Shown here: positions 1 through 64,000 of the stretch, piece after piece
Position numbering within the stretch: position 1 is the stretch's first letter
Layout: every line of letters starts with the position of its first letter
Notes under the pieces: model-generated
Told to the model about the DNA's origin: nothing
Databases searched by the model: none
The model's input: the letters and a program-made list of their open reading frames with translations, nothing else
NCBI GenBank assembly: GCA_963681505.1
Contig: OY811979.1
Span: forward strand, 7,275,182 to 7,339,181
DNA: 64,000 nt
Origin: Eunapius fragilis
Lineage: Eukaryota; Porifera; Demospongiae; Spongillida; Spongillidae
Reading direction: 5' to 3'
Position numbers and translations under genes: made by a program

Positions 1-470
1 TGCCCCAAACATGCATGCATTAGAATGAGTTACATTGTCAAATAGCACAGAAGTTCAGAAGTTTGGTTTCTTATGAACAAGTAAAAAGCACAACCTTACC
101 AAACTGTGCTGGGCAGCCTAAGGGTGCTTCCAGCAATTACCCCATCAATACTGTTTCACACACATCCTTGTTTGTCAAATTGTAGTTTATTAATTCATAA
201 TGAACCACGAGCATCAAAACCTGAGCACCCTTATCTCACTCATGGCATCATTTCATTCACATAAAGTTGTGTATCTCTAGGTTGGCTGTTTGTTCTTAAT
301 TACGATGGGTAGAATTCATTAATTCATAATGAACCATGAGCATCAAAACCTGTTTAACCTGTTACAGATACTAATAGGTACAATGTGTTAGACCTTAGTA
401 TTTGCAAGACTTTGTGTTGAGCAAATGTTCTTTAGTTTTTGTTAAGGTGTCTTTTTGCAACCAGAAGTCA

Positions 471-634
471 GTTGCAGTGTCATCCCGGGAAGGTTCAAAA
501 CACAATCGTTGTCCTATTTTGTATTATTAGTGTCAATGCCTAAGCTTTTATGCATGTCACATTTATGCCCAAAAAAACATGGCGGCGATTGGTGCGACAT
601 GTTGTTTGGAACCTTCCCAGGATGACACTGCAAC
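471..634. mobile_element. Short MITE-like element with 26-bp terminal inverted repeats
   Basis: The stretch 471-496 (begins GTTGCAGTGTCATCC) is repeated in inverted orientation at 609-634 with about one mismatch. About 112 bp without coding potential lie between. The same element is at 24178-24341 in copy B. No target duplication was resolved. The rest of 1-736 shows no gene. Confidence 0.6.
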
Positions 635-736
635 CCCTCTATTCAATTTTGCACGTGCCTATTGTGAGTACTTTATCTCCAATGTTTTATGATTGCACCA
701 TTTATTGGCGTTTTTTTTACATGTAGATCAAGTGCG

Positions 737-2748
737 ATGTCAGATAAAGATTTTTCAACTAAAGGTATATTTTTCGTCTCTTAATGTAGCAATGTTTATC
801 CTAGATCCTTACTAAGTTTAAGTTGAATAGCTATACCCCTTACAATTATTCCCGCTATCCAAATTAGCTGTTGGAGGAGGAGATGAACCTGACGCCCTGG
901 CAGGATGATTCCCTGATTTAAATTGTTCAAACTCTACCCGAAAAAGAACCTTACAGTAGACGTTATATCCTAAGTCGTACCTAAGGTAGTCTTATGCATA
1001 TTGCATACATCAGTCCCTTAGTTAACCATACTGTAGGTTAACCTGAGTCGCATGGAGTTTAAATTCTGGTGCCGTTTGTAACCTCCGTAACAACCTTTCC
1101 TCTATTGTAATTAGGGGGCCGTGGAGGAAGAGGAGGGGACCGTGAAGGGCTAGAAGCTGGTAAGGATTCCCTGAGTTTCGGTTGTAAATGTTCACTGATA
1201 ACATGAGCCGGAGGGGGGGTGGGATCCTCCAACCATGTGACCTTACTAACCCCCTTAACAATCTTTCCTCTATCCTCTTTCCCCCCCCACATTGAACCAT
1301 TATGGGATCTCAACCTTCTTATTCTGGGAGGGGAAGTATCTAATTGCATTTAAATTGGAGGTTTAAGACTAAATTCCTAGATGGAGCTGGTGAGTATCAT
1401 GTAGAAAAGGAATTATTAACAACATAGCTGTTTCTTTCACCACAGGACCCAGTTTCAGTAGAGGGACAAAAAGAAGTAAGTAATGGATTTATTATGTCCA
1501 AGTGAATCATTATGTACGTAAGGGTTGTATATGTATTTTCACCAAGAAAATTGAATCAGTTAAGTTTAATCAGTCATCTCACTGCATCAGTTATATAAAT
1601 CACCTGCATTACCTCCAACCATGGATGTGATGGAAGCATCGTAGGATCTCTCCTAACTAGCTTAGAGAATAAATGTATGTGTTAGTAAAGATAAAACAAA
1701 TCAGTATGTGTTTTATTCTATTTCTAGGCTCAGGGCACACAATGAACACAAGTAGCAAGAGTCAATCAGAATATAATGAAGGTAAGGAAAGGATTCATTA
1801 AATGACTAAAGACGAATGGTGTCATGTATGTTTGGTGGTTATGTAAAATAAAATATATGGTTGTGAATTTTAGGGACATCAACTATGCACATATGCAGCA
1901 CATAGGGGCCTAAAGTACAAACACCTCATTCCATATATCTTCACCACCCACCCACCCACCCACCCAAATAGAGGAGGCGGAGGAGGCTAAGGACGAAGTG
2001 GAGAATGCTAAGCCCATGGAGGCTGAGACCACAGTGGTGGAGGCTAGGAAAGACATGGCGGAGGATCAAACTAATATAGTTCTGTCTGAGACCAAAGCTG
2101 AGGAGGCTAGTAAAGAAGTGGAAACAGCTGAGGTCAGAGTGGCGGAGGCTACATTCGTGGAAAAGAAGCAGGAAATACAGGAGACAATAAAAAGCAAAAA
2201 GAAGCAATTGGAGGAGCAAATGCAGAAATTGGAGGAAGAAAAGAAAGCATTGAACGAGCGAATACAGAAATTGGAGGAGCAAATGCAGAAATTGGAGGAA
2301 GAAAAGAAAGCATTGAACAAGCGAATACAGAAATTGGAGGAGGATTTGGCAAAAGAACAATCGGTACAGCAAAATGTTCTCCCATGCAGTGCATGCATGT
2401 GCACGTTCCATTCAGGCTGTAGATGTCATCATTTAGGGAAGTTTACATACATGCACTTCCAAATCATCCCTGATGTGCTTGGGGAACGATGGGTTGTGGT
2501 TCCTGGTAGTAATGTGGTCAAAATAGTGTATTACATTTAAGATTCTTATCTAATTAACCAGCAGACTCTGCAGAATGCTCAGACAATAAATTGGATACAA
2601 AGTCAGCTATCTCAGAAAGAAACACAACTATCTCAGAAAGAAACACAACTATCTCAGACAGAAACACAACTATCTCAGATACAAACTCAGCTATCTCAGA
2701 TACAAACTCAGCTAACTGAGAAAGAGAAGCAACTCACATCACTGCAAG
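737..2748 (+). CDS. Micro-exon gene A, 5' part: start exon, RGG exon, coiled-coil exons
   Basis: Exon chain read from splice signals: 737-764 (MSDKDFSTK, starts at ATG), 1115-1159 (RGG-rich, [12 protein letters not shown]), 1381-1389 (three codons), 1446-1475, 1728-1781, 1972-2363 and 2562-2748. Internal introns are phase 1 except the one between the last two exons (phase 0), whose summed length (579) is again divisible by three. 1972-2363 encodes a highly charged coiled coil with repeated [11 protein letters not shown] units; 2562-2748 encodes seven-residue TQLSQKE-type repeats. A further candidate exon at 869 ([13 protein letters not shown]) has GA instead of GT at its donor and is probably skipped. 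I infer that this is the N-terminal part of the locus whose NTPase exon begins at 11650; no transcript evidence is visible here. Function is not recognised; the pattern suggests an oligomerising N-terminus. Confidence 0.6.
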
Positions 2749-2839
2749 GTGAGGGAGTAATTGATGAGGGAGGGTGCACAGGGAAGCTGCTACATGTATG
2801 TGGAATTGTAATGAGATGTTAAATGGATGGTTGGATGGG

Positions 2840-3074
2840 TGGATCCATCCATCCATCCATCCATCCATCCCATCCCGTCCCATCCCATCCCATCCCATCC
2901 CATCCCATCCCATCCCATCCCATCCCATCATCCCATCCATCAATATATCTAATATTCCTGCCGGGCTTATATACAAAAGTAGGTCTACTAAAGTCCCTCT
3001 TACAGAGTGGTAGATCTACAAGTAATATCACAAAAGATAAATAGCACAGATTCCTAGAAGGGGCCCATGTATGT

Positions 3075-3106
<32 letters not shown>

Positions 3107-3496
3107 ACATACACAAACCAGTGCTGCTTAGAAATAGTGGTTTTGGTGGGTATGACTGTCAGTTTGCTATGCCCAGATGCAAAGCCACTAATGGAAGTCA
3201 CCCATGGAATGTTGATTTACATGAGATGGTGGCAAATAGATAGGCTAATGCCTTTGTGTTTAGGACTCTGCAATTAATGAGACATACTGTCACAAACCCT
3301 CTGAGGATCACAGCACTTGGTGTCATATTTTATGTCTGTTTTTGGATCTGGTGCAGTGCTGCTTCCAAACATATTACAGACCTGTGAGTTCCATAGGCTT
3401 TTACATTTGGTCATATGTGTAGCAACAAACTTGACAGTCATCCTCACCTGAACCACTAATTCTTCTTGTAAGTAGCATTGGAATTTCAGTGTGCGT

Positions 3497-3545
<49 letters not shown>

Positions 3546-3560
3546 TGTGTGTGATGTGAT
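2840..3560. repeat. Microsatellite cluster: (CATCC)n, (CA)n, (GT)n
   Basis: 2846-2940 is CATC/CATCC repeats, 3075-3101 is (CA)n and 3496-3544 is (GT)n. Apparent reading frames ([23 protein letters not shown]) are repeat translations. Nothing gene-like is seen between them. Confidence 0.9.
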
Positions 3561-3640
3561 GTGAGTGTTTGTGTGTGTAGCATTGGAACCTTTCTTTCTT
3601 GGAGGATGTGCAATTTATTTTTGTAATATGTTGACAAGGA

Positions 3641-4165
3641 TTGTACGGTACGTACTACCAGTACCGATACGCGTGCATAACATCATGTAGAAATTGTGTC
3701 CCTGTCAATTTGGTCATACTCTTTGTGTGCCATTCATTGCGTGGCCATTTATAGGCTTACAACCTATAACAGTACGTCAGAGCCATGATATATAGTGCCC
3801 GGTGTATCAACTAGGTTATGGGAGAGGCGTGGTCGAGTTAAAGATACATGCGAGGTAACCCTTCCTTATTATTGGGATATGCGTTCTGCTGGCACATATA
3901 ACACCCACCATTTTTCATTTCATCTGCACGGCTGGCACACACACCCATGAACCACACCCATGAACTTCCACACGTCTCATGTCATGACTATTCACACTCT
4001 TTCCACCATAAGACACTATTCTTTTCCCCTTGCTGTAAACCCTGTAAATTGTTATGTTGTATGCTACATAGATTCACTCATATGCTTTGTCGATTTGAAC
4101 TTTTTCTTTTGGTTACAGTGCTTTCACTGGCCTACCCTATTTTTGTTATGTTTATATTCAGATTC
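3641..4165 (+). repeat. Dispersed repeat, inverted partner at 57298-57868
   Basis: This block matches 57298-57868 in reverse orientation, including the shared stretches around 3780-3850 (AGAGCCATGATATATAGTGC) and 3960-4110. It is an unclassified interspersed element. Apparent translations are similar at both loci only because the DNA is similar. Confidence 0.75.
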
Positions 4166-5330
4166 ATTCTCTTTATGTTTGGTCCTACATGAGCAAGTAA
4201 CATTACCTTCTATTTCTTTAGTGGTCATAATTGTATCAGCACAAAATGGTAGTATGTCTTGTCAGACTCATGCCCTTCACTGTGTGCTCATATCCCATGG
4301 CCTCCTCTACATGGTCATGTCCAAAGGCCTCCATGTCACTGATGTGGATCTATTTCACACATGCAACTGGACTGTGTGTTGCATGTATTGGACTGGTGTC
4401 AGTGGGGTAGGAAGCACGGGGGTTGTGGGGGCAAATGTCACAATACGTTTGTCAGAGGCCCCCGTGAGGCTCCACTGTACATGTCCCATATACCATTCAC
4501 TTTACTCAAATTGGGAGGGTTTTAAAGACTCCTCTATTTCAGCTGATAGTGGTCATGAAAGAGTTGGAATGATGGGGGGGGGGGGGGGGGGGGGGGGGGG
4601 CTCAAATGTCATGTCCCCATCTACTGTAGGTGCCTAGGTGCTCTTGTATATATACTAGTCCTGAAGCTTCTTGTAAGTAAAATACCAACTCACTACTGCG
4701 TGTATATACCCATGGGTAAATAGAAGCCATATCAGTGAATGCTCTCTGTATAAACTCTACAGTGGCCCAGTCTTTCCAAATCTTTGAGATAGGCTAAGCA
4801 ATAATCTTCACTGCCACTTATGCAAGGCTTCCCATCTGTCCACAAGTAGCTTGCACAAAAATAAATCCTCCAAAAAGGTACCAATGCTACAAGCACACAC
4901 ACATACATACACACACACACATACACACATACATACATACACAATGGTAGCTTTGAAAAAGCTTAGCAAGCTGCGTTTGGACCTCCACCAATGGTAGCCC
5001 CTATATGTTGGGACACCCAGGCCATTACAAGGCCACCAATGGATGCATGCTACTTGCTCCACCACATGAGGGCTTCCATCCCCACCAGTAGACACCTCTT
5101 TCACATGGGATTTCCCACCCACTTCACAGCAGGTGCCCCTAGCTACCTCCACATCAGGGCACCCCCTCTTCCATAGATGTCACACTTCGACGTAGGGATC
5201 TCCTTCCCCCTTTTTACCTTCCATCCAGGAGACACCCTCCTCCACACAGTATACCCCTCCTAAACTGTGTAACACCACTAATGGTCTTATTTCAAAATAC
5301 TCTAAATTAGTTATGTTCTATCTCATGAAG
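4166..5330. other. No gene recognised; poly-G and (CA)n tracts
   Basis: 4574-4600 is an uninterrupted G run and about 4894-4942 is a (CA)/(CATA) tract. A 225-codon frame across 3960-4637 ends in poly-Gly made by the G run and has no recognisable domain. Confidence 0.6.
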
Positions 5331-5339
5331 AAAAAGAAC

Positions 5340-5550
5340 TGATGGAACAAGTTATAATAACATTATTTGTGAGAAAGTTAGTATATAGGATTGACAGGTA
5401 ATAGCCCTATATTTAGCACATTTGTAGGACATTATGTTGTTCAACTGTGTGCGTATTACATTTCCCCTTAGTAGACCCTTGTTTCCTTTCTTTTTGCCTT
5501 CCAATCCTATATGCCATCAACTTTCTCATAGAGAATGTCTTTATTACTTG
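5340..5550. mobile_element. Degenerate MITE, same family as 54347-54643
   Basis: The left part contains GAGAAAGTTAGTATATAGGATTGACA and the right part its inverted counterpart near 5505-5545 (CAATCCTATATGCCATCAAC, then TTTCTCATAGAGAATGTC). These match the arms of the nearly perfect palindrome at 54347-54643, with many substitutions. Confidence 0.6.
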
Positions 5551-5579
5551 TATGCAAGGCTTCCATCTCTAGGTGAGCA

Positions 5580-6421
5580 GATCTAGAAGTAGCTTTCCTC
5601 CTCATCCTCCTACTTCTACCTTCCTACCCGTTGCATCCTCCACCTCTTCCTCCTTCCATTTTTCCCGTTGCATCCACCCCCCACCTTCTCCCCCTCCTCT
5701 CCCCCCCATCCTATCTTCCTTCATCCACCCATCCTCCTCCCCTTCACCTCCCCTCTTCCTCTCTTCCTCCTCTCCTCCCCCTCCTCCTCCTCTTACTCCC
5801 TCTCATTTTACCTCCTTCTCCTCCTATCTTCCTTCATCTACACACCCTCCTCCTCCCTGCCCTCCTCCTTTTACTCCCTGTCATTTTTCCTCCTACCGTC
5901 CTTCCTATTACACCTACCCCTCCCCCTCCTCCTTTCTTTTGATTTCATCTACACCTCCCCTCCCCTCCTCCTCCTCCTCATCCTCCTACGTCTACCTTCC
6001 TACCTGTTGCATCCCCCCCTCCTCCTTCCATTCTTCCCGTTGCATCCACCCCCACCTTCTCCTCTTCCTCTACCTCCTTTTCCTCCTCTCCCTCCTCTTC
6101 CATTCTTCCAGCATCCGCCCATCCTCCTCCTCCCCTCCCCCTCCTCCTCCTACATGTATCTTCCTTCATCCACCCATCCTCCCCTCCTCCTCCTCCTCTT
6201 ACTCCCTCTCATTTTCCCTCCTACCTTCCTTCCTATTACACCTACCCCTCCCCCTCCTTGCATCCACACCTCCACATCCTTCTTACCCGTTGCATCCTCC
6301 CCTCCTCCCCGTCTTCCTCCTTCCATTCTTCCAGTTGCACTCACCCCTCTCCCTCCTTTACCTCCTCGTGTTCCTCCTCCCCATCCTCTACCTCCCCCCT
6401 CCTCTACCTCCTCCTCCCCTC
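5580..6421 (+). repeat. 840-bp polypyrimidine (TCC/CTC-rich) tract
   Basis: Almost pure C/T with CTCCTCC, TTCCTCC and CATCCACC units. It keeps three frames open on the plus strand (Ser/Pro/Leu-rich), so the long frames here are not genes. The same composition resumes at 10209-10312 beyond the hAT element, indicating that the hAT inserted into this tract. Confidence 0.9.
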
Positions 6422-6422
6422 C

Positions 6423-9400
6423 CAGGGGCGGATACAGGAATTGAATGAGGGGGGTGTCCATAATGAATTATTAATGAGGGGAGGGGTACAATAGCAGCTA
6501 GGGGGTATGGGGGAGCGCTGTAAGCTCCCCCATCGGGGTCTGGGGCTCCGCCCCAGGAGCCAACGCTTTTCGCATCATTAATTAGCTTCCAAAAACCCAT
6601 GCTTAGCACAGTATAGATGCATGCATCTGAAATAGTCATATATCGTGATTTGTGTGCATGATGTACGTAGCTCAGTCGCATTTAAACTATAATCAGGCCG
6701 GGTTACAAAGTACTTCATTTAAATATCGGCGAAAAAGGGTCTATATCAAATAAGTGACCTCTACCACAACTTCTTTCATACGCACTTGAGACTATATACA
6801 TGTAATTACGCGTACATTTCACTTGTACGCGTCAACTTCGGCGCTCGTTTCTAGAAAATTTATATTATTTCGTCAGGTCCAATGATACATGTGTACGCAT
6901 GCAAGCATCCTGTATCTATTCAAAACCCGTACTATATAATGCTAAATATGTTATTGTATCATGTGTCATGCAATGCATGTAAATCCGGGAAACTAACTTT
7001 TTTTAACACAGCAATATATATGAATGACATGACATGTACAAATGAAATGCAATGACATGTACAAATGAAATGCAACATGGCTTACTCGAACAAAATACAA
7101 GATTTAAACATTCTTCTGTTATATTTACTAATATACTGTTGGCAAATTAGGTCAACATTAATTTCAATGTCATTATGCAGGTGCATTAGAGTTAGACCGG
7201 CAAGTCGCTCTGTAGTCATTGAACTTCGAATATAACTTTTTACTCTTCTGTAGCCAGAGAAAGACCTTTCAGCTTCACAGCTAGATACAGGAAGAGTACA
7301 CCCTATTTTTAATAGTACTATGATATTTGGATACACGTCTGCATCACAGCTGACAAAACTTGTAGACAGATCTTCAGGGATATCAGAAACTTCAGATCTT
7401 TTTGTCCAGTGCTTTTGCCACAACTTAATTTCACATAAAAGTGAAGAAGGGGAAGGCATGTCAAGTTTCCAAAAGAGCAAACCTTCCACTAATGGCTGTA
7501 AATTACTTAGTGTAATAATTATACTTGGAACTAAATTAAACAATTCATTACCTACTCTGTTCTCATGGTCAAATCTGCTACTCATTTCTTGATGTAAATG
7601 ATCTAAAAATGGGACTGCAACATTCACACGGTAATAACCTTCAGGTGTAGCACCATCTGTTGTGGCATTTGCACGATAAGTCTGTTTCCCAGCAATTCGT
7701 GGTACACTAATTTCACTACCAACAGCTTCCACAATTCTTTTAACATCTGAAAACTAATCACAAAACTCTGTTTCAATATTCTCTCTTAAATCCTTAATGT
7801 TACTTATTGTTTCATCAATCATATTCGATGCTGCGACAATGTTTCTGTAGTTTAACAGCAATAGGTCTAATTAATTCTAGAGCATTCTTTGCAACCAAAA
7901 ATGACACAATGTTTTGCGTTGACTTCAAGGAATGCAAGAGACCTTGTGCCTTTACTTTTGAATCAGAATCCCAATCCCAATTTTGGTCCAAATTTTTATC
8001 TAGATACACAGAAGGATTAATTATAGCTTCTAAGATAGACATACAGTTCATAAAATGTCTCATAACATGTATGCCGCTCCACCCAACGAGTCCGACAAAG
8101 TCCAAGAAGCTTGCTTTTGGTACAATCTGATTCAAAAGCATCCAAAATATGTTCAAAAAATCTTTGTCGCTTGGGAGAATTATTGAAAAACTTGAATGTT
8201 TCATTAATAACATCTACCATTGAACTTATTTGAGGAACCTTTCAAGCAGAGGCTATGCTAAGGTTAAGAACATGGCTTCTGCAATGGGTATATAAAGCTA
8301 GTGGGCACACAACTTTTATTCTTGCCTGCACTCCAACTCTTTCAGAAGACATAGCAGCTGCACCATCATAAGCTTGTCCTCTGCATTTGAGTATGTCGAC
8401 CTTGTTTTGGGCCAGGCTTAGCATAATAGCTTCTGCAATGTGTGCTCCTGTTGTTCTTATTAACTCCACAAAATCCAAGAACACTTCACTAATATTCTCC
8501 CCCTCAATAAAACGAACACAAATGGATAATATTTCTTTATTGTCATACTTCCCAGTAACTTCATCAGCTATGATTGAAAAAACACTGGTTGAAAGCTGTA
8601 ATGATTTTGTTGTACGTTCTCGAATATAATCAGCAATAATTGATATGATCTCATTTTGTGCTGTTTTTGATGTGCATTTAGCATTTCGTTTTCCTTGTTC
8701 AAGATGGTCCTTTAATACAGTATCAGTTTCAGCCATGAGGTGCAAAAGAGCCAAGAAATTTCCTTTATTAACTGTTGTAGATGTGCTATCATCTCGATGA
8801 CCACGTAAAGGTACATTTTGTTTTCCACAAAATATTATTGCCTTTACTATTGATTTTAAAATACTGAAATTTTTGTCATACAACTCCTTATTCAGACTTG
8901 AAATTTTATAAGGTAAGCTTGATTCTGGGTGTTCCAAACTTTCACATAAGGACATACTCCTTACTACCGCATCTTTATGATATTCAAGTTGTTCATGCAT
9001 AGCTAAATAACCACACTTCCCTGTTGCTTTATTGAACTTCTTCATTGGAATGGATACCAAAACACCTGTTTTGATTTGAGAAGTTGTGGGAGGAAACAGC
9101 ACATAATACTTGCAAAACCCTCCTTGTTGCGATGGGCTATATACTAGCCATTTGTGCTGCTCAAGCCAAGAATTTTGAAACGTGAGCATCTTCTGCTTTT
9201 TCCCACCTTCTTTTGGCACGATTTGTGTGGAAAATTTGTAATCTTTGCCTGGAACAAAATGATTTTTCAAAAAACTGGCCTTTTCTTGAGCTGAAAGTGA
9301 CGTGGACTGTATCGTACCACTGGCCACTTCACCAATGTCATGTGAATACGTGACAAGGGTGTCAGTATCTTCATAAGCTGCAACAGTTATAATTAATATC

Positions 9401-10208
9401 AAACATCAGTTGCATGCCTTTAAATTATGTAACTAGATAAAGTGATGACTTCAGTAATTATACTGCAACGATAACTATAACCTGTTGTTCAGTTGTAATG
9501 GTTGTGTAGATATATGCACATCATTGCCGACTACAAATGATACTGTGCACTTTAAACACATTTAATGTACCTGGTGTGACAGGTGTACTGATTTCAGAGT
9601 GTGCCGTCAATTGGCTGCCAGTATTACCAAAGGAGTGGTGCAATGACATCTCTGGAGCACAATCTATACAGAAAGAATTAGAGTTTTACTAACTCTATAT
9701 TTCTACAAACTTGCCTAGGGAGTCACTGCAACGAGATGTGGAGCAACAGGCACTCTGGAGACAACTGTGTGATTCTGCATGGTATACATGTATACATTTA
9801 AAACTATTGTACAACGAAGAAAAAATCAACACCATATCGTACCGCCAACATCCGATGTTTGATGCTGCGAAGAACCTCTAAAATTATCTGCTGCATGTGC
9901 ATACCCCGAACCGGAACTGCCTTCAGCTTCTACAAGTGGCTGGTCTGCTGTAACCATGGTAGCTAACCAATTAAAATAAAATAGTCATTATTTCTATACT
10001 TCCACCTTCACTGGCAATACGGAGAACTCTCGTGCTAAATGATTACCTGTTTGCTTCACTCGTTTTGAGAAAAACGTGAGTATCGTTGCTGACCGCTTTG
10101 TCGCCACGATAACCAGAAGTGGTTAAGATATGGTTGCGTTAATTTATTCATGATCGGCTGGAAGGGGGGTGTCCGGACACCCTGGACCCCCCCCTGTATC
10201 CGCCTCTG
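6423..10208 (-). mobile_element. hAT DNA transposon with terminal inverted repeats
   Basis: The left end CAGGGGCGGATACAGG (6423-) matches the right end CCTGTATCCGCCTCTG (ending 10208) in inverted orientation. CAGNGGCGGAT is a common hAT terminus. The element contains a minus-strand hAT transposase relic and sits inside a polypyrimidine tract. An exact 8-bp target duplication could not be resolved because the flanks are low complexity. Confidence 0.85.
7082..9957 (-). pseudogene. hAT transposase (zinc-finger MYM-like / DUF4371 type), decayed
   Basis: Minus-strand exons: 9957-9843 (start ATG), 9774-9715 (GC-type donor), 9663-9571, then a long exon from 9377. The two middle leader exons are 60 and 93 bp, both phase 1 on each side. 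The long exon holds a TTF-type zinc-finger region (SWLEQHKWLVYSPSQQGG) and a DUF4371-like catalytic region (FSIIADEVTGKYDNKE; KCRGQAYDGAAAMS). The C-terminal hAT dimerisation region near 7150-7350 reads CEAERSFSGYRRVKSYIRSS. A stop follows SIASA near 8242, and several stops and frameshifts lie between 8240 and 7732, so the gene is inactive. It would have acted as a cut-and-paste transposase on the TIRs at 6423 and 10208. Confidence 0.85.
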
Positions 10209-11571
10209 CCTCCTCTACCTCATCCTCCCCCTCTACCTCATCCTCCCCCTCCTCTACCTCCTCCCCCTCTTCTACCTCCGCCTCGTCTCCCCCTCCTCCT
10301 CCCCTTCCACCGTTTTGGGTAGGGAGGGAATTTAATATTAACCACTTTGTTTTGTTTCAATGGAAGTGTTGACCTTGATATATATATATACCTAAAAGTC
10401 AGTGGAATGTATTTTTTGGGATGTGCAAACTAAGTGCAACTAGAAAAGGCTATTATAAGAGGTTATATACAAAGCCTATGCAAGAACCGAAGCTCTAGAG
10501 CTCTACACAAGGGAATGTATGTTGGTATAAGCCTTTTATGAATATTATTATACACTTATCAGTACAGATTGTGGGTGGCCAGTGGTTTACATAGACAAGC
10601 AAGCATGGTAGAATGGTACTTTGGTAGAATCCAAAGTACCTTGTACATGCTCAACTTGGAAGTTAGAACAAGTAGTTTTGAACTACATGCGTGCATGTCA
10701 TGTCATGCGTGCATGTCATAGGAGTCATTCCCTCAGCAGTAGGTTTCAGGAGTGTCTAGACAAGTTGGTTGAGTTTTGAAAACGTCATTAATTGTATGCA
10801 TCATTCAAAGTATTAATCAATGTTAGCTTGTAACCATAGCTGTATGAATTAATGAATACATAAAAATTAATATAGATAGAAATTTAGCAGAGGTGGGGTG
10901 TTATGTTTAAGAAAATAAAAACATTTACACAAAAAATCTTCCTTCTGGGGAATCAACTCCCAAGTGGATGGCCAGGAATTTGGAAGTCATGAATTACCCC
11001 CCCTCCCCCCCCCCCCCCCCCCCCCATCATCAAGTTGCTTATTTAGTGTGGTCATCTGGTATTTCCTTCTGTGGTGATCCTGAGGCCCTTCCCTTCTCTC
11101 CCCTCGCATTTACAAGTCTGAAGGGGGGGGGGGGGGTGGAATAATAAGAAATGCTGGGGTTTATAATGGTAGTCACATTCATCATAGTGTGGTTGTCAGT
11201 TCATCATCATCTGATGTGGTCATCAGGTTGATAACTGATCAAATGTGGTCATTAGTTTAGTCATCTAATGTGATCATCAGGTTAATCATCGAATGTGGTC
11301 ATCAGGTTGTTTATAATGTACAGGTTCATCATCTGGTGTGGTCATCAGATTCATGCCTTCCCATCTCATCCCATCCCATAGGAAGATTTTGCAGGTGTTT
11401 TGAGATAGTTTTATGTCCGTATGTGTTAACAATTCATGTATACAATGAATCAAAGCATAATAGAAATACAAAAGCAAATAACATCAGCATTGACTACACT
11501 GAACACTGTGTGTATAGTTGCTTATTAATGTGATCATCTTTTGAGTTAAGTGTGTTCATTATGTCTTACAG
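10209..11571. other. No gene; polypyrimidine continuation, homopolymers, TGTGGTCATCA repeats
   Basis: 10209-10312 continues the CTCC-rich tract. 10995-11025 is a C run and 11120-11137 a G run. 11165-11345 is a degenerate array of TGTGGTCATCAGGTT-like units, related to the larger array at 27000-27860. Confidence 0.7.
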
Positions 11572-11592
11572 CTCAACACCAAGCTTACGAAG
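11572..11592 (+). CDS. 21-bp symmetric micro-exon before NTPase exon A
   Basis: Flanked by TTACAG and GTATGT; with a phase-1 entry it reads AQHQAYE and exits in phase 1, matching the entry phase of the large exon at 11650. It is probably spliced to it through the 57-bp intron 11593-11649, which would be very short. Confidence 0.55.
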
Positions 11593-11649
11593 GTATGTTG
11601 GATTTTTAGAAATTACAGGAGTGCAAGTCAAATGTACATGTATCTGCAG

Positions 11650-13278
11650 AATTTACAATATCGGAGCCTCAACCGTGTGTTGCTATTAGTGTAGCACCTA
11701 ACTCTACATTTGCCCATATTTCCTCTTCCTATTTAACCAATACTGGATTGAGTAATAATGAGTTCATTTATCTTCGAGAGTTTGTAAAAGATCAGTGTGA
11801 GTTTTTACAAACACAAGTTGTAAATCATTCAAAAATAGGTTGGATCGTTGGCCCTCCGGGAACAGGGAAATCAACAACGTCTTTTCTCTTTGCAATGCAA
11901 CTTAATCGCTCAAAGTGGGTGATAACTTGGTTGAGTTTTTTAAAAACGACTAACCCTGTCGCTACATTATTTGAAGATAACGAAAAGCGAACAGTATGGT
12001 TGAGTGGCAACATTACTGAACTCACAAAGCAATTTGATGCACTTATATCCCAAATGCAAACAAAAGCCAATAACTTGACCAGAAATCATATTGTATTCAT
12101 AGATGGTATAACACAAACTACAGATCATGCATCTTTATGCAAGTCTTGTGTGTCTTGGATTAAGAAAATGAACTCCATTGATTGTACTAATTGTCGATTA
12201 GTTTTTGTTAGCTCAGTGGCATCTCGTAGTAAGACGTCAAAAGTCCATGAAGACCGGATGTTTTGTATTGAAGAGTTCTTTGTTTGTTCTTGGACAATTG
12301 ACGAATATCGGTCAGCCTTTAAAAACAAAGATTTTCGTCAAAGTGTACTGAAGTATTTCGATTCCAGTCAATATTTATATGAAGAATTTAGTTCCAGTGG
12401 ACCACAAAATGATTTATCTAATGAAAAATTGGAAGAGTTATTGGAAGAGTTAATAGTTTCTAAACATTATTTTGCTGGTGGTTCTTCACGATTTATGTTT
12501 GGGATGAACACAGCTGATGTCGTTGTGCAATTAGAAAAGGGAATGGAGAATCTAGATGATATCCAGCGATATCTTAAATGTGAAGTGGGTTATAGTGTAA
12601 AATCTTTTGTTCATACCTTATTTGGCTTTTACAGAAATAGTCTTGAGTCGTTTAGACATGATGTATTTTTTATCAGTGAGTATTTAGCTTCGGCTTTAGC
12701 ATCGAAAGGTGGTGAGAGCTATATACAAAACATTATTTTAGCTATTGGGCAAAATAATCCAGCTCTGCAAGGCTGGCTACTGGAGATTAATTTTTTTGCC
12801 GCAATTAAATCAAATGGTTTTAAGTATAGGGAACGTGGTAAAATGGTCGTACAGTTGTTTACGGGAACCATATCATCATTTGATCCGTTGAATGTGGAAT
12901 CAATACCTGGAGAACCTGTTTGGTTGAAACCATCAAAATGGAATCAAGGTGGCTATGATGCTGTTTACGTGGATAAAGATCTAGGGCTTGTTAAAATAGT
13001 TCAAGTCACTCGCAGTGGAACACATAAATTCAAGATTGAATATTTTGAAAAGTTGTTGGAAATCTTAACATGTAAGATGCTAATCAAAATTGTTGAAATA
13101 TGTTTTGTGGTTACGGCAGATGTTTCGGAAAATTTTAAAATCTCAACTGTAAGTGGTGGACAGGGGCTATTAAAACAGTATCCAGGATGGGAAAGTATTC
13201 ATCATGAAGAAGATAATGTTAAGGTACTTGTTGCAGAAGGAATTACAATGCCTAGTGCCAACAATACCTCAACAAAAG
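11650..13278 (+). CDS. P-loop NTPase plus PD-(D/E)xK-like nuclease exon A (Crinkler/RHS-type)
   Basis: A single 1629-bp exon, phase 1 at both ends (CTGCAG before, GTAAAG after). A Walker A motif GPPGTGKST is encoded at 11850-11876, a Walker B-like IVFIDG at about 12090-12107, and a sensor-like FAGGSSRFMF at about 12472-12500. The C-terminal part has WLKPSKWNQGGYDAVY followed 15 residues after its Asp (codon at 12957) by QVTR. This D...QVT pattern with an upstream GG(x)2R motif is what I know from NTPase-REase modules of trypanosome RHS and Crinkler-type proteins; the assignment is by motif only. It probably acts as a nucleotide-driven module with a nuclease-like domain, in nucleus or cytosol. 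The reading frame is intact. It shares the whole architecture with 32818-34377 but is strongly diverged in sequence. The frame continues past 13278 only into intron. Confidence 0.72.
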
Positions 13279-14219
13279 GTAAAGGAATTATTATTACAGC
13301 TAATGCTTTGCACCAGTTCTTGCAATTTGCTCTGGCCTGGTCATATTGTAGCCATGTATCATGTTTACTACAATACCATTGTATGATATACATGTGTATG
13401 TGCATGCACCACATGTACCAGATCAGATGAAGACAATGGTAGGTCGTTTTAAATTAGTATGATGTGCTGCACAATTAGTTTAATCTGAATTGTGTAATCT
13501 GATCTGTTTAGTTAAGGCGTGTATCTGAATCTGATCTGATTAGCAGACGGATCCAGAGTACATTATCTGAATCTGAAGGTAACGGCCTTTGGATATCTGA
13601 ATATCTGGTTCCAGGGGCGTGGTTTTCGATCAAGCGCATGCAATGAAGCTTACCGTTTTGCTAAATTGTAGGAACGTTTTCACTTTGAGCTTCTGCCAAA
13701 TCTATGGTCAAATCCATCATAGACTGGCTCAGGCGAGTACTGAACGTACGTGAGAAATGAAACCAATGCTAAAAAAAAATACGCACACCCCATAAAATAT
13801 AAAACCAGCATGGGGGAAATGCCCAAATCGGAAAAGGGGGGCAAAAATTGAAATCGAAAAAGCATTAAGTACAAAAAAGGGAAGAAAAGCTATCCCACGT
13901 TTATTTCACACACCGTCCACCGTCTTTTGCTAAAAATACAAAACGAAACGGCCACGCGGACTGTTGAACTTGGGGGGGAAAAAATGGCTGCTCTTCCTCG
14001 GCCCCAGACCACCGGATACAGGAGGACATAAAAAGATGTATGTGGTGTTTAATGTGAGTGAAATCTTTATGTTATGAATGAATAAGTGCAAGCAATGGAA
14101 ATGGGAGATAGGGATTTGACGTTCAGGTTTCTAACTCAATCCCTTACCATACCATCCCCCAGATTGAACCACAGAATGATGGTAAAAATTGACATTTAAC
14201 CTCCCCTCCTGTTCTCCAG
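13279..14219. other. Intron or intergenic stretch, no exon recognised
   Basis: AT-rich with repeated TCTGAATCTGATCTGATTAG-like text near 13480-13600 and purine runs near 13800-13990. A weak exon-like item at 14162-14180 is 19 bp long and breaks the phase-1 frame, so I did not include it. Confidence 0.5.
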
Positions 14220-15662
14220 CTGCTCGTGTGCTTGAACAACCTCGACCTGTGAATGATGCTCTTGTGGTTGAACCACCTGTGGATGATGGTAAACATTAAC
14301 TCTTAAATTTATCCCTAACCTCCCCTCCTGTTTTTGGTAACGTTCCGTGCTCTGGATATTTTTATTCGAACCCTTAATTAATGACATTTTTTCAGTAACT
14401 ATCCTTAACCCCCCATTTATTTCCTCCCAACAAATGTATGTGCCATTTGTGGCCGGACGGTGTTTATTATTTTTTTTAAACAGGCCGAAGAGGAAGAGGA
14501 GGAAGAAATGGAGGAACAGGAAGAGAAGCAAGAGGAAGAGGTGGCGGTAAGGATAATTATTTTTATATCGAACCCTTAACAAATGACAATAAAATTTCTT
14601 CCCCCTCCTGTCCAACAACGACCTGTGAATGAAGTTGGTAAATATTGACATTTAACTCTTTTAGTTTTATTAACTTCCCTTACCATCCCCCAGCCGCTCC
14701 TGTGATTCATGTGAATGATGGTAAATCATTTACTAATTTTAGTTAATTCCTTAATTCAATCCCTTACCATTCTCACCTTCCAATCCTGTTAAACGTAACC
14801 CCCCCAAAAGCAGGTAGGGATTCTTTGATTTTAATAATAATCCTAAATGTGCCTTATGTAATTTTAGATATTCTAGATGTACATGTACTTGAAGTTAATG
14901 GTAGATTTCCCTTTATGTACCTGAAGTACCTAGGGTGTGTCTCATGTACTTTAAGTAATTGTGATGATGGATCTTTACTAAGTTAAACTGAAATCATTCA
15001 AAAATAGTTTATTAAAAATTATTCCCTCCCTCTATGCAATTTAGCAGCTCAAGGAGAAGAAGAACCTGACCCCCCGCCGGCAGGTAAGTATATTGTTGCT
15101 GTACAGTAGGACATTAAAAAGATTGTGGTATGCACAATTATTTAATGTGAGTGAAATCTTTCTATTATGAATAAGTGCAAGCAATGGAAATGGGAGATAG
15201 AGATTATTATTTTTATAGGGAGATAGGGATTATTATTTTTTTAATTGAACCGTTAATAAATATTCATCGCCAATACCCTCCTGTTCAGAATACTGCTGTG
15301 GATGACGTCGGTAAATATTTAACTTAATTCAATCCCTTCCCATTCCCAAACCCCTGTGGCGTTGGTATTTAACTTTCCGTAACCTTCCCTTCCTGTTAAA
15401 TGTAACCCCCGCCCCCCCCCCCCCCCCCCCCAAAGCAGGTAAGGATATTTAGATATTCGAGAACTAATTCTAGATGTAGGACATAAAAAGATGTATGTGG
15501 TGTGCACAATTAAATTAAAGTGAAATATCTTCCCTCCCTCAACAGATGAGAATGGTAAGAATTTAACTGATACTGATATCACATTTAACTGCAAGTCAAT
15601 TAGCTCCTCTCGTGAAGAAGCGTAAGAGGAGGGGGAGGCCGCCCAAGGCAGCAAAGAAATAG
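14220..15662 (+). CDS. Micro-exon gene A, 3' part: acidic and RGG exons, AT-hook tail
   Basis: Phase-1 exons read from splice sites: 14220-14288 (69 bp), 14484-14546 (63 bp; GRRGRGGRNGG, RGG-rich), 14694-14720 (27 bp), 15048-15083 (36 bp; AQGEEEPDPPPAG), 15546-15554 (9 bp) and the terminal exon 15604-15662. The last reads APLVKKRKRRGRPPKAAKK and ends at TAG. RRGRPP is an AT-hook core within a strong nuclear localisation signal. Because NTPase exon A leaves in phase 1, all of these can be appended in frame. I infer one transcript from 737 to 15662. RGG and AT-hook elements suggest RNA or DNA binding in the nucleus. Confidence 0.6.
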
Positions 15663-15759
15663 AAACTACATCATTTGGCTTCTGCCCCTCCCCCTCCCCT
15701 CCCTCTCTTCAAAATCGTTTTATGAATCAAATGGCATGTGAATATGGGTGGGTGGGTGG

Positions 15760-15872
15760 ATGAGAGGGTGAGGCAGAAGAGGACATGAGAGGGTGAGGAA
15801 GAAGAGGAGAAGAGAAGGTGATGCAGAGGAGGACATGAGAGGGTGAGGAAGAAGAGGACATGAGAGGGTGAC
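15760..15872 (+). repeat. Purine-rich minisatellite (~25-bp units)
   Basis: About five imperfect copies of GAGGACATGAGAGGGTGAGG-like units. A minus-strand frame across it is repeat-derived. Confidence 0.8.
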
Positions 15873-16139
15873 CAGTCAGTCACATCATAGTGAAGTGTGG
15901 GTAGAATGTACAGTGATGATATCGTGGAGTTGTTCAAGAATTGTGGATCTCAGTCTCAGATCTATTGGTATCAGCATCTGAATACGAGGCTCTGAGTCCA
16001 CAGATTCTTTAATTGTAACTCCTACAAAGCACTCCTTAGTGAATTATGGAGTGGTAGTGGTAGTGGGTAGTGGTATTGGTAGAAATATTTGTGACAACTA
16101 CTTTGCAGCATGCGTTGAGCGCATACAACCCTCTCATCA

Positions 16140-16321
16140 TGAAGTGTGGCAATGATACATGAGGGGGCTAGCCAATGATACGTGAGGGGACTAGCCAATG
16201 ATACGTGAGGGGACTAGCCAATGATACTTGAGGGAACTAGCCAATGATGCACGAGGGGACTAGCCAATGATACATGAGTATGATATATGAGGGGACTCGC
16301 CAATGATACATGAGGGAACTA
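16140..16321 (+). repeat. 23-bp minisatellite, about eight copies
   Basis: Units contain CCAATGATACGTGAGGGGAC followed by TAG, with point variation and one interrupted copy near 16275. Confidence 0.9.
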
Positions 16322-17249
16322 GTTTAAAAACTATATTAGCCCATGTCGAATTAATTTTACTCTTTATGCAAGAGGAAGGGGTACCCCCTCCCTCACCCTC
16401 CTCACTTTCTAATAACGAACGTAACCAACATTATTACAAGTATTACAATGCACTAACTTGAATATTGAATTATTTCGGAGGGCCTTGATAAACTTGATTT
16501 TCTAAAATTTGAATTTAATTATTTAATGGTTTATCATATTTTTACATCAATATTATTTGCCTAATCAGAGCCATATCTCTATGCCAAATAAGCGTTATCC
16601 ACCGGGCGTATACACTTGTTAAACACACGTTATACGCTCCGGCCGGTTTATTCACAGCGTATACTCTTCGAGTATAACAATCATACGCATGTTATCCACT
16701 ACCGTGGTAAAACAGTTGTTTACTAGCAGTGGAAAACACTATGTATAACAATTCATTTTGTATCAAGGTCTCGCATAGTACGTATACTCCTCGATTCAAG
16801 GTAAACTGTTTCGCTAATGCATATCTTTGCTCGTTCCAGGAATATCATAGCTGATAAACAAAATTAAATTTTAAAAATAATATTGTATCGTGTGTAAAGG
16901 TTTGCAATTTTAATTTGTAAGTAGCCACAGGAAAAAAATGCGTGAAATCATATTAGGATTTTCAGGTGATTTTTTCAGGATTTTCAGGTGGTTTTTTCAG
17001 GCGAAAATCAGCACCTGATCTACCATCTAAATCATTTAAAAATCTTTTGGAAATCATTCGTAAATCCATATGAGATTTAAGAGTGATTTTTTTGGTCACA
17101 AAATACATTCGAAATCACACACCGGATTTTGTGAATCATTACAGAATCAGTTTGCAGATCAGTTATAAATGATTTCTTGTGATTACCAAAGGATTTCAGC
17201 CACTGAAAACAACCATACAAATGCAAAAAAAAAATTGTGTAAATGTTTG
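16322..17249. other. AT-rich stretch without recognised genes
   Basis: 16970-17010 holds short direct repeats of TTTTCAGG(T)GATTTTTTCAGG. The rest holds nothing I recognise. It is the 3' side of the minus-strand gene ending at 17250. Confidence 0.5.
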
Positions 17250-18511
17250 TCATTCTTCCAATGATGAGTTCTGATCGATGTCCAATTCTGGGGCATTTCC
17301 CATGTCAGCCACTGCAGACTGTGAAGCAGGTAATCTTGCAAGATGCTTCTTCGTCAATGTGATGCGCTCATCACCATGATCTGAATCTCCTGGTACTCCT
17401 GCATTCTCTCTGTTCTCTGCATCTATGTCAACACCTTTGATCGAAGCCCGAAGTTTTGCAATGCCCTCTATGTCTCCTGCTTCAATCAGTCCACTTTTAA
17501 TTGCATCTCGAACTGCCTTGTCACGAGTAACCTAATAGAAACATTGAGCATGATTACAGGAGTAATATATTCTATTAATCTTATGTAAATTTGCCGACTT
17601 TTCTTCAGACATTGGCGTCGTTGCTGTCGCTTGGTTGGATCTGCCTTTTGTAACAATGTTAATCGTCGTGTGGAATAATAGTCCTATTTCAATTCCATGT
17701 CATATATGTCCTACATACGTGCGATGTATACCACCTACCTTAATTCGTTTCATGATTTTTGACTTTGAAGGAACCAGCAACTTGTTGAAGGTTAAACTGG
17801 CTTCGACAGAACTGATGAGATTGTCTTTCAATGTCTTGTCAAGTTCACTCCATACAGTGGTCTTTAGCTTGTCTGTTAGGTCAGTGTGCTCCATGAACAC
17901 ATCCTGTAAGACTACCTACATTGTATGAACATAATGATATAATAATGCTGCTGGGCATCACAATCAACGTACCAGTGGTATGACGTCTTTTGCTTTCTCT
18001 GACTCTCCCTCTCCAGCTGAAGTAGAACTTCTCTCAGCTGGAAAACGCAATTGTAAAGTCACACACTAACCTCTTGTGATGAAGATGTTCACCACTCCTT
18101 ACCAAACGTTAACACATGCAGACTATAAGGGTGCGTGATGAACGGGGTGAAAGTTTGTACATATAGCGTTTCATCTTCGCCATAGATTAGCGTTAGGATT
18201 AAGATTGTTTTATTTAAACTGGGGGACGATACGAACCGTGTTTTGATTATCAAAAGCAGGTGTTTATTACAACTTGTCACATGAGGGTGCTAACATGAAA
18301 AATACATGGGGGGTTGCAACCTACACATGCTGTCGTGTTTTTTCACTTGCAATTGCAAGTCTTCAACAATCGCTTCAAGACCTTCAACCTTGCCCTCAAC
18401 AGCCTCGAGGTTACTGACCCTTTCCTTCAAAATACGCACTTGTTCGCGGAGTTGTACGATTTCGGAACCGGAATCACTGCTCTTTTTGGAAGTCAGGCTA
18501 CCGGTAGACAT
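17250..18511 (-). CDS. Coiled-coil protein gene of unknown function, four or more exons
   Basis: The N-terminal exon starts at the ATG at 18511 (MSTGSLTSKKSSDSGSEIV) and encodes a heptad-rich coiled coil (REQVRILKERVSNLEAVEGKVEG). Downstream exons: 18037-17973 (AERSSTSAGEGESEKAKD), about 17907-17739 (DVFMEHTDLTDKLK to KIMKRIK) and the last exon 17531-17250 (VTRDKAVRDAIKSGLIEAG, ending at TGA). The last three join in frame with good GT-AG sites. The junction from the first exon was not resolved: the donors near 18320 leave in phase 2 while 18037 enters in phase 1, so an exon may be missing between. I do not recognise the family. Confidence 0.6.
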
Positions 18512-18582
18512 ATTGGCTTTCGATTCAGCAACGTCAAAGATAGCGTGACTTGCAAGACGCATGCGCAATCGCAATAATAGCC
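18512..18582. promoter_or_regulatory. Short bidirectional promoter candidate with NRF1-like site
   Basis: Only 71 bp separate the start codons of the minus-strand gene (18511) and the plus-strand gene (18583). The interval contains GACGCATGCGCAATCGC; its reverse strand holds TGCGCATGCG, close to the NRF1-type consensus typical of CpG-rich divergent animal promoters. The 5' UTRs must also lie here or extend into the opposite gene. Confidence 0.45.
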
Positions 18583-19854
18583 ATGTCCGCGGCCGTCAAA
18601 GGAAAAAGGAGTGTATTGATTCTCTGTGATTGTTCCAAGTGTAACAAAAGATGCTACTATTCCTATAAAACAGTTCGCAGACATCGCAGTCTTTTCGGTC
18701 TTTACGGTCGCGTGAAATCGTCTGCTGCAGCATGTGCGCTTCAATTAGCACAACCAGGTAAATGCATTTGCACGTACGCAGGCGCTGATCCAGAATAATT
18801 TGTAAGATGTGGGTGGAGGTGGGGAATACCACTATCACATTGGGATCACTTTCACCATGGCCAACATTATAGGTTGTCACTTTTTGTGCTTCATATCACC
18901 TGTCCCGTGGTTTTGAAATTAATTGCGAGTCAAATTAATATTTTTGCATAATAAAAGTATATCATCTAGGAAGGATATGGGGTACCTTTGTGACAAACAG
19001 CCCCATTTAATTATTTATTTCTATTACAGCTCAGAGAATCAAAAAAGTACTGATGGCTAATAATGATTTTAAAAACTAATTGGTTTTTGTAGTTTTATGA
19101 GATCAATTCACCACAAATGCACTTCGACTGTTCAGATAACTGACCCCTTGTTATAATGTGCAGCCATTCCTGTCAGATATTTGTCTCACTCAACTGAAAA
19201 TTGTATTTGGATTTTAAATACACTACACAACAACCCCATGCATTGCTCATTATTTTATCATATTTATATAACTTCAGTTTATGCCATTCATTGATTGGAA
19301 TACATCCATTAATACTGAGAACAAATCATTTACATGCATGGCATGGTAAAGGCACAAAAGAAGTATAATTCTATCTTACCACTGCACATCTCTTTTTTAG
19401 CACTCAATGTCATTATCTTGCATGTCATATATAATTTGTCTCCCTACTATATGATCTGAAAGCATTTTGGCATTATATTAGTATAATTGAGCATATTGCT
19501 CTTTCAGAATCATGTACAAATAAAGGTATCATTCATTTCCATGGTGTGATCACTATTTCAGTTACTTTTTACTGGTGCACATATATAGTGATTGATTCAG
19601 ATATAAGGGATAAGGAGGAACTGCTGTATAATTCAGATGGCACCTCAGATTCAGGTACATTTCAGTGCATGTGTTTTTTATATAATAATTATGATGATTA
19701 TAATCATTAAAGATGAGCCAGCTTCTTCTTTGCAATTGGGGTTGTTTGAAGATTCATATGAAAGCAATGTCATGGATGCAGGTGATTATTGCATTTACTT
19801 ACTGTGTTACAATGAAACATGTCTACATGTCTACAGTGGTAGAGGCGGATGTAT
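18583..19854 (+). CDS. Cys-rich N-terminal protein gene (transposase-like N-terminus?), runs into gap
   Basis: The first exon 18583-18757 starts at ATG and encodes a Cys cluster, CDCSKCNKRC, followed by RRHRSLFG. Such C-x-C-x2-C plus RHR modules precede tnp2/KDZ-like transposase regions in some animal genes, but this is a weak resemblance. Later exons are 19508-19525 (18 bp), 19601-19654 (54 bp), 19713-19781 (69 bp) and 19837 to the gap; every intron is phase 1 and the middle exons are acidic/Ser-rich. The body of the protein lies in or beyond the 200-N gap, so its identity cannot be settled. Confidence 0.6.
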
Positions 19855-20054
19855 NNNNNNNNNNNNNNNNNNNNNNNNNNNNNNNNNNNNNNNNNNNNNN
19901 NNNNNNNNNNNNNNNNNNNNNNNNNNNNNNNNNNNNNNNNNNNNNNNNNNNNNNNNNNNNNNNNNNNNNNNNNNNNNNNNNNNNNNNNNNNNNNNNNNNN
20001 NNNNNNNNNNNNNNNNNNNNNNNNNNNNNNNNNNNNNNNNNNNNNNNNNNNNNN
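19855..20054. other. Assembly gap (200 N)
   Basis: Exactly 200 N, a usual placeholder length, so the true distance is unknown. It interrupts an exon beginning at 19837. Confidence 0.99.
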
Positions 20055-21430
20055 TGCTCTTAGGTTGTAGTAACCTGGTACAGAAAGCCTCTGTCTCCTG
20101 TGTCACTTTTATGCCAGTACTGATCGATGTGTAGCCATACACATGTAGATATACAACCAGTTTTCCACACATCTGAAGCAGATACTTCAGCCATGAGGTG
20201 GAATTAACTTCCGAAAATTTCACCTGATCTAAAAGCACTATTTGTAGTACACCTGTTTCAAGGCTGTAAGCATATTTTGAGGCTGCACACCTGTATGCAT
20301 ATTTTAAGACTGTATGCTGTACACCTCAGCCTTTAGGGATGGTAAATGTGGGAGGTCATGTGATATTGTACTGCACTCTAGTCCCAAGTTTGGGATGTGA
20401 TCTGACAGAGTGATTTAACTACACTTTGTGTCTGTCATGCTTTGTGTCAGTGGTTTCATTTCACTGTCCTGTTATTTGGTTTATAGAGTACTACTTCATC
20501 TCTTCCTGTTTGGTGACTACTGGTAGCTCTGTTCAGTCTGGAGTCTTGACTGCTGTTTTGTTTGTTTCTACCTCTACTGGCTTATAAGAGGTTAGAACAC
20601 GTATAGTGATGTCTCAGGGGATGGGGTAGAGGGGTGGTTATTGTGGTATTGCTATGAGGTAAATCAGGCTAATTATAGGTTTGACACTGAAACCTTTGGG
20701 ATCCTCGTGAGGATCATTCCATATCATTTGGGACTAGAGTTGGAAGCTATAGTTTAGATTTTAGGGTAAATGCTCATATATTTGTTTGATCTGTCTTAGT
20801 TATTGTACTGTTTATTTTAGCCCTAATCTGAAGCAAGAGATTGTTGTTGATGCATGACAAGTGTGTTACATGAGCATCACAAACTTCAGCTAAGAACATG
20901 TGTTTCTGCATGAAGCTTACATTGTACCTTCAGGAATATTGAAATGTATATGTCATGGTTGTCATCATTTACATATTCAAATGTGGTTCAGAAGCCTACC
21001 ACATGTTTGAATATATAGAAATAACACTATTTGGAGTTTGTGTTTACGAACAATACTGAAAACAGTCTTTATAGGAGATATGTGTTAAAATTATCCACTG
21101 GCCTCTCCCGATCGATCCTTGTCAGAGTCCACCACTGTTGGTCTTTGGGTACTCTACTTGTTCCTGACTTCTGAAGTCCTTTTGCTGTCACTAAAGAAGA
21201 ATATTATTATTGAAGGCGTAGCAAGTTGAACTGTATCTTAGGTGAGGTGGACCTTAGTGCTTTAATAGTTGTGCACCATGCCACAGTCATTTTGGTGGTG
21301 TAATGTATGGATAGAGGTTACGATAATGTCACTCTTAAGTTGTTGTTGTAATACAGTGAACACCTGACAAATTGCTGAGTGAAGTAGAATTGTGTAAGCA
21401 CCATTGTAATGTTTGCCCCTACTCATATCA
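20055..21430. other. No gene recognised after the gap
   Basis: AT-rich sequence with stops in all frames; no long exon or repeat array. Continuation of the Cys-rich gene could not be found. Confidence 0.5.
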
Positions 21431-22221
21431 TGCACCTATCAATGGTAAGTGCAGCCCCCCCCCCCCCCCCCCCAATCCGGGACATATAGGAGATTAGTGG
21501 GGGATTTGACCGCTAATTGGATTATTGTTTGACCAGCATGGGGGATTTGACATTGGGGGGCGGTCTACAAATGGTGACAAAAAGGTTTCTAGTGTCATTG
21601 CTCCCATATAGACAGATCCTAGTATCGTTACTCTCTTTTCTAGGCGCATACACAATATCTGCACCTATTAAGCCTCAAGAGCGTGCTTAAAAAAGAAAGT
21701 AATATACAAAACAAACACGTACAGTACAAATAATTCTTTATAAATGAATAAACATACGTCAGTTTCTACGAGCTCCACATGCGACTCAGGACATCATAGC
21801 TGATCTGCGATACCTGTAATAAGACAGCACTGTAATCACGAACAGAACATCAACACAAACAAGCATGCACTTTAAATAGAATACAAAACTACTACTAGAC
21901 TGTACAAAAAAAACATGTTAAAATACCAGCGCAATTGACCAATTTGCATTTAGTATCACGATTTATACCAATAAAGGCAAACGCACGTTCTTTTATTTGT
22001 TTTGAGTATTAGAACAACATGTACACCGTAGGCTAGTTAGGGCTTAGGCCTTCTAATATATTTTAGAATAGATAGGACAGGGTCGAAGAGAGGGTCATTT
22101 GACCAGTTATTAACCCCCAACTGTGGGGCATTTGATTTCATTAATGTCATATCCCCCATATGTCCCGGATGGGGGCAGGGGAGGGGAGGGGGGGGGGTTG
22201 CACTTACCATTGATAGGTGCA
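21431..22221. mobile_element. Non-autonomous element with perfect 23-bp terminal inverted repeats
   Basis: 21431-21453 (starts TGCACCTATCAATGG) and 22199-22221 are exact inverted copies. Internal to them both ends carry a C/G run followed by ATCCGGGACATAT or ATCCGGGACATATGGGGG in inverted orientation. No transposase is seen in the 791 bp. Target duplication unresolved. Confidence 0.8.
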
Positions 22222-22414
22222 TAAGATGTTGATGTAGCTTAAACTCAGTTGTACCATTATCCTTTTGTACATAAGGTTATGTTTTCTGAGCATTTTTATC
22301 TGTGCATGAAGTCTCATTTGTAAGGCATGCTGAGCAAAACGTGCTGAGCAAAAACCAATAGCTGCTGTCCCTCAGTACATAAAGTAATATTGAAGCTTTT
22401 ATGGTTGGGTGCAT

Positions 22415-22925
22415 AATTAGTGATTTCATTGCTACATGTACAGGGTGATTTCATTGCTACATGTACAGGATGATTTCATTGCTACATGTACAGGATGATT
22501 TCATTGCTACATGTACAGGGTGATTTCATTGCTACATGTACAGGATGATTTCATTGCTACATGTACAGGGTGATTTCATTGCTACATGTACAGGGTGATT
22601 TCATTGCTACATGTACAGGGTGATTTCATTGCTACATGTACAGGGTGATTTCATTGCTACATGTACAGGGTGATTTCATTGCTACATGTACAGGGTGATT
22701 TCATTGCTACATGTACAGGGTGATTTTTCATTGCTACATGTACAGGGTGATTTCATTGCTACATGTACAGGGTGATTTCATTGCTACATGTACAGGGTGA
22801 TTTCATTGCTACATGAGGGTGATTTCATTGCTACATGTACAGGGTGATTTCATTGCTACATGTACTGGGTGATTTCATTGCTACATGTACAGGATGATTT
22901 CAGTGCTACATGTACAGGGTGATTC
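22415..22925 (+). repeat. 25-bp minisatellite, about twenty copies
   Basis: Tandem units begin TGATTTCATTGCTACATGTA and end with CAGGG or CAGGA. Most copies are identical; a few carry a deletion or a single change. Such uniformity implies recent homogenisation. Confidence 0.95.
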
Positions 22926-23189
22926 AAAGTTGCGCAAAATGGTATAACTTTTAACCATTTACATAAACTGAGCAGTGACTACTAATCATTAATTACTGGC
23001 ATGATTTTGGTTTCAATAAAGTTTAACCTGGTTAAATAGAATAGCTGCCTTGCGCTGCCTCAGGATGTTAACAGCCCTTGGAAAAGTTACAAATGGGTGA
23101 CACTAGCGATGCATCTGGAAGCCATTTTTTAAAAGAAAAAAAAACAAATGGCGTAATGCCTAAATCCAATGTAAACAACTGCTCTCAGC

Positions 23190-23525
23190 TCGTACGCATT
23201 TTTGCTCTCGGACCATACGCAATTTTGCTCTCGGACCGTACGCAATTTTGTTCTCGGACCGTACGCAATTTTGCTCTCAGACCGTACGCAATTTTGCTCT
23301 TGGACCGTACGCAATTTTGCTCTCGGACCGTACGCAATTTTGCTCTCGGACCGTACGCAATTTTGTTCTCGGACCGTACGCAATTTTGCTCTCAGACCGT
23401 ACGCAATTTTGCTCTTGGACCGTACGCAATTTTGCTCTCGGACCGTACGCAATTTTGCTCTCGGACCGTACGCAATTTTGCTCTCGGACCGTACGCAATT
23501 TTGCTCTCAGACCGTACTCATTTTT
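23190..23525 (+). repeat. 23-bp minisatellite, about fourteen copies
   Basis: Units contain ACCGTACGCAATTTTGCTCT followed by a CGG or TGG variant. The core has the palindrome CGTACG. Because 23 is not a multiple of three, several frames stay open on both strands, giving spurious frames of over 100 codons. Confidence 0.95.
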
Positions 23526-23707
23526 GCTCTCAAACCGCTGCTCGTACTCACGACCTACCGGGCCACCGTATTGGCTGTTTGCTCTTAGTTACGATGGAAT
23601 TTATTAGTTCATAATGAACCACGATCAGATTGGATGTAGACCTCCTTCCACATGATACCCTCTCTTGCTAGTTGAGTACAGACCACCTCCTCCCATGAAC
23701 ATTCTCG

Positions 23708-26700
23708 TGCCCCAAACATGCATGCATTAGAATGAGTTACATTGTCAAATAGCACAGAAGTTCAGAAGTTTGGTTTCTTATGAACAAGTAAAAAGCACAA
23801 CCTTACCAAACTGTGCTGGGCAGCCTAAGGGTGCTTCCAGCAATTACCCCATCAATACTGTTTCACACACATCCTTGTTTGTCAAATTGTAGTTTATTAA
23901 TTCATAATGAACCACGAGCATCAAAACCTGAGCACCCTTATCTCACTCATGGCATCATTTCATTCACATAAAGTTGTGTATCTCTAGGTTGGCTGTTTGT
24001 TCTTAATTACGATGGGTAGAATTCATTAATTCATAATGAACCATGAACATCAAAACCTGTTTAACCTGTTACAGATACTAATAGGTACAATGTGTTAGAC
24101 CTTAGTATTTGCAAGACTTTGTGTTGAGCAAATGTTCTTTAGTTTTTGTTAAGGTGTCTTTTTGCAACCAGAACTCAGTTGCAGTGTCATCCCGGGAAGG
24201 TTCAAAACACAATCGTTGTCCTATTTTGTATTATTAGTGTCAATGCCTAAGCTTTTATGCATGTCACATTTATGCCCAAAAAAACATGGCGGCGATTGGT
24301 GCGACATGTTGTTTGGAACCTTCCCAGGATGACACTGCAACCCCTCTATTCAATTTTGCACGTGCCTATTGTGAGTACTTTATCTCCAATGTTTTATGAT
24401 TGCACCATTTATTGGCGTTTTTTTTACATGTAGATCAAGTGCGATGTCAGATAAAGATTTTTCAACTAAAGGTATATTTTTCGTCTCTTAATGTAGCAAT
24501 GTTTATCCTAGATCCTTACTAAGTTTAAGTTGAATAGCTATACCCCTTACAATTATTCCCGCTATCCAAATTAGCTGTTGGAGGAGGAGATGAACCTGAC
24601 GCCCTGGCAGGATGATTCCCTGATTTAAATTGTTCAAACTCTACCCGAAAAAGAACCTTACAGTAGACGTTATATCCTAAGTCGTACCTAAGGTAGTCTT
24701 ATGCATATTGCATACATCAGTCCCTTAGTTAACCATACTGTAGGTTAACCTGAGTCGCATGGAGTTTAAATTCTGGTGCCGTTTGTAACCTCCGTAACAA
24801 CCTTTCCTCTATTGTAATTAGGGGGCCGTGGAGGAAGAGGAGGGGACCGTGAAGGGCTAGAAGCTGGTAAGGATTCCCTGAGTTTTGGTTGTAAATGTTC
24901 ACTGATAACATGAGCCGGAGGGGGGGTGGGATCCTCCAACCATGTGACCTTACTAACCCCCTTAACAATCTTTCCTCTATCCTCTTTCCCCCCCCCACAT
25001 TGAACCATTATGGGATCTCAACCTTCTTATTCTGGGAGGGGAAGTATCTAATTGCATTTAAATTGGAGGTTTAAGACTAAATTCCTAGATGGAGCTGGTG
25101 AGTATCATGTAGAAAAGGAATTATTAACAACATAGCTGTTTCTTTCACCACAGGACCCAGTTTCAGTAGAGGGACAAAAAGAAGTAAGTAATGGATTTAT
25201 TATGTCCAAGTGAATCATTATGTACGTAAGGGTTGTATATGTAAGTTTAACCTTAGGAACCAAAAGACAAAAAATGTTGCTGATGGTAAGAGTTTACAGA
25301 GTTTTAAAGTATTTTTTTTTCCAGTGGTAGCAAGTAAAGTCATCAATATTAACATTCTGTTAAAGAGTTAAGTTTGTGCTGGTACCTGCTGCTGTCTCAT
25401 TGAAGAGGCTACAGATGGTATGCATGACTAAACAAACACATATAGACACTTCAGTTTAGGAAGGTTGAATGGGTAGGCACATGATTCTACTGTAAGTTTT
25501 TCTGTCAGCTGGTGGTTAAATCAAACATTTCATTTGTTCAGAGATAGAGAAATGTCTCCAAGACAAGCAAACAAAGAGGCACCACTCTGCAGGTAAAAAC
25601 CATTAAAGTGATCAATACAGCATCTTTGTAATCTGCATTTCATTCATTTTCACCAAGAAAATTGAATCAGTTAAGTTTAATCAGTCATCTCACTGCATCA
25701 GTTATATAAATCACCTGCATTACCTCCAACCATGGATGTGATGGAAGCATCGTAGGATCTCTCCTAACTAGCTTAGAGAATAAATGTATGTGTTAGTAAA
25801 GATAAAACAAATCAGTATGTGTTTTATTCTATTTCTAGGCTCAGGGCACACAATGAACACAAGTAGCAAGAGTCAATCAATATATTATGAAGGTAAGGAA
25901 AGGATTCATTAAATGACTAAAGACGAATGGTGTCATGTATGTTTGGTGGTTATGTAAAATAAAATATATGGTTGTGAATTTTAGGGACATCAACTATGCA
26001 CATATGCAGCACATAGGGGCCTAAAGTACAAACACCTCATTCCATATATCTTCACCACCCACCCACCCACCCACCCAAATAGAGGAGGCGGAGGAGGCTA
26101 AGGACGAAGTGGAGAATGCTAAGCCCATGGAGGCTGAGACCACAGTGGTGGAGGCTAGGAAAGACATGGCGGAGGATCAAACTAATATAGTTCTGTCTGA
26201 GACCAAAGCTGAGGAGGCTAGGAAAGAAGTGGAGAAGGCTAGTAAAGAAGTGGAAACAGCTGAGGTCAGAGTGGCGGAGGCTACATTCGTGGAAAAGAAG
26301 CAGGAAATACAGGAGACAATAAAAAGCAAAAAGAAGCAATTGGAGGAGCAAATGCAGAAATTGGAGGAAGAAAAGAAAGCATTGAACAAGGAAAAGAAAG
26401 CATTGAACAAGCGAATGCAGAAATTGGAGGAGGATTTGGCAAAAGAACAATCGGTACAGCAAAATGTTCTCCCATGCAGTGCATGCATGTGCACGTTCCA
26501 TTCAGGCTGTAGATGTCATATCATTAGGGAAGTTTACATACATGCACTTCCAAATCATCCCTGATGTGCTTGGGGAACGATGGGTTGTGGTTCCTGGTAG
26601 TAATGTGGTCAAAATAGTGTATTACATTTAAGATTCTTATCTAATTAACCAGCAGACTCTGCAGAATGCTCAGACAATAAATTGGATACAAAGTCAGCTA

Positions 26701-26999
26701 TCTCAGAAAGAAACACAACTATCTCAGATACAAACTCAGCTATCTCAGATACAAACTCAGCTAACTCAGATACAAACTCAGCTAACTGAGAAAGAGAAGC
26801 AACTCACATCACTGCAAGGTGAGGGAGTAATTGATGAGGGAGGGTGAACAGGGAAGCTGCTATGGGAGTTAGGTGTGGAATTGTAATGAGATGTTAAATG
26901 GATGGGTGGATCCATCCATCCATCCATCCATCCATCCATCCATCCATCCATCCATCCCGTCCCGTCCCATCCCATCCCATCCCATCCATCAATATATCC
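23708..26999 (+). repeat. Segmental duplication, copy B (partner 1-2950)
   Basis: Same content and order as copy A, with extra sequence at about 25243-25651 that includes an additional symmetric exon. Collinearity ends in the CATCC tract near 26995, after which copies A and B are unrelated. Confidence 0.93.
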
Positions 27000-28016
27000 A
27001 GTGTGGTCATCATCCAGTTTAGTTCTCATCTAGTTTGGTCTTCATCCAATGTGGTCATCATTTATTGCGGTCATCATCCAGTGTGTTCTTCATCCAGTGT
27101 GGTCATCATCCAGTGTCTTCACCATCTAGTGTGATCATCACACCCGGTCTGGTCCTCATCCCAATTGTGATCATCATGTGATCATCACCCATGTCTGGTC
27201 ATCCAGTGTGTTCATCGTCCAGTGTCTTCATCATCCAGTGTGGCCCTCATTCAGTATGATCCTCATTCGGTGTGATCATCCAGTGTGGTCATCATCTAGT
27301 ATGATCATTTAGTGAGGTCACCATTGTCATCATCTAGTGTGGTCATCATGGTCATCATCTAGTGTGGTCACTATGTTCATGTGGTCTCTATGTTCATCAT
27401 CCGGTGTGGTCCTCATCTAGTGTGATCAACATCTAGTGTGATCCTCGTCCAGGGTGATCATCCATTACGATCCTTATCCAGTGTGGTCATCATGCTCATC
27501 ATCTAGTGTGGTCACCACGATCGTCTGGTGTGGTCACATGATGTTAATCCAGTGTGGTCATCATCCAGTGTGGTCATCATCCAGTGTGATCATCATTCAG
27601 TGTGCTCATCATGTTATGTCTTCATCCAGTTTGTTCTTCATCCTGTGATGATTGTCATCCAGGGGTGATCATCCAGTGTAGTCATTATTCAGTGTGGTCA
27701 TCATCTAATGTGATCATCATCCAGTGTGGTCCTCATCTAGTGTGGTCATCATCCAGTGTAGTCCTCATCCAGTGTGGTCATCATCTAGTGTGATCCTCAT
27801 TCAGTGTGGTCCTCATTTAGTGTGATTATCATCTAAGTGTGATCCTCCAGGGTGATAGTCCAGTGGAATCCTCATCCATCCATCCATCCATCCATCCATC
27901 CATCCATCCATTCATCCATCCATCCTCACTTTTATATTGAATTGAACTTGTTTTTTAATTTTTTTCTGCGTGTACAGATGGGCTGCAATCACAAAGTAAA
28001 AGACGAAAACAATTTG
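24444..28016 (+). CDS. Micro-exon gene B, 5' part: start exon, RGG exon, coiled-coil exons
   Basis: Exons: 24444-24471 (ATG start), 24822-24866 (RGG), 25088-25096, 25153-25182, 25542-25592 (51 bp, [17 protein letters not shown]; absent from copy A), 25839-25892, 26083-26453 and 26653-26818 (coiled coil; summed length 537), and 27978-28016 (39 bp, [13 protein letters not shown], a basic NLS-like stretch). All external borders are phase 1, so the chain can join NTPase exon B at 32818 in frame. The coiled-coil exon differs from copy A by in-frame indels of repeat units. The link to the NTPase exon across the foldback element is inferred. Confidence 0.6.
26900..27000. repeat. (CATC)n / (CATCC)n microsatellite
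   Basis: Counterpart of 2846-2940, with a different repeat number. Confidence 0.9.
27000..27930 (+). repeat. Degenerate CATCATCCAGTGTGGT array, then (CATC)n
   Basis: About 860 bp of loosely repeated CATCATCCAGTGTGGTCATC-like units with many variants (TCTAGTGTGATC, CCTCATTCAGTG), followed by (CATC)n at 27875-27925. It lies in an intron of gene B. Confidence 0.88.
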
Positions 28017-29000
28017 GTGTGTTACAGTCATTGTTTAAAATGATAGCATTTATATTTACCAACCATCCAAACACATGCTCATTCATATGAATTCATTTCA
28101 TAATGGAAATTTAGTGCCTGGTTTGGTATTTTGCTTACCATAGTCAGCACATATCTGTAGGAATTAAGCTCTTCTGTTGACTAACAGTGTCGAATTAGTA
28201 TTATAAATCAATTGTATGATTTGTTCCTTCAATACATGTACACAGGGGTTTTTTTTACAGTAAGTCTTTACTTCAGTTATAGAGAGGAAAGCCCACAATG
28301 TTGTAATTTGTTTATGCAATTGGTCAAGATTTTGAATCCACACATGTTTTGATCAAGTATAAATATGAGATTTGAGATCCGGTGGGTAAAGTTTGTAGAT
28401 GTCATTGACCTGACTTGGTGGTGAGTACATTTACATTGGATCTGGAAAAATGGAATACTTTTTGTGTTCAAACCCCCCCCCCCTCCCCACCCCCCCACTC
28501 CACCTCATAGCTGTTTGGGACCAGGCATTAGGTTTACAATTAGATGTGTACCGTAAATTGCATTTACGTATGAGCCTCATTATAAATACTGTATCATTAG
28601 TGAGCCATATCATGCTCATTTTAAGTCCCAACATACGAGAAAATACTTCCCCAGCTAACCCTATGCAGATACTAATAGTCCACATATTGCAGGGAAGTGG
28701 TTAATTCAGGTCAATGACACGGGTGCCCAATTAATATAATTCTCATACACCATATCATGAATGTCACCGAACCAAAAAGGGAAAGACGGTTATTTTTATG
28801 TTTTGATCAAATCGCCAAACCGTTTGCTTTAAGAGAACAAAAAAGCTCGTACTGTTCTCCTTCCCAGTCAGATTTTTCTTCATAGTCGTTGTCGTCTTTA
28901 TGGGTGAGTATAATTCGGGATAGGAATGTTTATAGAGTCTCTAGATTTTCTGAATGAACATCTGCTGTTATCGAATATATAAATAAAGCATGTAGTTAGC
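28017..29000. other. No further exon recognised
   Basis: AT-rich with a C run at 28472-28495. Presumed intron of gene B; nothing else supported. Confidence 0.45.
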
Positions 29001-29004
29001 TAGT

Positions 29005-30840
29005 GGGTCATTCTATATCGATTCAACACACATAAGTTTCATTTTTGGAAGCATTTTTGTGGATAAGTGCAGGCTATTACCCTGTGTATATTTATGTATT
29101 ATACTAACTTTTAAATATCAATTGTTCGCAAGTTATTAGGTGTGAAAAAGTTGACCACATATGTAAACTATGCTAATTATCTTTGCGAGCGTTACAGCAG
29201 TAGCGATGTGTTTTTTTCCGTGCGTACAGAACGTCATGAGTATCACGCTGTTTAATAAAAAAAGGAACTTCATAATTGAGCACAACAGAAAATATGCTTT
29301 TCGAGCGTAATAGTTGTCACCATTTAAAAATACACACTTTTTTTTGGTTTTTTTAAAATTTTAATGAAAGGCTATCTGTTTGCCTGTTGTGTTTCTAATC
29401 GCAAGACGGAACGCCAAGCCGTTAATAAACTACATCGATCGAAGCGCTCGTGTTTTAGTCTTAAAGAAACCCTTCTAATGTGTTAATTGTGCACTAAACA
29501 AACTTATAATTGGCCACACATAATGAATTTAATTACTTGATGTATATAACCCTCTTCCCTCATGGTCCACCATGTCACCCTCCTCCCTCATGGTCCATCT
29601 GTGTCACCCTCTCCCTGGTGGACCATGAGGGAGGAGGGTGACATGGTGGACCATGAGGGAGGGGTGAGGGAGGAGGGTGACAAGGTGGATCATAAGGGAG
29701 GGGTAAGGGAAGAGGGTGACATGGTGGACCATGAGGGAGGAGGGTGACATGGTGGACTATGAGGGAGAGAGTGACATGATGGACCATGAGGGTGGAAGGT
29801 GACATGATGGACCATGAGGGAGGAGGGTGACATGGTGGACCACGAGGGAGAGGGTGGCATAGTGGACCATGAGGGAGAGGTGAGGAGGAGGGTGACATGG
29901 TAGACCATGTGGGAGGGGTGAGGGAGGATGGTGACAAGGTGGATCATAAGGGAGGGGTAAGGGAGGAGGGTGACATGGTGGGCCATGAGGGAGGAGGGTG
30001 ACATGGTGGACTATGATGTCACCCTCCTCCCTCATGGTCCACCATGTCACCCTCCTCCCTCATGGTCCATCATGTCACCCTCCTCCCTCATGACTCACCA
30101 CGTCACCCTCCTGTGCTGTGTAGCATATGTGTTCATGTGAAAGGTTGACATGATGGACCATGAGGGAGAAGGGTGGCATGGTGGACCATGAGGGAGAGGG
30201 TGACATGGTGGACCATGAGGGTGGAGGGTTATATGGTGGACTATGAGGGAGAGGGTGAGACAGACTTGTTTAGTCATTAAAAAGGGGAACATTCTTTGTA
30301 CATCAAGTAATTGAATTCATTATGTGTGGCCAATTATAGGTTTGTTTAGTGCTCAATTAACACATTAGAAGGGTTTCTTTATGACTAAAACACGAGCGCT
30401 TTGATGCGATGTAGTTTAGTAATGGCTTGGCGTTCCGTCTTGCGATTGGAAACACAACAAGCAAACAGATAGCCTTTCATTAAAATAAAATAAAAACCAA
30501 AAAAAAAGTGTGTCTTTTTAAATGGTGACAACTATTACGCTCGAAAAGCATATTTTTTGTTGTGCTCAATTATGAAGTTCCTTTTTTTATTAAACAGCGT
30601 GATAGTCATGACGTTCTGTACGCACGGAAAAATAACCATCGCTACTGCTATAACGCTCGCAAAGATAATTAGCATAGTTTACATATGTGGTCAACTTTTT
30701 CACACCTAATAACTTACGAACAATTGATATTTAAAAGTTAGTATAATACATAAATATACACAGGGTAATAGCCTGCACTCTTCCACAAAAATGCTTCCAA
30801 AAATGAAACTTATGTGTGTTGAATCGATATAGAATGACCC
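29005..30840. mobile_element. Foldback-type transposon with ~540-bp inverted arms
   Basis: The left arm 29005-29545 (from GGGTCATTCTATATCGATTC) is repeated in inverted orientation at about 30299-30840, with scattered substitutions and small indels. The element is bounded by TAGT at 29001-29004 and at 30841-30844, a probable 4-bp target duplication. The centre is a GGACCATGAGGGAGG/GGGTGACATGGT minisatellite that itself starts and ends with inverted copies. No transposase is encoded. Confidence 0.88.
29546..30298 (+). repeat. Minisatellite core of the foldback element
   Basis: Repeats of GGTGGACCATGAGGGAGGAG with TGACAT spacers; the first ~70 bp and 30008-30110 carry the reverse complement, so the core can itself fold. 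Open frames (HGPPCHPP and the opposite strand) are repeat translations. Confidence 0.9.
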
Positions 30841-30844
30841 TAGT

Positions 30845-32817
30845 ATTAAAAGCAAATGTAGAATTAGAATTGTGAACCATTCATTCCAGTTTTCAGTGTT
30901 TTGGATAACAGTCGGACATCGGACATTTTCCGATCAATTTTTCACCTTGTGTGATTTTGCATTTGCGGTAATGATGTCTGCGTGAAGTATTGAACACGAG
31001 TGTTTGTGATATAACGACTGCATGCATGCTAATTGCATGTTTTTCTTTTCTCGGAGCAACAGTCATGTACACTGTATACACTTGCTTTCTACCTTCAAGA
31101 TTCCAAATATAACCGTCATTTGCGTCAAGCCCACTTGTATTAAACTTTCTTCCAGCCCACCTATTAAAAGTTTAAATGCTAGCATCAGGTCTGGCCAGCT
31201 CGTGCGCATATGAGCGTACAAATGCGCACAAGTTCATTAGCTACATGTAGTGCACGCGCAAGTCCACGTGTGCAAGTTCTTGAACACATAACTGAGGGTC
31301 ATATATCTGGTCATGCACCTCTGTTCCGTTTACAATTAACACTATTCAGTCATATTCATGAATTTATTAACACCTGGTGCCTTACAGTGCCACATTTGAA
31401 ACAAGATGTCAGATACGTATAGTCTGTTATTTGCGATCCAATTTTACTAAAAAGATTGATAGGGCTTATATTATCTGCTCAAGGCAGGGGTGTTATGAAT
31501 CCCTACACTCACTCATTGTTGCCTACCTTTGGCCACATACATGCACAAGACAGTCATTGGCTCACCCACATATTTAGACAACTATACACATGCTTTAGCT
31601 CATTATAAAACCCAGGCTATTTTATTTTACCTCACGAGTACACTGGTCATTAAATAAAATCTGAATGCCAAAGGCAGTGCACATACACAGAATATAGCAC
31701 ACATGAATATGGGCTGTATTATAGCCATGTTTGACATCACATTGCACTATGACATATCTTATTCAGCACATGCATACTGACCAAAACGACATGTCGGCAA
31801 TGTGTATACCCTCCACACCCTCCCCACTTGTGACAATCATTGTTCACATTGTAACAGCATTATATTTTGTTTTCAGCTACACCAACCAACCTGTAAACTT
31901 TATAGTTGATGTGACAACAACAACAAAACGATTATTATTCCTCGAAAATATATATACGGACTGTTGCCCAACATCACCTATCATCCTGTATGTCATCTAT
32001 TGTTATTGGAAACACTGTATTGGGAAGGTCACTACTTTCACCCTTACTTTATCCTTGTGTATGATGTTTTATATAAATATGGCCCTGAGCTCTTCATATC
32101 AATTCCATTTCAATCTGAAATGTCACTAGTGCATTTATTGAAGCACAGATTTTAGGAGCATTGCTCTCCAAACATGCAGTGCTAAGCCAAGCAATTGATT
32201 TTTATTTGCACTTATTTTGCACACTGCTGCATGCCCTGATCAAAGTGGGGAATGGTGGCATTTTAAATACCTACCTATCCCTTTTTTGAGATTGGGCACA
32301 CTATGAGCTTTAAAATGATACCTTAAATATATGTTTAGGCCTTTCGTTAAACAGAAAGGAAGGTACAAACATTGAGAGGTCAGAATGGTTGAAACTCCAT
32401 TATCTATTCATGAAACGTGATAATTGGTGTGATAACTTCATCTAAATCTGAGAGGATGCAGTGTTTTAAACAAGGGGTCATTGCTATAGAATGACCCCAC
32501 TTTGTCACAAGCCACTTCACCTACAAGTGGCAACTTAATTCCCATACTTTGACATTTATGATAGGGGTAGCTTCCAGGTTGTTTAGTGGTAAAGGTGTAT
32601 CTATGCATGAATTCAATAGCATGTATTTGATAGTGTACTAAAAATTAACAGTTAGATACATGTCCAGCCAAAATTATAAACCGTCTGACCAATATTTCCA
32701 TCAGGTCAAAAGTCAAATCGTATCATAAGCACTGATATATCATGTGTTGCTCAGGGTAATTACTAATAAGACCACACGTTGATGAAACATACACCCTCAT
32801 CCCTTATACATGTATAG
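30845..32817. other. No gene recognised
   Basis: AT-rich sequence, no long exon or repeat array. It separates the foldback element from NTPase exon B and is probably intron. Confidence 0.45.
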
Positions 32818-34377
32818 AATGGACTAGAATGAATGCAACAGAACTTAAAGATTTGGAAGTTACAACACAAGAAAATTTACGGTACTTGACCATCAAAGCT
32901 GATTATATTTCTGGCAGTGGATTGTGCAATCGTGATAATCCAGATGTAGTTTTCTTTTTTCGTGATGTAGTGGATGAGCTTTTTAAACTTTATGATAGTT
33001 GCCTTCATGGTCGTGACACAAAAATTTGCTATGTTAGAGGTCCTCCTGGAACAGGCAAATCGATTGCAACTTTTGTTTATACTATGAGACTCATTTCAAA
33101 ATGGATTATTACGTGGCTCCACATTACTAGTGTTGGTCACTATTACGTTTTGCGCTTTGAGAATGGTATAAAATATTCATCTAAAATTGTTCGGTTAAAT
33201 TTTCAGTCTTGCTTTGATGGCTTAATGTCAGAAGTGGAAAAACAGCAAAGTAAAATTCACTTATTGGTTGTGGATGGTCTGGGTTGTACACAATTGAATT
33301 CACATTTCAGAGTCATAGCAGACTTGTGCATTGATTGGTTGGAAAAGAAGTTAGATACTCACAGATTGATTTTTACAACCTCATTGGCAGCAACATACAA
33401 ATTTAAAAGTGATGACCTAGAATTGGCAGTTATACATCCTCCCTTCATGGTTACATCTTGGACTGAAGCTGAGTATAGATCTGCTCTCAGTATTCCTACA
33501 CTTTTTGACAGTGTACATAAAAATTTAGAAATTATGGGGACAGAAACTGATTCGACACATGATCTTCTGATACAATCAAAGTATTTTATTGCTGGTGGAT
33601 GTTGCCGCTTTATGTTTTCTTACAGCAGCTCTCAGGTTGAAGATGTTATAAATACAGCCTTGCAGGAATGCCCGAATATGCAATTGTATCTTAGTTCTAC
33701 TTCTGGTATTACTGTACCTGCAGCAGTTCACAGGATCATTAGTTTATATAAGAATGGATTGAGATATAACAAATGTATAGTCAGTGAGTATGCAGCTACA
33801 GAATATGCCTTACTCGCCGGTCCAAAATTGATATCAGCATTATATGAAGCTGTCAAACATGACAGTAATCCTGCTTTGGATGGTTGGCTATTAGAGCTTT
33901 GGTTTTTTGCCCACATTAGGAACTGTGATTTGAACTGTACTGTAAAAGGTTCACCTATAAGCTTCACATTGCCTGTGTGTGGTGTTGAACGATTTAGACC
34001 TACAAAAGACGACATAAAGCAAAAACTATCGAATTCAACATCGTTGTGGTTGAAACCATTGAAATGGAATCAAGGCGGATATGATGCAGTTTATTGTCAC
34101 ACGAAAGATAAAATTATCTATATTGTCCAAATAACCAGAGCAACTAAACATACATTTAAGGTTACATATTTCTTCAACTTACTTAACTCATTTGAGGCTG
34201 CTTTTCCGGATATTGCATTTAACGTGCGGATAATATTTGCAGTACTGGAGGAAAATTTGCAATCATTTCAGTTTACCAGTGAATACGATATAGGGAATTT
34301 GGAAAAATATGGAATTCAGCAAAACAATGAAGACAAGAGTGATAATATATGGATTTTGGGTACTCAAGGTGCACCAG
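32818..34377 (+). CDS. P-loop NTPase plus PD-(D/E)xK-like nuclease exon B (Crinkler/RHS-type)
   Basis: One intact 1560-bp exon, phase 1 at both ends (TATAG before, GTATAG after). Walker A VRGPPGTGKSI is encoded around 33033-33065, Walker B-like LLVVDG near 33264-33281, sensor-like IAGGCCRFMF near 33588-33620, and the conserved NPALDGWLLE before the C-terminal module. The last has WLKPLKWNQGGYDAVY, with its Asp at 34083 and QITR 15 residues later, the same spacing as in exon A. Catalytic pattern and motif order equal those of exon A, but most other residues differ, so this is an old paralogue. The product would be an NTP-dependent effector-like protein with a nuclease fold; its target is unknown. 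Confidence 0.72.
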
Positions 34378-35654
34378 GTATAGGAAGGTAACACTGTTTG
34401 GACACTTTTATTGTGTTGTATGTGCATTGTTTAACATTTGATGATGGTGTAGGTTTGCAATGACAAGTTCAAAACTCGAGCGTTAGATAGTATAATAGGG
34501 GCTGGCTGATATGAATAATAGATTGGAAACAGGACTTCATTTCGTTTCGATGCTGCTGAAATAAATGAATTGTGTATTTTACTGCAATGGTGGGTGTTGT
34601 AGAAGACAGCATTGAGCTTCTGTTGTTGAGCTTGTCATGTTCACCCAGTTTGTAGGAAGTTCAAGGCTAGGTATATGAGCTTGTTTTCTTTTCCCTAGCC
34701 TCCACCATGCAAGAACCATCTACACACTGCAACGCTCTTTGACTTTTATTCTGCCAGTTTTTCATTGCCAGCTTGATCTTGTTTAAGGGATACCATCAAT
34801 GGGTCTTGATTTGCATTTTGACCCTAATGAGATTCAAGTGGTGATAAGGTCTAGATACTTCTAAGATCAAGAGTATCTGCCTGTTATTTGGAGATGACCT
34901 CAATAACTGCCACTGGCCAGTAGGCATGGTGGTGCAGTTACCTGTCACAAAATGCTTAGAGATGTGCTATTATAATGTGTCCGTGTATCGAGAGTTACGT
35001 TAGTAACTCTCATATAGAGGTTATGCGATCACATGACCATATCTATAACGGTATGTTCAAAATCTGTAGGACAAAGGCTAAGGCACACTTGTTAGTAATG
35101 AGGCTTATAAGGTTCGATCCAAATAGATATGCTACGATCAAAACAGGTACAACCGTTAACAGACACATGGCGTTAATGCATGGGTAAAAGTGTCTGGCTG
35201 CCGCTATCTTGTTCCAGGTGAGAAGGGCCCAGAACAGCTTTCTTGGCACGCAGGAGCAAATTAGGAATGAAATGATGGCTAATTCTCTCTAATACATATG
35301 AGTACATGAGCACCATGGGTACAACCAGTTAAATGGCATTAATTATTCATAGTTCCATCGCATAGCCTCTATAGGATTTGACCCCGATTATGAAGTCATT
35401 AAAAAAACGCGACCCGCTTCTAACAAGATGCTTAATTCTAAGGGCTTGGTCACATGTCACAACTTGTGTGCATGTGTACATTCGATGTGGATTTTATTTT
35501 ATTTCCTCTACCTACCAAAACCACCCCCACACCCTATAATCATCACCTATTTTATGTGGAAAGTCTCATGGGAGCCTTACCTTTAACAGTAGTAGCCCAC
35601 TCATCATCAGTCAACCTTTTTCTGGTAGGCCTATTTAGGATTACATCTAAAATC
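34378..35654. other. No exon recognised downstream of NTPase B
   Basis: No phase-1 micro-exon with clear borders was found, unlike the corresponding part of locus A. Confidence 0.4.
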
Positions 35655-35766
35655 CGTTCCCGTCCCGTGACCGTCCCAAACGATCGTTCCCGTCCCATGG
35701 AAACTACTACCATGACCGTCCCAAACGTTCCCGTCCCGTGGCTAACCCAGACGAACGTTTCCGTCC
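35655..35766 (+). repeat. CGTCCC/AACGTTCCCGTCCC repeat
   Basis: Units such as GTTCCCGTCCCATGG and CCGTCCCAAACG. Related tracts occur at 46935-46985, 53222-53320 and 53585-53725. Confidence 0.85.
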
Positions 35767-35799
35767 CGAAAGAAAAGGGGGAGGCCACGCAAGAAGTGA
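35767..35799 (+). CDS. Probable terminal AT-hook exon of gene B
   Basis: Reads RKKRGRPRKK then TGA, closely parallel to KRKRRGRPPKAAKK-stop at the end of locus A. An acceptor CCCAG lies at about 35749-35751, but the phase needed (2) does not match the phase-1 rule, and the CGTCCC repeat has invaded the upstream side. It may be a relic or use another acceptor. Confidence 0.4.
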   Translation, partial: RKKRGRPRKK

Positions 35800-36500
35800 C
35801 GATGCGTTTCCTCCTATCATGTGAACAAGATTTTTTTTTTGTTGCATTATTGTTTCTGTTTGATAAAATGTCAGTGTTATGTACTTTACTGCAGGGGGGT
35901 GGGGGGTGGGCATGTCATGTCCATTAAAATAAACAAAATCAATATATACCCATCACCCACAGTTTGATAATCCCTATTGCTTGCACTTATAAAGAAAGAT
36001 TTCACTCACATTAAACTAATTGTGCACATCACATACATCTTTTCTGTCCTGTGTAATGCACAGCAAAAATTTAATGAAATAGTTCAAATGATGGATAAAA
36101 ATGTCTTTATTGTCAGGGCAAATTTGAATCAGAATATATGTGTAATAAGGCCAAACAGCAAACTGCTCATTTAGTTGGGAACTGGGCAGATCCAGAAAGC
36201 CCAACTGGTGAAAGGGGTGAGGTGTTGCTTATTACAGTAGAAAGGGTGGGGAAAATATTGCTGGCTAGGGTGCAATTTCACATTGAGGGCCGAGTGAAAC
36301 TGTTAACCTGCGGCAGCTTCATGCAATCAGTGCTTATTAGTTTGATTAATAACCTGCACAGGCAAGGAGCTGGCATTGTGCGATCATTTGTGCTCGGATC
36401 TACGAGGTGCAAGATGCCAAATGGGACTTCTGTACGCTAAACTGGCTATATACAAGATGGCAGTTAAGCTACTATTGGGCGCGATATGACTTCTTTTCGT
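35800..36500. other. No gene recognised
   Basis: A T run and a G run at 35830-35910; a frame at 36138-36440 has no known motif. Confidence 0.4.
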
Positions 36501-36504
36501 ATTT

Positions 36505-36640
36505 GGTTCATACCACAATGGTCAATGACCAGCTGCGCGTCTCCCCCACTGCTTTTCCTGAAGGCTATTACATAAAGCCATCCTGTTACGGAAAGGGGGA
36601 GCGCAAGTTCCGATTCCAGGGTGAGGGGGGAAAAATATTC
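36505..36640 (+). pseudogene. Fragment of a KGERKFRF-containing exon
   Basis: Encodes HTTMVNDQLRVSPTA then YGKGERKFRFQG, similar to the exon at 55861 onwards (RTTMASQQFGISPD, FGKGERKFRFKV). Codon third positions differ synonymously within KGERKFRF, so this was once coding. No splice borders are clear; family unknown. Confidence 0.45.
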
Positions 36641-37195
36641 CCGTTGCAACTGATAATTCCCGTCGCAATAGATTATTCCCGTGTCGCAACGTATCATTCC
36701 CGTCGCATTACTTCATTCCCGTTGCAGCGGATTATTCCCGTCGCATGGTATCATTCCCTTTATAAATTGGGGTTCGGGTTCGAAACGGGTGCACCCCCAA
36801 ACCCCTAAATAATCTACGACTGCACCAGAGTTGTTTAGCACGGTGAGTATACTGTGTGTGTGTGTATTTAGACACACTGAATAATAATCCCAATCCCTTT
36901 AGGCTGCAAACTGAATAATGATGCACAGAGAAAAAGGTATGGAGTAATTAATGGTGCGAGCGTGTACACTTAGTAATATTTTCAAAGTCCCACTTTGAAT
37001 GTACTCTTTATTCTGCATGTGATTATCTCTGTATAAGAACATCATGGTGAGCTTGCCCGATAATTTCCGTCGCATTACTTCATTCCTGTTGCATAACTTT
37101 ATTCCCGTTGCATTACTTTATTCCTGTCGCATTTTTTCCCCGTCGCAACAGATCATTACCCAAGACAGTATACACTCCCGTCGCAACTTCATAAA
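36640..37195 (+). repeat. ATTCCCGTCGCA repeats in two blocks
   Basis: 36640-36755 and 37060-37195 consist of TTATTCCCGTCGCATTACTT-like units. Between them, 36760-36815 (GGGTTCGAAACGGGTGCACC, then CCCAAACCCC) recurs at 47940-48010. Confidence 0.8.
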
Positions 37196-37211
37196 CTCAA
37201 AGCAATGTGTC

Positions 37212-37722
37212 TATTGGCATTCCTTATCCTTTCCCTTTCCCAGCTTTTGAAGTTTTCTTTGCTGCAATCTTAGGGACACGTCGTGTGATAGATACACTTG
37301 GAAGCTCCTGCTGCTCAACTTTCTGGGTGGTTACCACCACATCTATGGCTTCCACCTCCTGCCTGGAAGTTAAGGGAGCCCCTTCAGGTTGCAAAACAAA
37401 AAGACATCTGCAATGTATACAAAAGACGCATCAGACCTCCTACCTTTGCCTCTTGTTTTCCTCACTGCCTTTTTAATGCCCTTTGTACCAACAGGTGCCT
37501 GTGGTTACAGGCACGTTCTCCTGCTCTTCGGAGGGGTGTTCAGAGCTTTCGACATGCGGGGAGCTCCCACCAACAGAAGCTTGGGTAGTTAAGCATAATT
37601 GCACCAATGAGCTAATTGACCGACCCATCAGGCATATGAAAGGTACCTTGAGTTGGGTTGATCTTCTGAAGGGATGCACCCACCTTCTTCAGATAGCGAA
37701 GACTAGTTTTGTCAGCCACGTG
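37212..37722 (-). CDS. 3' exons of an unrecognised basic protein gene
   Basis: Minus-strand pieces with usable splice sites: 37722-37647 (HVADKTSLRYLKKVGASLQK), a piece starting at 37579 (SVGGSSPHVESSEHPSEEQE), a piece near 37500-37440 (APVGTKGIKKAVRKTRGK, donor GTAGGA) and a last piece ending near 37212 (PKIAAKKTSKAGKGKG then stop). The tail is Lys-rich as in chromatin proteins. The border between the second and third pieces is unclear. Upstream exons are not found, possibly displaced by the retroelement at 38183-39100. Confidence 0.4.
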
Positions 37723-37769
37723 CTAGGATAGAAATCAATGACACCACTTGGATGGACAACACACTACAA

Positions 37770-37985
37770 TTGGGGGGGGGGGGGGGGAAGCTTACATGCT
37801 CTAACTGACTCAGTAGAAGCTGGAGGTCTGCTGCACCCAACTAAAGAAAAGGAAGCAACAGGATTACAGTGCCATTTTGACACAACCAGACATTGCAATA
37901 ACTGCAAAGAATGGTTCCATATTGAAACAATATCAGGGGAAGGAAATAAAGATACAAAATGGTTCTGCACTGTTCGCATACAACC
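37770..37985 (+). pseudogene. PHD-finger-like fragment
   Basis: The frame reads CHFDTTRHCNNCKEWFHIET and later KWFC, the H/C-x2-C-x-W-F-H arrangement of PHD fingers, but several Cys positions are missing. Bases 37791-37870 recur at 46233-46312. Probably a transposon-borne or gene-derived relic. Confidence 0.4.
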
Positions 37986-38182
37986 AGTTGAACCTAGTTA
38001 AAATAAAGACGTCAAAAATATATTCTGTTGACTCAGGATAGATAAGAAATAAATCTCTACACACGTAATAGCACATGAGATGGTCCCTGTGGTGGGATTG
38101 GCCACGTGGTACTGAGATGTGTGCAATCCATGTGATAGCACACACTAAGCAACGATGACCTTGTAAGTGCCAACAACATTGG

Positions 38183-39100
38183 CTAGCCTAGTGGTTGGCA
38201 AGACAAGCAGATAGCTGATAAGACCAAATGATGCCAATAGCTGTCACATGGGTAACGAGATGAGGTACTCTGGGCGTACCAGAAATCGTTAGGTGTCTTT
38301 GGACTCTGACCATAAGCTAAGTAGCTGCGATTAGCAGCACAAGTTGCATTTCCAGACTTAACATATACTTTTTCTATGTGATTTATTCCTCCACACTTTA
38401 TTCCTTTTGCCACACAACTCATCCCCTTTTGATGTTTCTGTTTTCCGCATTGAAAACAATCTACTCCCTCTGTCAATTTCCATGGCGAGCCTTTCTTGTG
38501 TTTCTGTGCGTCCCCTCTCTCACCCGCCATACCCTTGCCTGATCAGCGCTGGCCATCGCTGCTGCTGAGTAGTGGCTTGTTCCACGATAAGAGCTGAAGC
38601 TTCTACTTTCTGAATTGTGGCATCATTTGTCGTATGCAGACGAAATAGCTCCTGTTGCCACGCGTCATTGTTGATGCCCAACACTAATTGATCACATAAA
38701 ACCGTTCATTCAGTGAATTTCCATAACCGCAGTTTCCAGCTATTGCCCACAAACTGCGTAACTGTCTCACCGTCCTTTCGCTTTCGAAGGGTAAACTTGA
38801 CTCTCTCTGCCAAAATACATGAATGTTTAGCAAGTGTCTCCTTAAGCGCAATGTAGGTTTTAGTCGCAACATCTTCAGGTCGGTAGTGGTAGACTACCAC
38901 CTTGAATGCATCCGGAAAGGAGCAAGTTACGCCGAACGTTTGCTGTTGCGTTCCCCTCGAGCAGGCCATGCAGTGTCGAATCTTTGAATGTAATACTCCC
39001 ATCTGATCAAAACGTTCAAACTCTGGACTGCCGCTTGTATCATCGCTGCGTCCAAACCCTCGTCGCCAAATATGTAGGGAAACTCCAACTTAATCCAACT
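38183..39100 (-). pseudogene. Ty3/Gypsy-type Gag relic with zinc knuckles
   Basis: From 39080 downwards the minus strand shows a retrotransposon Gag core (YRPEDVATKTYIALKETL; KRKDGETVTQFV), then LVLGINNDAWQQELFRLH and QKVEASALIVEQATTQQQ, then a CCHC knuckle (CFQCGKQKHQKGMSC). Frames shift near 38700 and 38530, and the second knuckle is damaged. No protease, reverse transcriptase or LTR was found, so this is a fragment. Confidence 0.7.
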
Positions 39101-39567
39101 CCTTTATCATGCGCATGCCTAACAACATGAACTCCAATTAATGCACACTTATCCTAAAAAATGTCTCACTACTCCTATTATATGCAAGTCCCTACACAGC
39201 CAACACCAGAAGGCCTACGCTGGCCATCATTACCTGGTTTGGGAAGCCATCACAGCAGCAAGCAGTGAGACTCAATTGTCCAGCGGGCTGCAACACACAC
39301 TGCCAGGCTATCAGCAGAGCTAATTTGCCCTGCTGTGCTATTGCTACCACAGTATACATAAGCTGCACACTGAGAATGCAGCCTTACTCTTACCACAAAC
39401 CTTATTGGACGGAGTAAATTCCATCAGGCTAAGTGCACGGCAATACAGCCTGGCATTGACGACATTAGCAGGGTCAGCAAGAACCTTGTTGCCCACTGCG
39501 ACAGCCAGGCTATCATGGACTGAGTCCTCCTAGAATGGTAAGTGTGTGTGTGTGTGTGTGTGTGATG
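39101..39567. other. No gene recognised; (GT)n at 39541-39563
   Basis: Intergenic sequence beyond the NCAPG stop codon; it should hold the NCAPG 3' end, but no canonical poly(A) signal was identified. Confidence 0.5.
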
Positions 39568-42500
39568 TCACGAATCATCCACTGGGCTGCTGGAGACAGA
39601 TCCCAGAACACTCACATTCTGCACTGGCTTAGTAAGTTGCAGCAAGAAATCCACCACATTGGAGGTTTTTATTCCGGCATATGAAGCACTGGGGTCTGCT
39701 TCCAATATCATCTCCAGAACCTGCGTGAAGATTTCTTCAAGACTCTCTCTGTGACTTCTGTATAAACCCATTGCAAGGATCAGCACATACACATCTGGCA
39801 CGATGACATACCTTTTGCCAGCCGCAAAGGCAGGGAAGAAGGCACCCAACACCCCTCTCAAATGATCATCATCTTCGCAATTTGGACTGTACCAGAGAAG
39901 CAGGAGACGTGCCAACAGCTTCTGGCTCATGATGCGACCACTAAGGAACAGCTTAGCTAGTCCCTCTGCAGCCACACTGCATAGCAAGTGACTCTACACA
40001 AATGAGCACATATGGCATGTGTATATACATTTTCTGAAAAGCACGACAAACCTCTCCGTCGAGAAAATCGGCCAGGATGCCGACAATCTTTTGAGTGGTT
40101 TTGTTGTGACCTTCAAGATCGTCACACTTAGATGTAGCTTTTTCAATGGGTTCTCCATTCACATCTCCATCCAGTGGGTGATCATCAAACTACATGATAG
40201 ACATATAATGCACTTGATGTATGATTTTGGGAAGTAAAATAGACTCTGAATCAGTTTTAAAGAAGGAAAAACTACAAAGTTTCCATACAAAAGGTTAACT
40301 CCTGAATAAAAATTAACAAGTGTGCAAAGCAAGATGTACAGATACTGATAATACCATACGCAGATTGTGCACATGCAGATTTCAGCACACAATAAATGTT
40401 GGTACTTGTTTTGTATGCTCAACTGTGCAGAATTGTTAATACACAGTACTGTACCAGCCACACGCTTTATTTTGCAAGTGCCTTGATGTATCTACAGTAA
40501 TTCATCTTTGATTCTTGAGTGGCACCAGAAATATGGGCTCCAATAAGAGAACTTAAAGTCCACAGCACATGCTTAATGCAAACATGGAGTCCGTCATCAA
40601 TCCAGTCCCCCCGGCTGACAAACTAATTCCCATTTAACTGGTAGCTATGCATTACTCACCACAACACCTTCGTCATCACCACTCTGGTGATCTGGAGCAG
40701 CGTAGGCCTCAAATCCAAACAGATGGAGGAGGTCAAATACTATCTTCAGGGCCGTGGCCTGCAGCAATTCGTGGTCAACCTGACTAACCTGCAACAACAA
40801 CCACACCCCTCCAATAAAAAAAAAAAGCAATAGAAAGATTACACCCAACAGACAGCACCTGTAAGAACAGTAGGAGATACTTCTGGGCCAGACTCACATC
40901 AACAATACAGGCAAGACCCAAGCAGTTGAAAGCCAAGTCTCTGACAAATGGATCTTCGTTTTGCACGCACGGGAGAACCTGGAACAATACAAAGCACAAT
41001 GACAGTGAGCCTTATTTACGCATGGTCTGGAAAAAAAAAGGGCCTTTCAAAGGGTTTTTAAATGAAAATCAGAGTGATGGTGGTACCCTCTACAGGATAA
41101 TAATAATAATTCCTACATGCCACAAAAGCAGTGCAGAATTTTAGGTGTACATTTCAGCGACAACCTATTGGTTCCCAGGTACATTTCTTTCAACGACAAC
41201 CTATTGGTTCCCAGGTACATTTCAACGAAACCAACTATTGGTTCCCAGGAAGTGTACGCCTCACGTAAAGCTCCTGACAACTCACCAGCGCATCCAAGAG
41301 GGTGAGTAATGTGGGATTGAGTCTCTTCATTTTGGTCTCTCGCAGCATCTCGGCTGCTATCACCAAACACTTGATAAGTGTATTTGAGTCACTCTTCACA
41401 AGACAAAGAGATGGTAAAGGTGACATATAGAAATACTAAAAGGATAGTCACGCACCCTGAGGTCAAGTAACGAGACGTTGACAAACTGGGACTCGCTCAT
41501 CTGGGTACAATCCGGTGCCAGGGTGCTCCTCACATCAGCACTCCCATCAGAGCCCTCCACAATGGGAGGCTGCCTCAGATCCGCAATCAGTTCTGTCAGC
41601 TTTTCGATCCTAAGAAGGACAACAAGATAAGTGTTTGGCATACTGCGTCATCCCATGTGTGACGGTCGTCCGAACCTGTAGGTCTCCTGTGGCCATATGT
41701 CTGCCAGCCTTGCCAACAACGGACCGACCAGGCCAGAAGGGAAGTTTGGCATCATTGTCAGATCATACACTAACTTTGCCAGTCGTCTTCTGCAGATGAC
41801 AGAGATGCACGGTGCACAAACACTACCACTCAAGTCTTCTAGTGAGTGTATGCATTTTAACAAACGATACAAGAATGCTCTCCTCTAGTGCTCAGTGGAA
41901 TCATTAATAAAATCACAGTGCAATGGTGGCACACCATAACAGTGTACTGCAGAAGCACTACCTTTCCTGTAGCCATGCTGCCCCACAAACCCACAAACAC
42001 AGCCACAGCCATTCCTAATGTAAATGTACGATCTTAAAATCAAAGGTATCACAGGGTCCACCCATACAAATACAGACACGAGCGAAACTCTGCAAATCTA
42101 TTATTGTTTCCCACACCTTCCAACCTCATCGGCAAAATCAAGCACTTCAAACATGGAGAAGAGCTGTTGTGTGATGAATTGGCTTTGTAGCTTGCTATGC
42201 ATCTCTTCGTGCTTCAGGAATACTTCAGTGACATACCTACACAGAGGCAGCAGACATGCAGACATATCATAAATGCATTGGATTAGGATCAGAATCATAC
42301 TTCTGCACGTATTCGCAGTATTCACCCAACGTGGGCACTATCTTTTCCAGCTGAATCTCTCCCTCTGGACCCTTCTTGCTGAAGTACCTGCATGCCGGCA
42401 CACAAAGTAAACAAGACAGTCACAATACGCACACACACACACACACTCACACACACCTGCACATACAGCTCCAGAAGAAAGCCATATCACAGTTCAATGC

Positions 42501-45500
42501 CTCATATCTTACCACTCTTGATAACTTCACGCTAGTCTGAAACCAAGAATCCATCCAGTTTTTGTTATTATTTTATTTACTATTGATACAAAACATGGCA
42601 CAACTGACTTTGTCCATCTCAACTTCTCCACCAGATGCGACCGGATTAACAGTAGCCCCCTGACCTTCTAAAGTGCTCTCTTGCTCCTCCTCCTGCCCAG
42701 GTTGGCCTTTCTTCATGAATTCCCTGACTAGGTTTTCGTTGGAATAAAGGCTTTCAAAAAGTTTGAATAATGCCTTTTCAGCCAACTTGGGAGAACTCTC
42801 AACATCCAGTTTATGAAGCAGGTGCGTGAACTCCGAGTCGAGCTGCAAGAACCAATTCCTTAGCAGTCCTGAGACGCACGCGTCCTGAACCAGGTCATTT
42901 CGATCATTGAGTCCAGCTTCAAGGAGGTCCATGCGTTGCCCAATGGTGAGGTTCATGATGGAACAACTCTCTGACAGTACTATGAAGGCTGCATGCCTTA
43001 CAGAGTCCTTCACGTCCCGAACACATTCAAGCAGTACTAAAGGAGTTGGATAAAAGAGCATGAAACTTGTTACCACTTAAGGATGTCTGGTTTGGTTGAG
43101 TTGAACAATCAAATACACTGTAATTATGTTGAAAAACAAATTAAAACACACTGCAGCAATAACTATCTCGATTAACCTTGCTTTAGAACAATACAATCAA
43201 GAACAAATAATTTTCATGGCAATCGGACAGCAACGAAGTGTCCTAATTGGATTATTAACCCGTTTATGAGGCGTCCCAGAGGAACGCATTTTCAATGTCA
43301 ATGAATCGGGGCTCCTGTGCCAAAGTACAGGCTTGGCACGGAGGCGCTCAGGGGTAAGGCTGGCAAAAAGGATGAGAGCGCCAAGGAGCGCATCACTACT
43401 GTTAACTTTGCCTTCAATGCCACTGGAACTATCAAGACACCTCTCCAGGTGATAAATAAGTCCAAGAAACCAAAATGCTTCCTTGCGAACGGAGGAGTGA
43501 CCTGGGACCCCAAGAAACACGGCATCACATACTATCATAACCCTACAGCATGGCAAACTAGGGAAACATTTACCAGCTTCCTTGATAACTTCTCCCTACA
43601 AATGCATGAAGTTTTTAAGCACAAGACGATACCCTTCACCCTTCCTGAAGTTGATGAGTGTGATGAACATGTACTGAATATTTTGGCTGTTTTCCTAATG
43701 GATAACCATGCTTCACATATCCCGGTGAATGCTGAGCAGTTTAAGATCAACACTGCCTTCCTCTACAAGGACATCCTTGGAATATTCTTGCCTCCCAACA
43801 CAACGTCTGTTGTGCAGCCCCTAGTTTGCTTTAAACGCAAGTGGCGAGCTAAGCTTGTGTCATGGCTGCAGGGCAAGGGCGGGACAGGCTTGGGCACCTG
43901 GCATCTCCAGATGTGAAGCAGGCTATGTTGTGGGCTCGGGATGCACTCACTGAGGGACATTCCTGAAGAAGTAGTTAAGAACTGCTGGAGAAAGGCCGGT
44001 ATCCTTCCCTTTGAGGTGAACCAGCGGTACATTGAGGACAAGGAGAAGGTGTTGAAAGGTGATGTTCAGATGCAGAAGGCAGCAGATCATCTTGCTGATC
44101 TTTTTGGAAAGCTCAGCACAGTGTACTCTGAATCTCAGGAGGAGGAGGCTGTATGTCAGTTCAACTCTACATGGCTAACAGAGGAGGGGATGGATGCACT
44201 TGATGTGTTGGCTCCTCTGGTGGAGAGTGACTGTGAGCCTGATGATTTTGAAGGTTTTGTTAAGGTTGTGTTTGAGGATATGGAGGATGTAGAGGTAATC
44301 AATGAGCCTCCTGTCATTTCGTTACATCAGGCTCAAAGAAGATGCGGGAGCTCATGGTGTTCTTTGAGTCTCACATTGCCATGAGCCAAAACCAAGCTCA
44401 TAGGGAGCATTGGCTAGAGCAGCTGGCAATGCTTGGCAAGGTTGAGGACCAGCTCACTATGCACAAGAAGCCACCCACAGGCAGACATCACTAAATGTTG
44501 ACTTTTGTAACCCCTACCCTATACATGTACATGTACCGCATATCAAACGCCATGCTCCAATAATAACTGCTGGGAGGGTCAACAGGGGTAAGTTTACATA
44601 AATACAAAGTGAATCTCGTTAACGGTGGGTAAACACTGGATCGCTAGGAACACAATAAGGGTGTATGTCATACTAATTAATCCCTAACCACACCACAGGG
44701 CCTCCTGTTTAAAACAGCAGAGTTCAATCAAAACAAAACAACACTTTCAGATTTGCGATGGAGTCAGTGTCTCCAAATATTTTGCATGCATCACGCATTA
44801 AATTGCAAGTTATACACAATTCTGCAAACATTAATACTTGGAGCATTTAGTGTGCCATACCTGGGAGAGTCCTCTCACAGACACTAATGGCTTGGAGAGC
44901 AGACTTCCTGACATCAGCACTGCTGTCGCCCCTCACTATGTTAAGAAGGGTGCTAATTGCTGGACACTCCTTGTCTTCAGGAGATTGGAAGTGGCCCAGG
45001 GTCTGAACAGCGTGGACACGAACAGCTGGGACCTAAACAAAAAAAATAAAATTATTTAAGGCTAATTGAAAATTTTAAAAAGCACAGGATGCCTTGCGTG
45101 ATTTTGTGGGTACTACAAACCTTGTCGTACGCTCTCTGCAGCATTACCGTCAGCAGCGCGTCTCCATAGACGATGCGCACTTTCTCCTGCGCGGCAAGTG
45201 ACAGCATTTTATTGATTATCTGGCAAACACGGAACCTGACGGCCTTATCTTGCGCCTCGTGATACCCGACCAGTTTGAGAACCATCAGGTTTAGGAAATC
45301 AACTGTTTCGTCATCTTTGACATCGGACGAAGAACGTTCATCAATGTCATTTCCGTTCTCGTCTCTTTTGGTCCCCAAGGCGATTGCAAACTTGCAGACA
45401 AAATCCACAACTCTTTCTACGGCTGGCTCACGTTTATACACTAATAATACGTTCGAAAAAGGTGTGAAAAAAGCTTGAAAAAATACGTCCAAACCATGCT

Positions 45501-45600
45501 GGTCGTGCAGAGTTCTCATAGACTTCAGCGACTTCTGATATTTGTACAAGCCATCCTGAATTTCGTCCAGAATTGCAATAATATCTTCCCTCAAACCCAT
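39568..45600 (-). CDS. NCAPG: Condensin complex subunit 3 (CAP-G), 13 exons
   Basis: HEAT-repeat subunit of condensin I, which with SMC2/SMC4 and CAP-H compacts mitotic chromosomes. Exons: 45600-45121, 45032-44861, 43036-42609, 42536-42457, 42387-42301, 42236-42117, 41789-41676, 41609-41456, 41393-41286, 40978-40859, 40788-40660, 40189-40052 and 39993-39568. They sum to 2556 bp, an open frame of 851 residues from ATG to TGA; vertebrate CAP-G is about 1000. Exon 1 carries LLVYKREPAVERVVDFVCKF, matching the VYKREPAVERV signature of CAP-G. Exon 3 has IGQRMDLLEAGLNDRNDLVQ and the last exon VAAEGLAKLFLSGR and LLLWYSPN, all family hallmarks. Introns are GT-AG and mostly 50-200 bp. A decayed Tigger element sits in intron 2 on the opposite strand. 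The basic tail of vertebrate CAP-G appears shortened. Confidence 0.93.
41145..41252 (+). repeat. Three tandem ~36-bp repeats in an NCAPG intron
   Basis: Repeats of CAACCTATTGGTTCCCAGGT with an ACATTTC spacer. CCAAT-like boxes (ATTGG) occur once per unit. They lie in the intron between the exons at 41286 and 40978. Confidence 0.8.
43285..44494 (+). pseudogene. Tigger/pogo-type DDE transposase relic in NCAPG intron 2
   Basis: Contains IFNVNESGLL (family usual form has Asp where the second Asn stands), KKPKCFLANGG, LMDNHASH, FLPPNTTSVVQPL and WRKAGILPFEV, the DDE core and C-terminal region of Tigger-like transposases. The frame shifts near 43910 and again near 44335, then ends at TAA 44492-44494. 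The right terminal repeat may be GGGAGGGTCAAC near 44574, resembling Tigger ends; the left end is lost. It lies opposite to NCAPG. Confidence 0.82.
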
Positions 45601-46149
45601 CGCACCATTAACAGAATTGCTATCCTCGCGCCAAAATATCCGTGTGGCATCTCGTGATATTTTCTTTTCTTCACTCTAATACAAGCGCACTGGAAGACTT
45701 TGTTTACAAGATTTTATACATTAATTTCACAATGGCTTAGGAACGGTTCAAAAAAAAGTGGGGCTGAAATGTATTATTCATAAGTGGGTGTGGTGATCGA
45801 AAAATATTTTGAAGCAGTATGTAACCTTATTGCAGGTAGCCGCGCAAAGCTTTAATACCTTTCGCATGGGCGTACGGCCAACGCCGTAGACAACGGGGTG
45901 CTTGGGGGTGCTGAAGCACCCCCAAATTTTTTTGGAAGACCATTTCTAAATCATCAAAGCACTAGTAACGCTACATTATAGGCGATCTATTACAATATCA
46001 GTGTAGTTATCAATTTAATATACTGCGGTTTATAACTGTTCGCTTGCTGCTCATTGCTCGATTCCAAGTGTACCTCAGAAGAAAGTTATATTTCCATTTT
46101 GAAGTGTGTATTTCAAAACCTTGGCTTGGGAGTAGATGACGCTCACCCA
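45601..46149. other. NCAPG upstream region, no gene
   Basis: 45601-45720 is the likely NCAPG promoter area. 45840-45950 contains a G-rich stretch with GCACCCCCAAAT inverted around 45905-45930. No TATA box at a convincing position. Confidence 0.4.
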
Positions 46150-46312
46150 CACCTCCCCAGGACCTAGAGGAGGGACTGTCCCCCGATGCCAGGGCCCCAG
46201 CTGAGCTGAGGAGAGGGAGATGCGCCCTGCTTACATGCTCTAACTGACTCAGTAGAAGCTGGAGGTCTGCTGCACCCAACTAAAGAAAAGGAAGCAACAG
46301 GAGTACAGTGCA
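46150..46312 (+). pseudogene. Mosaic of two captured fragments
   Basis: 46150-46232 matches the exon at 56498-56596 (both contain GGACTGTCCCCCGATGCCAG), and 46233-46312 matches 37791-37870 near the PHD-like relic. The two abut directly and then run into a MATH-domain fragment. Confidence 0.7.
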
Positions 46313-46538
46313 AAGATTTCGCTCGTGTTGCTCGATCAAGGTCACCGCAAGCACATCACGCAGACCTTCAAGCCCACTCCAGGCCTCCCGTCGTTCAATC
46401 GTCTTCCAGAACCTCCAAGGGGGCGAATCGGGGGCACCCGCTGGCGACATTCATTTCGGAATGGGCCCTTGCTACGTGAAGGATGATGTTATGTTCGTCA
46501 AATGCATCGTGGACGTGTCTTTATTGTTTGTACCATGA
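46313..46538 (+). pseudogene. TRAF-type MATH domain C-terminal fragment, frameshifted
   Basis: The first frame reads KISLVLLDQGHRKHITQTFK followed by PSFNRLPEPP; after a frameshift near 46415 the next frame reads GAPAGDIHFG and YVKDDVMFVKCIVDVS. This is the order of the last strands of the TRAF MATH domain (LLDQ, SFxRP, ASGxPxF, YxKDDxxFIKVxVD). Only this part is present, with no RING or zinc fingers upstream. Confidence 0.7.
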
Positions 46539-46905
46539 GTCGCCCGGTATCTCCTCTCTAGTTGGTTGCAATTACTTTTCGACATAGAAGAACACCCTCA
46601 CAGGCTAGCTGCTCTGCTCTACCGCCACAAGCAAGATAGATGCAGGCGCATAAGAAGATTCATCCGTTTTCAAAGAAAATGAAATTGCGCCCACAGAAGA
46701 AAATCATTAATATCCAACTGGCCTCTACCGATATTTATTGTCCCAGTGATTTGAACAGGAAACATGACCGCCATTATAAGCCCTCAATACGTATTGTCTG
46801 ACATGATATTTCTCCTCTGTCTTGAAGTGTGCTTCCGCGCGCCTTATAACGTGACAATAAACTAGTTTGGCATTGTTAAGAGAAGTAAGTATACAGGGAC
46901 GTTAA

Positions 46906-47660
46906 TATGGATGACTGGGATTGGAATATGAATATGAATGACATGGGACGGGAACGTTCGTCTGGGACGGCCACGGGACGGGGTTACGAATTATTATTTT
47001 GCTGTTTTATGGAAGACCGTTCTGTCATTTATTTATTTTTAACCGTCTACTTGTCATCAGTACTAGATGATTTGCAGCGAGAGCGTGACCGTCAAGGTAG
47101 GTTGTGTTGTATAACAATCCCAGTCAGGAATTTGTTGGCAGGGGGTTAGAGCGCGTCCGCGATCTCTCATATGTTGCAGTGATAGCATCGTAGCAACGTA
47201 TAATGGTTGCCTAGCAGCATGTTGAAAATCTTAACGAATCACGTGCGTCGTGGTAAGTTAGCAACACACAATAACGAGATTTTATTTTCCCATCAGCTGC
47301 TATAGGTGACAACGGTGTGGAAGCAGGTAAGAATTTCCTTTTTTTTTTTTTTTAAAGTTTCCCACCTAATTTTATTTTCCCACCAGTTGCTCAGGGTGTT
47401 GGTGTTCCAGGCACAGGCATTGGTGGGGAAGAGGGTAAGAATTTCTTTTCTTTCAAAGTTTATTCACACTAACAGTTCCTGTAGCCATTACGGGCTTTGA
47501 GCGTTTGGTTATCCTGCTACGTAACCATTCCACAGTCCTGGTTGGTTAAAGTGTGCATTTCATATTTCTTATTTACAATTAAATTGATTTAGCCAAACAC
47601 CATGCTGGGACTGATTAAGATTGACAACAATGAGGCCATTGTGGTGAGAAACTTGGCATC
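46906..47660 (+). pseudogene. Micro-exon gene D, degraded copy of the 55-57 kb gene
   Basis: Two phase-1 exons remain: 47297-47326 (AAIGDNGVEA) and 47387-47434 (VAQGVGVPGTGIGGEE). They match 55547-55585 and 55636-55686, and the flanking introns are also alike (47077-47280 vs 55324-55540). The following stretch at 47591 matches 55861 but breaks off after the GTGGTG near 47645. A GGGACGGGAACGTTCGTCTG repeat at 46935-46985 replaces the upstream part. A start exon was not found. Confidence 0.6.
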
Positions 47661-48200
47661 TCCCCAGTTGCTTCTGTGCACTAAGCCATTTGTTAGGTGT
47701 CACTAAAACTCCCTCCTTTAAAGATTCCTGCGGAGTGTAATCTCTCATGTCAATACAGACGATTCAACAGTATCGGGATGGGTAGGGATGAGTGATAATT
47801 CAGGAAGAGCAAGTGCCTGCTTCTCCAAAAGCAGAGGCACATTTATTTGCTCTTATGTAGACTACATTTGTGTGCGAAGCGCCATTTACTACGGGGACAA
47901 TGATGCGGGTTAACATTCGAAGCGGAAGCAAAGAGCGATGCGGGACAAATTGGGGTTTGGATTCAGAACGGGCACACCCCCAAACCCCCATACCCCCAAA
48001 CCCCTAAATGTACATCTATTCTTTAAGGTTTGCTCAGATGAATAGTAGACCACATTACCATACCGTAGTGCTGTTGCTGTTAGTTAAAAATGCATAGGCA
48101 GCATTTATAAGTAGTAAGCATACTATATGCCATTTGATTACTAAATGGAAGGCTTGAAAACAAAGAACCATGCATGCTAGAAAATATATACTGCTTGGGG
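47661..48200. other. Dispersed-repeat sequence, no gene
   Basis: 47875-48010 resembles 53040-53095 (inverted GCGCGAAGC/AAATGGC text) and 36760-36815 (CACCCCCAAACCCC). Nothing coding recognised. Confidence 0.5.
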
Positions 48201-48202
48201 CC

Positions 48203-48583
48203 ATGGCCATGAATGCAAAGAGGATGATTCGTGAGTATAAAAGTCACAGGAGACCAGCGCCTTCAGAATTTAATCCTGGAAAACCAAAGTACAAGCCTTA
48301 TGGGAAGATGACATTGAATTAGGAGTTTGGTCATCAGAAGAAGGAAGATAAGTGTGACTTAAGCAGCCTGAAGCCAGGAGTCAGCAAGGTCACACTTGAG
48401 AAGATCAAGGAAAGGCTACTTATGAGTCACACTAAAGATATAAAAGCTGTTCCATCTACCAGTACACACAGTCGCTCCTCTGAAATTGATGAAGAAGCCC
48501 TAATAGATCACTGGCATCTGGATGATGATGACACAGAGATGGCAGATGAAGTTTCAATTGAAGAAAGAAACAGGGGAAGCTGA
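48203..48583 (+). pseudogene. Retrocopy-like ORF with one in-frame stop
   Basis: From ATG at 48203 the frame reads MAMNAKRMIREYKSHRRPA, meets TAG near 48320, then continues open (KPGVSKVTLEKIKERLL; acidic DDDDTEMADE) to TGA at about 48583. An intronless basic then acidic product followed by AATAAA at about 48692 suggests a retrocopy or small relic gene. Family not recognised. Confidence 0.4.
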
Positions 48584-48699
48584 AAGTGGCCAAGTAGATG
48601 ATAATGATGGAAAAGATCATGACAAATTTGATCTTGGAGACATGTGGTGATGTTTTGTAATGTTGTGTAATTTCAATCATAAACTTGAAAAAATAAAAT

Positions 48700-49258
48700 C
48701 AAAATTGTTTTATAAAGTCTCTTATTATCCCCTTTATGTCACTACAAAGCTATGAACATATATATATATAAAGCATAGGTTGCACAGAAACACGGTGCCA
48801 TTACTGGGTCATTTATAAGTGGTTCCACTCTACTCCTTTGCTGTAAGTGTGTCTTGCAAAACTAGAGCGCTCGTCACATCACGTGAATGTGATACTGGTG
48901 TGGAAGGTCAGAGGCATGAAGGCCGAGTACGAGCTCAGCCATCTACCCAGATGAAATGGTTCTGCTTCAATTTCCACTCTCAATTCATTGTATTGTACAA
49001 GCTGCCCCCATTGTATGACTGTACATGGCTCAACAAGGCATGCATTACATGGTACTATAGACCCCAGAACTTTGTATGGACATCTTGACAGAGGTACTAC
49101 CGCGAAGAACACATGGAATCCCCCAAGGACATGGGTTCCGTCTCTGTGGTCCATCTGGTTTTCTACTATCAAACTCCCCTTCTAGTCGACCTCAAGGGTA
49201 GACGACTTGTGGATGCGGAGACATATCATTCTGTTCCTCTCAGAGCAACTAGGACTCT
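48700..49258. other. No gene recognised
   Basis: (AT)n near 48760. 48955-49010 (TTTCCACTCTCAATTCATTG) recurs at 53440-53468. Confidence 0.4.
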
Positions 49259-49395
49259 GGCATTCCATCTAAATGCTGTCACAAGCACAAAATTCCCAGA
49301 GATAACTCTGCCTGTATTATTCACATTCACACAGGCAGCCATCAAACATACAGTAGAACATTTCATCTTCACAAAAGGCCCACCTGCCCATGCAC
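49259..49395 (+). repeat. 137-bp dispersed fragment, inverted partner 53090-53223
   Basis: Near-identical to 53090-53223 in reverse orientation. The few differences I see would change amino acids (for example His/Gln and Ala/Val) in the open frame, so there is no sign of coding constraint. Confidence 0.8.
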
Positions 49396-49399
49396 GCCC

Positions 49400-51219
49400 C
49401 CGTTGCCTTGGCTGACAAACAAGTCAAGTCTAGCCTGAAGCCATAGTCTCCTGGGATTGGTACATTGTGGGGGATGTTCGAGCGCAGACAGCCACGAGAC
49501 GAGAGCTGGGAGCATACCTACAAAGCCTTCAGAACCCCTAGATTGGACTGAGCCAAGCATGGCAGAGGAGGTGGGACTGGAGCCAACACTGCTGTACATG
49601 ACGGAGGGTTGGTGCAGAGGGGACTGGACCAGAGGAGGTAATGTTGGTCGAAATCTACATACAGATATATGTTAGCATTCAGTTTGTGCACGTAAAATCT
49701 TTAACGGAAAAGAAGGTATTTTAGATGTTGTAAACAGTTTGTGCCATACAGGTGAAAATGACGGTACAGACAGTTTTTTTATTTATCACCATGAAATGAA
49801 CTATGTATAGAATGTTGTACCAAAAACGTTATCAAACAACTTTATCAAACTGTTATAATTTAATTCAGATTTTGGTTTCGGAATTTATTGTCTACAAATG
49901 ATAATAATGATACATGTTGTTGCATATAATTAGCGTGTTAATTAACAATATTGTTGTTAGTTAATTAATATTGAAAGCACTTAAAAATTTGTTTCCACTA
50001 GTATAATTTGCCAAAACAGTGTTATAATAAGATTAATCACTATTACTAATACAGAGTTATAACCATTAGAACATGTTCAGTTCATTCTGGGACACCCTGC
50101 ATAACAACATCTACAGTATGTTATGGGTATGCATGCATTTTCAGGGAATCATCCTACCATTCTGGTCAGGGTATGTGAATGTATCTATCAACCCCTACCC
50201 TTAGAATACTAAATAGTACATACTGGTACATACTGCTGTTTGTGTAGGTCCTAGGTCAGCACTTACATCATCAGACAATTTTGACACTTTCAACATTTTC
50301 GACACTTCCGTGAATTCTGGATCAGGAGAATCTGTTCTGCTGTTCTAGAGTCGGTGTGTTCTAAGGGTTAGCGCATTGGCGGTGTTTGAAGCTATTTTGG
50401 CATGACACAGCAAGTGATGAATAACTCTGTGATAGAGCATGATATACCCTTGTCTCTGGCTGTGTGCCTCCCTGGGTAACTGCAGTGGGGTTTGTGTTGG
50501 CACGAAACCTGTCCTATGGGCCCCTTCGCCAAAGAGGTTTGCTTATTAGACTTGCAAGGCCCTAAGCGAGGCATATTAATTAGTCGTGGATTGAGCACTT
50601 ATTGAACATTCAGCTTTCAGCTTGTACTACTGTCACACATCAAAGGCTTGAGGCTTTATTGCTATTTGCTATTATTGTATCATGGTTAGGATGTTGGGGT
50701 GTGTGGGTTTGCCCTAGCGAGCGTACTTTAGGCTATGTCCGGTTAAAAAAATGGCAATCCGTAAGTTAGCGTTAGGGGCGATCGACTTACGCGTGGTCAC
50801 TGGAAGTCTAACCCTAACCTAAGGCCAGGCTGAAACCCTAACTTACAGCCTTTCGCCCGTAAGTAAATTCCGTGGGGACCCTAATCTTCAGGATTGCCTA
50901 AAAAAGAATTAATCTCTTCCTCTTTTTTTTTTTCTCTACAGGTTGTTGTTCCTGTTTAGTGACCACTGATATATTCTTTCCTGGTTGGAGACTTAGTCGA
51001 CCATTTAGCTTGCGATACCACTACTTGTAGAGGTTAATGGTACTTAATTCATGTCTGCTATTGAAACTGAAAAAGGTAATTACGTGTTGCGGAGGGCAGC
51101 AGTGAAGCCTTAAATTGTTTGAACCCTGTTATTATCAATACAGTATAAAGGAGGTGTACAGTAGGACCATGTGCACAGTGGTGTGTACAATACGACCATG
51201 TGTAGTAGGACCATGTGTA
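49400..51219. other. No gene recognised
   Basis: AT-rich 49700-50260, then mixed sequence with a T run at 50925. No splice-supported exon found. Confidence 0.5.
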
Positions 51220-51790
51220 CAGTTATATCCTAAGTCGCACCTAAGGTAGTCTTTGTTTAAACATTAGTAACCTCCTTAGTACTAAGTTTTACATACTCCT
51301 AATGTTTGTGTATGCTAGTATTATCTTTTTAGATGGTGGTGATGCAGGAGGAGATGAACCTAACCCTAATGCTATGCATGCATACTTGAAAAAATGTACA
51401 TGTGTTATGTTGCTTTTTGCTGTTGTGTGTTACAGCAAAGGATATGTATGTACATATTGCTTGATAATAACATGTGTCCATGCCATTTGTGGCCTGACGG
51501 TCTTTTATGTATTTTTTAACAAGCAGGCGAATAGGTAGGAGGAAGTGATTAACCTGGAAGAGGGATTTTTATTATTTTTATATTGCACCCTTAATATTTC
51601 ATCCCCACACCCTCTTGTGACTGAAGGAGCAAGAGGTGGAAGAAAAGAATCTAACCCCCGCCGAGGATTGGGGTTGCAATTTGCACCAAAAAAACAGGAT
51701 TCTTCATTCTGTGCTCACTTTGACAGATTTCTACGAGGTCCTAATTCTAAAGTATTAGTTTTCACGTATAAAGCCTGCTTATTATTGAGG
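51220..51790 (+). pseudogene. Remnant (copy C) of the micro-exon gene family
   Basis: 51225-51260 matches 960-1000 (TATATCCTAAGTCG, ACCTAAGGTAGTCTT). 51334-51390 encodes DGGDAGGDEPNPNAM like [13 protein letters not shown] at 869. 51478-51540 matches 14435-14500 (CCATTTGTGGCC, then the acceptor before the RGG exon), but the RGG exon is lost after AGGCGAATAG. This links the A-type 5' and 3' exons in one degraded locus. Confidence 0.6.
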
Positions 51791-51911
51791 TAGAAGCCAA
51801 AGATTGCCTATGCAATTTTTCTCACCTGCTGATTAGTGCTCTTCAAGCTGTGCATGATGTAGGTATTGAACACTGCAACATACGGCTTGAAAACATAAAG
51901 GCCCCCTATAT

Positions 51912-52130
51912 CAGTGACACATACATACACCCCACCACCATGTTCTCTCTACTCACTGTCCCAGTGCCCTCTGCCCACAGTCCCTGAGCTCCATCCACTG
52001 TCCTCGTACCCTACCTACATTCTTGGGGTCCCCAAGAATGTAGATAGGGTACCAGGACAGTGGATGGAGCTCAGGGACTGTGGGCAGAGGGCACTGGGAC
52101 ATGGTGGTGGGGTGTATGTATGTGTCACTG
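51912..52130. repeat. 219-bp palindrome (hairpin)
   Basis: 51912 onward (CAGTGACACATACATACACC) pairs with the sequence ending at 52130. Arms are about 100 bp, with a 15-bp insertion in the left arm (near 51952) and a few mismatches. Likely a foldback MITE. Confidence 0.88.
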
Positions 52131-52568
52131 CAGTCCCAGAACCCCACCTACTTCATGGTCCCCCCTTCCCCCTTCCCCACAGTCCTGCCCCACCCACACT
52201 CACAGTCTTCTGCAAGGTGCTTTGGGCAGCAGACAACCAGTCCCCTCTCCTGCCGATGCTGCTCGTCATTCAGCCCAAGAACGTACTTGCGTGATACCAT
52301 TCGCCAGGTCTGACAGCTGCTCGTGGGAGGCAGCTATTTTCACATTCTCATGTTGCTGCCAACAAAAGACAGATACCCCTCTCAATTGCAGTTTTTAACA
52401 ATCGATAACCTACCAGGTTGCGCTGACAAGGCCTGGATATTTTCACATGGGTGTCCTCCTTTAAAAGGTGAGGACATCCAGCTTTAGCAACACACACACA
52501 CAAGCACTCACACCTACCTACCTGTTGTAAACTGGCAGCAGAACTGACTGGTAAAGATGCCCTGCCCT

Positions 52569-52887
52569 TCCCTTTCCCTCCTTTTGGGTATCGTCTTGTG
52601 CTTAAAAACTTCATGCATTCGTAGGGAGAAGTTATCAAGGAAGCTGGTAAATGTTTCCCTAGTTTGCCATGCTGTAGGGTTATGATGGTGATGCCATGTT
52701 TCTTGGGATCCCCACTCCTGCGTTGTGCTTTGCAAGGAAGCATTTTGGTTTCTTGGACTTATTTATCACCTGGAGAGGTGTCTTGATAGTTCCAGTGGCA
52801 TTGAAGGCAAAGTTAACAGTAGTGATGCGCTCCTTGGCGCTCTCATCCTTTTTGCCAGCCTTACCCCTGAGCGCCTCCGTGCCAAGC
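52569..52887 (-). pseudogene. Second Tigger transposase fragment
   Basis: Minus strand reads NPTAWQTRETFTSFLDNFSL and MHEVFKHKTIP, nearly the same as 43530-43630, together with the region before it (KKPK to GVTWD, damaged). It ends abruptly at 52888, where NCAPG-derived DNA begins. Confidence 0.75.
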
Positions 52888-52968
52888 CTGCAAGAACCAA
52901 TTCCTTAGCAGTCTTGAGACACACGCATCCTGAACCAGGTCATTTCGATCATTGAGTCCAGCTTCAAG
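52888..52968 (-). pseudogene. 81-bp copy of NCAPG exon 3
   Basis: Matches 42843-42923 with three differences, two of them CG to CA (the CpG-decay type). It is joined to a Tigger fragment at CTGCAAG, a short sequence that also occurs at the source site. Confidence 0.9.
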
Positions 52969-53089
52969 CCATTTTGGTGGGTGCTAGGGGAAGTATCTAA
53001 TTGTGCAGAGTGTATGTAAACAAATGCCAACAATACAATTTGTCCCGCCTCACTCTTTGCTTCTTTAGTCGCGCTTCGCGCACAAATGG

Positions 53090-53730
53090 CATGGACAGGT
53101 GGGCCTTTTGTGAAGATGAAATGTTCTACTGTTTGTTTGATGGCTGCCTGTGTGAATGTGAATAATACAGGCAGAGTTATCTCTGGGAATTTTGCGCTTG
53201 TGACAGCATTTAGATGGAATGCCATGGCCGTCCCAAACGAACGTTCCCGTCCCATGACCGTCCCTAACCCCCGTCCCGTGGCCGTCCCAGACGAACGTTC
53301 CCGTCCCGTTGCCGTCCCAATTTAGGTGGCAAGCAGAATTCGAACATGTCTTTGTTGTATGTCCTTTATAAAACTTTTTAAAAGTTTTAAAATTTTCATT
53401 TCTACATACTCAGTTGTATCCTGAGGTAGTCGCATATATTTCCACTCTCAATTCATTGTATTGTACAATACAATGAATATATTATCAGATTAATATTTAA
53501 TTCAGATTACTTATTTTATAATTACTAATACATGTTAAAGATTCATAAATGGTTTAACTTAAACTGATACCTTACTGCTACGTTCGTTTTTTGGGACGGC
53601 CACGGGATGGGAACGTTCGTTTGGGACGGTCATGGGACGGGAATGTTCACGTGGGACGGGAACGTTCCCATGGGACGACGGCCACGGGAAGGGAACGTTC
53701 GTTTGGCACGGCCATGGGACGGGAAGGGGT
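53090..53730. repeat. Dispersed fragment plus GGGACGG/CGTTCGTTTGGGACGG repeats
   Basis: 53090-53223 is the inverted partner of 49259-49395. 53222-53320 and 53585-53725 are arrays of CGTCCCAAACGAACGTTCCC units in opposite orientations, so they could pair over about 300 bp. Confidence 0.82.
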
Positions 53731-54346
53731 GTGTGTAGTGGAGTGATTTGTGTATAATTGAGAATGTGCCTACCCCCTACCTATATGTATCATGCATTAA
53801 TAAACCTATATGACAATTTTTTTACCTTCACATCACCATATTTGGTAATTAATCTGAACCTGCGTCAGCAGGTTCAATATAGGATTGATTGAGGAATGAT
53901 GAATGTCATTAAAAATTTTAAATCGCGTCGGGAGGGACAACGGAGAAACGGATCACTTATCTCGTTGCAGCAATCGAACGACAACACCAAGATCTACGTT
54001 TTCATGCTAGTTTCATGTCATTAAACTATGCGCTTCCAGACAAACAAAGAACCTGCTTCTCGTGCCCATTCCCAAAAAAATTGTTCGTCGTCGTCGTCGT
54101 CGTCGTCGTCGTCTTCCTTAGGAAGGTATAACTCGAGCTACGAACGGTTTTAAAGAACGAAAATAGTACCAATCTCTTCAGAATTTACCGGCACGTTATC
54201 CTAGCATGTCATTTGGACACATATCACATCTAGAAAGAAACTACAGCGAGAAATACGGTCAAATACCCTATTTTGTTGCAAGTTCTATGGCCATCTAGCA
54301 AGTTCTAGCAAGTTCTTAATTAAAAAAAGAAAAAAAAACTTATGAA
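53731..54346. other. No gene; (CGT)n at 54086-54112
   Basis: A (CGT)n microsatellite with nothing coding around it. Confidence 0.6.
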
Positions 54347-54643
54347 ACAAGTAAATAAAAACATTCTCTAACGAGAAAGTTGGTGGGCTTATAGGATTGA
54401 CAATGTTGGTGTAAAAAGCACGGAAACAAGTGTGACAGAAATGTTACTGGAAAATTGAAATAGGCCTATATTTAGCCCAGTCACATTTAGGCAGCGCACG
54501 CCTGAGAAAATGGGCTAAATATAGGCCTATTTCAATTTTCCAGTAACATTTCTGTCACACTTGTTTCCGTGCTTTTTACACCAACATTGTCAATCCTATA
54601 AGCCCACCAACTTTCTCGTTAGAGAATGTTTTTATTTACTTGT
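54347..54643. mobile_element. Near-perfect palindromic MITE
   Basis: Arms of about 130 bp (starting ACAAGTAAATAAAAACATTC) flank a ~35-bp loop near 54480-54510. Related sequences lie at 5340-5550 and, as one end only, at 63348-63395. Confidence 0.92.
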
Positions 54644-54955
54644 GTAATGTAAGATATACTGTTGAACCTACCACTGATGAGTGTATTTATTGTAATAATA
54701 ATAATAATAATATTATATCATAAAATTTAATATAGTTGCACTAGTACTTCTGCACCACCATTGCACTGTGATTTTATTATTTATTAAGAATAATTAATGC
54801 GGCCGGATGGGGTCACATGGCACTGATTTTAAATAATTTATTCACGTGCACTGCTACACGATGCTCGCAACGGTGAGTATTGAGCGACGGGGATTACCGG
54901 TCATGCATGGGGTAGTCTGCTCCAAAGGACTAACGTGATGTGATCTGGTTTACAG

Positions 54956-57226
54956 ATGGATGGGAGAAGAAACGCTTGTATGCGTGCTCTGCGCCGCGGT
55001 ATGTTTTTTCCCCTATCACTTTTTCCCCCCCTTTCTCTTGTTTTTTCCCCTATCATTATATATTGGGCTATTCCAGTTAAAAATCGTACATGGGTACTGA
55101 TGACATCGCCGCATACCTCCGGATAATAGCTAGTAATCATAGAATACTAGTGGTTATCCGGAGGTATGCAGCGATGTCATCAGTACCCATGTACGATTTT
55201 AAACTGGAATAGCCCATTGTCTTATTCACAGACATTAGAGTAGCACAAGGATGTAAGAGACACTTCTGTCATTTATTTTTATTTTACCCATCTACTTGTC
55301 AACAGTACTCTATGATTTGCAGCAGCGAGAGCGTGACGGTCAAGGTAGGTTGTGTTGTATAACAATCCCAGTCAGGAATTTGTTGGCAGGGGTTTAGAGC
55401 GCGTCCGCGATCTCTCATATGTTGCAGTGATAGCATCGTAGTAACGTATAATGGTTGCCTACCGGCATGTTGAAAATCTTAAAGATCATCACGTGCGTCG
55501 TGGTAAGTTAGCAACACACAATAACGAGATTTTATTTTCCCATCAGCTGCTATAGGTGAGGCTGGAAACAACGGTGTGGAAGCGGGTAAGAATTTCCTTT
55601 TTAAAGTTTCCCACCTAATTTTATTTTCCCACCAGATGCTCAGGGTGGCGGTGAGGAAGCAGGCAGAGGTATTGGTGGGGAAGAGGGTAAGAATTTCTTT
55701 TTTTTCTATTGTTTCTTTCAAAGTTTATTCACATTCACAGTTCCTGTAGCCATTAGGGGTTATTTTGAGAGTATTGCCTCCCTGCTACGTAACCATCCTA
55801 CTGTCCTGGTTGGTAGAAGTGTGCATTTCATATTTCTTATTTACAATTAAATTGATTTAGCCAAACACCATGCTGGGACTGATGAAGATTGACAACAATG
55901 AGGCCATTGTGGTGCGAACCACAATGGCCTCACAACAATTTGGCATCTCCCCAGATATAATCCTGAGGGAGATAGCGTACAGCCCCAGCCGCTGTTTTGG
56001 AAAGGGGGAGCGGAAGTTCCGCTTCAAGGTCCAGGGAGGCGGCTACCAGCAGGCCAACTGTTTGGGGGTGTATCTTTGTTGCCTCCCTGCAACTTTGAAG
56101 CAGGAATTGAAGACCTTGCTTGAAGGCACGCATACTGTACATTTACCTATTTCCAAGACATCCCAATATGTGTTTTTTTTTTTTCAAACAGTTCCAGCCC
56201 AACTGCCTGCCCCTGTCGCCCAAGACCCCCTTCAGCCTGGTATGTGCAGCATTGAATACTGATCATTAATCACTCTATAACACAATCACTCTTTTATAAC
56301 CCCTCCTGACGTTGTTTTCAAACAGTTCCAGTCCAGCTTCCTCCCCCTGATGTTGAGCACGTAGCCCAAAACCCTGGTATGTGCAAGCATTGCAATCTCA
56401 CTCTGAAATGATCAATCACTCTAAAACTCAAACACACTCTTGCTGTTCTTCATGTCATGTGAAATTCAGAAATGTCTGTTCTCTGCTCTCCAAATAGAAG
56501 CCTCTTCCCCTCCCCAAGACCTGGAGGAGGGTATGGGACTGTCCCCCGATGCCAGGGCCTCAGCTGAGGAGAGAGAAATGCGCCCTGCTCTACGTGGTGA
56601 GGGTGGTGTGAGGGGGTGGGGTATGTTATGTGAGGGACAGGCAACTCTGCTGCCTATCCATTTGTCACTCTCTCTTTCCGTAGGACTTGCTACGTCCACA
56701 CCCATCAGGGGTCCTCATGCTAGCTTGGCCCCCCCCACCTCCCCCCACCGCCCCCCTGTTTATGCTGGCCCCCGCCTAGCCCCAGTTGAAGTAGCAGGAG
56801 GTAACACTGAAAAAAGACTAATAAATCTCCCTGAAATTACTCTCTTTCTGCATTAGATGCCTCCCACCCAGCCCCAGTTGAAGGAACATGTGGTAAAACT
56901 TTAATGACTCATTTTACCATCTCTGTAGTTCAAGGATGTTTTGTGTTTTCACACATAATCGAAATTTCATTTTCAAACTCAACACCACACAATATACACA
57001 CATCTTATAGCTGCAGCACATCCTGAGGTCCCCCTTGGTGGTAAGCAGTGCTTACACATCTGCAAAATTTCAATAACTCTGAAATGACCATCTCTTGTTT
57101 GTAGTTCGAGCTCAGGCCTCTCCCTTTCTTGAACCAGGTAGAACTGTTTAAATGTTTTGTTTTTGTTCAAGTCAAGGAGTGTATTTTAAAACTTTCACTC
57201 ATCTATAGTGCTACAACATCAGGAAG
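54956..57226 (+). CDS. Micro-exon gene E: ten symmetric phase-1 exons
   Basis: Start exon 54956-54998 (MDGRRNACMRALRR, donor GTATGT, phase 1). Then 55547-55585 (39 bp), 55636-55686 (51), 56192-56239 (48; VPAQLPAPVAQDPLQP), 56326-56376 (51), 56498-56596 (99; EASSPPQDLEEGMGLSPDA), 56684-56800 (117; Pro-rich), 56857-56892 (36), 57011-57040 (30), 57105-57137 (33) and 57209-57226 (18). All ten are divisible by three, and each starts after AG and ends G before GT in phase 1. An extra segment from 55861 (MLGLMKIDNNEAIVV, then FGKGERKFRF) is open in phase 0 only, so it belongs to another isoform or an older gene; its relatives at 36505 and 47591 show it is repeated. The product is Pro/Gly/Glu-rich and probably disordered. 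The 3' end is cut off by the repeat at 57298. Function unknown. Confidence 0.62.
55065..55215. mobile_element. Palindromic MITE in gene E intron 1
   Basis: Arms of ~65 bp (GGGCTATTCCAGTT, CATACCTCCGGATAA) pair almost perfectly; ATT flanks both ends (55062-55064 and 55216-55218), a possible 3-bp target duplication. Confidence 0.88.
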
Positions 57227-57297
57227 GTAAGAGTGAAATTACTCATTTCACCATCTATCTCCATGTCATGTGACTATGTATACAACACACAATCCAG

Positions 57298-57868
57298 TTA
57301 CACATCGGTCTGAATATAGAAAGAGGGTTGTATAGTAGGCCAGTGTAACCGAAAGACATAGAAAAAAAAGTTCAAATGGACAAATCTTATGAGTGAATCC
57401 ATGTAGCACACAACATAACAATTTACAGGGGTACAGCAAGGGGAAAAGAATAGTGTCTTATGGTGGAAAGAGTGTGTATAGGCGTGACATGAGACGTGTG
57501 TATGTGTTGGTTCATGGGTGTGTGTGTGTGTGTGCCAGCCATGCAGATGAATTGAAAAACGGTGGGCGTTTAAAATATATGTACCAGCAGAACGCAAATC
57601 TCGACAATAAGGAAGGGTTACATGTGTTCAAGGGTTACATGTGTTCCAGCCTACTTAGCTGCGCTGCATGTGTCTTTAACTCGACCACGCCTCTCCCTTA
57701 GCCTAGCTGATAACACCGTGCACTATATATCATGGCTCTGACGTACTGTTATAGGCTGTTCGCCTATAAATGGCCACGCAATGAGTGGCACCCAAAGGGT
57801 ATACGACAGGGGCACGATTTCTAATGTTGTGCGCGCGTATCGGTACTGGTGGTACGTACCGTGTTTTG
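57298..57868 (-). repeat. Dispersed repeat, inverted partner of 3641-4165
   Basis: See 3641-4165. It lies immediately after the last micro-exon of gene E and contains a (GT)n tract near 57518-57534. Confidence 0.75.
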
Positions 57869-58414
57869 TATGGTGATGGTAGCTGAATCCCACGCATTTC
57901 TATCGCTTAGCGAATCTTGTTCGCTATAGAAGAGAACCACTGAGTCAGTCTGAGTGACGTTTGTAAGAAGCTGGTACGTATACTTCAGTTGTACATAGTG
58001 GCATGGGCACGGGAGGTTATTGTATATTGGAGTGCAGGTTAATGGCGCGAAATGAACGAGAAATGTGCAATTACTTTGCACAGCTGTATCTCCGTAATGG
58101 ATCATGTAAAAATTAACGAACAGGGCAAATCGATAGGCACAGGACCCCTCTGCGTATAAACCGAGTTTGAAGTTAATTGAGATGTCCTGCCGAAAGATAT
58201 GGCCAGTTTGAACCCCAAGGGGTATCGGACGTTGCAACACTGGCACGAAGCTAATACAAGATCCCAAAATCTATTTTACCATATAGAAATGGTGTAGTAT
58301 GAAGTGTTGAAAATAAGAAGTCAATAGCGTTTACCGTTCCGAAGTTATAGCGATTCAAACGTGAGTCATTTTTATAACTTTTATAAAATATAGCGAAGGC
58401 CCTGGCATACATTT
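57869..58414. other. No gene recognised
   Basis: A minus-strand frame at 57821-58267 has no known motif and partly overlaps the repeat. Confidence 0.4.
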
Positions 58415-58790
58415 GTATCACATTGCTCATCTGAGGAACTGTATCACAGTGGTACACTCTTGCTAATCTGAGGAACTGTATGATCATGGCACACATGTGT
58501 ATGTCGTTGCTAATCCAAGGAACTGTATCACAGTGGTACCCTCTTGCTCTTCTGAGGAACAGTATGATCATGGCATACATGTGTGTCCCGTTGCTAATCT
58601 GTATGATCATGGCATACATGTGTGTCCCGTTGCTAATCTGAGGAACAGTATGATCATGGCATACATGTGTGTCCCGTTGCTAATCTGTATGATCATGGCA
58701 TACATGTGTGTCACATTACTAATCCGAGGAACAGTATCACAGTGGTGCCCTCTTGTTAATCTGAGGAACAGTATGATCATGGCATAATCT
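58415..58790 (+). repeat. ~45-55-bp composite minisatellite
   Basis: Alternating blocks of GAGGAACTGTATGATCATGG or GAGGAACAGTATCACAGTGG with CATACATGTGTGTCCCGTTG; about eight units. Confidence 0.88.
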
Positions 58791-58799
58791 AATTGCTGT

Positions 58800-59215
58800 A
58801 CCATTGTCAAAATATAAATTTTAGCAAATTACACTAGATGTGAATGCATGACTGAAATTCATCCCTAACATGGTGAATCTTAGTTTGTAGTGAAGACTTG
58901 CAGACAAGACAGAACCATTTCTCTTTTATTGATTCCATGCACTCTTAGGTATGACAGGTGCTGCAACATATCATGGGAATTTCAGAAAGCTTCAGCAACC
59001 TGCAAGTGCAGTAAACTATAACCGTTTGCCTGGATTTTGATTTTGAATCCATGACATCGTTTTAGATCCAAGACAGGAAAACTTGTAAACTCTCCTGCCT
59101 CCAGGCATTGAATCAAGTGCTGCCGTAAGGCTGAGAGGTTAAAAGAAAGTTTGCCTGGTTCGTCATTTAGACACAAGGAGGCTGATAAGAACCAAAATAT
59201 ACAATATTCTAGTTC
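58800..59215. other. No gene recognised
   Basis: A minus-strand frame at 58982-59248 has no known motif. Confidence 0.35.
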
Positions 59216-59565
59216 AAGTGGAGAGAAAGTGAAAGAGGTTAATGTCATTGATGCCGATGCTTATGAACAATCATCAACAGTAGCTGATACATGGTGATTA
59301 AACGAGCTTGATTTGTGTCAGTCTGATAAGGAATTGATTACATCTAACAAATGGCTCTCAGCACCGATCATTACAGCTGCTCAAATGATCCTATCTAAAC
59401 AGTTTGAGGATGTTTTTAAAGGAGCAGGATTTTAGGATGTGGGGTGAATCTATGTCTCTCAATTTCAAAGCTCATAGTAAGACTGCATTCAGATCCTTCA
59501 TGAACCACAAGGCCACTGGCTCATAGTCAGTAATGTGGGAACTGAACATCCAGTAATAGTCGGAT
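59216..59565 (+). pseudogene. Ulp1/C48-protease-like relic
   Basis: Reads LCQSDKELITSNKWLSAPII then AAQMILSKQF, a stop, and in another frame CIQILHEPQGHWLIVSN. The order 'W-L-(S/T)-x3-I-x2-A-Q-x2-L-x2-Q-F ... HW-x-V-S' is one I associate with Ulp1-like proteins carried by animal transposons. At least three stops or frameshifts make it inactive. Confidence 0.45.
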
Positions 59566-60640
59566 GAAGAAAATTTCGCTTGTCGGTTCATCGAAAAAAT
59601 GAAGAGCGAAGGAAATAGCACCAGCATTGAGGTGCGTATCAGTTCCCAGTGATTTAATTACAGCGGTGCCCGTTTGTTCGATGACCTTTCAAAGTTTGAA
59701 AGCAGACCTCCATCCTGTTGTTGAAAATCAGGATACTGGTCCATTTCTTGTATCTTTCCCACTATAAGTTATTATGCTAAGTGAAGTGCATACATTGGAT
59801 GTCCTGTTGTCAAGGCTGAAAATGACAACCCTCCCTTCTATGAGGGTTATTCTTGATGGCTTACCCCTTTTTGTCTGCAGAATGCACTCTACGCAATTAC
59901 AACCTACTGTATTGATGTCAGTTAAAGTTACAGCTGAGTTACAATGGTCTGCAACTGTCTTGGACAAGATGGTTACGCCTGAAAAAAACAAATACCTTAC
60001 TTAATGTGGTGCTGTGCATGGCTTTGTTTTAATGCTGTTTATTAATTGTCTGCTTGTGTATATGGAGTTTGAAATACAATACACACACTGCAAATAGATG
60101 AACATGTAAAACTTTAAGAGTTGAAGTCACTGAGCTGGCTACCAGTTTATGACACAGAAATTAAAATGTTACTGATCCAGATGCATTGTAGCAGCAATGT
60201 TATAATACATGTCTGAATACAAGCTTGCAAGTACTGCCCTGCTCCTTAGGCTTACCAAGCCATGGCATGGATCTGGGAGAGCTATACAAGTGCATATTCT
60301 GCCTTTGCTAGTGTCACCACAGCTATTGCTTGTAGAAAGAATGGTATGCACTTTACAGGATTAGTAAAGACGGCAACCTGAATGTTTCCCAAGCAGTATC
60401 TTGATGAGGTGGAATTCAAAGAACGTGGTGATGATGCCACACTAACATCTAGTGTACAAGGCCATTGAGCTGCCTCCTTTGAAGAACATGGTTACAAGAG
60501 TTAATTAGAACGTTGTGGTCACATAGTTTTTTCGAGTTTGAATTGTTGTCTTGAATATTAACTAGTAAACGCCAATCAAATTTCATACTTTTCGAAGTCT
60601 CATCATTGTAATCGTGCAGTTTATAAATCATACTCAGTGG
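59566..60640. other. No gene recognised
   Basis: AT-rich; a frame at 59774-60004 has no known motif. Confidence 0.4.
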
Positions 60641-60646
60641 AGAGAG

Positions 60647-61465
60647 GGTCACAACTATCCACCTCTTGTCTCTCCTTCATCTTCCAGACAAAAGGCATGG
60701 GACCTCCCTCATGTGGAAGAGACATATGATCAGCTCCTGCATGGTGCCTCTGACTGCAGGTCTCGTGCCAGGTTACTGGCTGCAGCCACTAAAGAGTCTG
60801 GGGCCTGGTTGCATGCCCTCCCTGTCTCTTCCCTAGGCCTGCGAATGGATGATCACACAACCAGGATAGCTGTTGGTCTTCATCTGGGTACGCCACTTTG
60901 TCAACCCCACATCTGCCACCACTGTGGAGGTCATGTTGATGCCCTCGCTACTCATGGGCTCAGCTGCATTAAAAGTCAGGGTCGTTTTTCAAGGCATGTT
61001 GCTATCAATGCCATTATACATAGGTCACTGGCAGCAATAAACGTACCATCAACACTTGAGCCCATTGGCCTATGCAGATCAGATGGCAAGCGACCTGATG
61101 GTTGTTCCATTGCCCCATGGAAGTCTGGCCAGTGTCTTGTTTGGGACTTTACTTGTGTGGACACCTTTGCAGCCTCATACATGTCTGATGCCACAAGGGA
61201 AGCTAGAGCTGTAGCCACAGCTGCTGAAGCCAGGAAGAAGGAGAAGTATGCTCTGCTGTCCAAATCTCACCATTTTGTCCCAGTAGCAATAGAGACCTCA
61301 GGTGCCCTTGGCCCTGATGCTCTCAGTTTGCTCACGGATATCAGCAGGCGTCAGCAGAGCATCACTCATGACCACCAGTCTCTCCCATTCCTTCTGCAAA
61401 GAGTGTCCATTGCACTCCAGCAGGGCAATGCTGCCTCTGTAATGGGCACCACAAGTAGTGTGTAA
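60647..61465 (+). mobile_element. C-terminal domain of a retrotransposon polyprotein, 5'-truncated
   Basis: One open frame ends at TAA 61463-61465. Characteristic elements: KAWDLPHVEETYDQLL, ESGAWLHALPVSSLGLRMDD, CHHCGGHVDALATHGLSC, GKRPDGCSIAPW, VWDFTCVDT and a final QRVSIALQQGNA. This is the block that follows the reverse transcriptase in many invertebrate retroelement proteins; the PDG...WDFT...D order resembles a PD-(D/E)xK nuclease. No reverse transcriptase motif (YxDD) is found upstream, so only the 3' part inserted. The frame is intact and has no host start context. Confidence 0.72.
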
Positions 61466-61646
61466 TTTATATACATGTAGAGTGTGTAATTAATATAGTG
61501 CATGCCTCTGTAATGTATTAGATTTACATTGATGTTACTATGGTTGTACACTTCCCCATCAAACTATTAATTAAACGTTTTCGTACATATTTAATTTTTG
61601 TCAGCGTAGTTAATTGCAAGCAATTTGATTTAAGCGTAAAAGCGAC

Positions 61647-62931
61647 ATGGAGGCAGAGACAGCAGTTGTGGTTCGAGAATTGATGGTTTACGTGATACGC
61701 GAGGGGGGTGTGGAGATTCCACGCAACAGCAACTATTTCGTACGGAAAGGCGAGGAGCCCCAGCAACTGTTACTAGTCGTGGGTGTCCTCAACGAAATGT
61801 CAAAATCCATGCTTATTAAGTATGGGGCCGAAATGCGATGCCTTTGCAGGCACATGGACGTATCTGACGAACACTTCTACGGTAACTACCGAACGGTAGC
61901 CGAAAACACGCTAGGATCCGAGATTAACTGGGGTAGGATCATCTCGTTGATGACATTCACAGGCCTTCTAGCGGCGCTCTTGATTCAGAGAGGTCAAGAA
62001 CGAAAGATAGAGAGTCTCCTAGGATGGCAGCTGCTCTTTATAGAAGACATTTGCCACGCGTGGATCGAAAAGCACGGAGGCTGCAGGGCCGCCGGAGCCG
62101 GGGCGGCTGGGGCGGCTATGGCCGCTCCACTTTTTACGGGTACATTTATAAATATTAATTAATCACAATTACATACTTTCGCTTAATTACTTTAAATTGA
62201 ATAACCTACCAGCTGTCTTTAACTACCCTGAGATGCCATCGAATTCTTCCAAACCAGTAGTTCTGGTCAATTGGAGCTTCTGTTGCAGGTCACGAAATTG
62301 GTCAGTCTACTACTTGTAATGCCTGCTACTAATGCTGAAAGTGAGCGATCGTTCAGTGCTGTACGACGAATCAAGAGTTACCTACGATCAACAATGTCAC
62401 AGCAGAGGCTCGATCACCTTATGCATGGTGTTACATGTGCACAGCGATCACACAGATAAACTCAATTTGGTTGACGTAGCTAACGAGTTCATTGCGAACA
62501 TAGGAGTCAAGTATTTGGAACGGATTTAAAGAAATCTGATTTGTAGAAAAGTGTACTTCATTAATTGTGTACTTTAAAAGTGATTTGTAGAGATTATTAA
62601 TAGTTTGTTATGTAACTTTTAATAATTTTATTACGTTATTGATCATGAATATTAATGAGCCGCCCCATTTATGTTATCCTTCCGGCGGCCCTGGGCTGGG
62701 TAAGTTTATCTCTGTTGGGTTTCTGTGGAATGCTGTTGAATTAGTACATACTACGCGCTTGTGAATGACATTTTACATCGCAGCATTATTTATTTCTAGA
62801 AATCTATTAGACTGGTGCAGAAAGAGCAATCCGCGGAATGCGCAAGAGACACCAGTTCCCTGTCGTTTGCTGCACCCATCGCTTAGGGACTCGGAACATT
62901 GGCTGTTGTCGGGGCAGCATTTCTCAGTTAG
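61647..62931 (+). CDS. Bcl-2 family apoptosis regulator, interrupted by a hAT insertion
   Basis: ATG at 61647 opens 145 codons up to the BH2 motif. BH1 is clear at residues 90-109 (GSEINWGRIISLMTFTGLLA) and BH2 begins at 138 (HAWIEKHGG). Bcl-2 proteins act at the mitochondrial outer membrane in cell-death control. After HGG the frame enters a hAT-like element (62084-62693). Beyond it the text GGCTGGGTAAGT would complete HGGW exactly at a GTAAGT donor, the position of the BH2 intron in vertebrate BCL2 and BCL2L1. The next exon starts at 62800 (KSIRLVQKEQSAE) and reaches FAAPIA, TAG (62884-62886), then GLGTLAVVGAAFLS, TAG (62929), so the membrane anchor also carries a stop. The gene looks inactive in this sequence, unless the element is spliced out. 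Confidence 0.82.
62084..62693 (+). mobile_element. Small internally deleted hAT element in Bcl-2 BH2
   Basis: Ends are inverted: CAGGGCCGCCGGAG at 62084 and TCCGGCGGCCCTG ending 62693, with GGCTG on both sides (62079-62083 and 62694-62698). It retains the hAT dimerisation region (MPATNAESERSFSAVRRIKS at about 62309-62369), then a frameshift (KLNLVDVANEFIANIGVKYL). hAT elements normally make 8-bp duplications; only 5 bp is seen here. About 610 bp, non-autonomous. Confidence 0.85.
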
Positions 62932-63270
62932 AATCTGTTATCCTTTATCCCATTGGGCAACTGTTATTCTCTTTATGTATCTCACACAGGTATGATATCA
63001 TCCTGTCAATGTTGTGATTACAGTTCTTTTTGATAGCATAAATTTTAAACCTTAATTTAATTTGCGGGCAGTAGTGATGGGCGGGTAGCGAGTGGTCAGA
63101 TGTGAAAGAAAAGGGAATAGCATGTGGTTTTATGATTAGTCACAAGGGCTTTTAAAAATTAAGTTGTTTTTACATGGAGCAGGTTACGGGTACCTCCTGG
63201 AAGGCGGAGTGATGTTATTAGCAGTTATCATTGGTACTTACTAATTGCCAAACATCTCACCCAGTGGTGA
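62932..63270. other. No gene recognised
   Basis: Downstream of the Bcl-2 anchor exon; nothing else supported. Confidence 0.4.
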
Positions 63271-63313
63271 TGGTGGTGGTGGTGGTGGTGGTGGTGGTGG
63301 TGGTGGTGGTGGT
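63271..63313 (+). repeat. (GGT)n microsatellite
   Basis: Fourteen or so uninterrupted TGG units. Confidence 0.95.
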
Positions 63314-63347
63314 CCTTTTAACACCACCATTGCCTCCAATTCCTATA

Positions 63348-63395
63348 TCCCACCAACTTTCTCGTTAGAGAATGTTTTTCTTTACTTGTATCTTC
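63348..63395. mobile_element. One end of the 54347-54643 MITE family
   Basis: CCCACCAACTTTCTCGTTAG and AGAATGTTTTTCTTTACTTG match the right arm of 54347-54643; the other arm is absent. Confidence 0.75.
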
Positions 63396-63675
63396 ACTAA
63401 CTGTTCCTTCTGGAGATACAGAGCTGCTGTCTTGGAAAGTGAAATGGCCTCCATCTCTGACAACAGTGTCTTCTTCTCTTCCTCTATGGCTTGGTGAAAT
63501 TTCAAACGTTTGGGTTATGAGAAGTGTGGCATTCTCTCTGGAAGTCTCAACCTGTTCTGTCTCCATGTCGTTGGCACCAATGGCACTGGTCACCATCTGT
63601 GCACACACAAGTACCTCTCTCATTCCATCTCTGTGGACCTTTGCAATATTGCACACCTCAGCAATCCTAGTCTTG

Positions 63676-63778
63676 TACCCAGACCCAAATTCCCAACAGC
63701 TGCAGATGGATTACACCACCGCTATGTGGAAGTGGTGATGTAATTCATCCGCAGCTGTTGGGAATCTGGGTCTGGTTA
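63676..63778. repeat. ~100-bp inverted repeat
   Basis: CCCAGACCCAAATTCCCAAC (63678 on) pairs with GTTGGGAATCTGGGTCTGG (ending about 63775); a ~23-bp loop lies between. Likely a MITE or foldback fragment. 63780-64000 shows nothing further. Confidence 0.8.
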
Positions 63779-64000
63779 CGAGACTACAGCAATCCTGTGG
63801 TCCTTGTGATGGACTAGGATACATTCACTGCAGACCAGACACTCGCAGACGAATTTTAACTCTTCCCTGACTTTCTAGTGATGAGGTTGGGAGCAGAGAT
63901 GCTCAGTTGGTGTTTTGATGGATACAAGTAGTCTGACAAACTCCTGGTCTAGTGTTACCAGCTGGTGATAGTGCAGTATCTTATTGCGTCTATGGTACTC

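Follow-up and report, generated by a model that had tools for sequence, protein, structure and literature searches.

Small symmetric phase-1 exons in Eunapius fragilis are the property of a gene family in which they are duplicated and moved, mostly in frame

Do the many short exons in a 64,000-nucleotide stretch of the Eunapius fragilis genome (contig OY811979.1; here the window) obey one common rule, and what does that rule permit? A preliminary description of the window had proposed that at least 25 of its short exons, in five separate loci, are divisible by three and flanked on both sides by phase-1 introns (class 1-1), and that they can be skipped, duplicated and shuffled without loss of frame. 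We find that the pattern of small symmetric phase-1 exons is real, and that it is a property of a gene family rather than of the window. The features are collected in Table 1.

As a window-wide rule the proposal fails. In the condensin gene (39.4-45.7 kb, minus strand) only one of the 13 placed introns is in phase 1; the phase control consists of this one conserved gene, all of whose exons but the first were identified by resemblance, and the segment 39811-39757, counted among the 13, falls within one uninterrupted reading frame and is possibly no intron. No excess of exon lengths divisible by three was detected in 31 other loci (0/1/2 mod 3 = 20/25/22, p 0.77, acceptor/donor scores 2/4), a baseline that includes some weak relatives of the family (e.g. 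on C22, C18, C14 and C1), nor was it significant on the plus strand of the window outside 1-2000, 11001-15700, 23701-27000 and 54901-57300 (12/27 candidate exons, p 0.15). On the plus strand with the duplication excluded, candidate exons found with splice-score weights taken from general knowledge were distributed 27/7/17 at scores 2/4 (p 0.003), 16/4/11 at 3/4 (p 0.03) and 8/1/7 at 3/5 (p 0.13). The ATG first exons of gene E, locus A and the Cys-rich gene (43, 28 and 175 nt) all end in phase 1.

Table 1. Positions of the exons and genes discussed, in window coordinates
Feature	Position	Strand	Remark
Locus A: ATG exon, then 45, 9, 30, 54 bp class 1-1 exons	737..1781	+	868-903 without donor
First NTPase gene: 21 bp class 1-1 exon preceding the NTPase exon	11572..11592	+	
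First Crinkler-type NTPase exon (1629 nt), phase 1 the sole open phase	11650..13278	+	3' end uncertain
First NTPase gene tail: class 1-1 exons 69, 63, 27, 33, 39, 9 bp	14220..15554	+	
First NTPase gene terminal exon with stop, encodes KKRKRRGRPPKAAKK	15604..15662	+	C5 copy 9 nt shorter
Cys-rich gene: ATG exon of 175 nt with phase-1 end, followed by class 1-1 exons of 18, 66, 69 bp	18583..19781	+	
Locus B, duplicate of 1-2919	23708..26990	+	
Second Crinkler-type NTPase exon (1560 nt), phase 1 the sole open phase	32818..34377	+	
Condensin subunit 3 gene	39431..45675	-	control gene, rule not followed
Partial copy of gene E 5' part, exons 36, 30, 48 bp	47061..47434	+	87% identical
Gene E, many-exon gene	54956-57335	+	spliced model, homologous proteins
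Gene E first coding exon (43 nt, with ATG), phase-1 end	54956..54998	+	mapped counterpart in P0083 (MDAAINASMRALRR)
Gene E, 21 bp, class 1-1	55232..55252	+	junction to 43-nt exon matched in 4/12 proteins
Gene E, 39 bp, class 1-1	55306..55344	+	36 bp in 5/6 copies listed, out of frame in 1
Gene E, 39 bp, class 1-1	55547..55585	+	30, 33 or 42 bp in 7/7 copies listed
Gene E, 51 bp, class 1-1	55636..55686	+	12 alignments listed: 48 bp in 1, 57 bp in 5, 42 bp in 2, out of frame in 4
Gene E, asymmetric exception of 68 nt (phase 1 to 0)	55741..55808	+	both junctions matched in 12/12 proteins
Gene E large exon of 265 nt (phase 0 to 1), followed by GC-AG intron	55861..56125	+	absent from the preliminary description
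Gene E, 48 bp, class 1-1, VPAQLP type	56192..56239	+	copy alignments, spliced alignment
Gene E, 51 bp, class 1-1	56326..56376	+	tandem relative of 56192-56239, 72% with flanks
Gene E, 99 bp, class 1-1	56498..56596	+	93 bp in sole copy listed
Gene E, 117 bp, class 1-1, phase 1 the sole open phase	56684..56800	+	out of frame in 2/5 copies listed
Gene E, 36 bp, class 1-1	56857..56892	+	33, 36 or 39 bp in copies; other frame in P0082
Gene E, 30 bp, class 1-1	57011..57040	+	junctions matched by no homologous protein
Gene E, 33 bp, class 1-1	57105..57137	+	junctions unmatched; in C5 copy looks fused in frame with next exon
Gene E, 18 bp, class 1-1	57209..57226	+	junctions unmatched
Gene E proposed terminal exon with stop	57298..57335	+	weakest part of model, without homologue support

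The small symmetric exons described for gene E were confirmed: twelve of them with AG/GT borders lie between 55232 and 57226, those of 36, 30 and 33 bp being below the splice-score cut-off and placed by eye. The "ten in a row" of the preliminary description, however, pass over two asymmetric exons, the 68-nt exon and the 265-nt exon with its GC donor, and when the ten lengths were sought as one chain at a fixed splice-score cut-off none was found, three of the exons scoring below such a cut-off. A phase-1 reading of the 265-nt exon was rejected, as by eye it runs into an early stop and the homologues give phase 0; a Pfam scan of this exon found no domain. Of the 995 nt of the model, 582 (58%) fall in symmetric exons between 18 and 117 bp long, and 14% in those of at most 36 bp; being frame-neutral, such exons would permit skipping, as if the small exons served chiefly for skipping and inclusion and produced many protein variants from each gene, in the manner of micro-exon genes. 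We regard this as unlikely: no signal peptide is visible in the model by eye (start MDGRRNACMRALRRDIRVAQGLL), no more than 5 of its 12 symmetric exons fall within 36 bp, and the variation observed is between gene copies. As no signal peptide is visible, gene E is not a micro-exon gene of the flatworm type.

The spliced gene E model, searched with a 72-nt version of the 68-nt exon and without the 265-nt exon, gave 12 protein matches (best E 6e-70), two named Ephydatia muelleri and ten Em-tagged, the latter presumably being gene models of the E. muelleri genome. The E. muelleri gene models are AUGUSTUS predictions trained with RNA-seq, not transcripts (PMC7385117). Hypothetical proteins of that species (EMCRGX_G029769; Em-tagged, e.g. 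Em0295g6a and Em0812g3a) belong to the same family as gene E, which in the available text of the genome paper is unnamed and has neither its exon design nor its shuffling described (PMC7385117). In the corrected model, 10 of the 15 junctions were matched in at least one of the 12 proteins and nine of these are in phase 1, compared with 1/13 in condensin (Fisher p 1e-4), while the remaining five, mostly at the 3' end, were matched by none. Phase-free spliced alignment gave a similar picture: P0083 on C9:4.98 Mb(-) has phase 1 in 14/16 introns (1111110111211111; 353/375 plainly matched residues identical) and class 1-1 in 11 of 15 internal exons, P0084 on C9:4.98 Mb(+) in 8/10 introns and P0082 on gene E itself in 6/8. 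Poorer mappings on C9:4.965 Mb gave 7/10 for P0084 on the plus strand and 5/8 for P0090 on the minus strand (102/178 residues identical). Between the gene E model and P0082, 226 of the 241 aligned residues are identical, and the spliced alignment has the 36-bp exon read in a different frame. Pfam scans of six family proteins gave no match for P0082, P0083 and P0089, and the LEM domain of P0087 and the sub-threshold Ig and DUF498 hits of P0088 and P0093 all lie outside the shared small-exon part. The predicted fold of P0084 has a mean pLDDT of 44, and from these scans and this fold the exon borders in the family do not coincide with borders of folded domains.

Copies on several chromosomes allowed exons and introns to be compared directly. 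Distinct indels were multiples of three in 45/66 cases in exons and 41/131 in introns (p 1e-6), and with indels of at least 3 nt only, in 45/52 and 41/84 (p 8e-6); these and the exon-alignment counts given next used the 72-nt version of the 68-nt exon and placed the 9-bp NTPase-tail exon one base off, which makes the rows of the latter unreliable. Gene E exons kept AG, GT and the open phase in 54 of 62 alignments, and length differences were multiples of three in 41/48. Exons were more diverged than introns in 30/38 alignments and pN (0.124) was close to pS (0.138), and thus no conservation of amino acids was seen among the copies, some of which are broken. Alternatively, most copies could be fragments of recent segmental duplications in the course of decay, and slippage in triplet repeats could have produced the triplet indels: the copies are recent, 8/62 exon alignments fail some criterion, pN approaches pS, and widespread tandem and segmental duplication has been reported in E. 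muelleri (PMC7385117). We hold this to be quite improbable, since the share of triplet indels is weaker in introns of the same alignments, and the splice dinucleotides are retained in 58 of the 62.

Duplication and movement of frame-neutral exons are evident among genes of the family. Exon number and order differ between copies while the frame is mostly kept, which supports the earlier claim of duplication and shuffling. Full VPAQLP-type exons occur once or twice per gene, with a partial third at C9:4.98 Mb(-); the pair of 117 and 36 bp exons, or at least its 3' part, is present once or twice depending on the copy; and in the C5 copy, likewise in P0089, the start of the 99-bp exon is placed after the 18-bp exon. 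We give a probability of roughly 85% to the reading, from sequence comparison, that in this freshwater sponge, close to Ephydatia, gene E and related genes code for proteins and have small, mostly phase-1 exons that have been duplicated, lost or moved in frame. Each gene is built on one larger exon flanked by many small ones, and because the small exons are frame-neutral, units of exon plus intron could double in tandem, disappear or pass from one gene of the family to another, probably through unequal exchange, small indels surviving best as multiples of three. The product would be a variable P/A/G/E-rich chain, probably disordered, and the proteins may be intracellular or nuclear.

Elsewhere in the window the list of loci shrinks. 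Loci A and B are not independent but arose by one duplication, with 99.7% identity across 1.5 kb. In both copies GATGAT, and not GT, follows the 36-bp exon, and the C1 copy retains GTATGG; the indel test between exons and introns of this locus was not significant. In the Cys-rich gene the 18 bp (19508-19525) and 69 bp (19713-19781) exons were recovered and that given as 54 bp is read here as 66 bp. That the whole rule is an artefact, in which any AG...GT pair with an open frame is called an exon, is true for part of the earlier list (locus B repeats A, and one locus A exon has no donor), and it may hold for locus A and the Cys-rich gene, but as a general account it is very improbable, as independent gene models, for gene E homologous ones, and the indel test oppose it.

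The tail of the first Crinkler-type NTPase gene appears to share the design of gene E and has a basic, AT-hook-like end. Both large NTPase exons are open in phase 1 alone and begin, by eye, with a similarly divided codon (G|AA before Phe/Trp-Thr). The 69, 63, 27, 33, 39 and 9 bp symmetric exons were confirmed in this tail, where, with the terminal exon included, 8/9 distinct exon indels are multiples of three; the end peptide of that exon we take to be an AT-hook-like motif. Of 40 proteins matching the 649-aa spliced model none covered more than 83% of it, and the tail is therefore without protein support. The NTPase exons match named oomycete Crinkler proteins and chytrid proteins with PF20147, and this CRN N-terminal domain was not found in a scan confined to the two NTPase frames. 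On the branch of the window copy of the second NTPase, nonsynonymous changes number 44 against 5 synonymous ones (p 0.03 or 0.008, depending on the assumed transition bias). Selection there is only suggestive, because all branches pooled gave p 0.20 or 0.07 and a stop or a 1-nt gap interrupts three of the copies compared.

Taken further, gene E could belong to a sponge-specific intracellular, possibly nuclear family in which phase-1 shuffling continues to generate diversity of disordered chains, exon number and order varying by locus and perhaps by individual under selection for change and not for conservation; we put this forward tentatively, as a rather unlikely reading. Among the literature matches listed on small exons of sponges, on symmetric or duplicated exons and on sponge Crinklers, none concerned the family.

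Among known systems, schistosome micro-exon genes are like gene E in that the proteins change fast and, perhaps to a greater extent than in gene E, small symmetric exons form much of the coding region (PMC4350168). Their products carry signal peptides, whereas none is visible in gene E, and the genes appear restricted to platyhelminths (PMC4350168). The class 1-1 module shuffling of Patthy likewise involves 3n exons between phase-1 introns that are duplicated and moved (PMC8001218), and gene E has both symmetric phase-1 exons (11/15 in the P0083 counterpart) and duplication or movement of exons between genes. Classic class 1-1 modules are folded, mostly extracellular domains, for which the process has mainly been described (PMC8001218), whereas those of gene E are short pieces without a visible signal peptide. 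A reviewer's comment printed with PMC6335736 considers skipped exons, mostly in disordered regions, unlikely to come from symmetric-module shuffling. What is apparently new here is class 1-1 exon shuffling in proteins that are probably disordered and apparently intracellular: in this sponge family, short exons have been duplicated and moved, mostly in frame, and the copies are young enough for direct intron-exon comparison. An early-branching animal thereby offers a test of how symmetric disordered exons arise. The casein/SCPP genes of vertebrates, too, gain and lose short 3n exons and encode disordered proteins, and in this they resemble gene E; they differ from it in that their exons are phase 0 and their products secreted.

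The signal of exons with lengths divisible by three is a property of a gene family. Candidate exons were called from splice scores only (minimum 2 for the acceptor, 4 for the donor), and sorting their lengths as 0/1/2 modulo three gave 27/7/17 on the plus strand of the window without the duplication (p 0.003) and 69/40/45 in ten gene E clusters, both strands counted (p 0.002). Thirty-one other loci, again with both strands counted, showed no such excess (20/25/22, p 0.77), and the window's minus strand none that was significant (6/3/4, p 0.24). Stricter splice scores weakened the window excess (16/4/11, p 0.03; 8/1/7, p 0.13). The preliminary description had proposed a window-wide rule beyond chance; the departure from chance holds for the plus strand and the gene E clusters but not for the other sets, and the plus strand minus gene E, the first NTPase gene and loci A and B gave a non-significant 12/5/10 (p 0.15), which speaks against a window-wide rule. 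Checked exon by exon, class 1-1 exons (3n length, phase-1 introns on both sides) were found as described in gene E, the NTPase tail, locus A and the Cys-rich gene, except for one locus-A exon without donor in both copies. Loci A and B, counted as separate, are a single duplication in self-comparison, and in the unbroken exon run claimed for gene E the mid-gene exons of 68 and 265 nt are each asymmetric, but as a pair they restore the symmetry.

Features of the window C9:7275182-7339181 (positions within the window)
Feature	Position	Strand	Remark
Duplication	1-2919 and 23708-26990		loci A and B
hAT-type transposase pieces	7082-9405		PF05699, DUF4371; between locus A and first NTPase
Crinkler-type NTPase/nuclease exons	11650-13278 and 32818-34377		33% alike
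Stretch past proposed donor of first NTPase exon	13278-13380		
NTPase tail	14220-15554		
Cys-rich gene	18583-19781		
Tandem arrays	22420-22924 and 23180-23537		spacings ~25 bp and 23/46 bp
Inverted repeat arms	29005-30840		540 bp, 95.6% alike; enclose a minisatellite
Condensin subunit 3 gene	39431-45675	-	
DDE_1 piece	43305-43916		inside condensin gene span, opposite strand
Gene E	54956-57335	+	
Region left out of indel counts	55862-56191		
GC-AG intron	56126-56191		3' of gene E 265-nt exon
Bcl-2 family gene	61629-62162		single open frame; PF00452, E 3e-17

The assembly comprises 24 contigs (218.9 Mb), and the window is animal DNA, because it holds condensin subunit 3 and a Bcl-2 family gene. 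The spliced model of gene E matches 12 proteins, two named Ephydatia muelleri (NCBI) and ten Em-tagged (EukProt), which points to a freshwater sponge near Ephydatia. The best match has 226/241 identical residues, which suggests a species other than E. muelleri.

Copies in the genome mostly keep the frame. Matched places, query included, numbered 74 for gene E pieces, 25 for the NTPase tail and 20 for locus A, and discarding overlapping alignments and those more than 99% identical left 57, 25 and 5. Distinct indels were multiples of three in 45/66 cases in exons versus 41/131 in introns (p 9.7e-7); this held for gene E (34/53 versus 32/89, p 0.0016) and the tail (8/9 versus 6/31, p 0.0003), and was not significant in locus A (3/4 versus 3/11, p 0.24). 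Of the 62 fully covered gene E exon alignments, 54 retain the open phase along with the two splice dinucleotides, and exon length differences were multiples of three in 41/48, against 1317/2634 for randomly drawn segments of introns, a non-independent set. All criteria were passed by 2/6 in the tail and 1/2 in locus A, small sets in which the 9-bp exon is misplaced. While the frame mostly survives, the sequence does not: exons were more diverged than flanking introns in 30/38 alignments (p 2e-5), and among gene E copies pN (0.124) is close to pS (0.138). Part of this pattern may stem from low-complexity sequence and gene conversion.

Spliced alignment of family proteins gave intron phases 1111110111211111 (P0083 on C9:4.98 Mb(-), 17 exons), 11011110 (P0082 on gene E) and 1111110112 (P0084 on C9:4.98 Mb(+)), and in poorer mappings on C9:4.965 Mb 1121111012 (P0084, plus strand) and 11111020 (P0090, minus strand). 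Phase 1 thus accounts for 28/34 introns in the three best mappings and 40/52 in all five; of the 13 introns placed in the condensin control (11 with positive splice score), 8 are in phase 0, 1 in phase 1 and 4 in phase 2, and one further junction was not placeable. The GC donor of the gene E GC-AG intron recurs in 3/4 other mappings (P0083 once, P0084 twice).

Exon order also varies between copies. Full exons of the VPAQLP type number two in gene E (48 and 51 bp), two at C9:4.98 Mb(-) plus a partial third match, and one each at C9:4.98 Mb(+), C9:4.968 Mb and contig C2; at least the 3' part of the 117+36 exon pair is repeated at the latter two. The C5 copy has the 18-bp exon followed by the start of the 99-bp exon, an order shared by protein P0089 (VLQHQE-EASPPPQDLEEG), and its 30-bp exon seems to be the 33- and 18-bp exons fused in frame.

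The family products have a high content of P, A, G and E, and the NTPase tail has a basic, AT-hook-like end. In the Em-tagged model P0087 the family start is linked to a LEM domain; it may be a fusion, since LEM matches well on C6 and more weakly on C1, and the family exon is matched on C9, C2 and C22. The NTPase searches gave 81 and 40 protein matches, none a named Ephydatia protein; searching with the second exon gave 18 matches, of which C9 holds 10, and the window copy's branch carries 44 nonsynonymous versus 5 synonymous changes. The two NTPase regions have near-identical copies at C9:7383433-7390467 and C9:6261737-6268050, ~98 kb and 1 Mb off, which are either recent duplications or assembly duplicates. 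The related protein P0037 shares the peptide GKGIIITANALHQ that follows the proposed donor of the first NTPase exon, which leaves either an uncertain 3' border or an unusually conserved intron.

Tandem and segmental duplication is described in passages on the E. muelleri genome, where gene models come from RNA-seq-trained AUGUSTUS (PMC7385117); Liftoff was used to carry over E. muelleri models, according to PMC12221973, and we infer that the EMCRGX names stem from that set. Class 1-1 modules are, in Patthy 2021 (PMC8001218), mostly extracellular domains. Small symmetric exons are common to this family and the schistosome MEGs, whereas signal peptides are, in PMC4350168, a feature of the MEGs.
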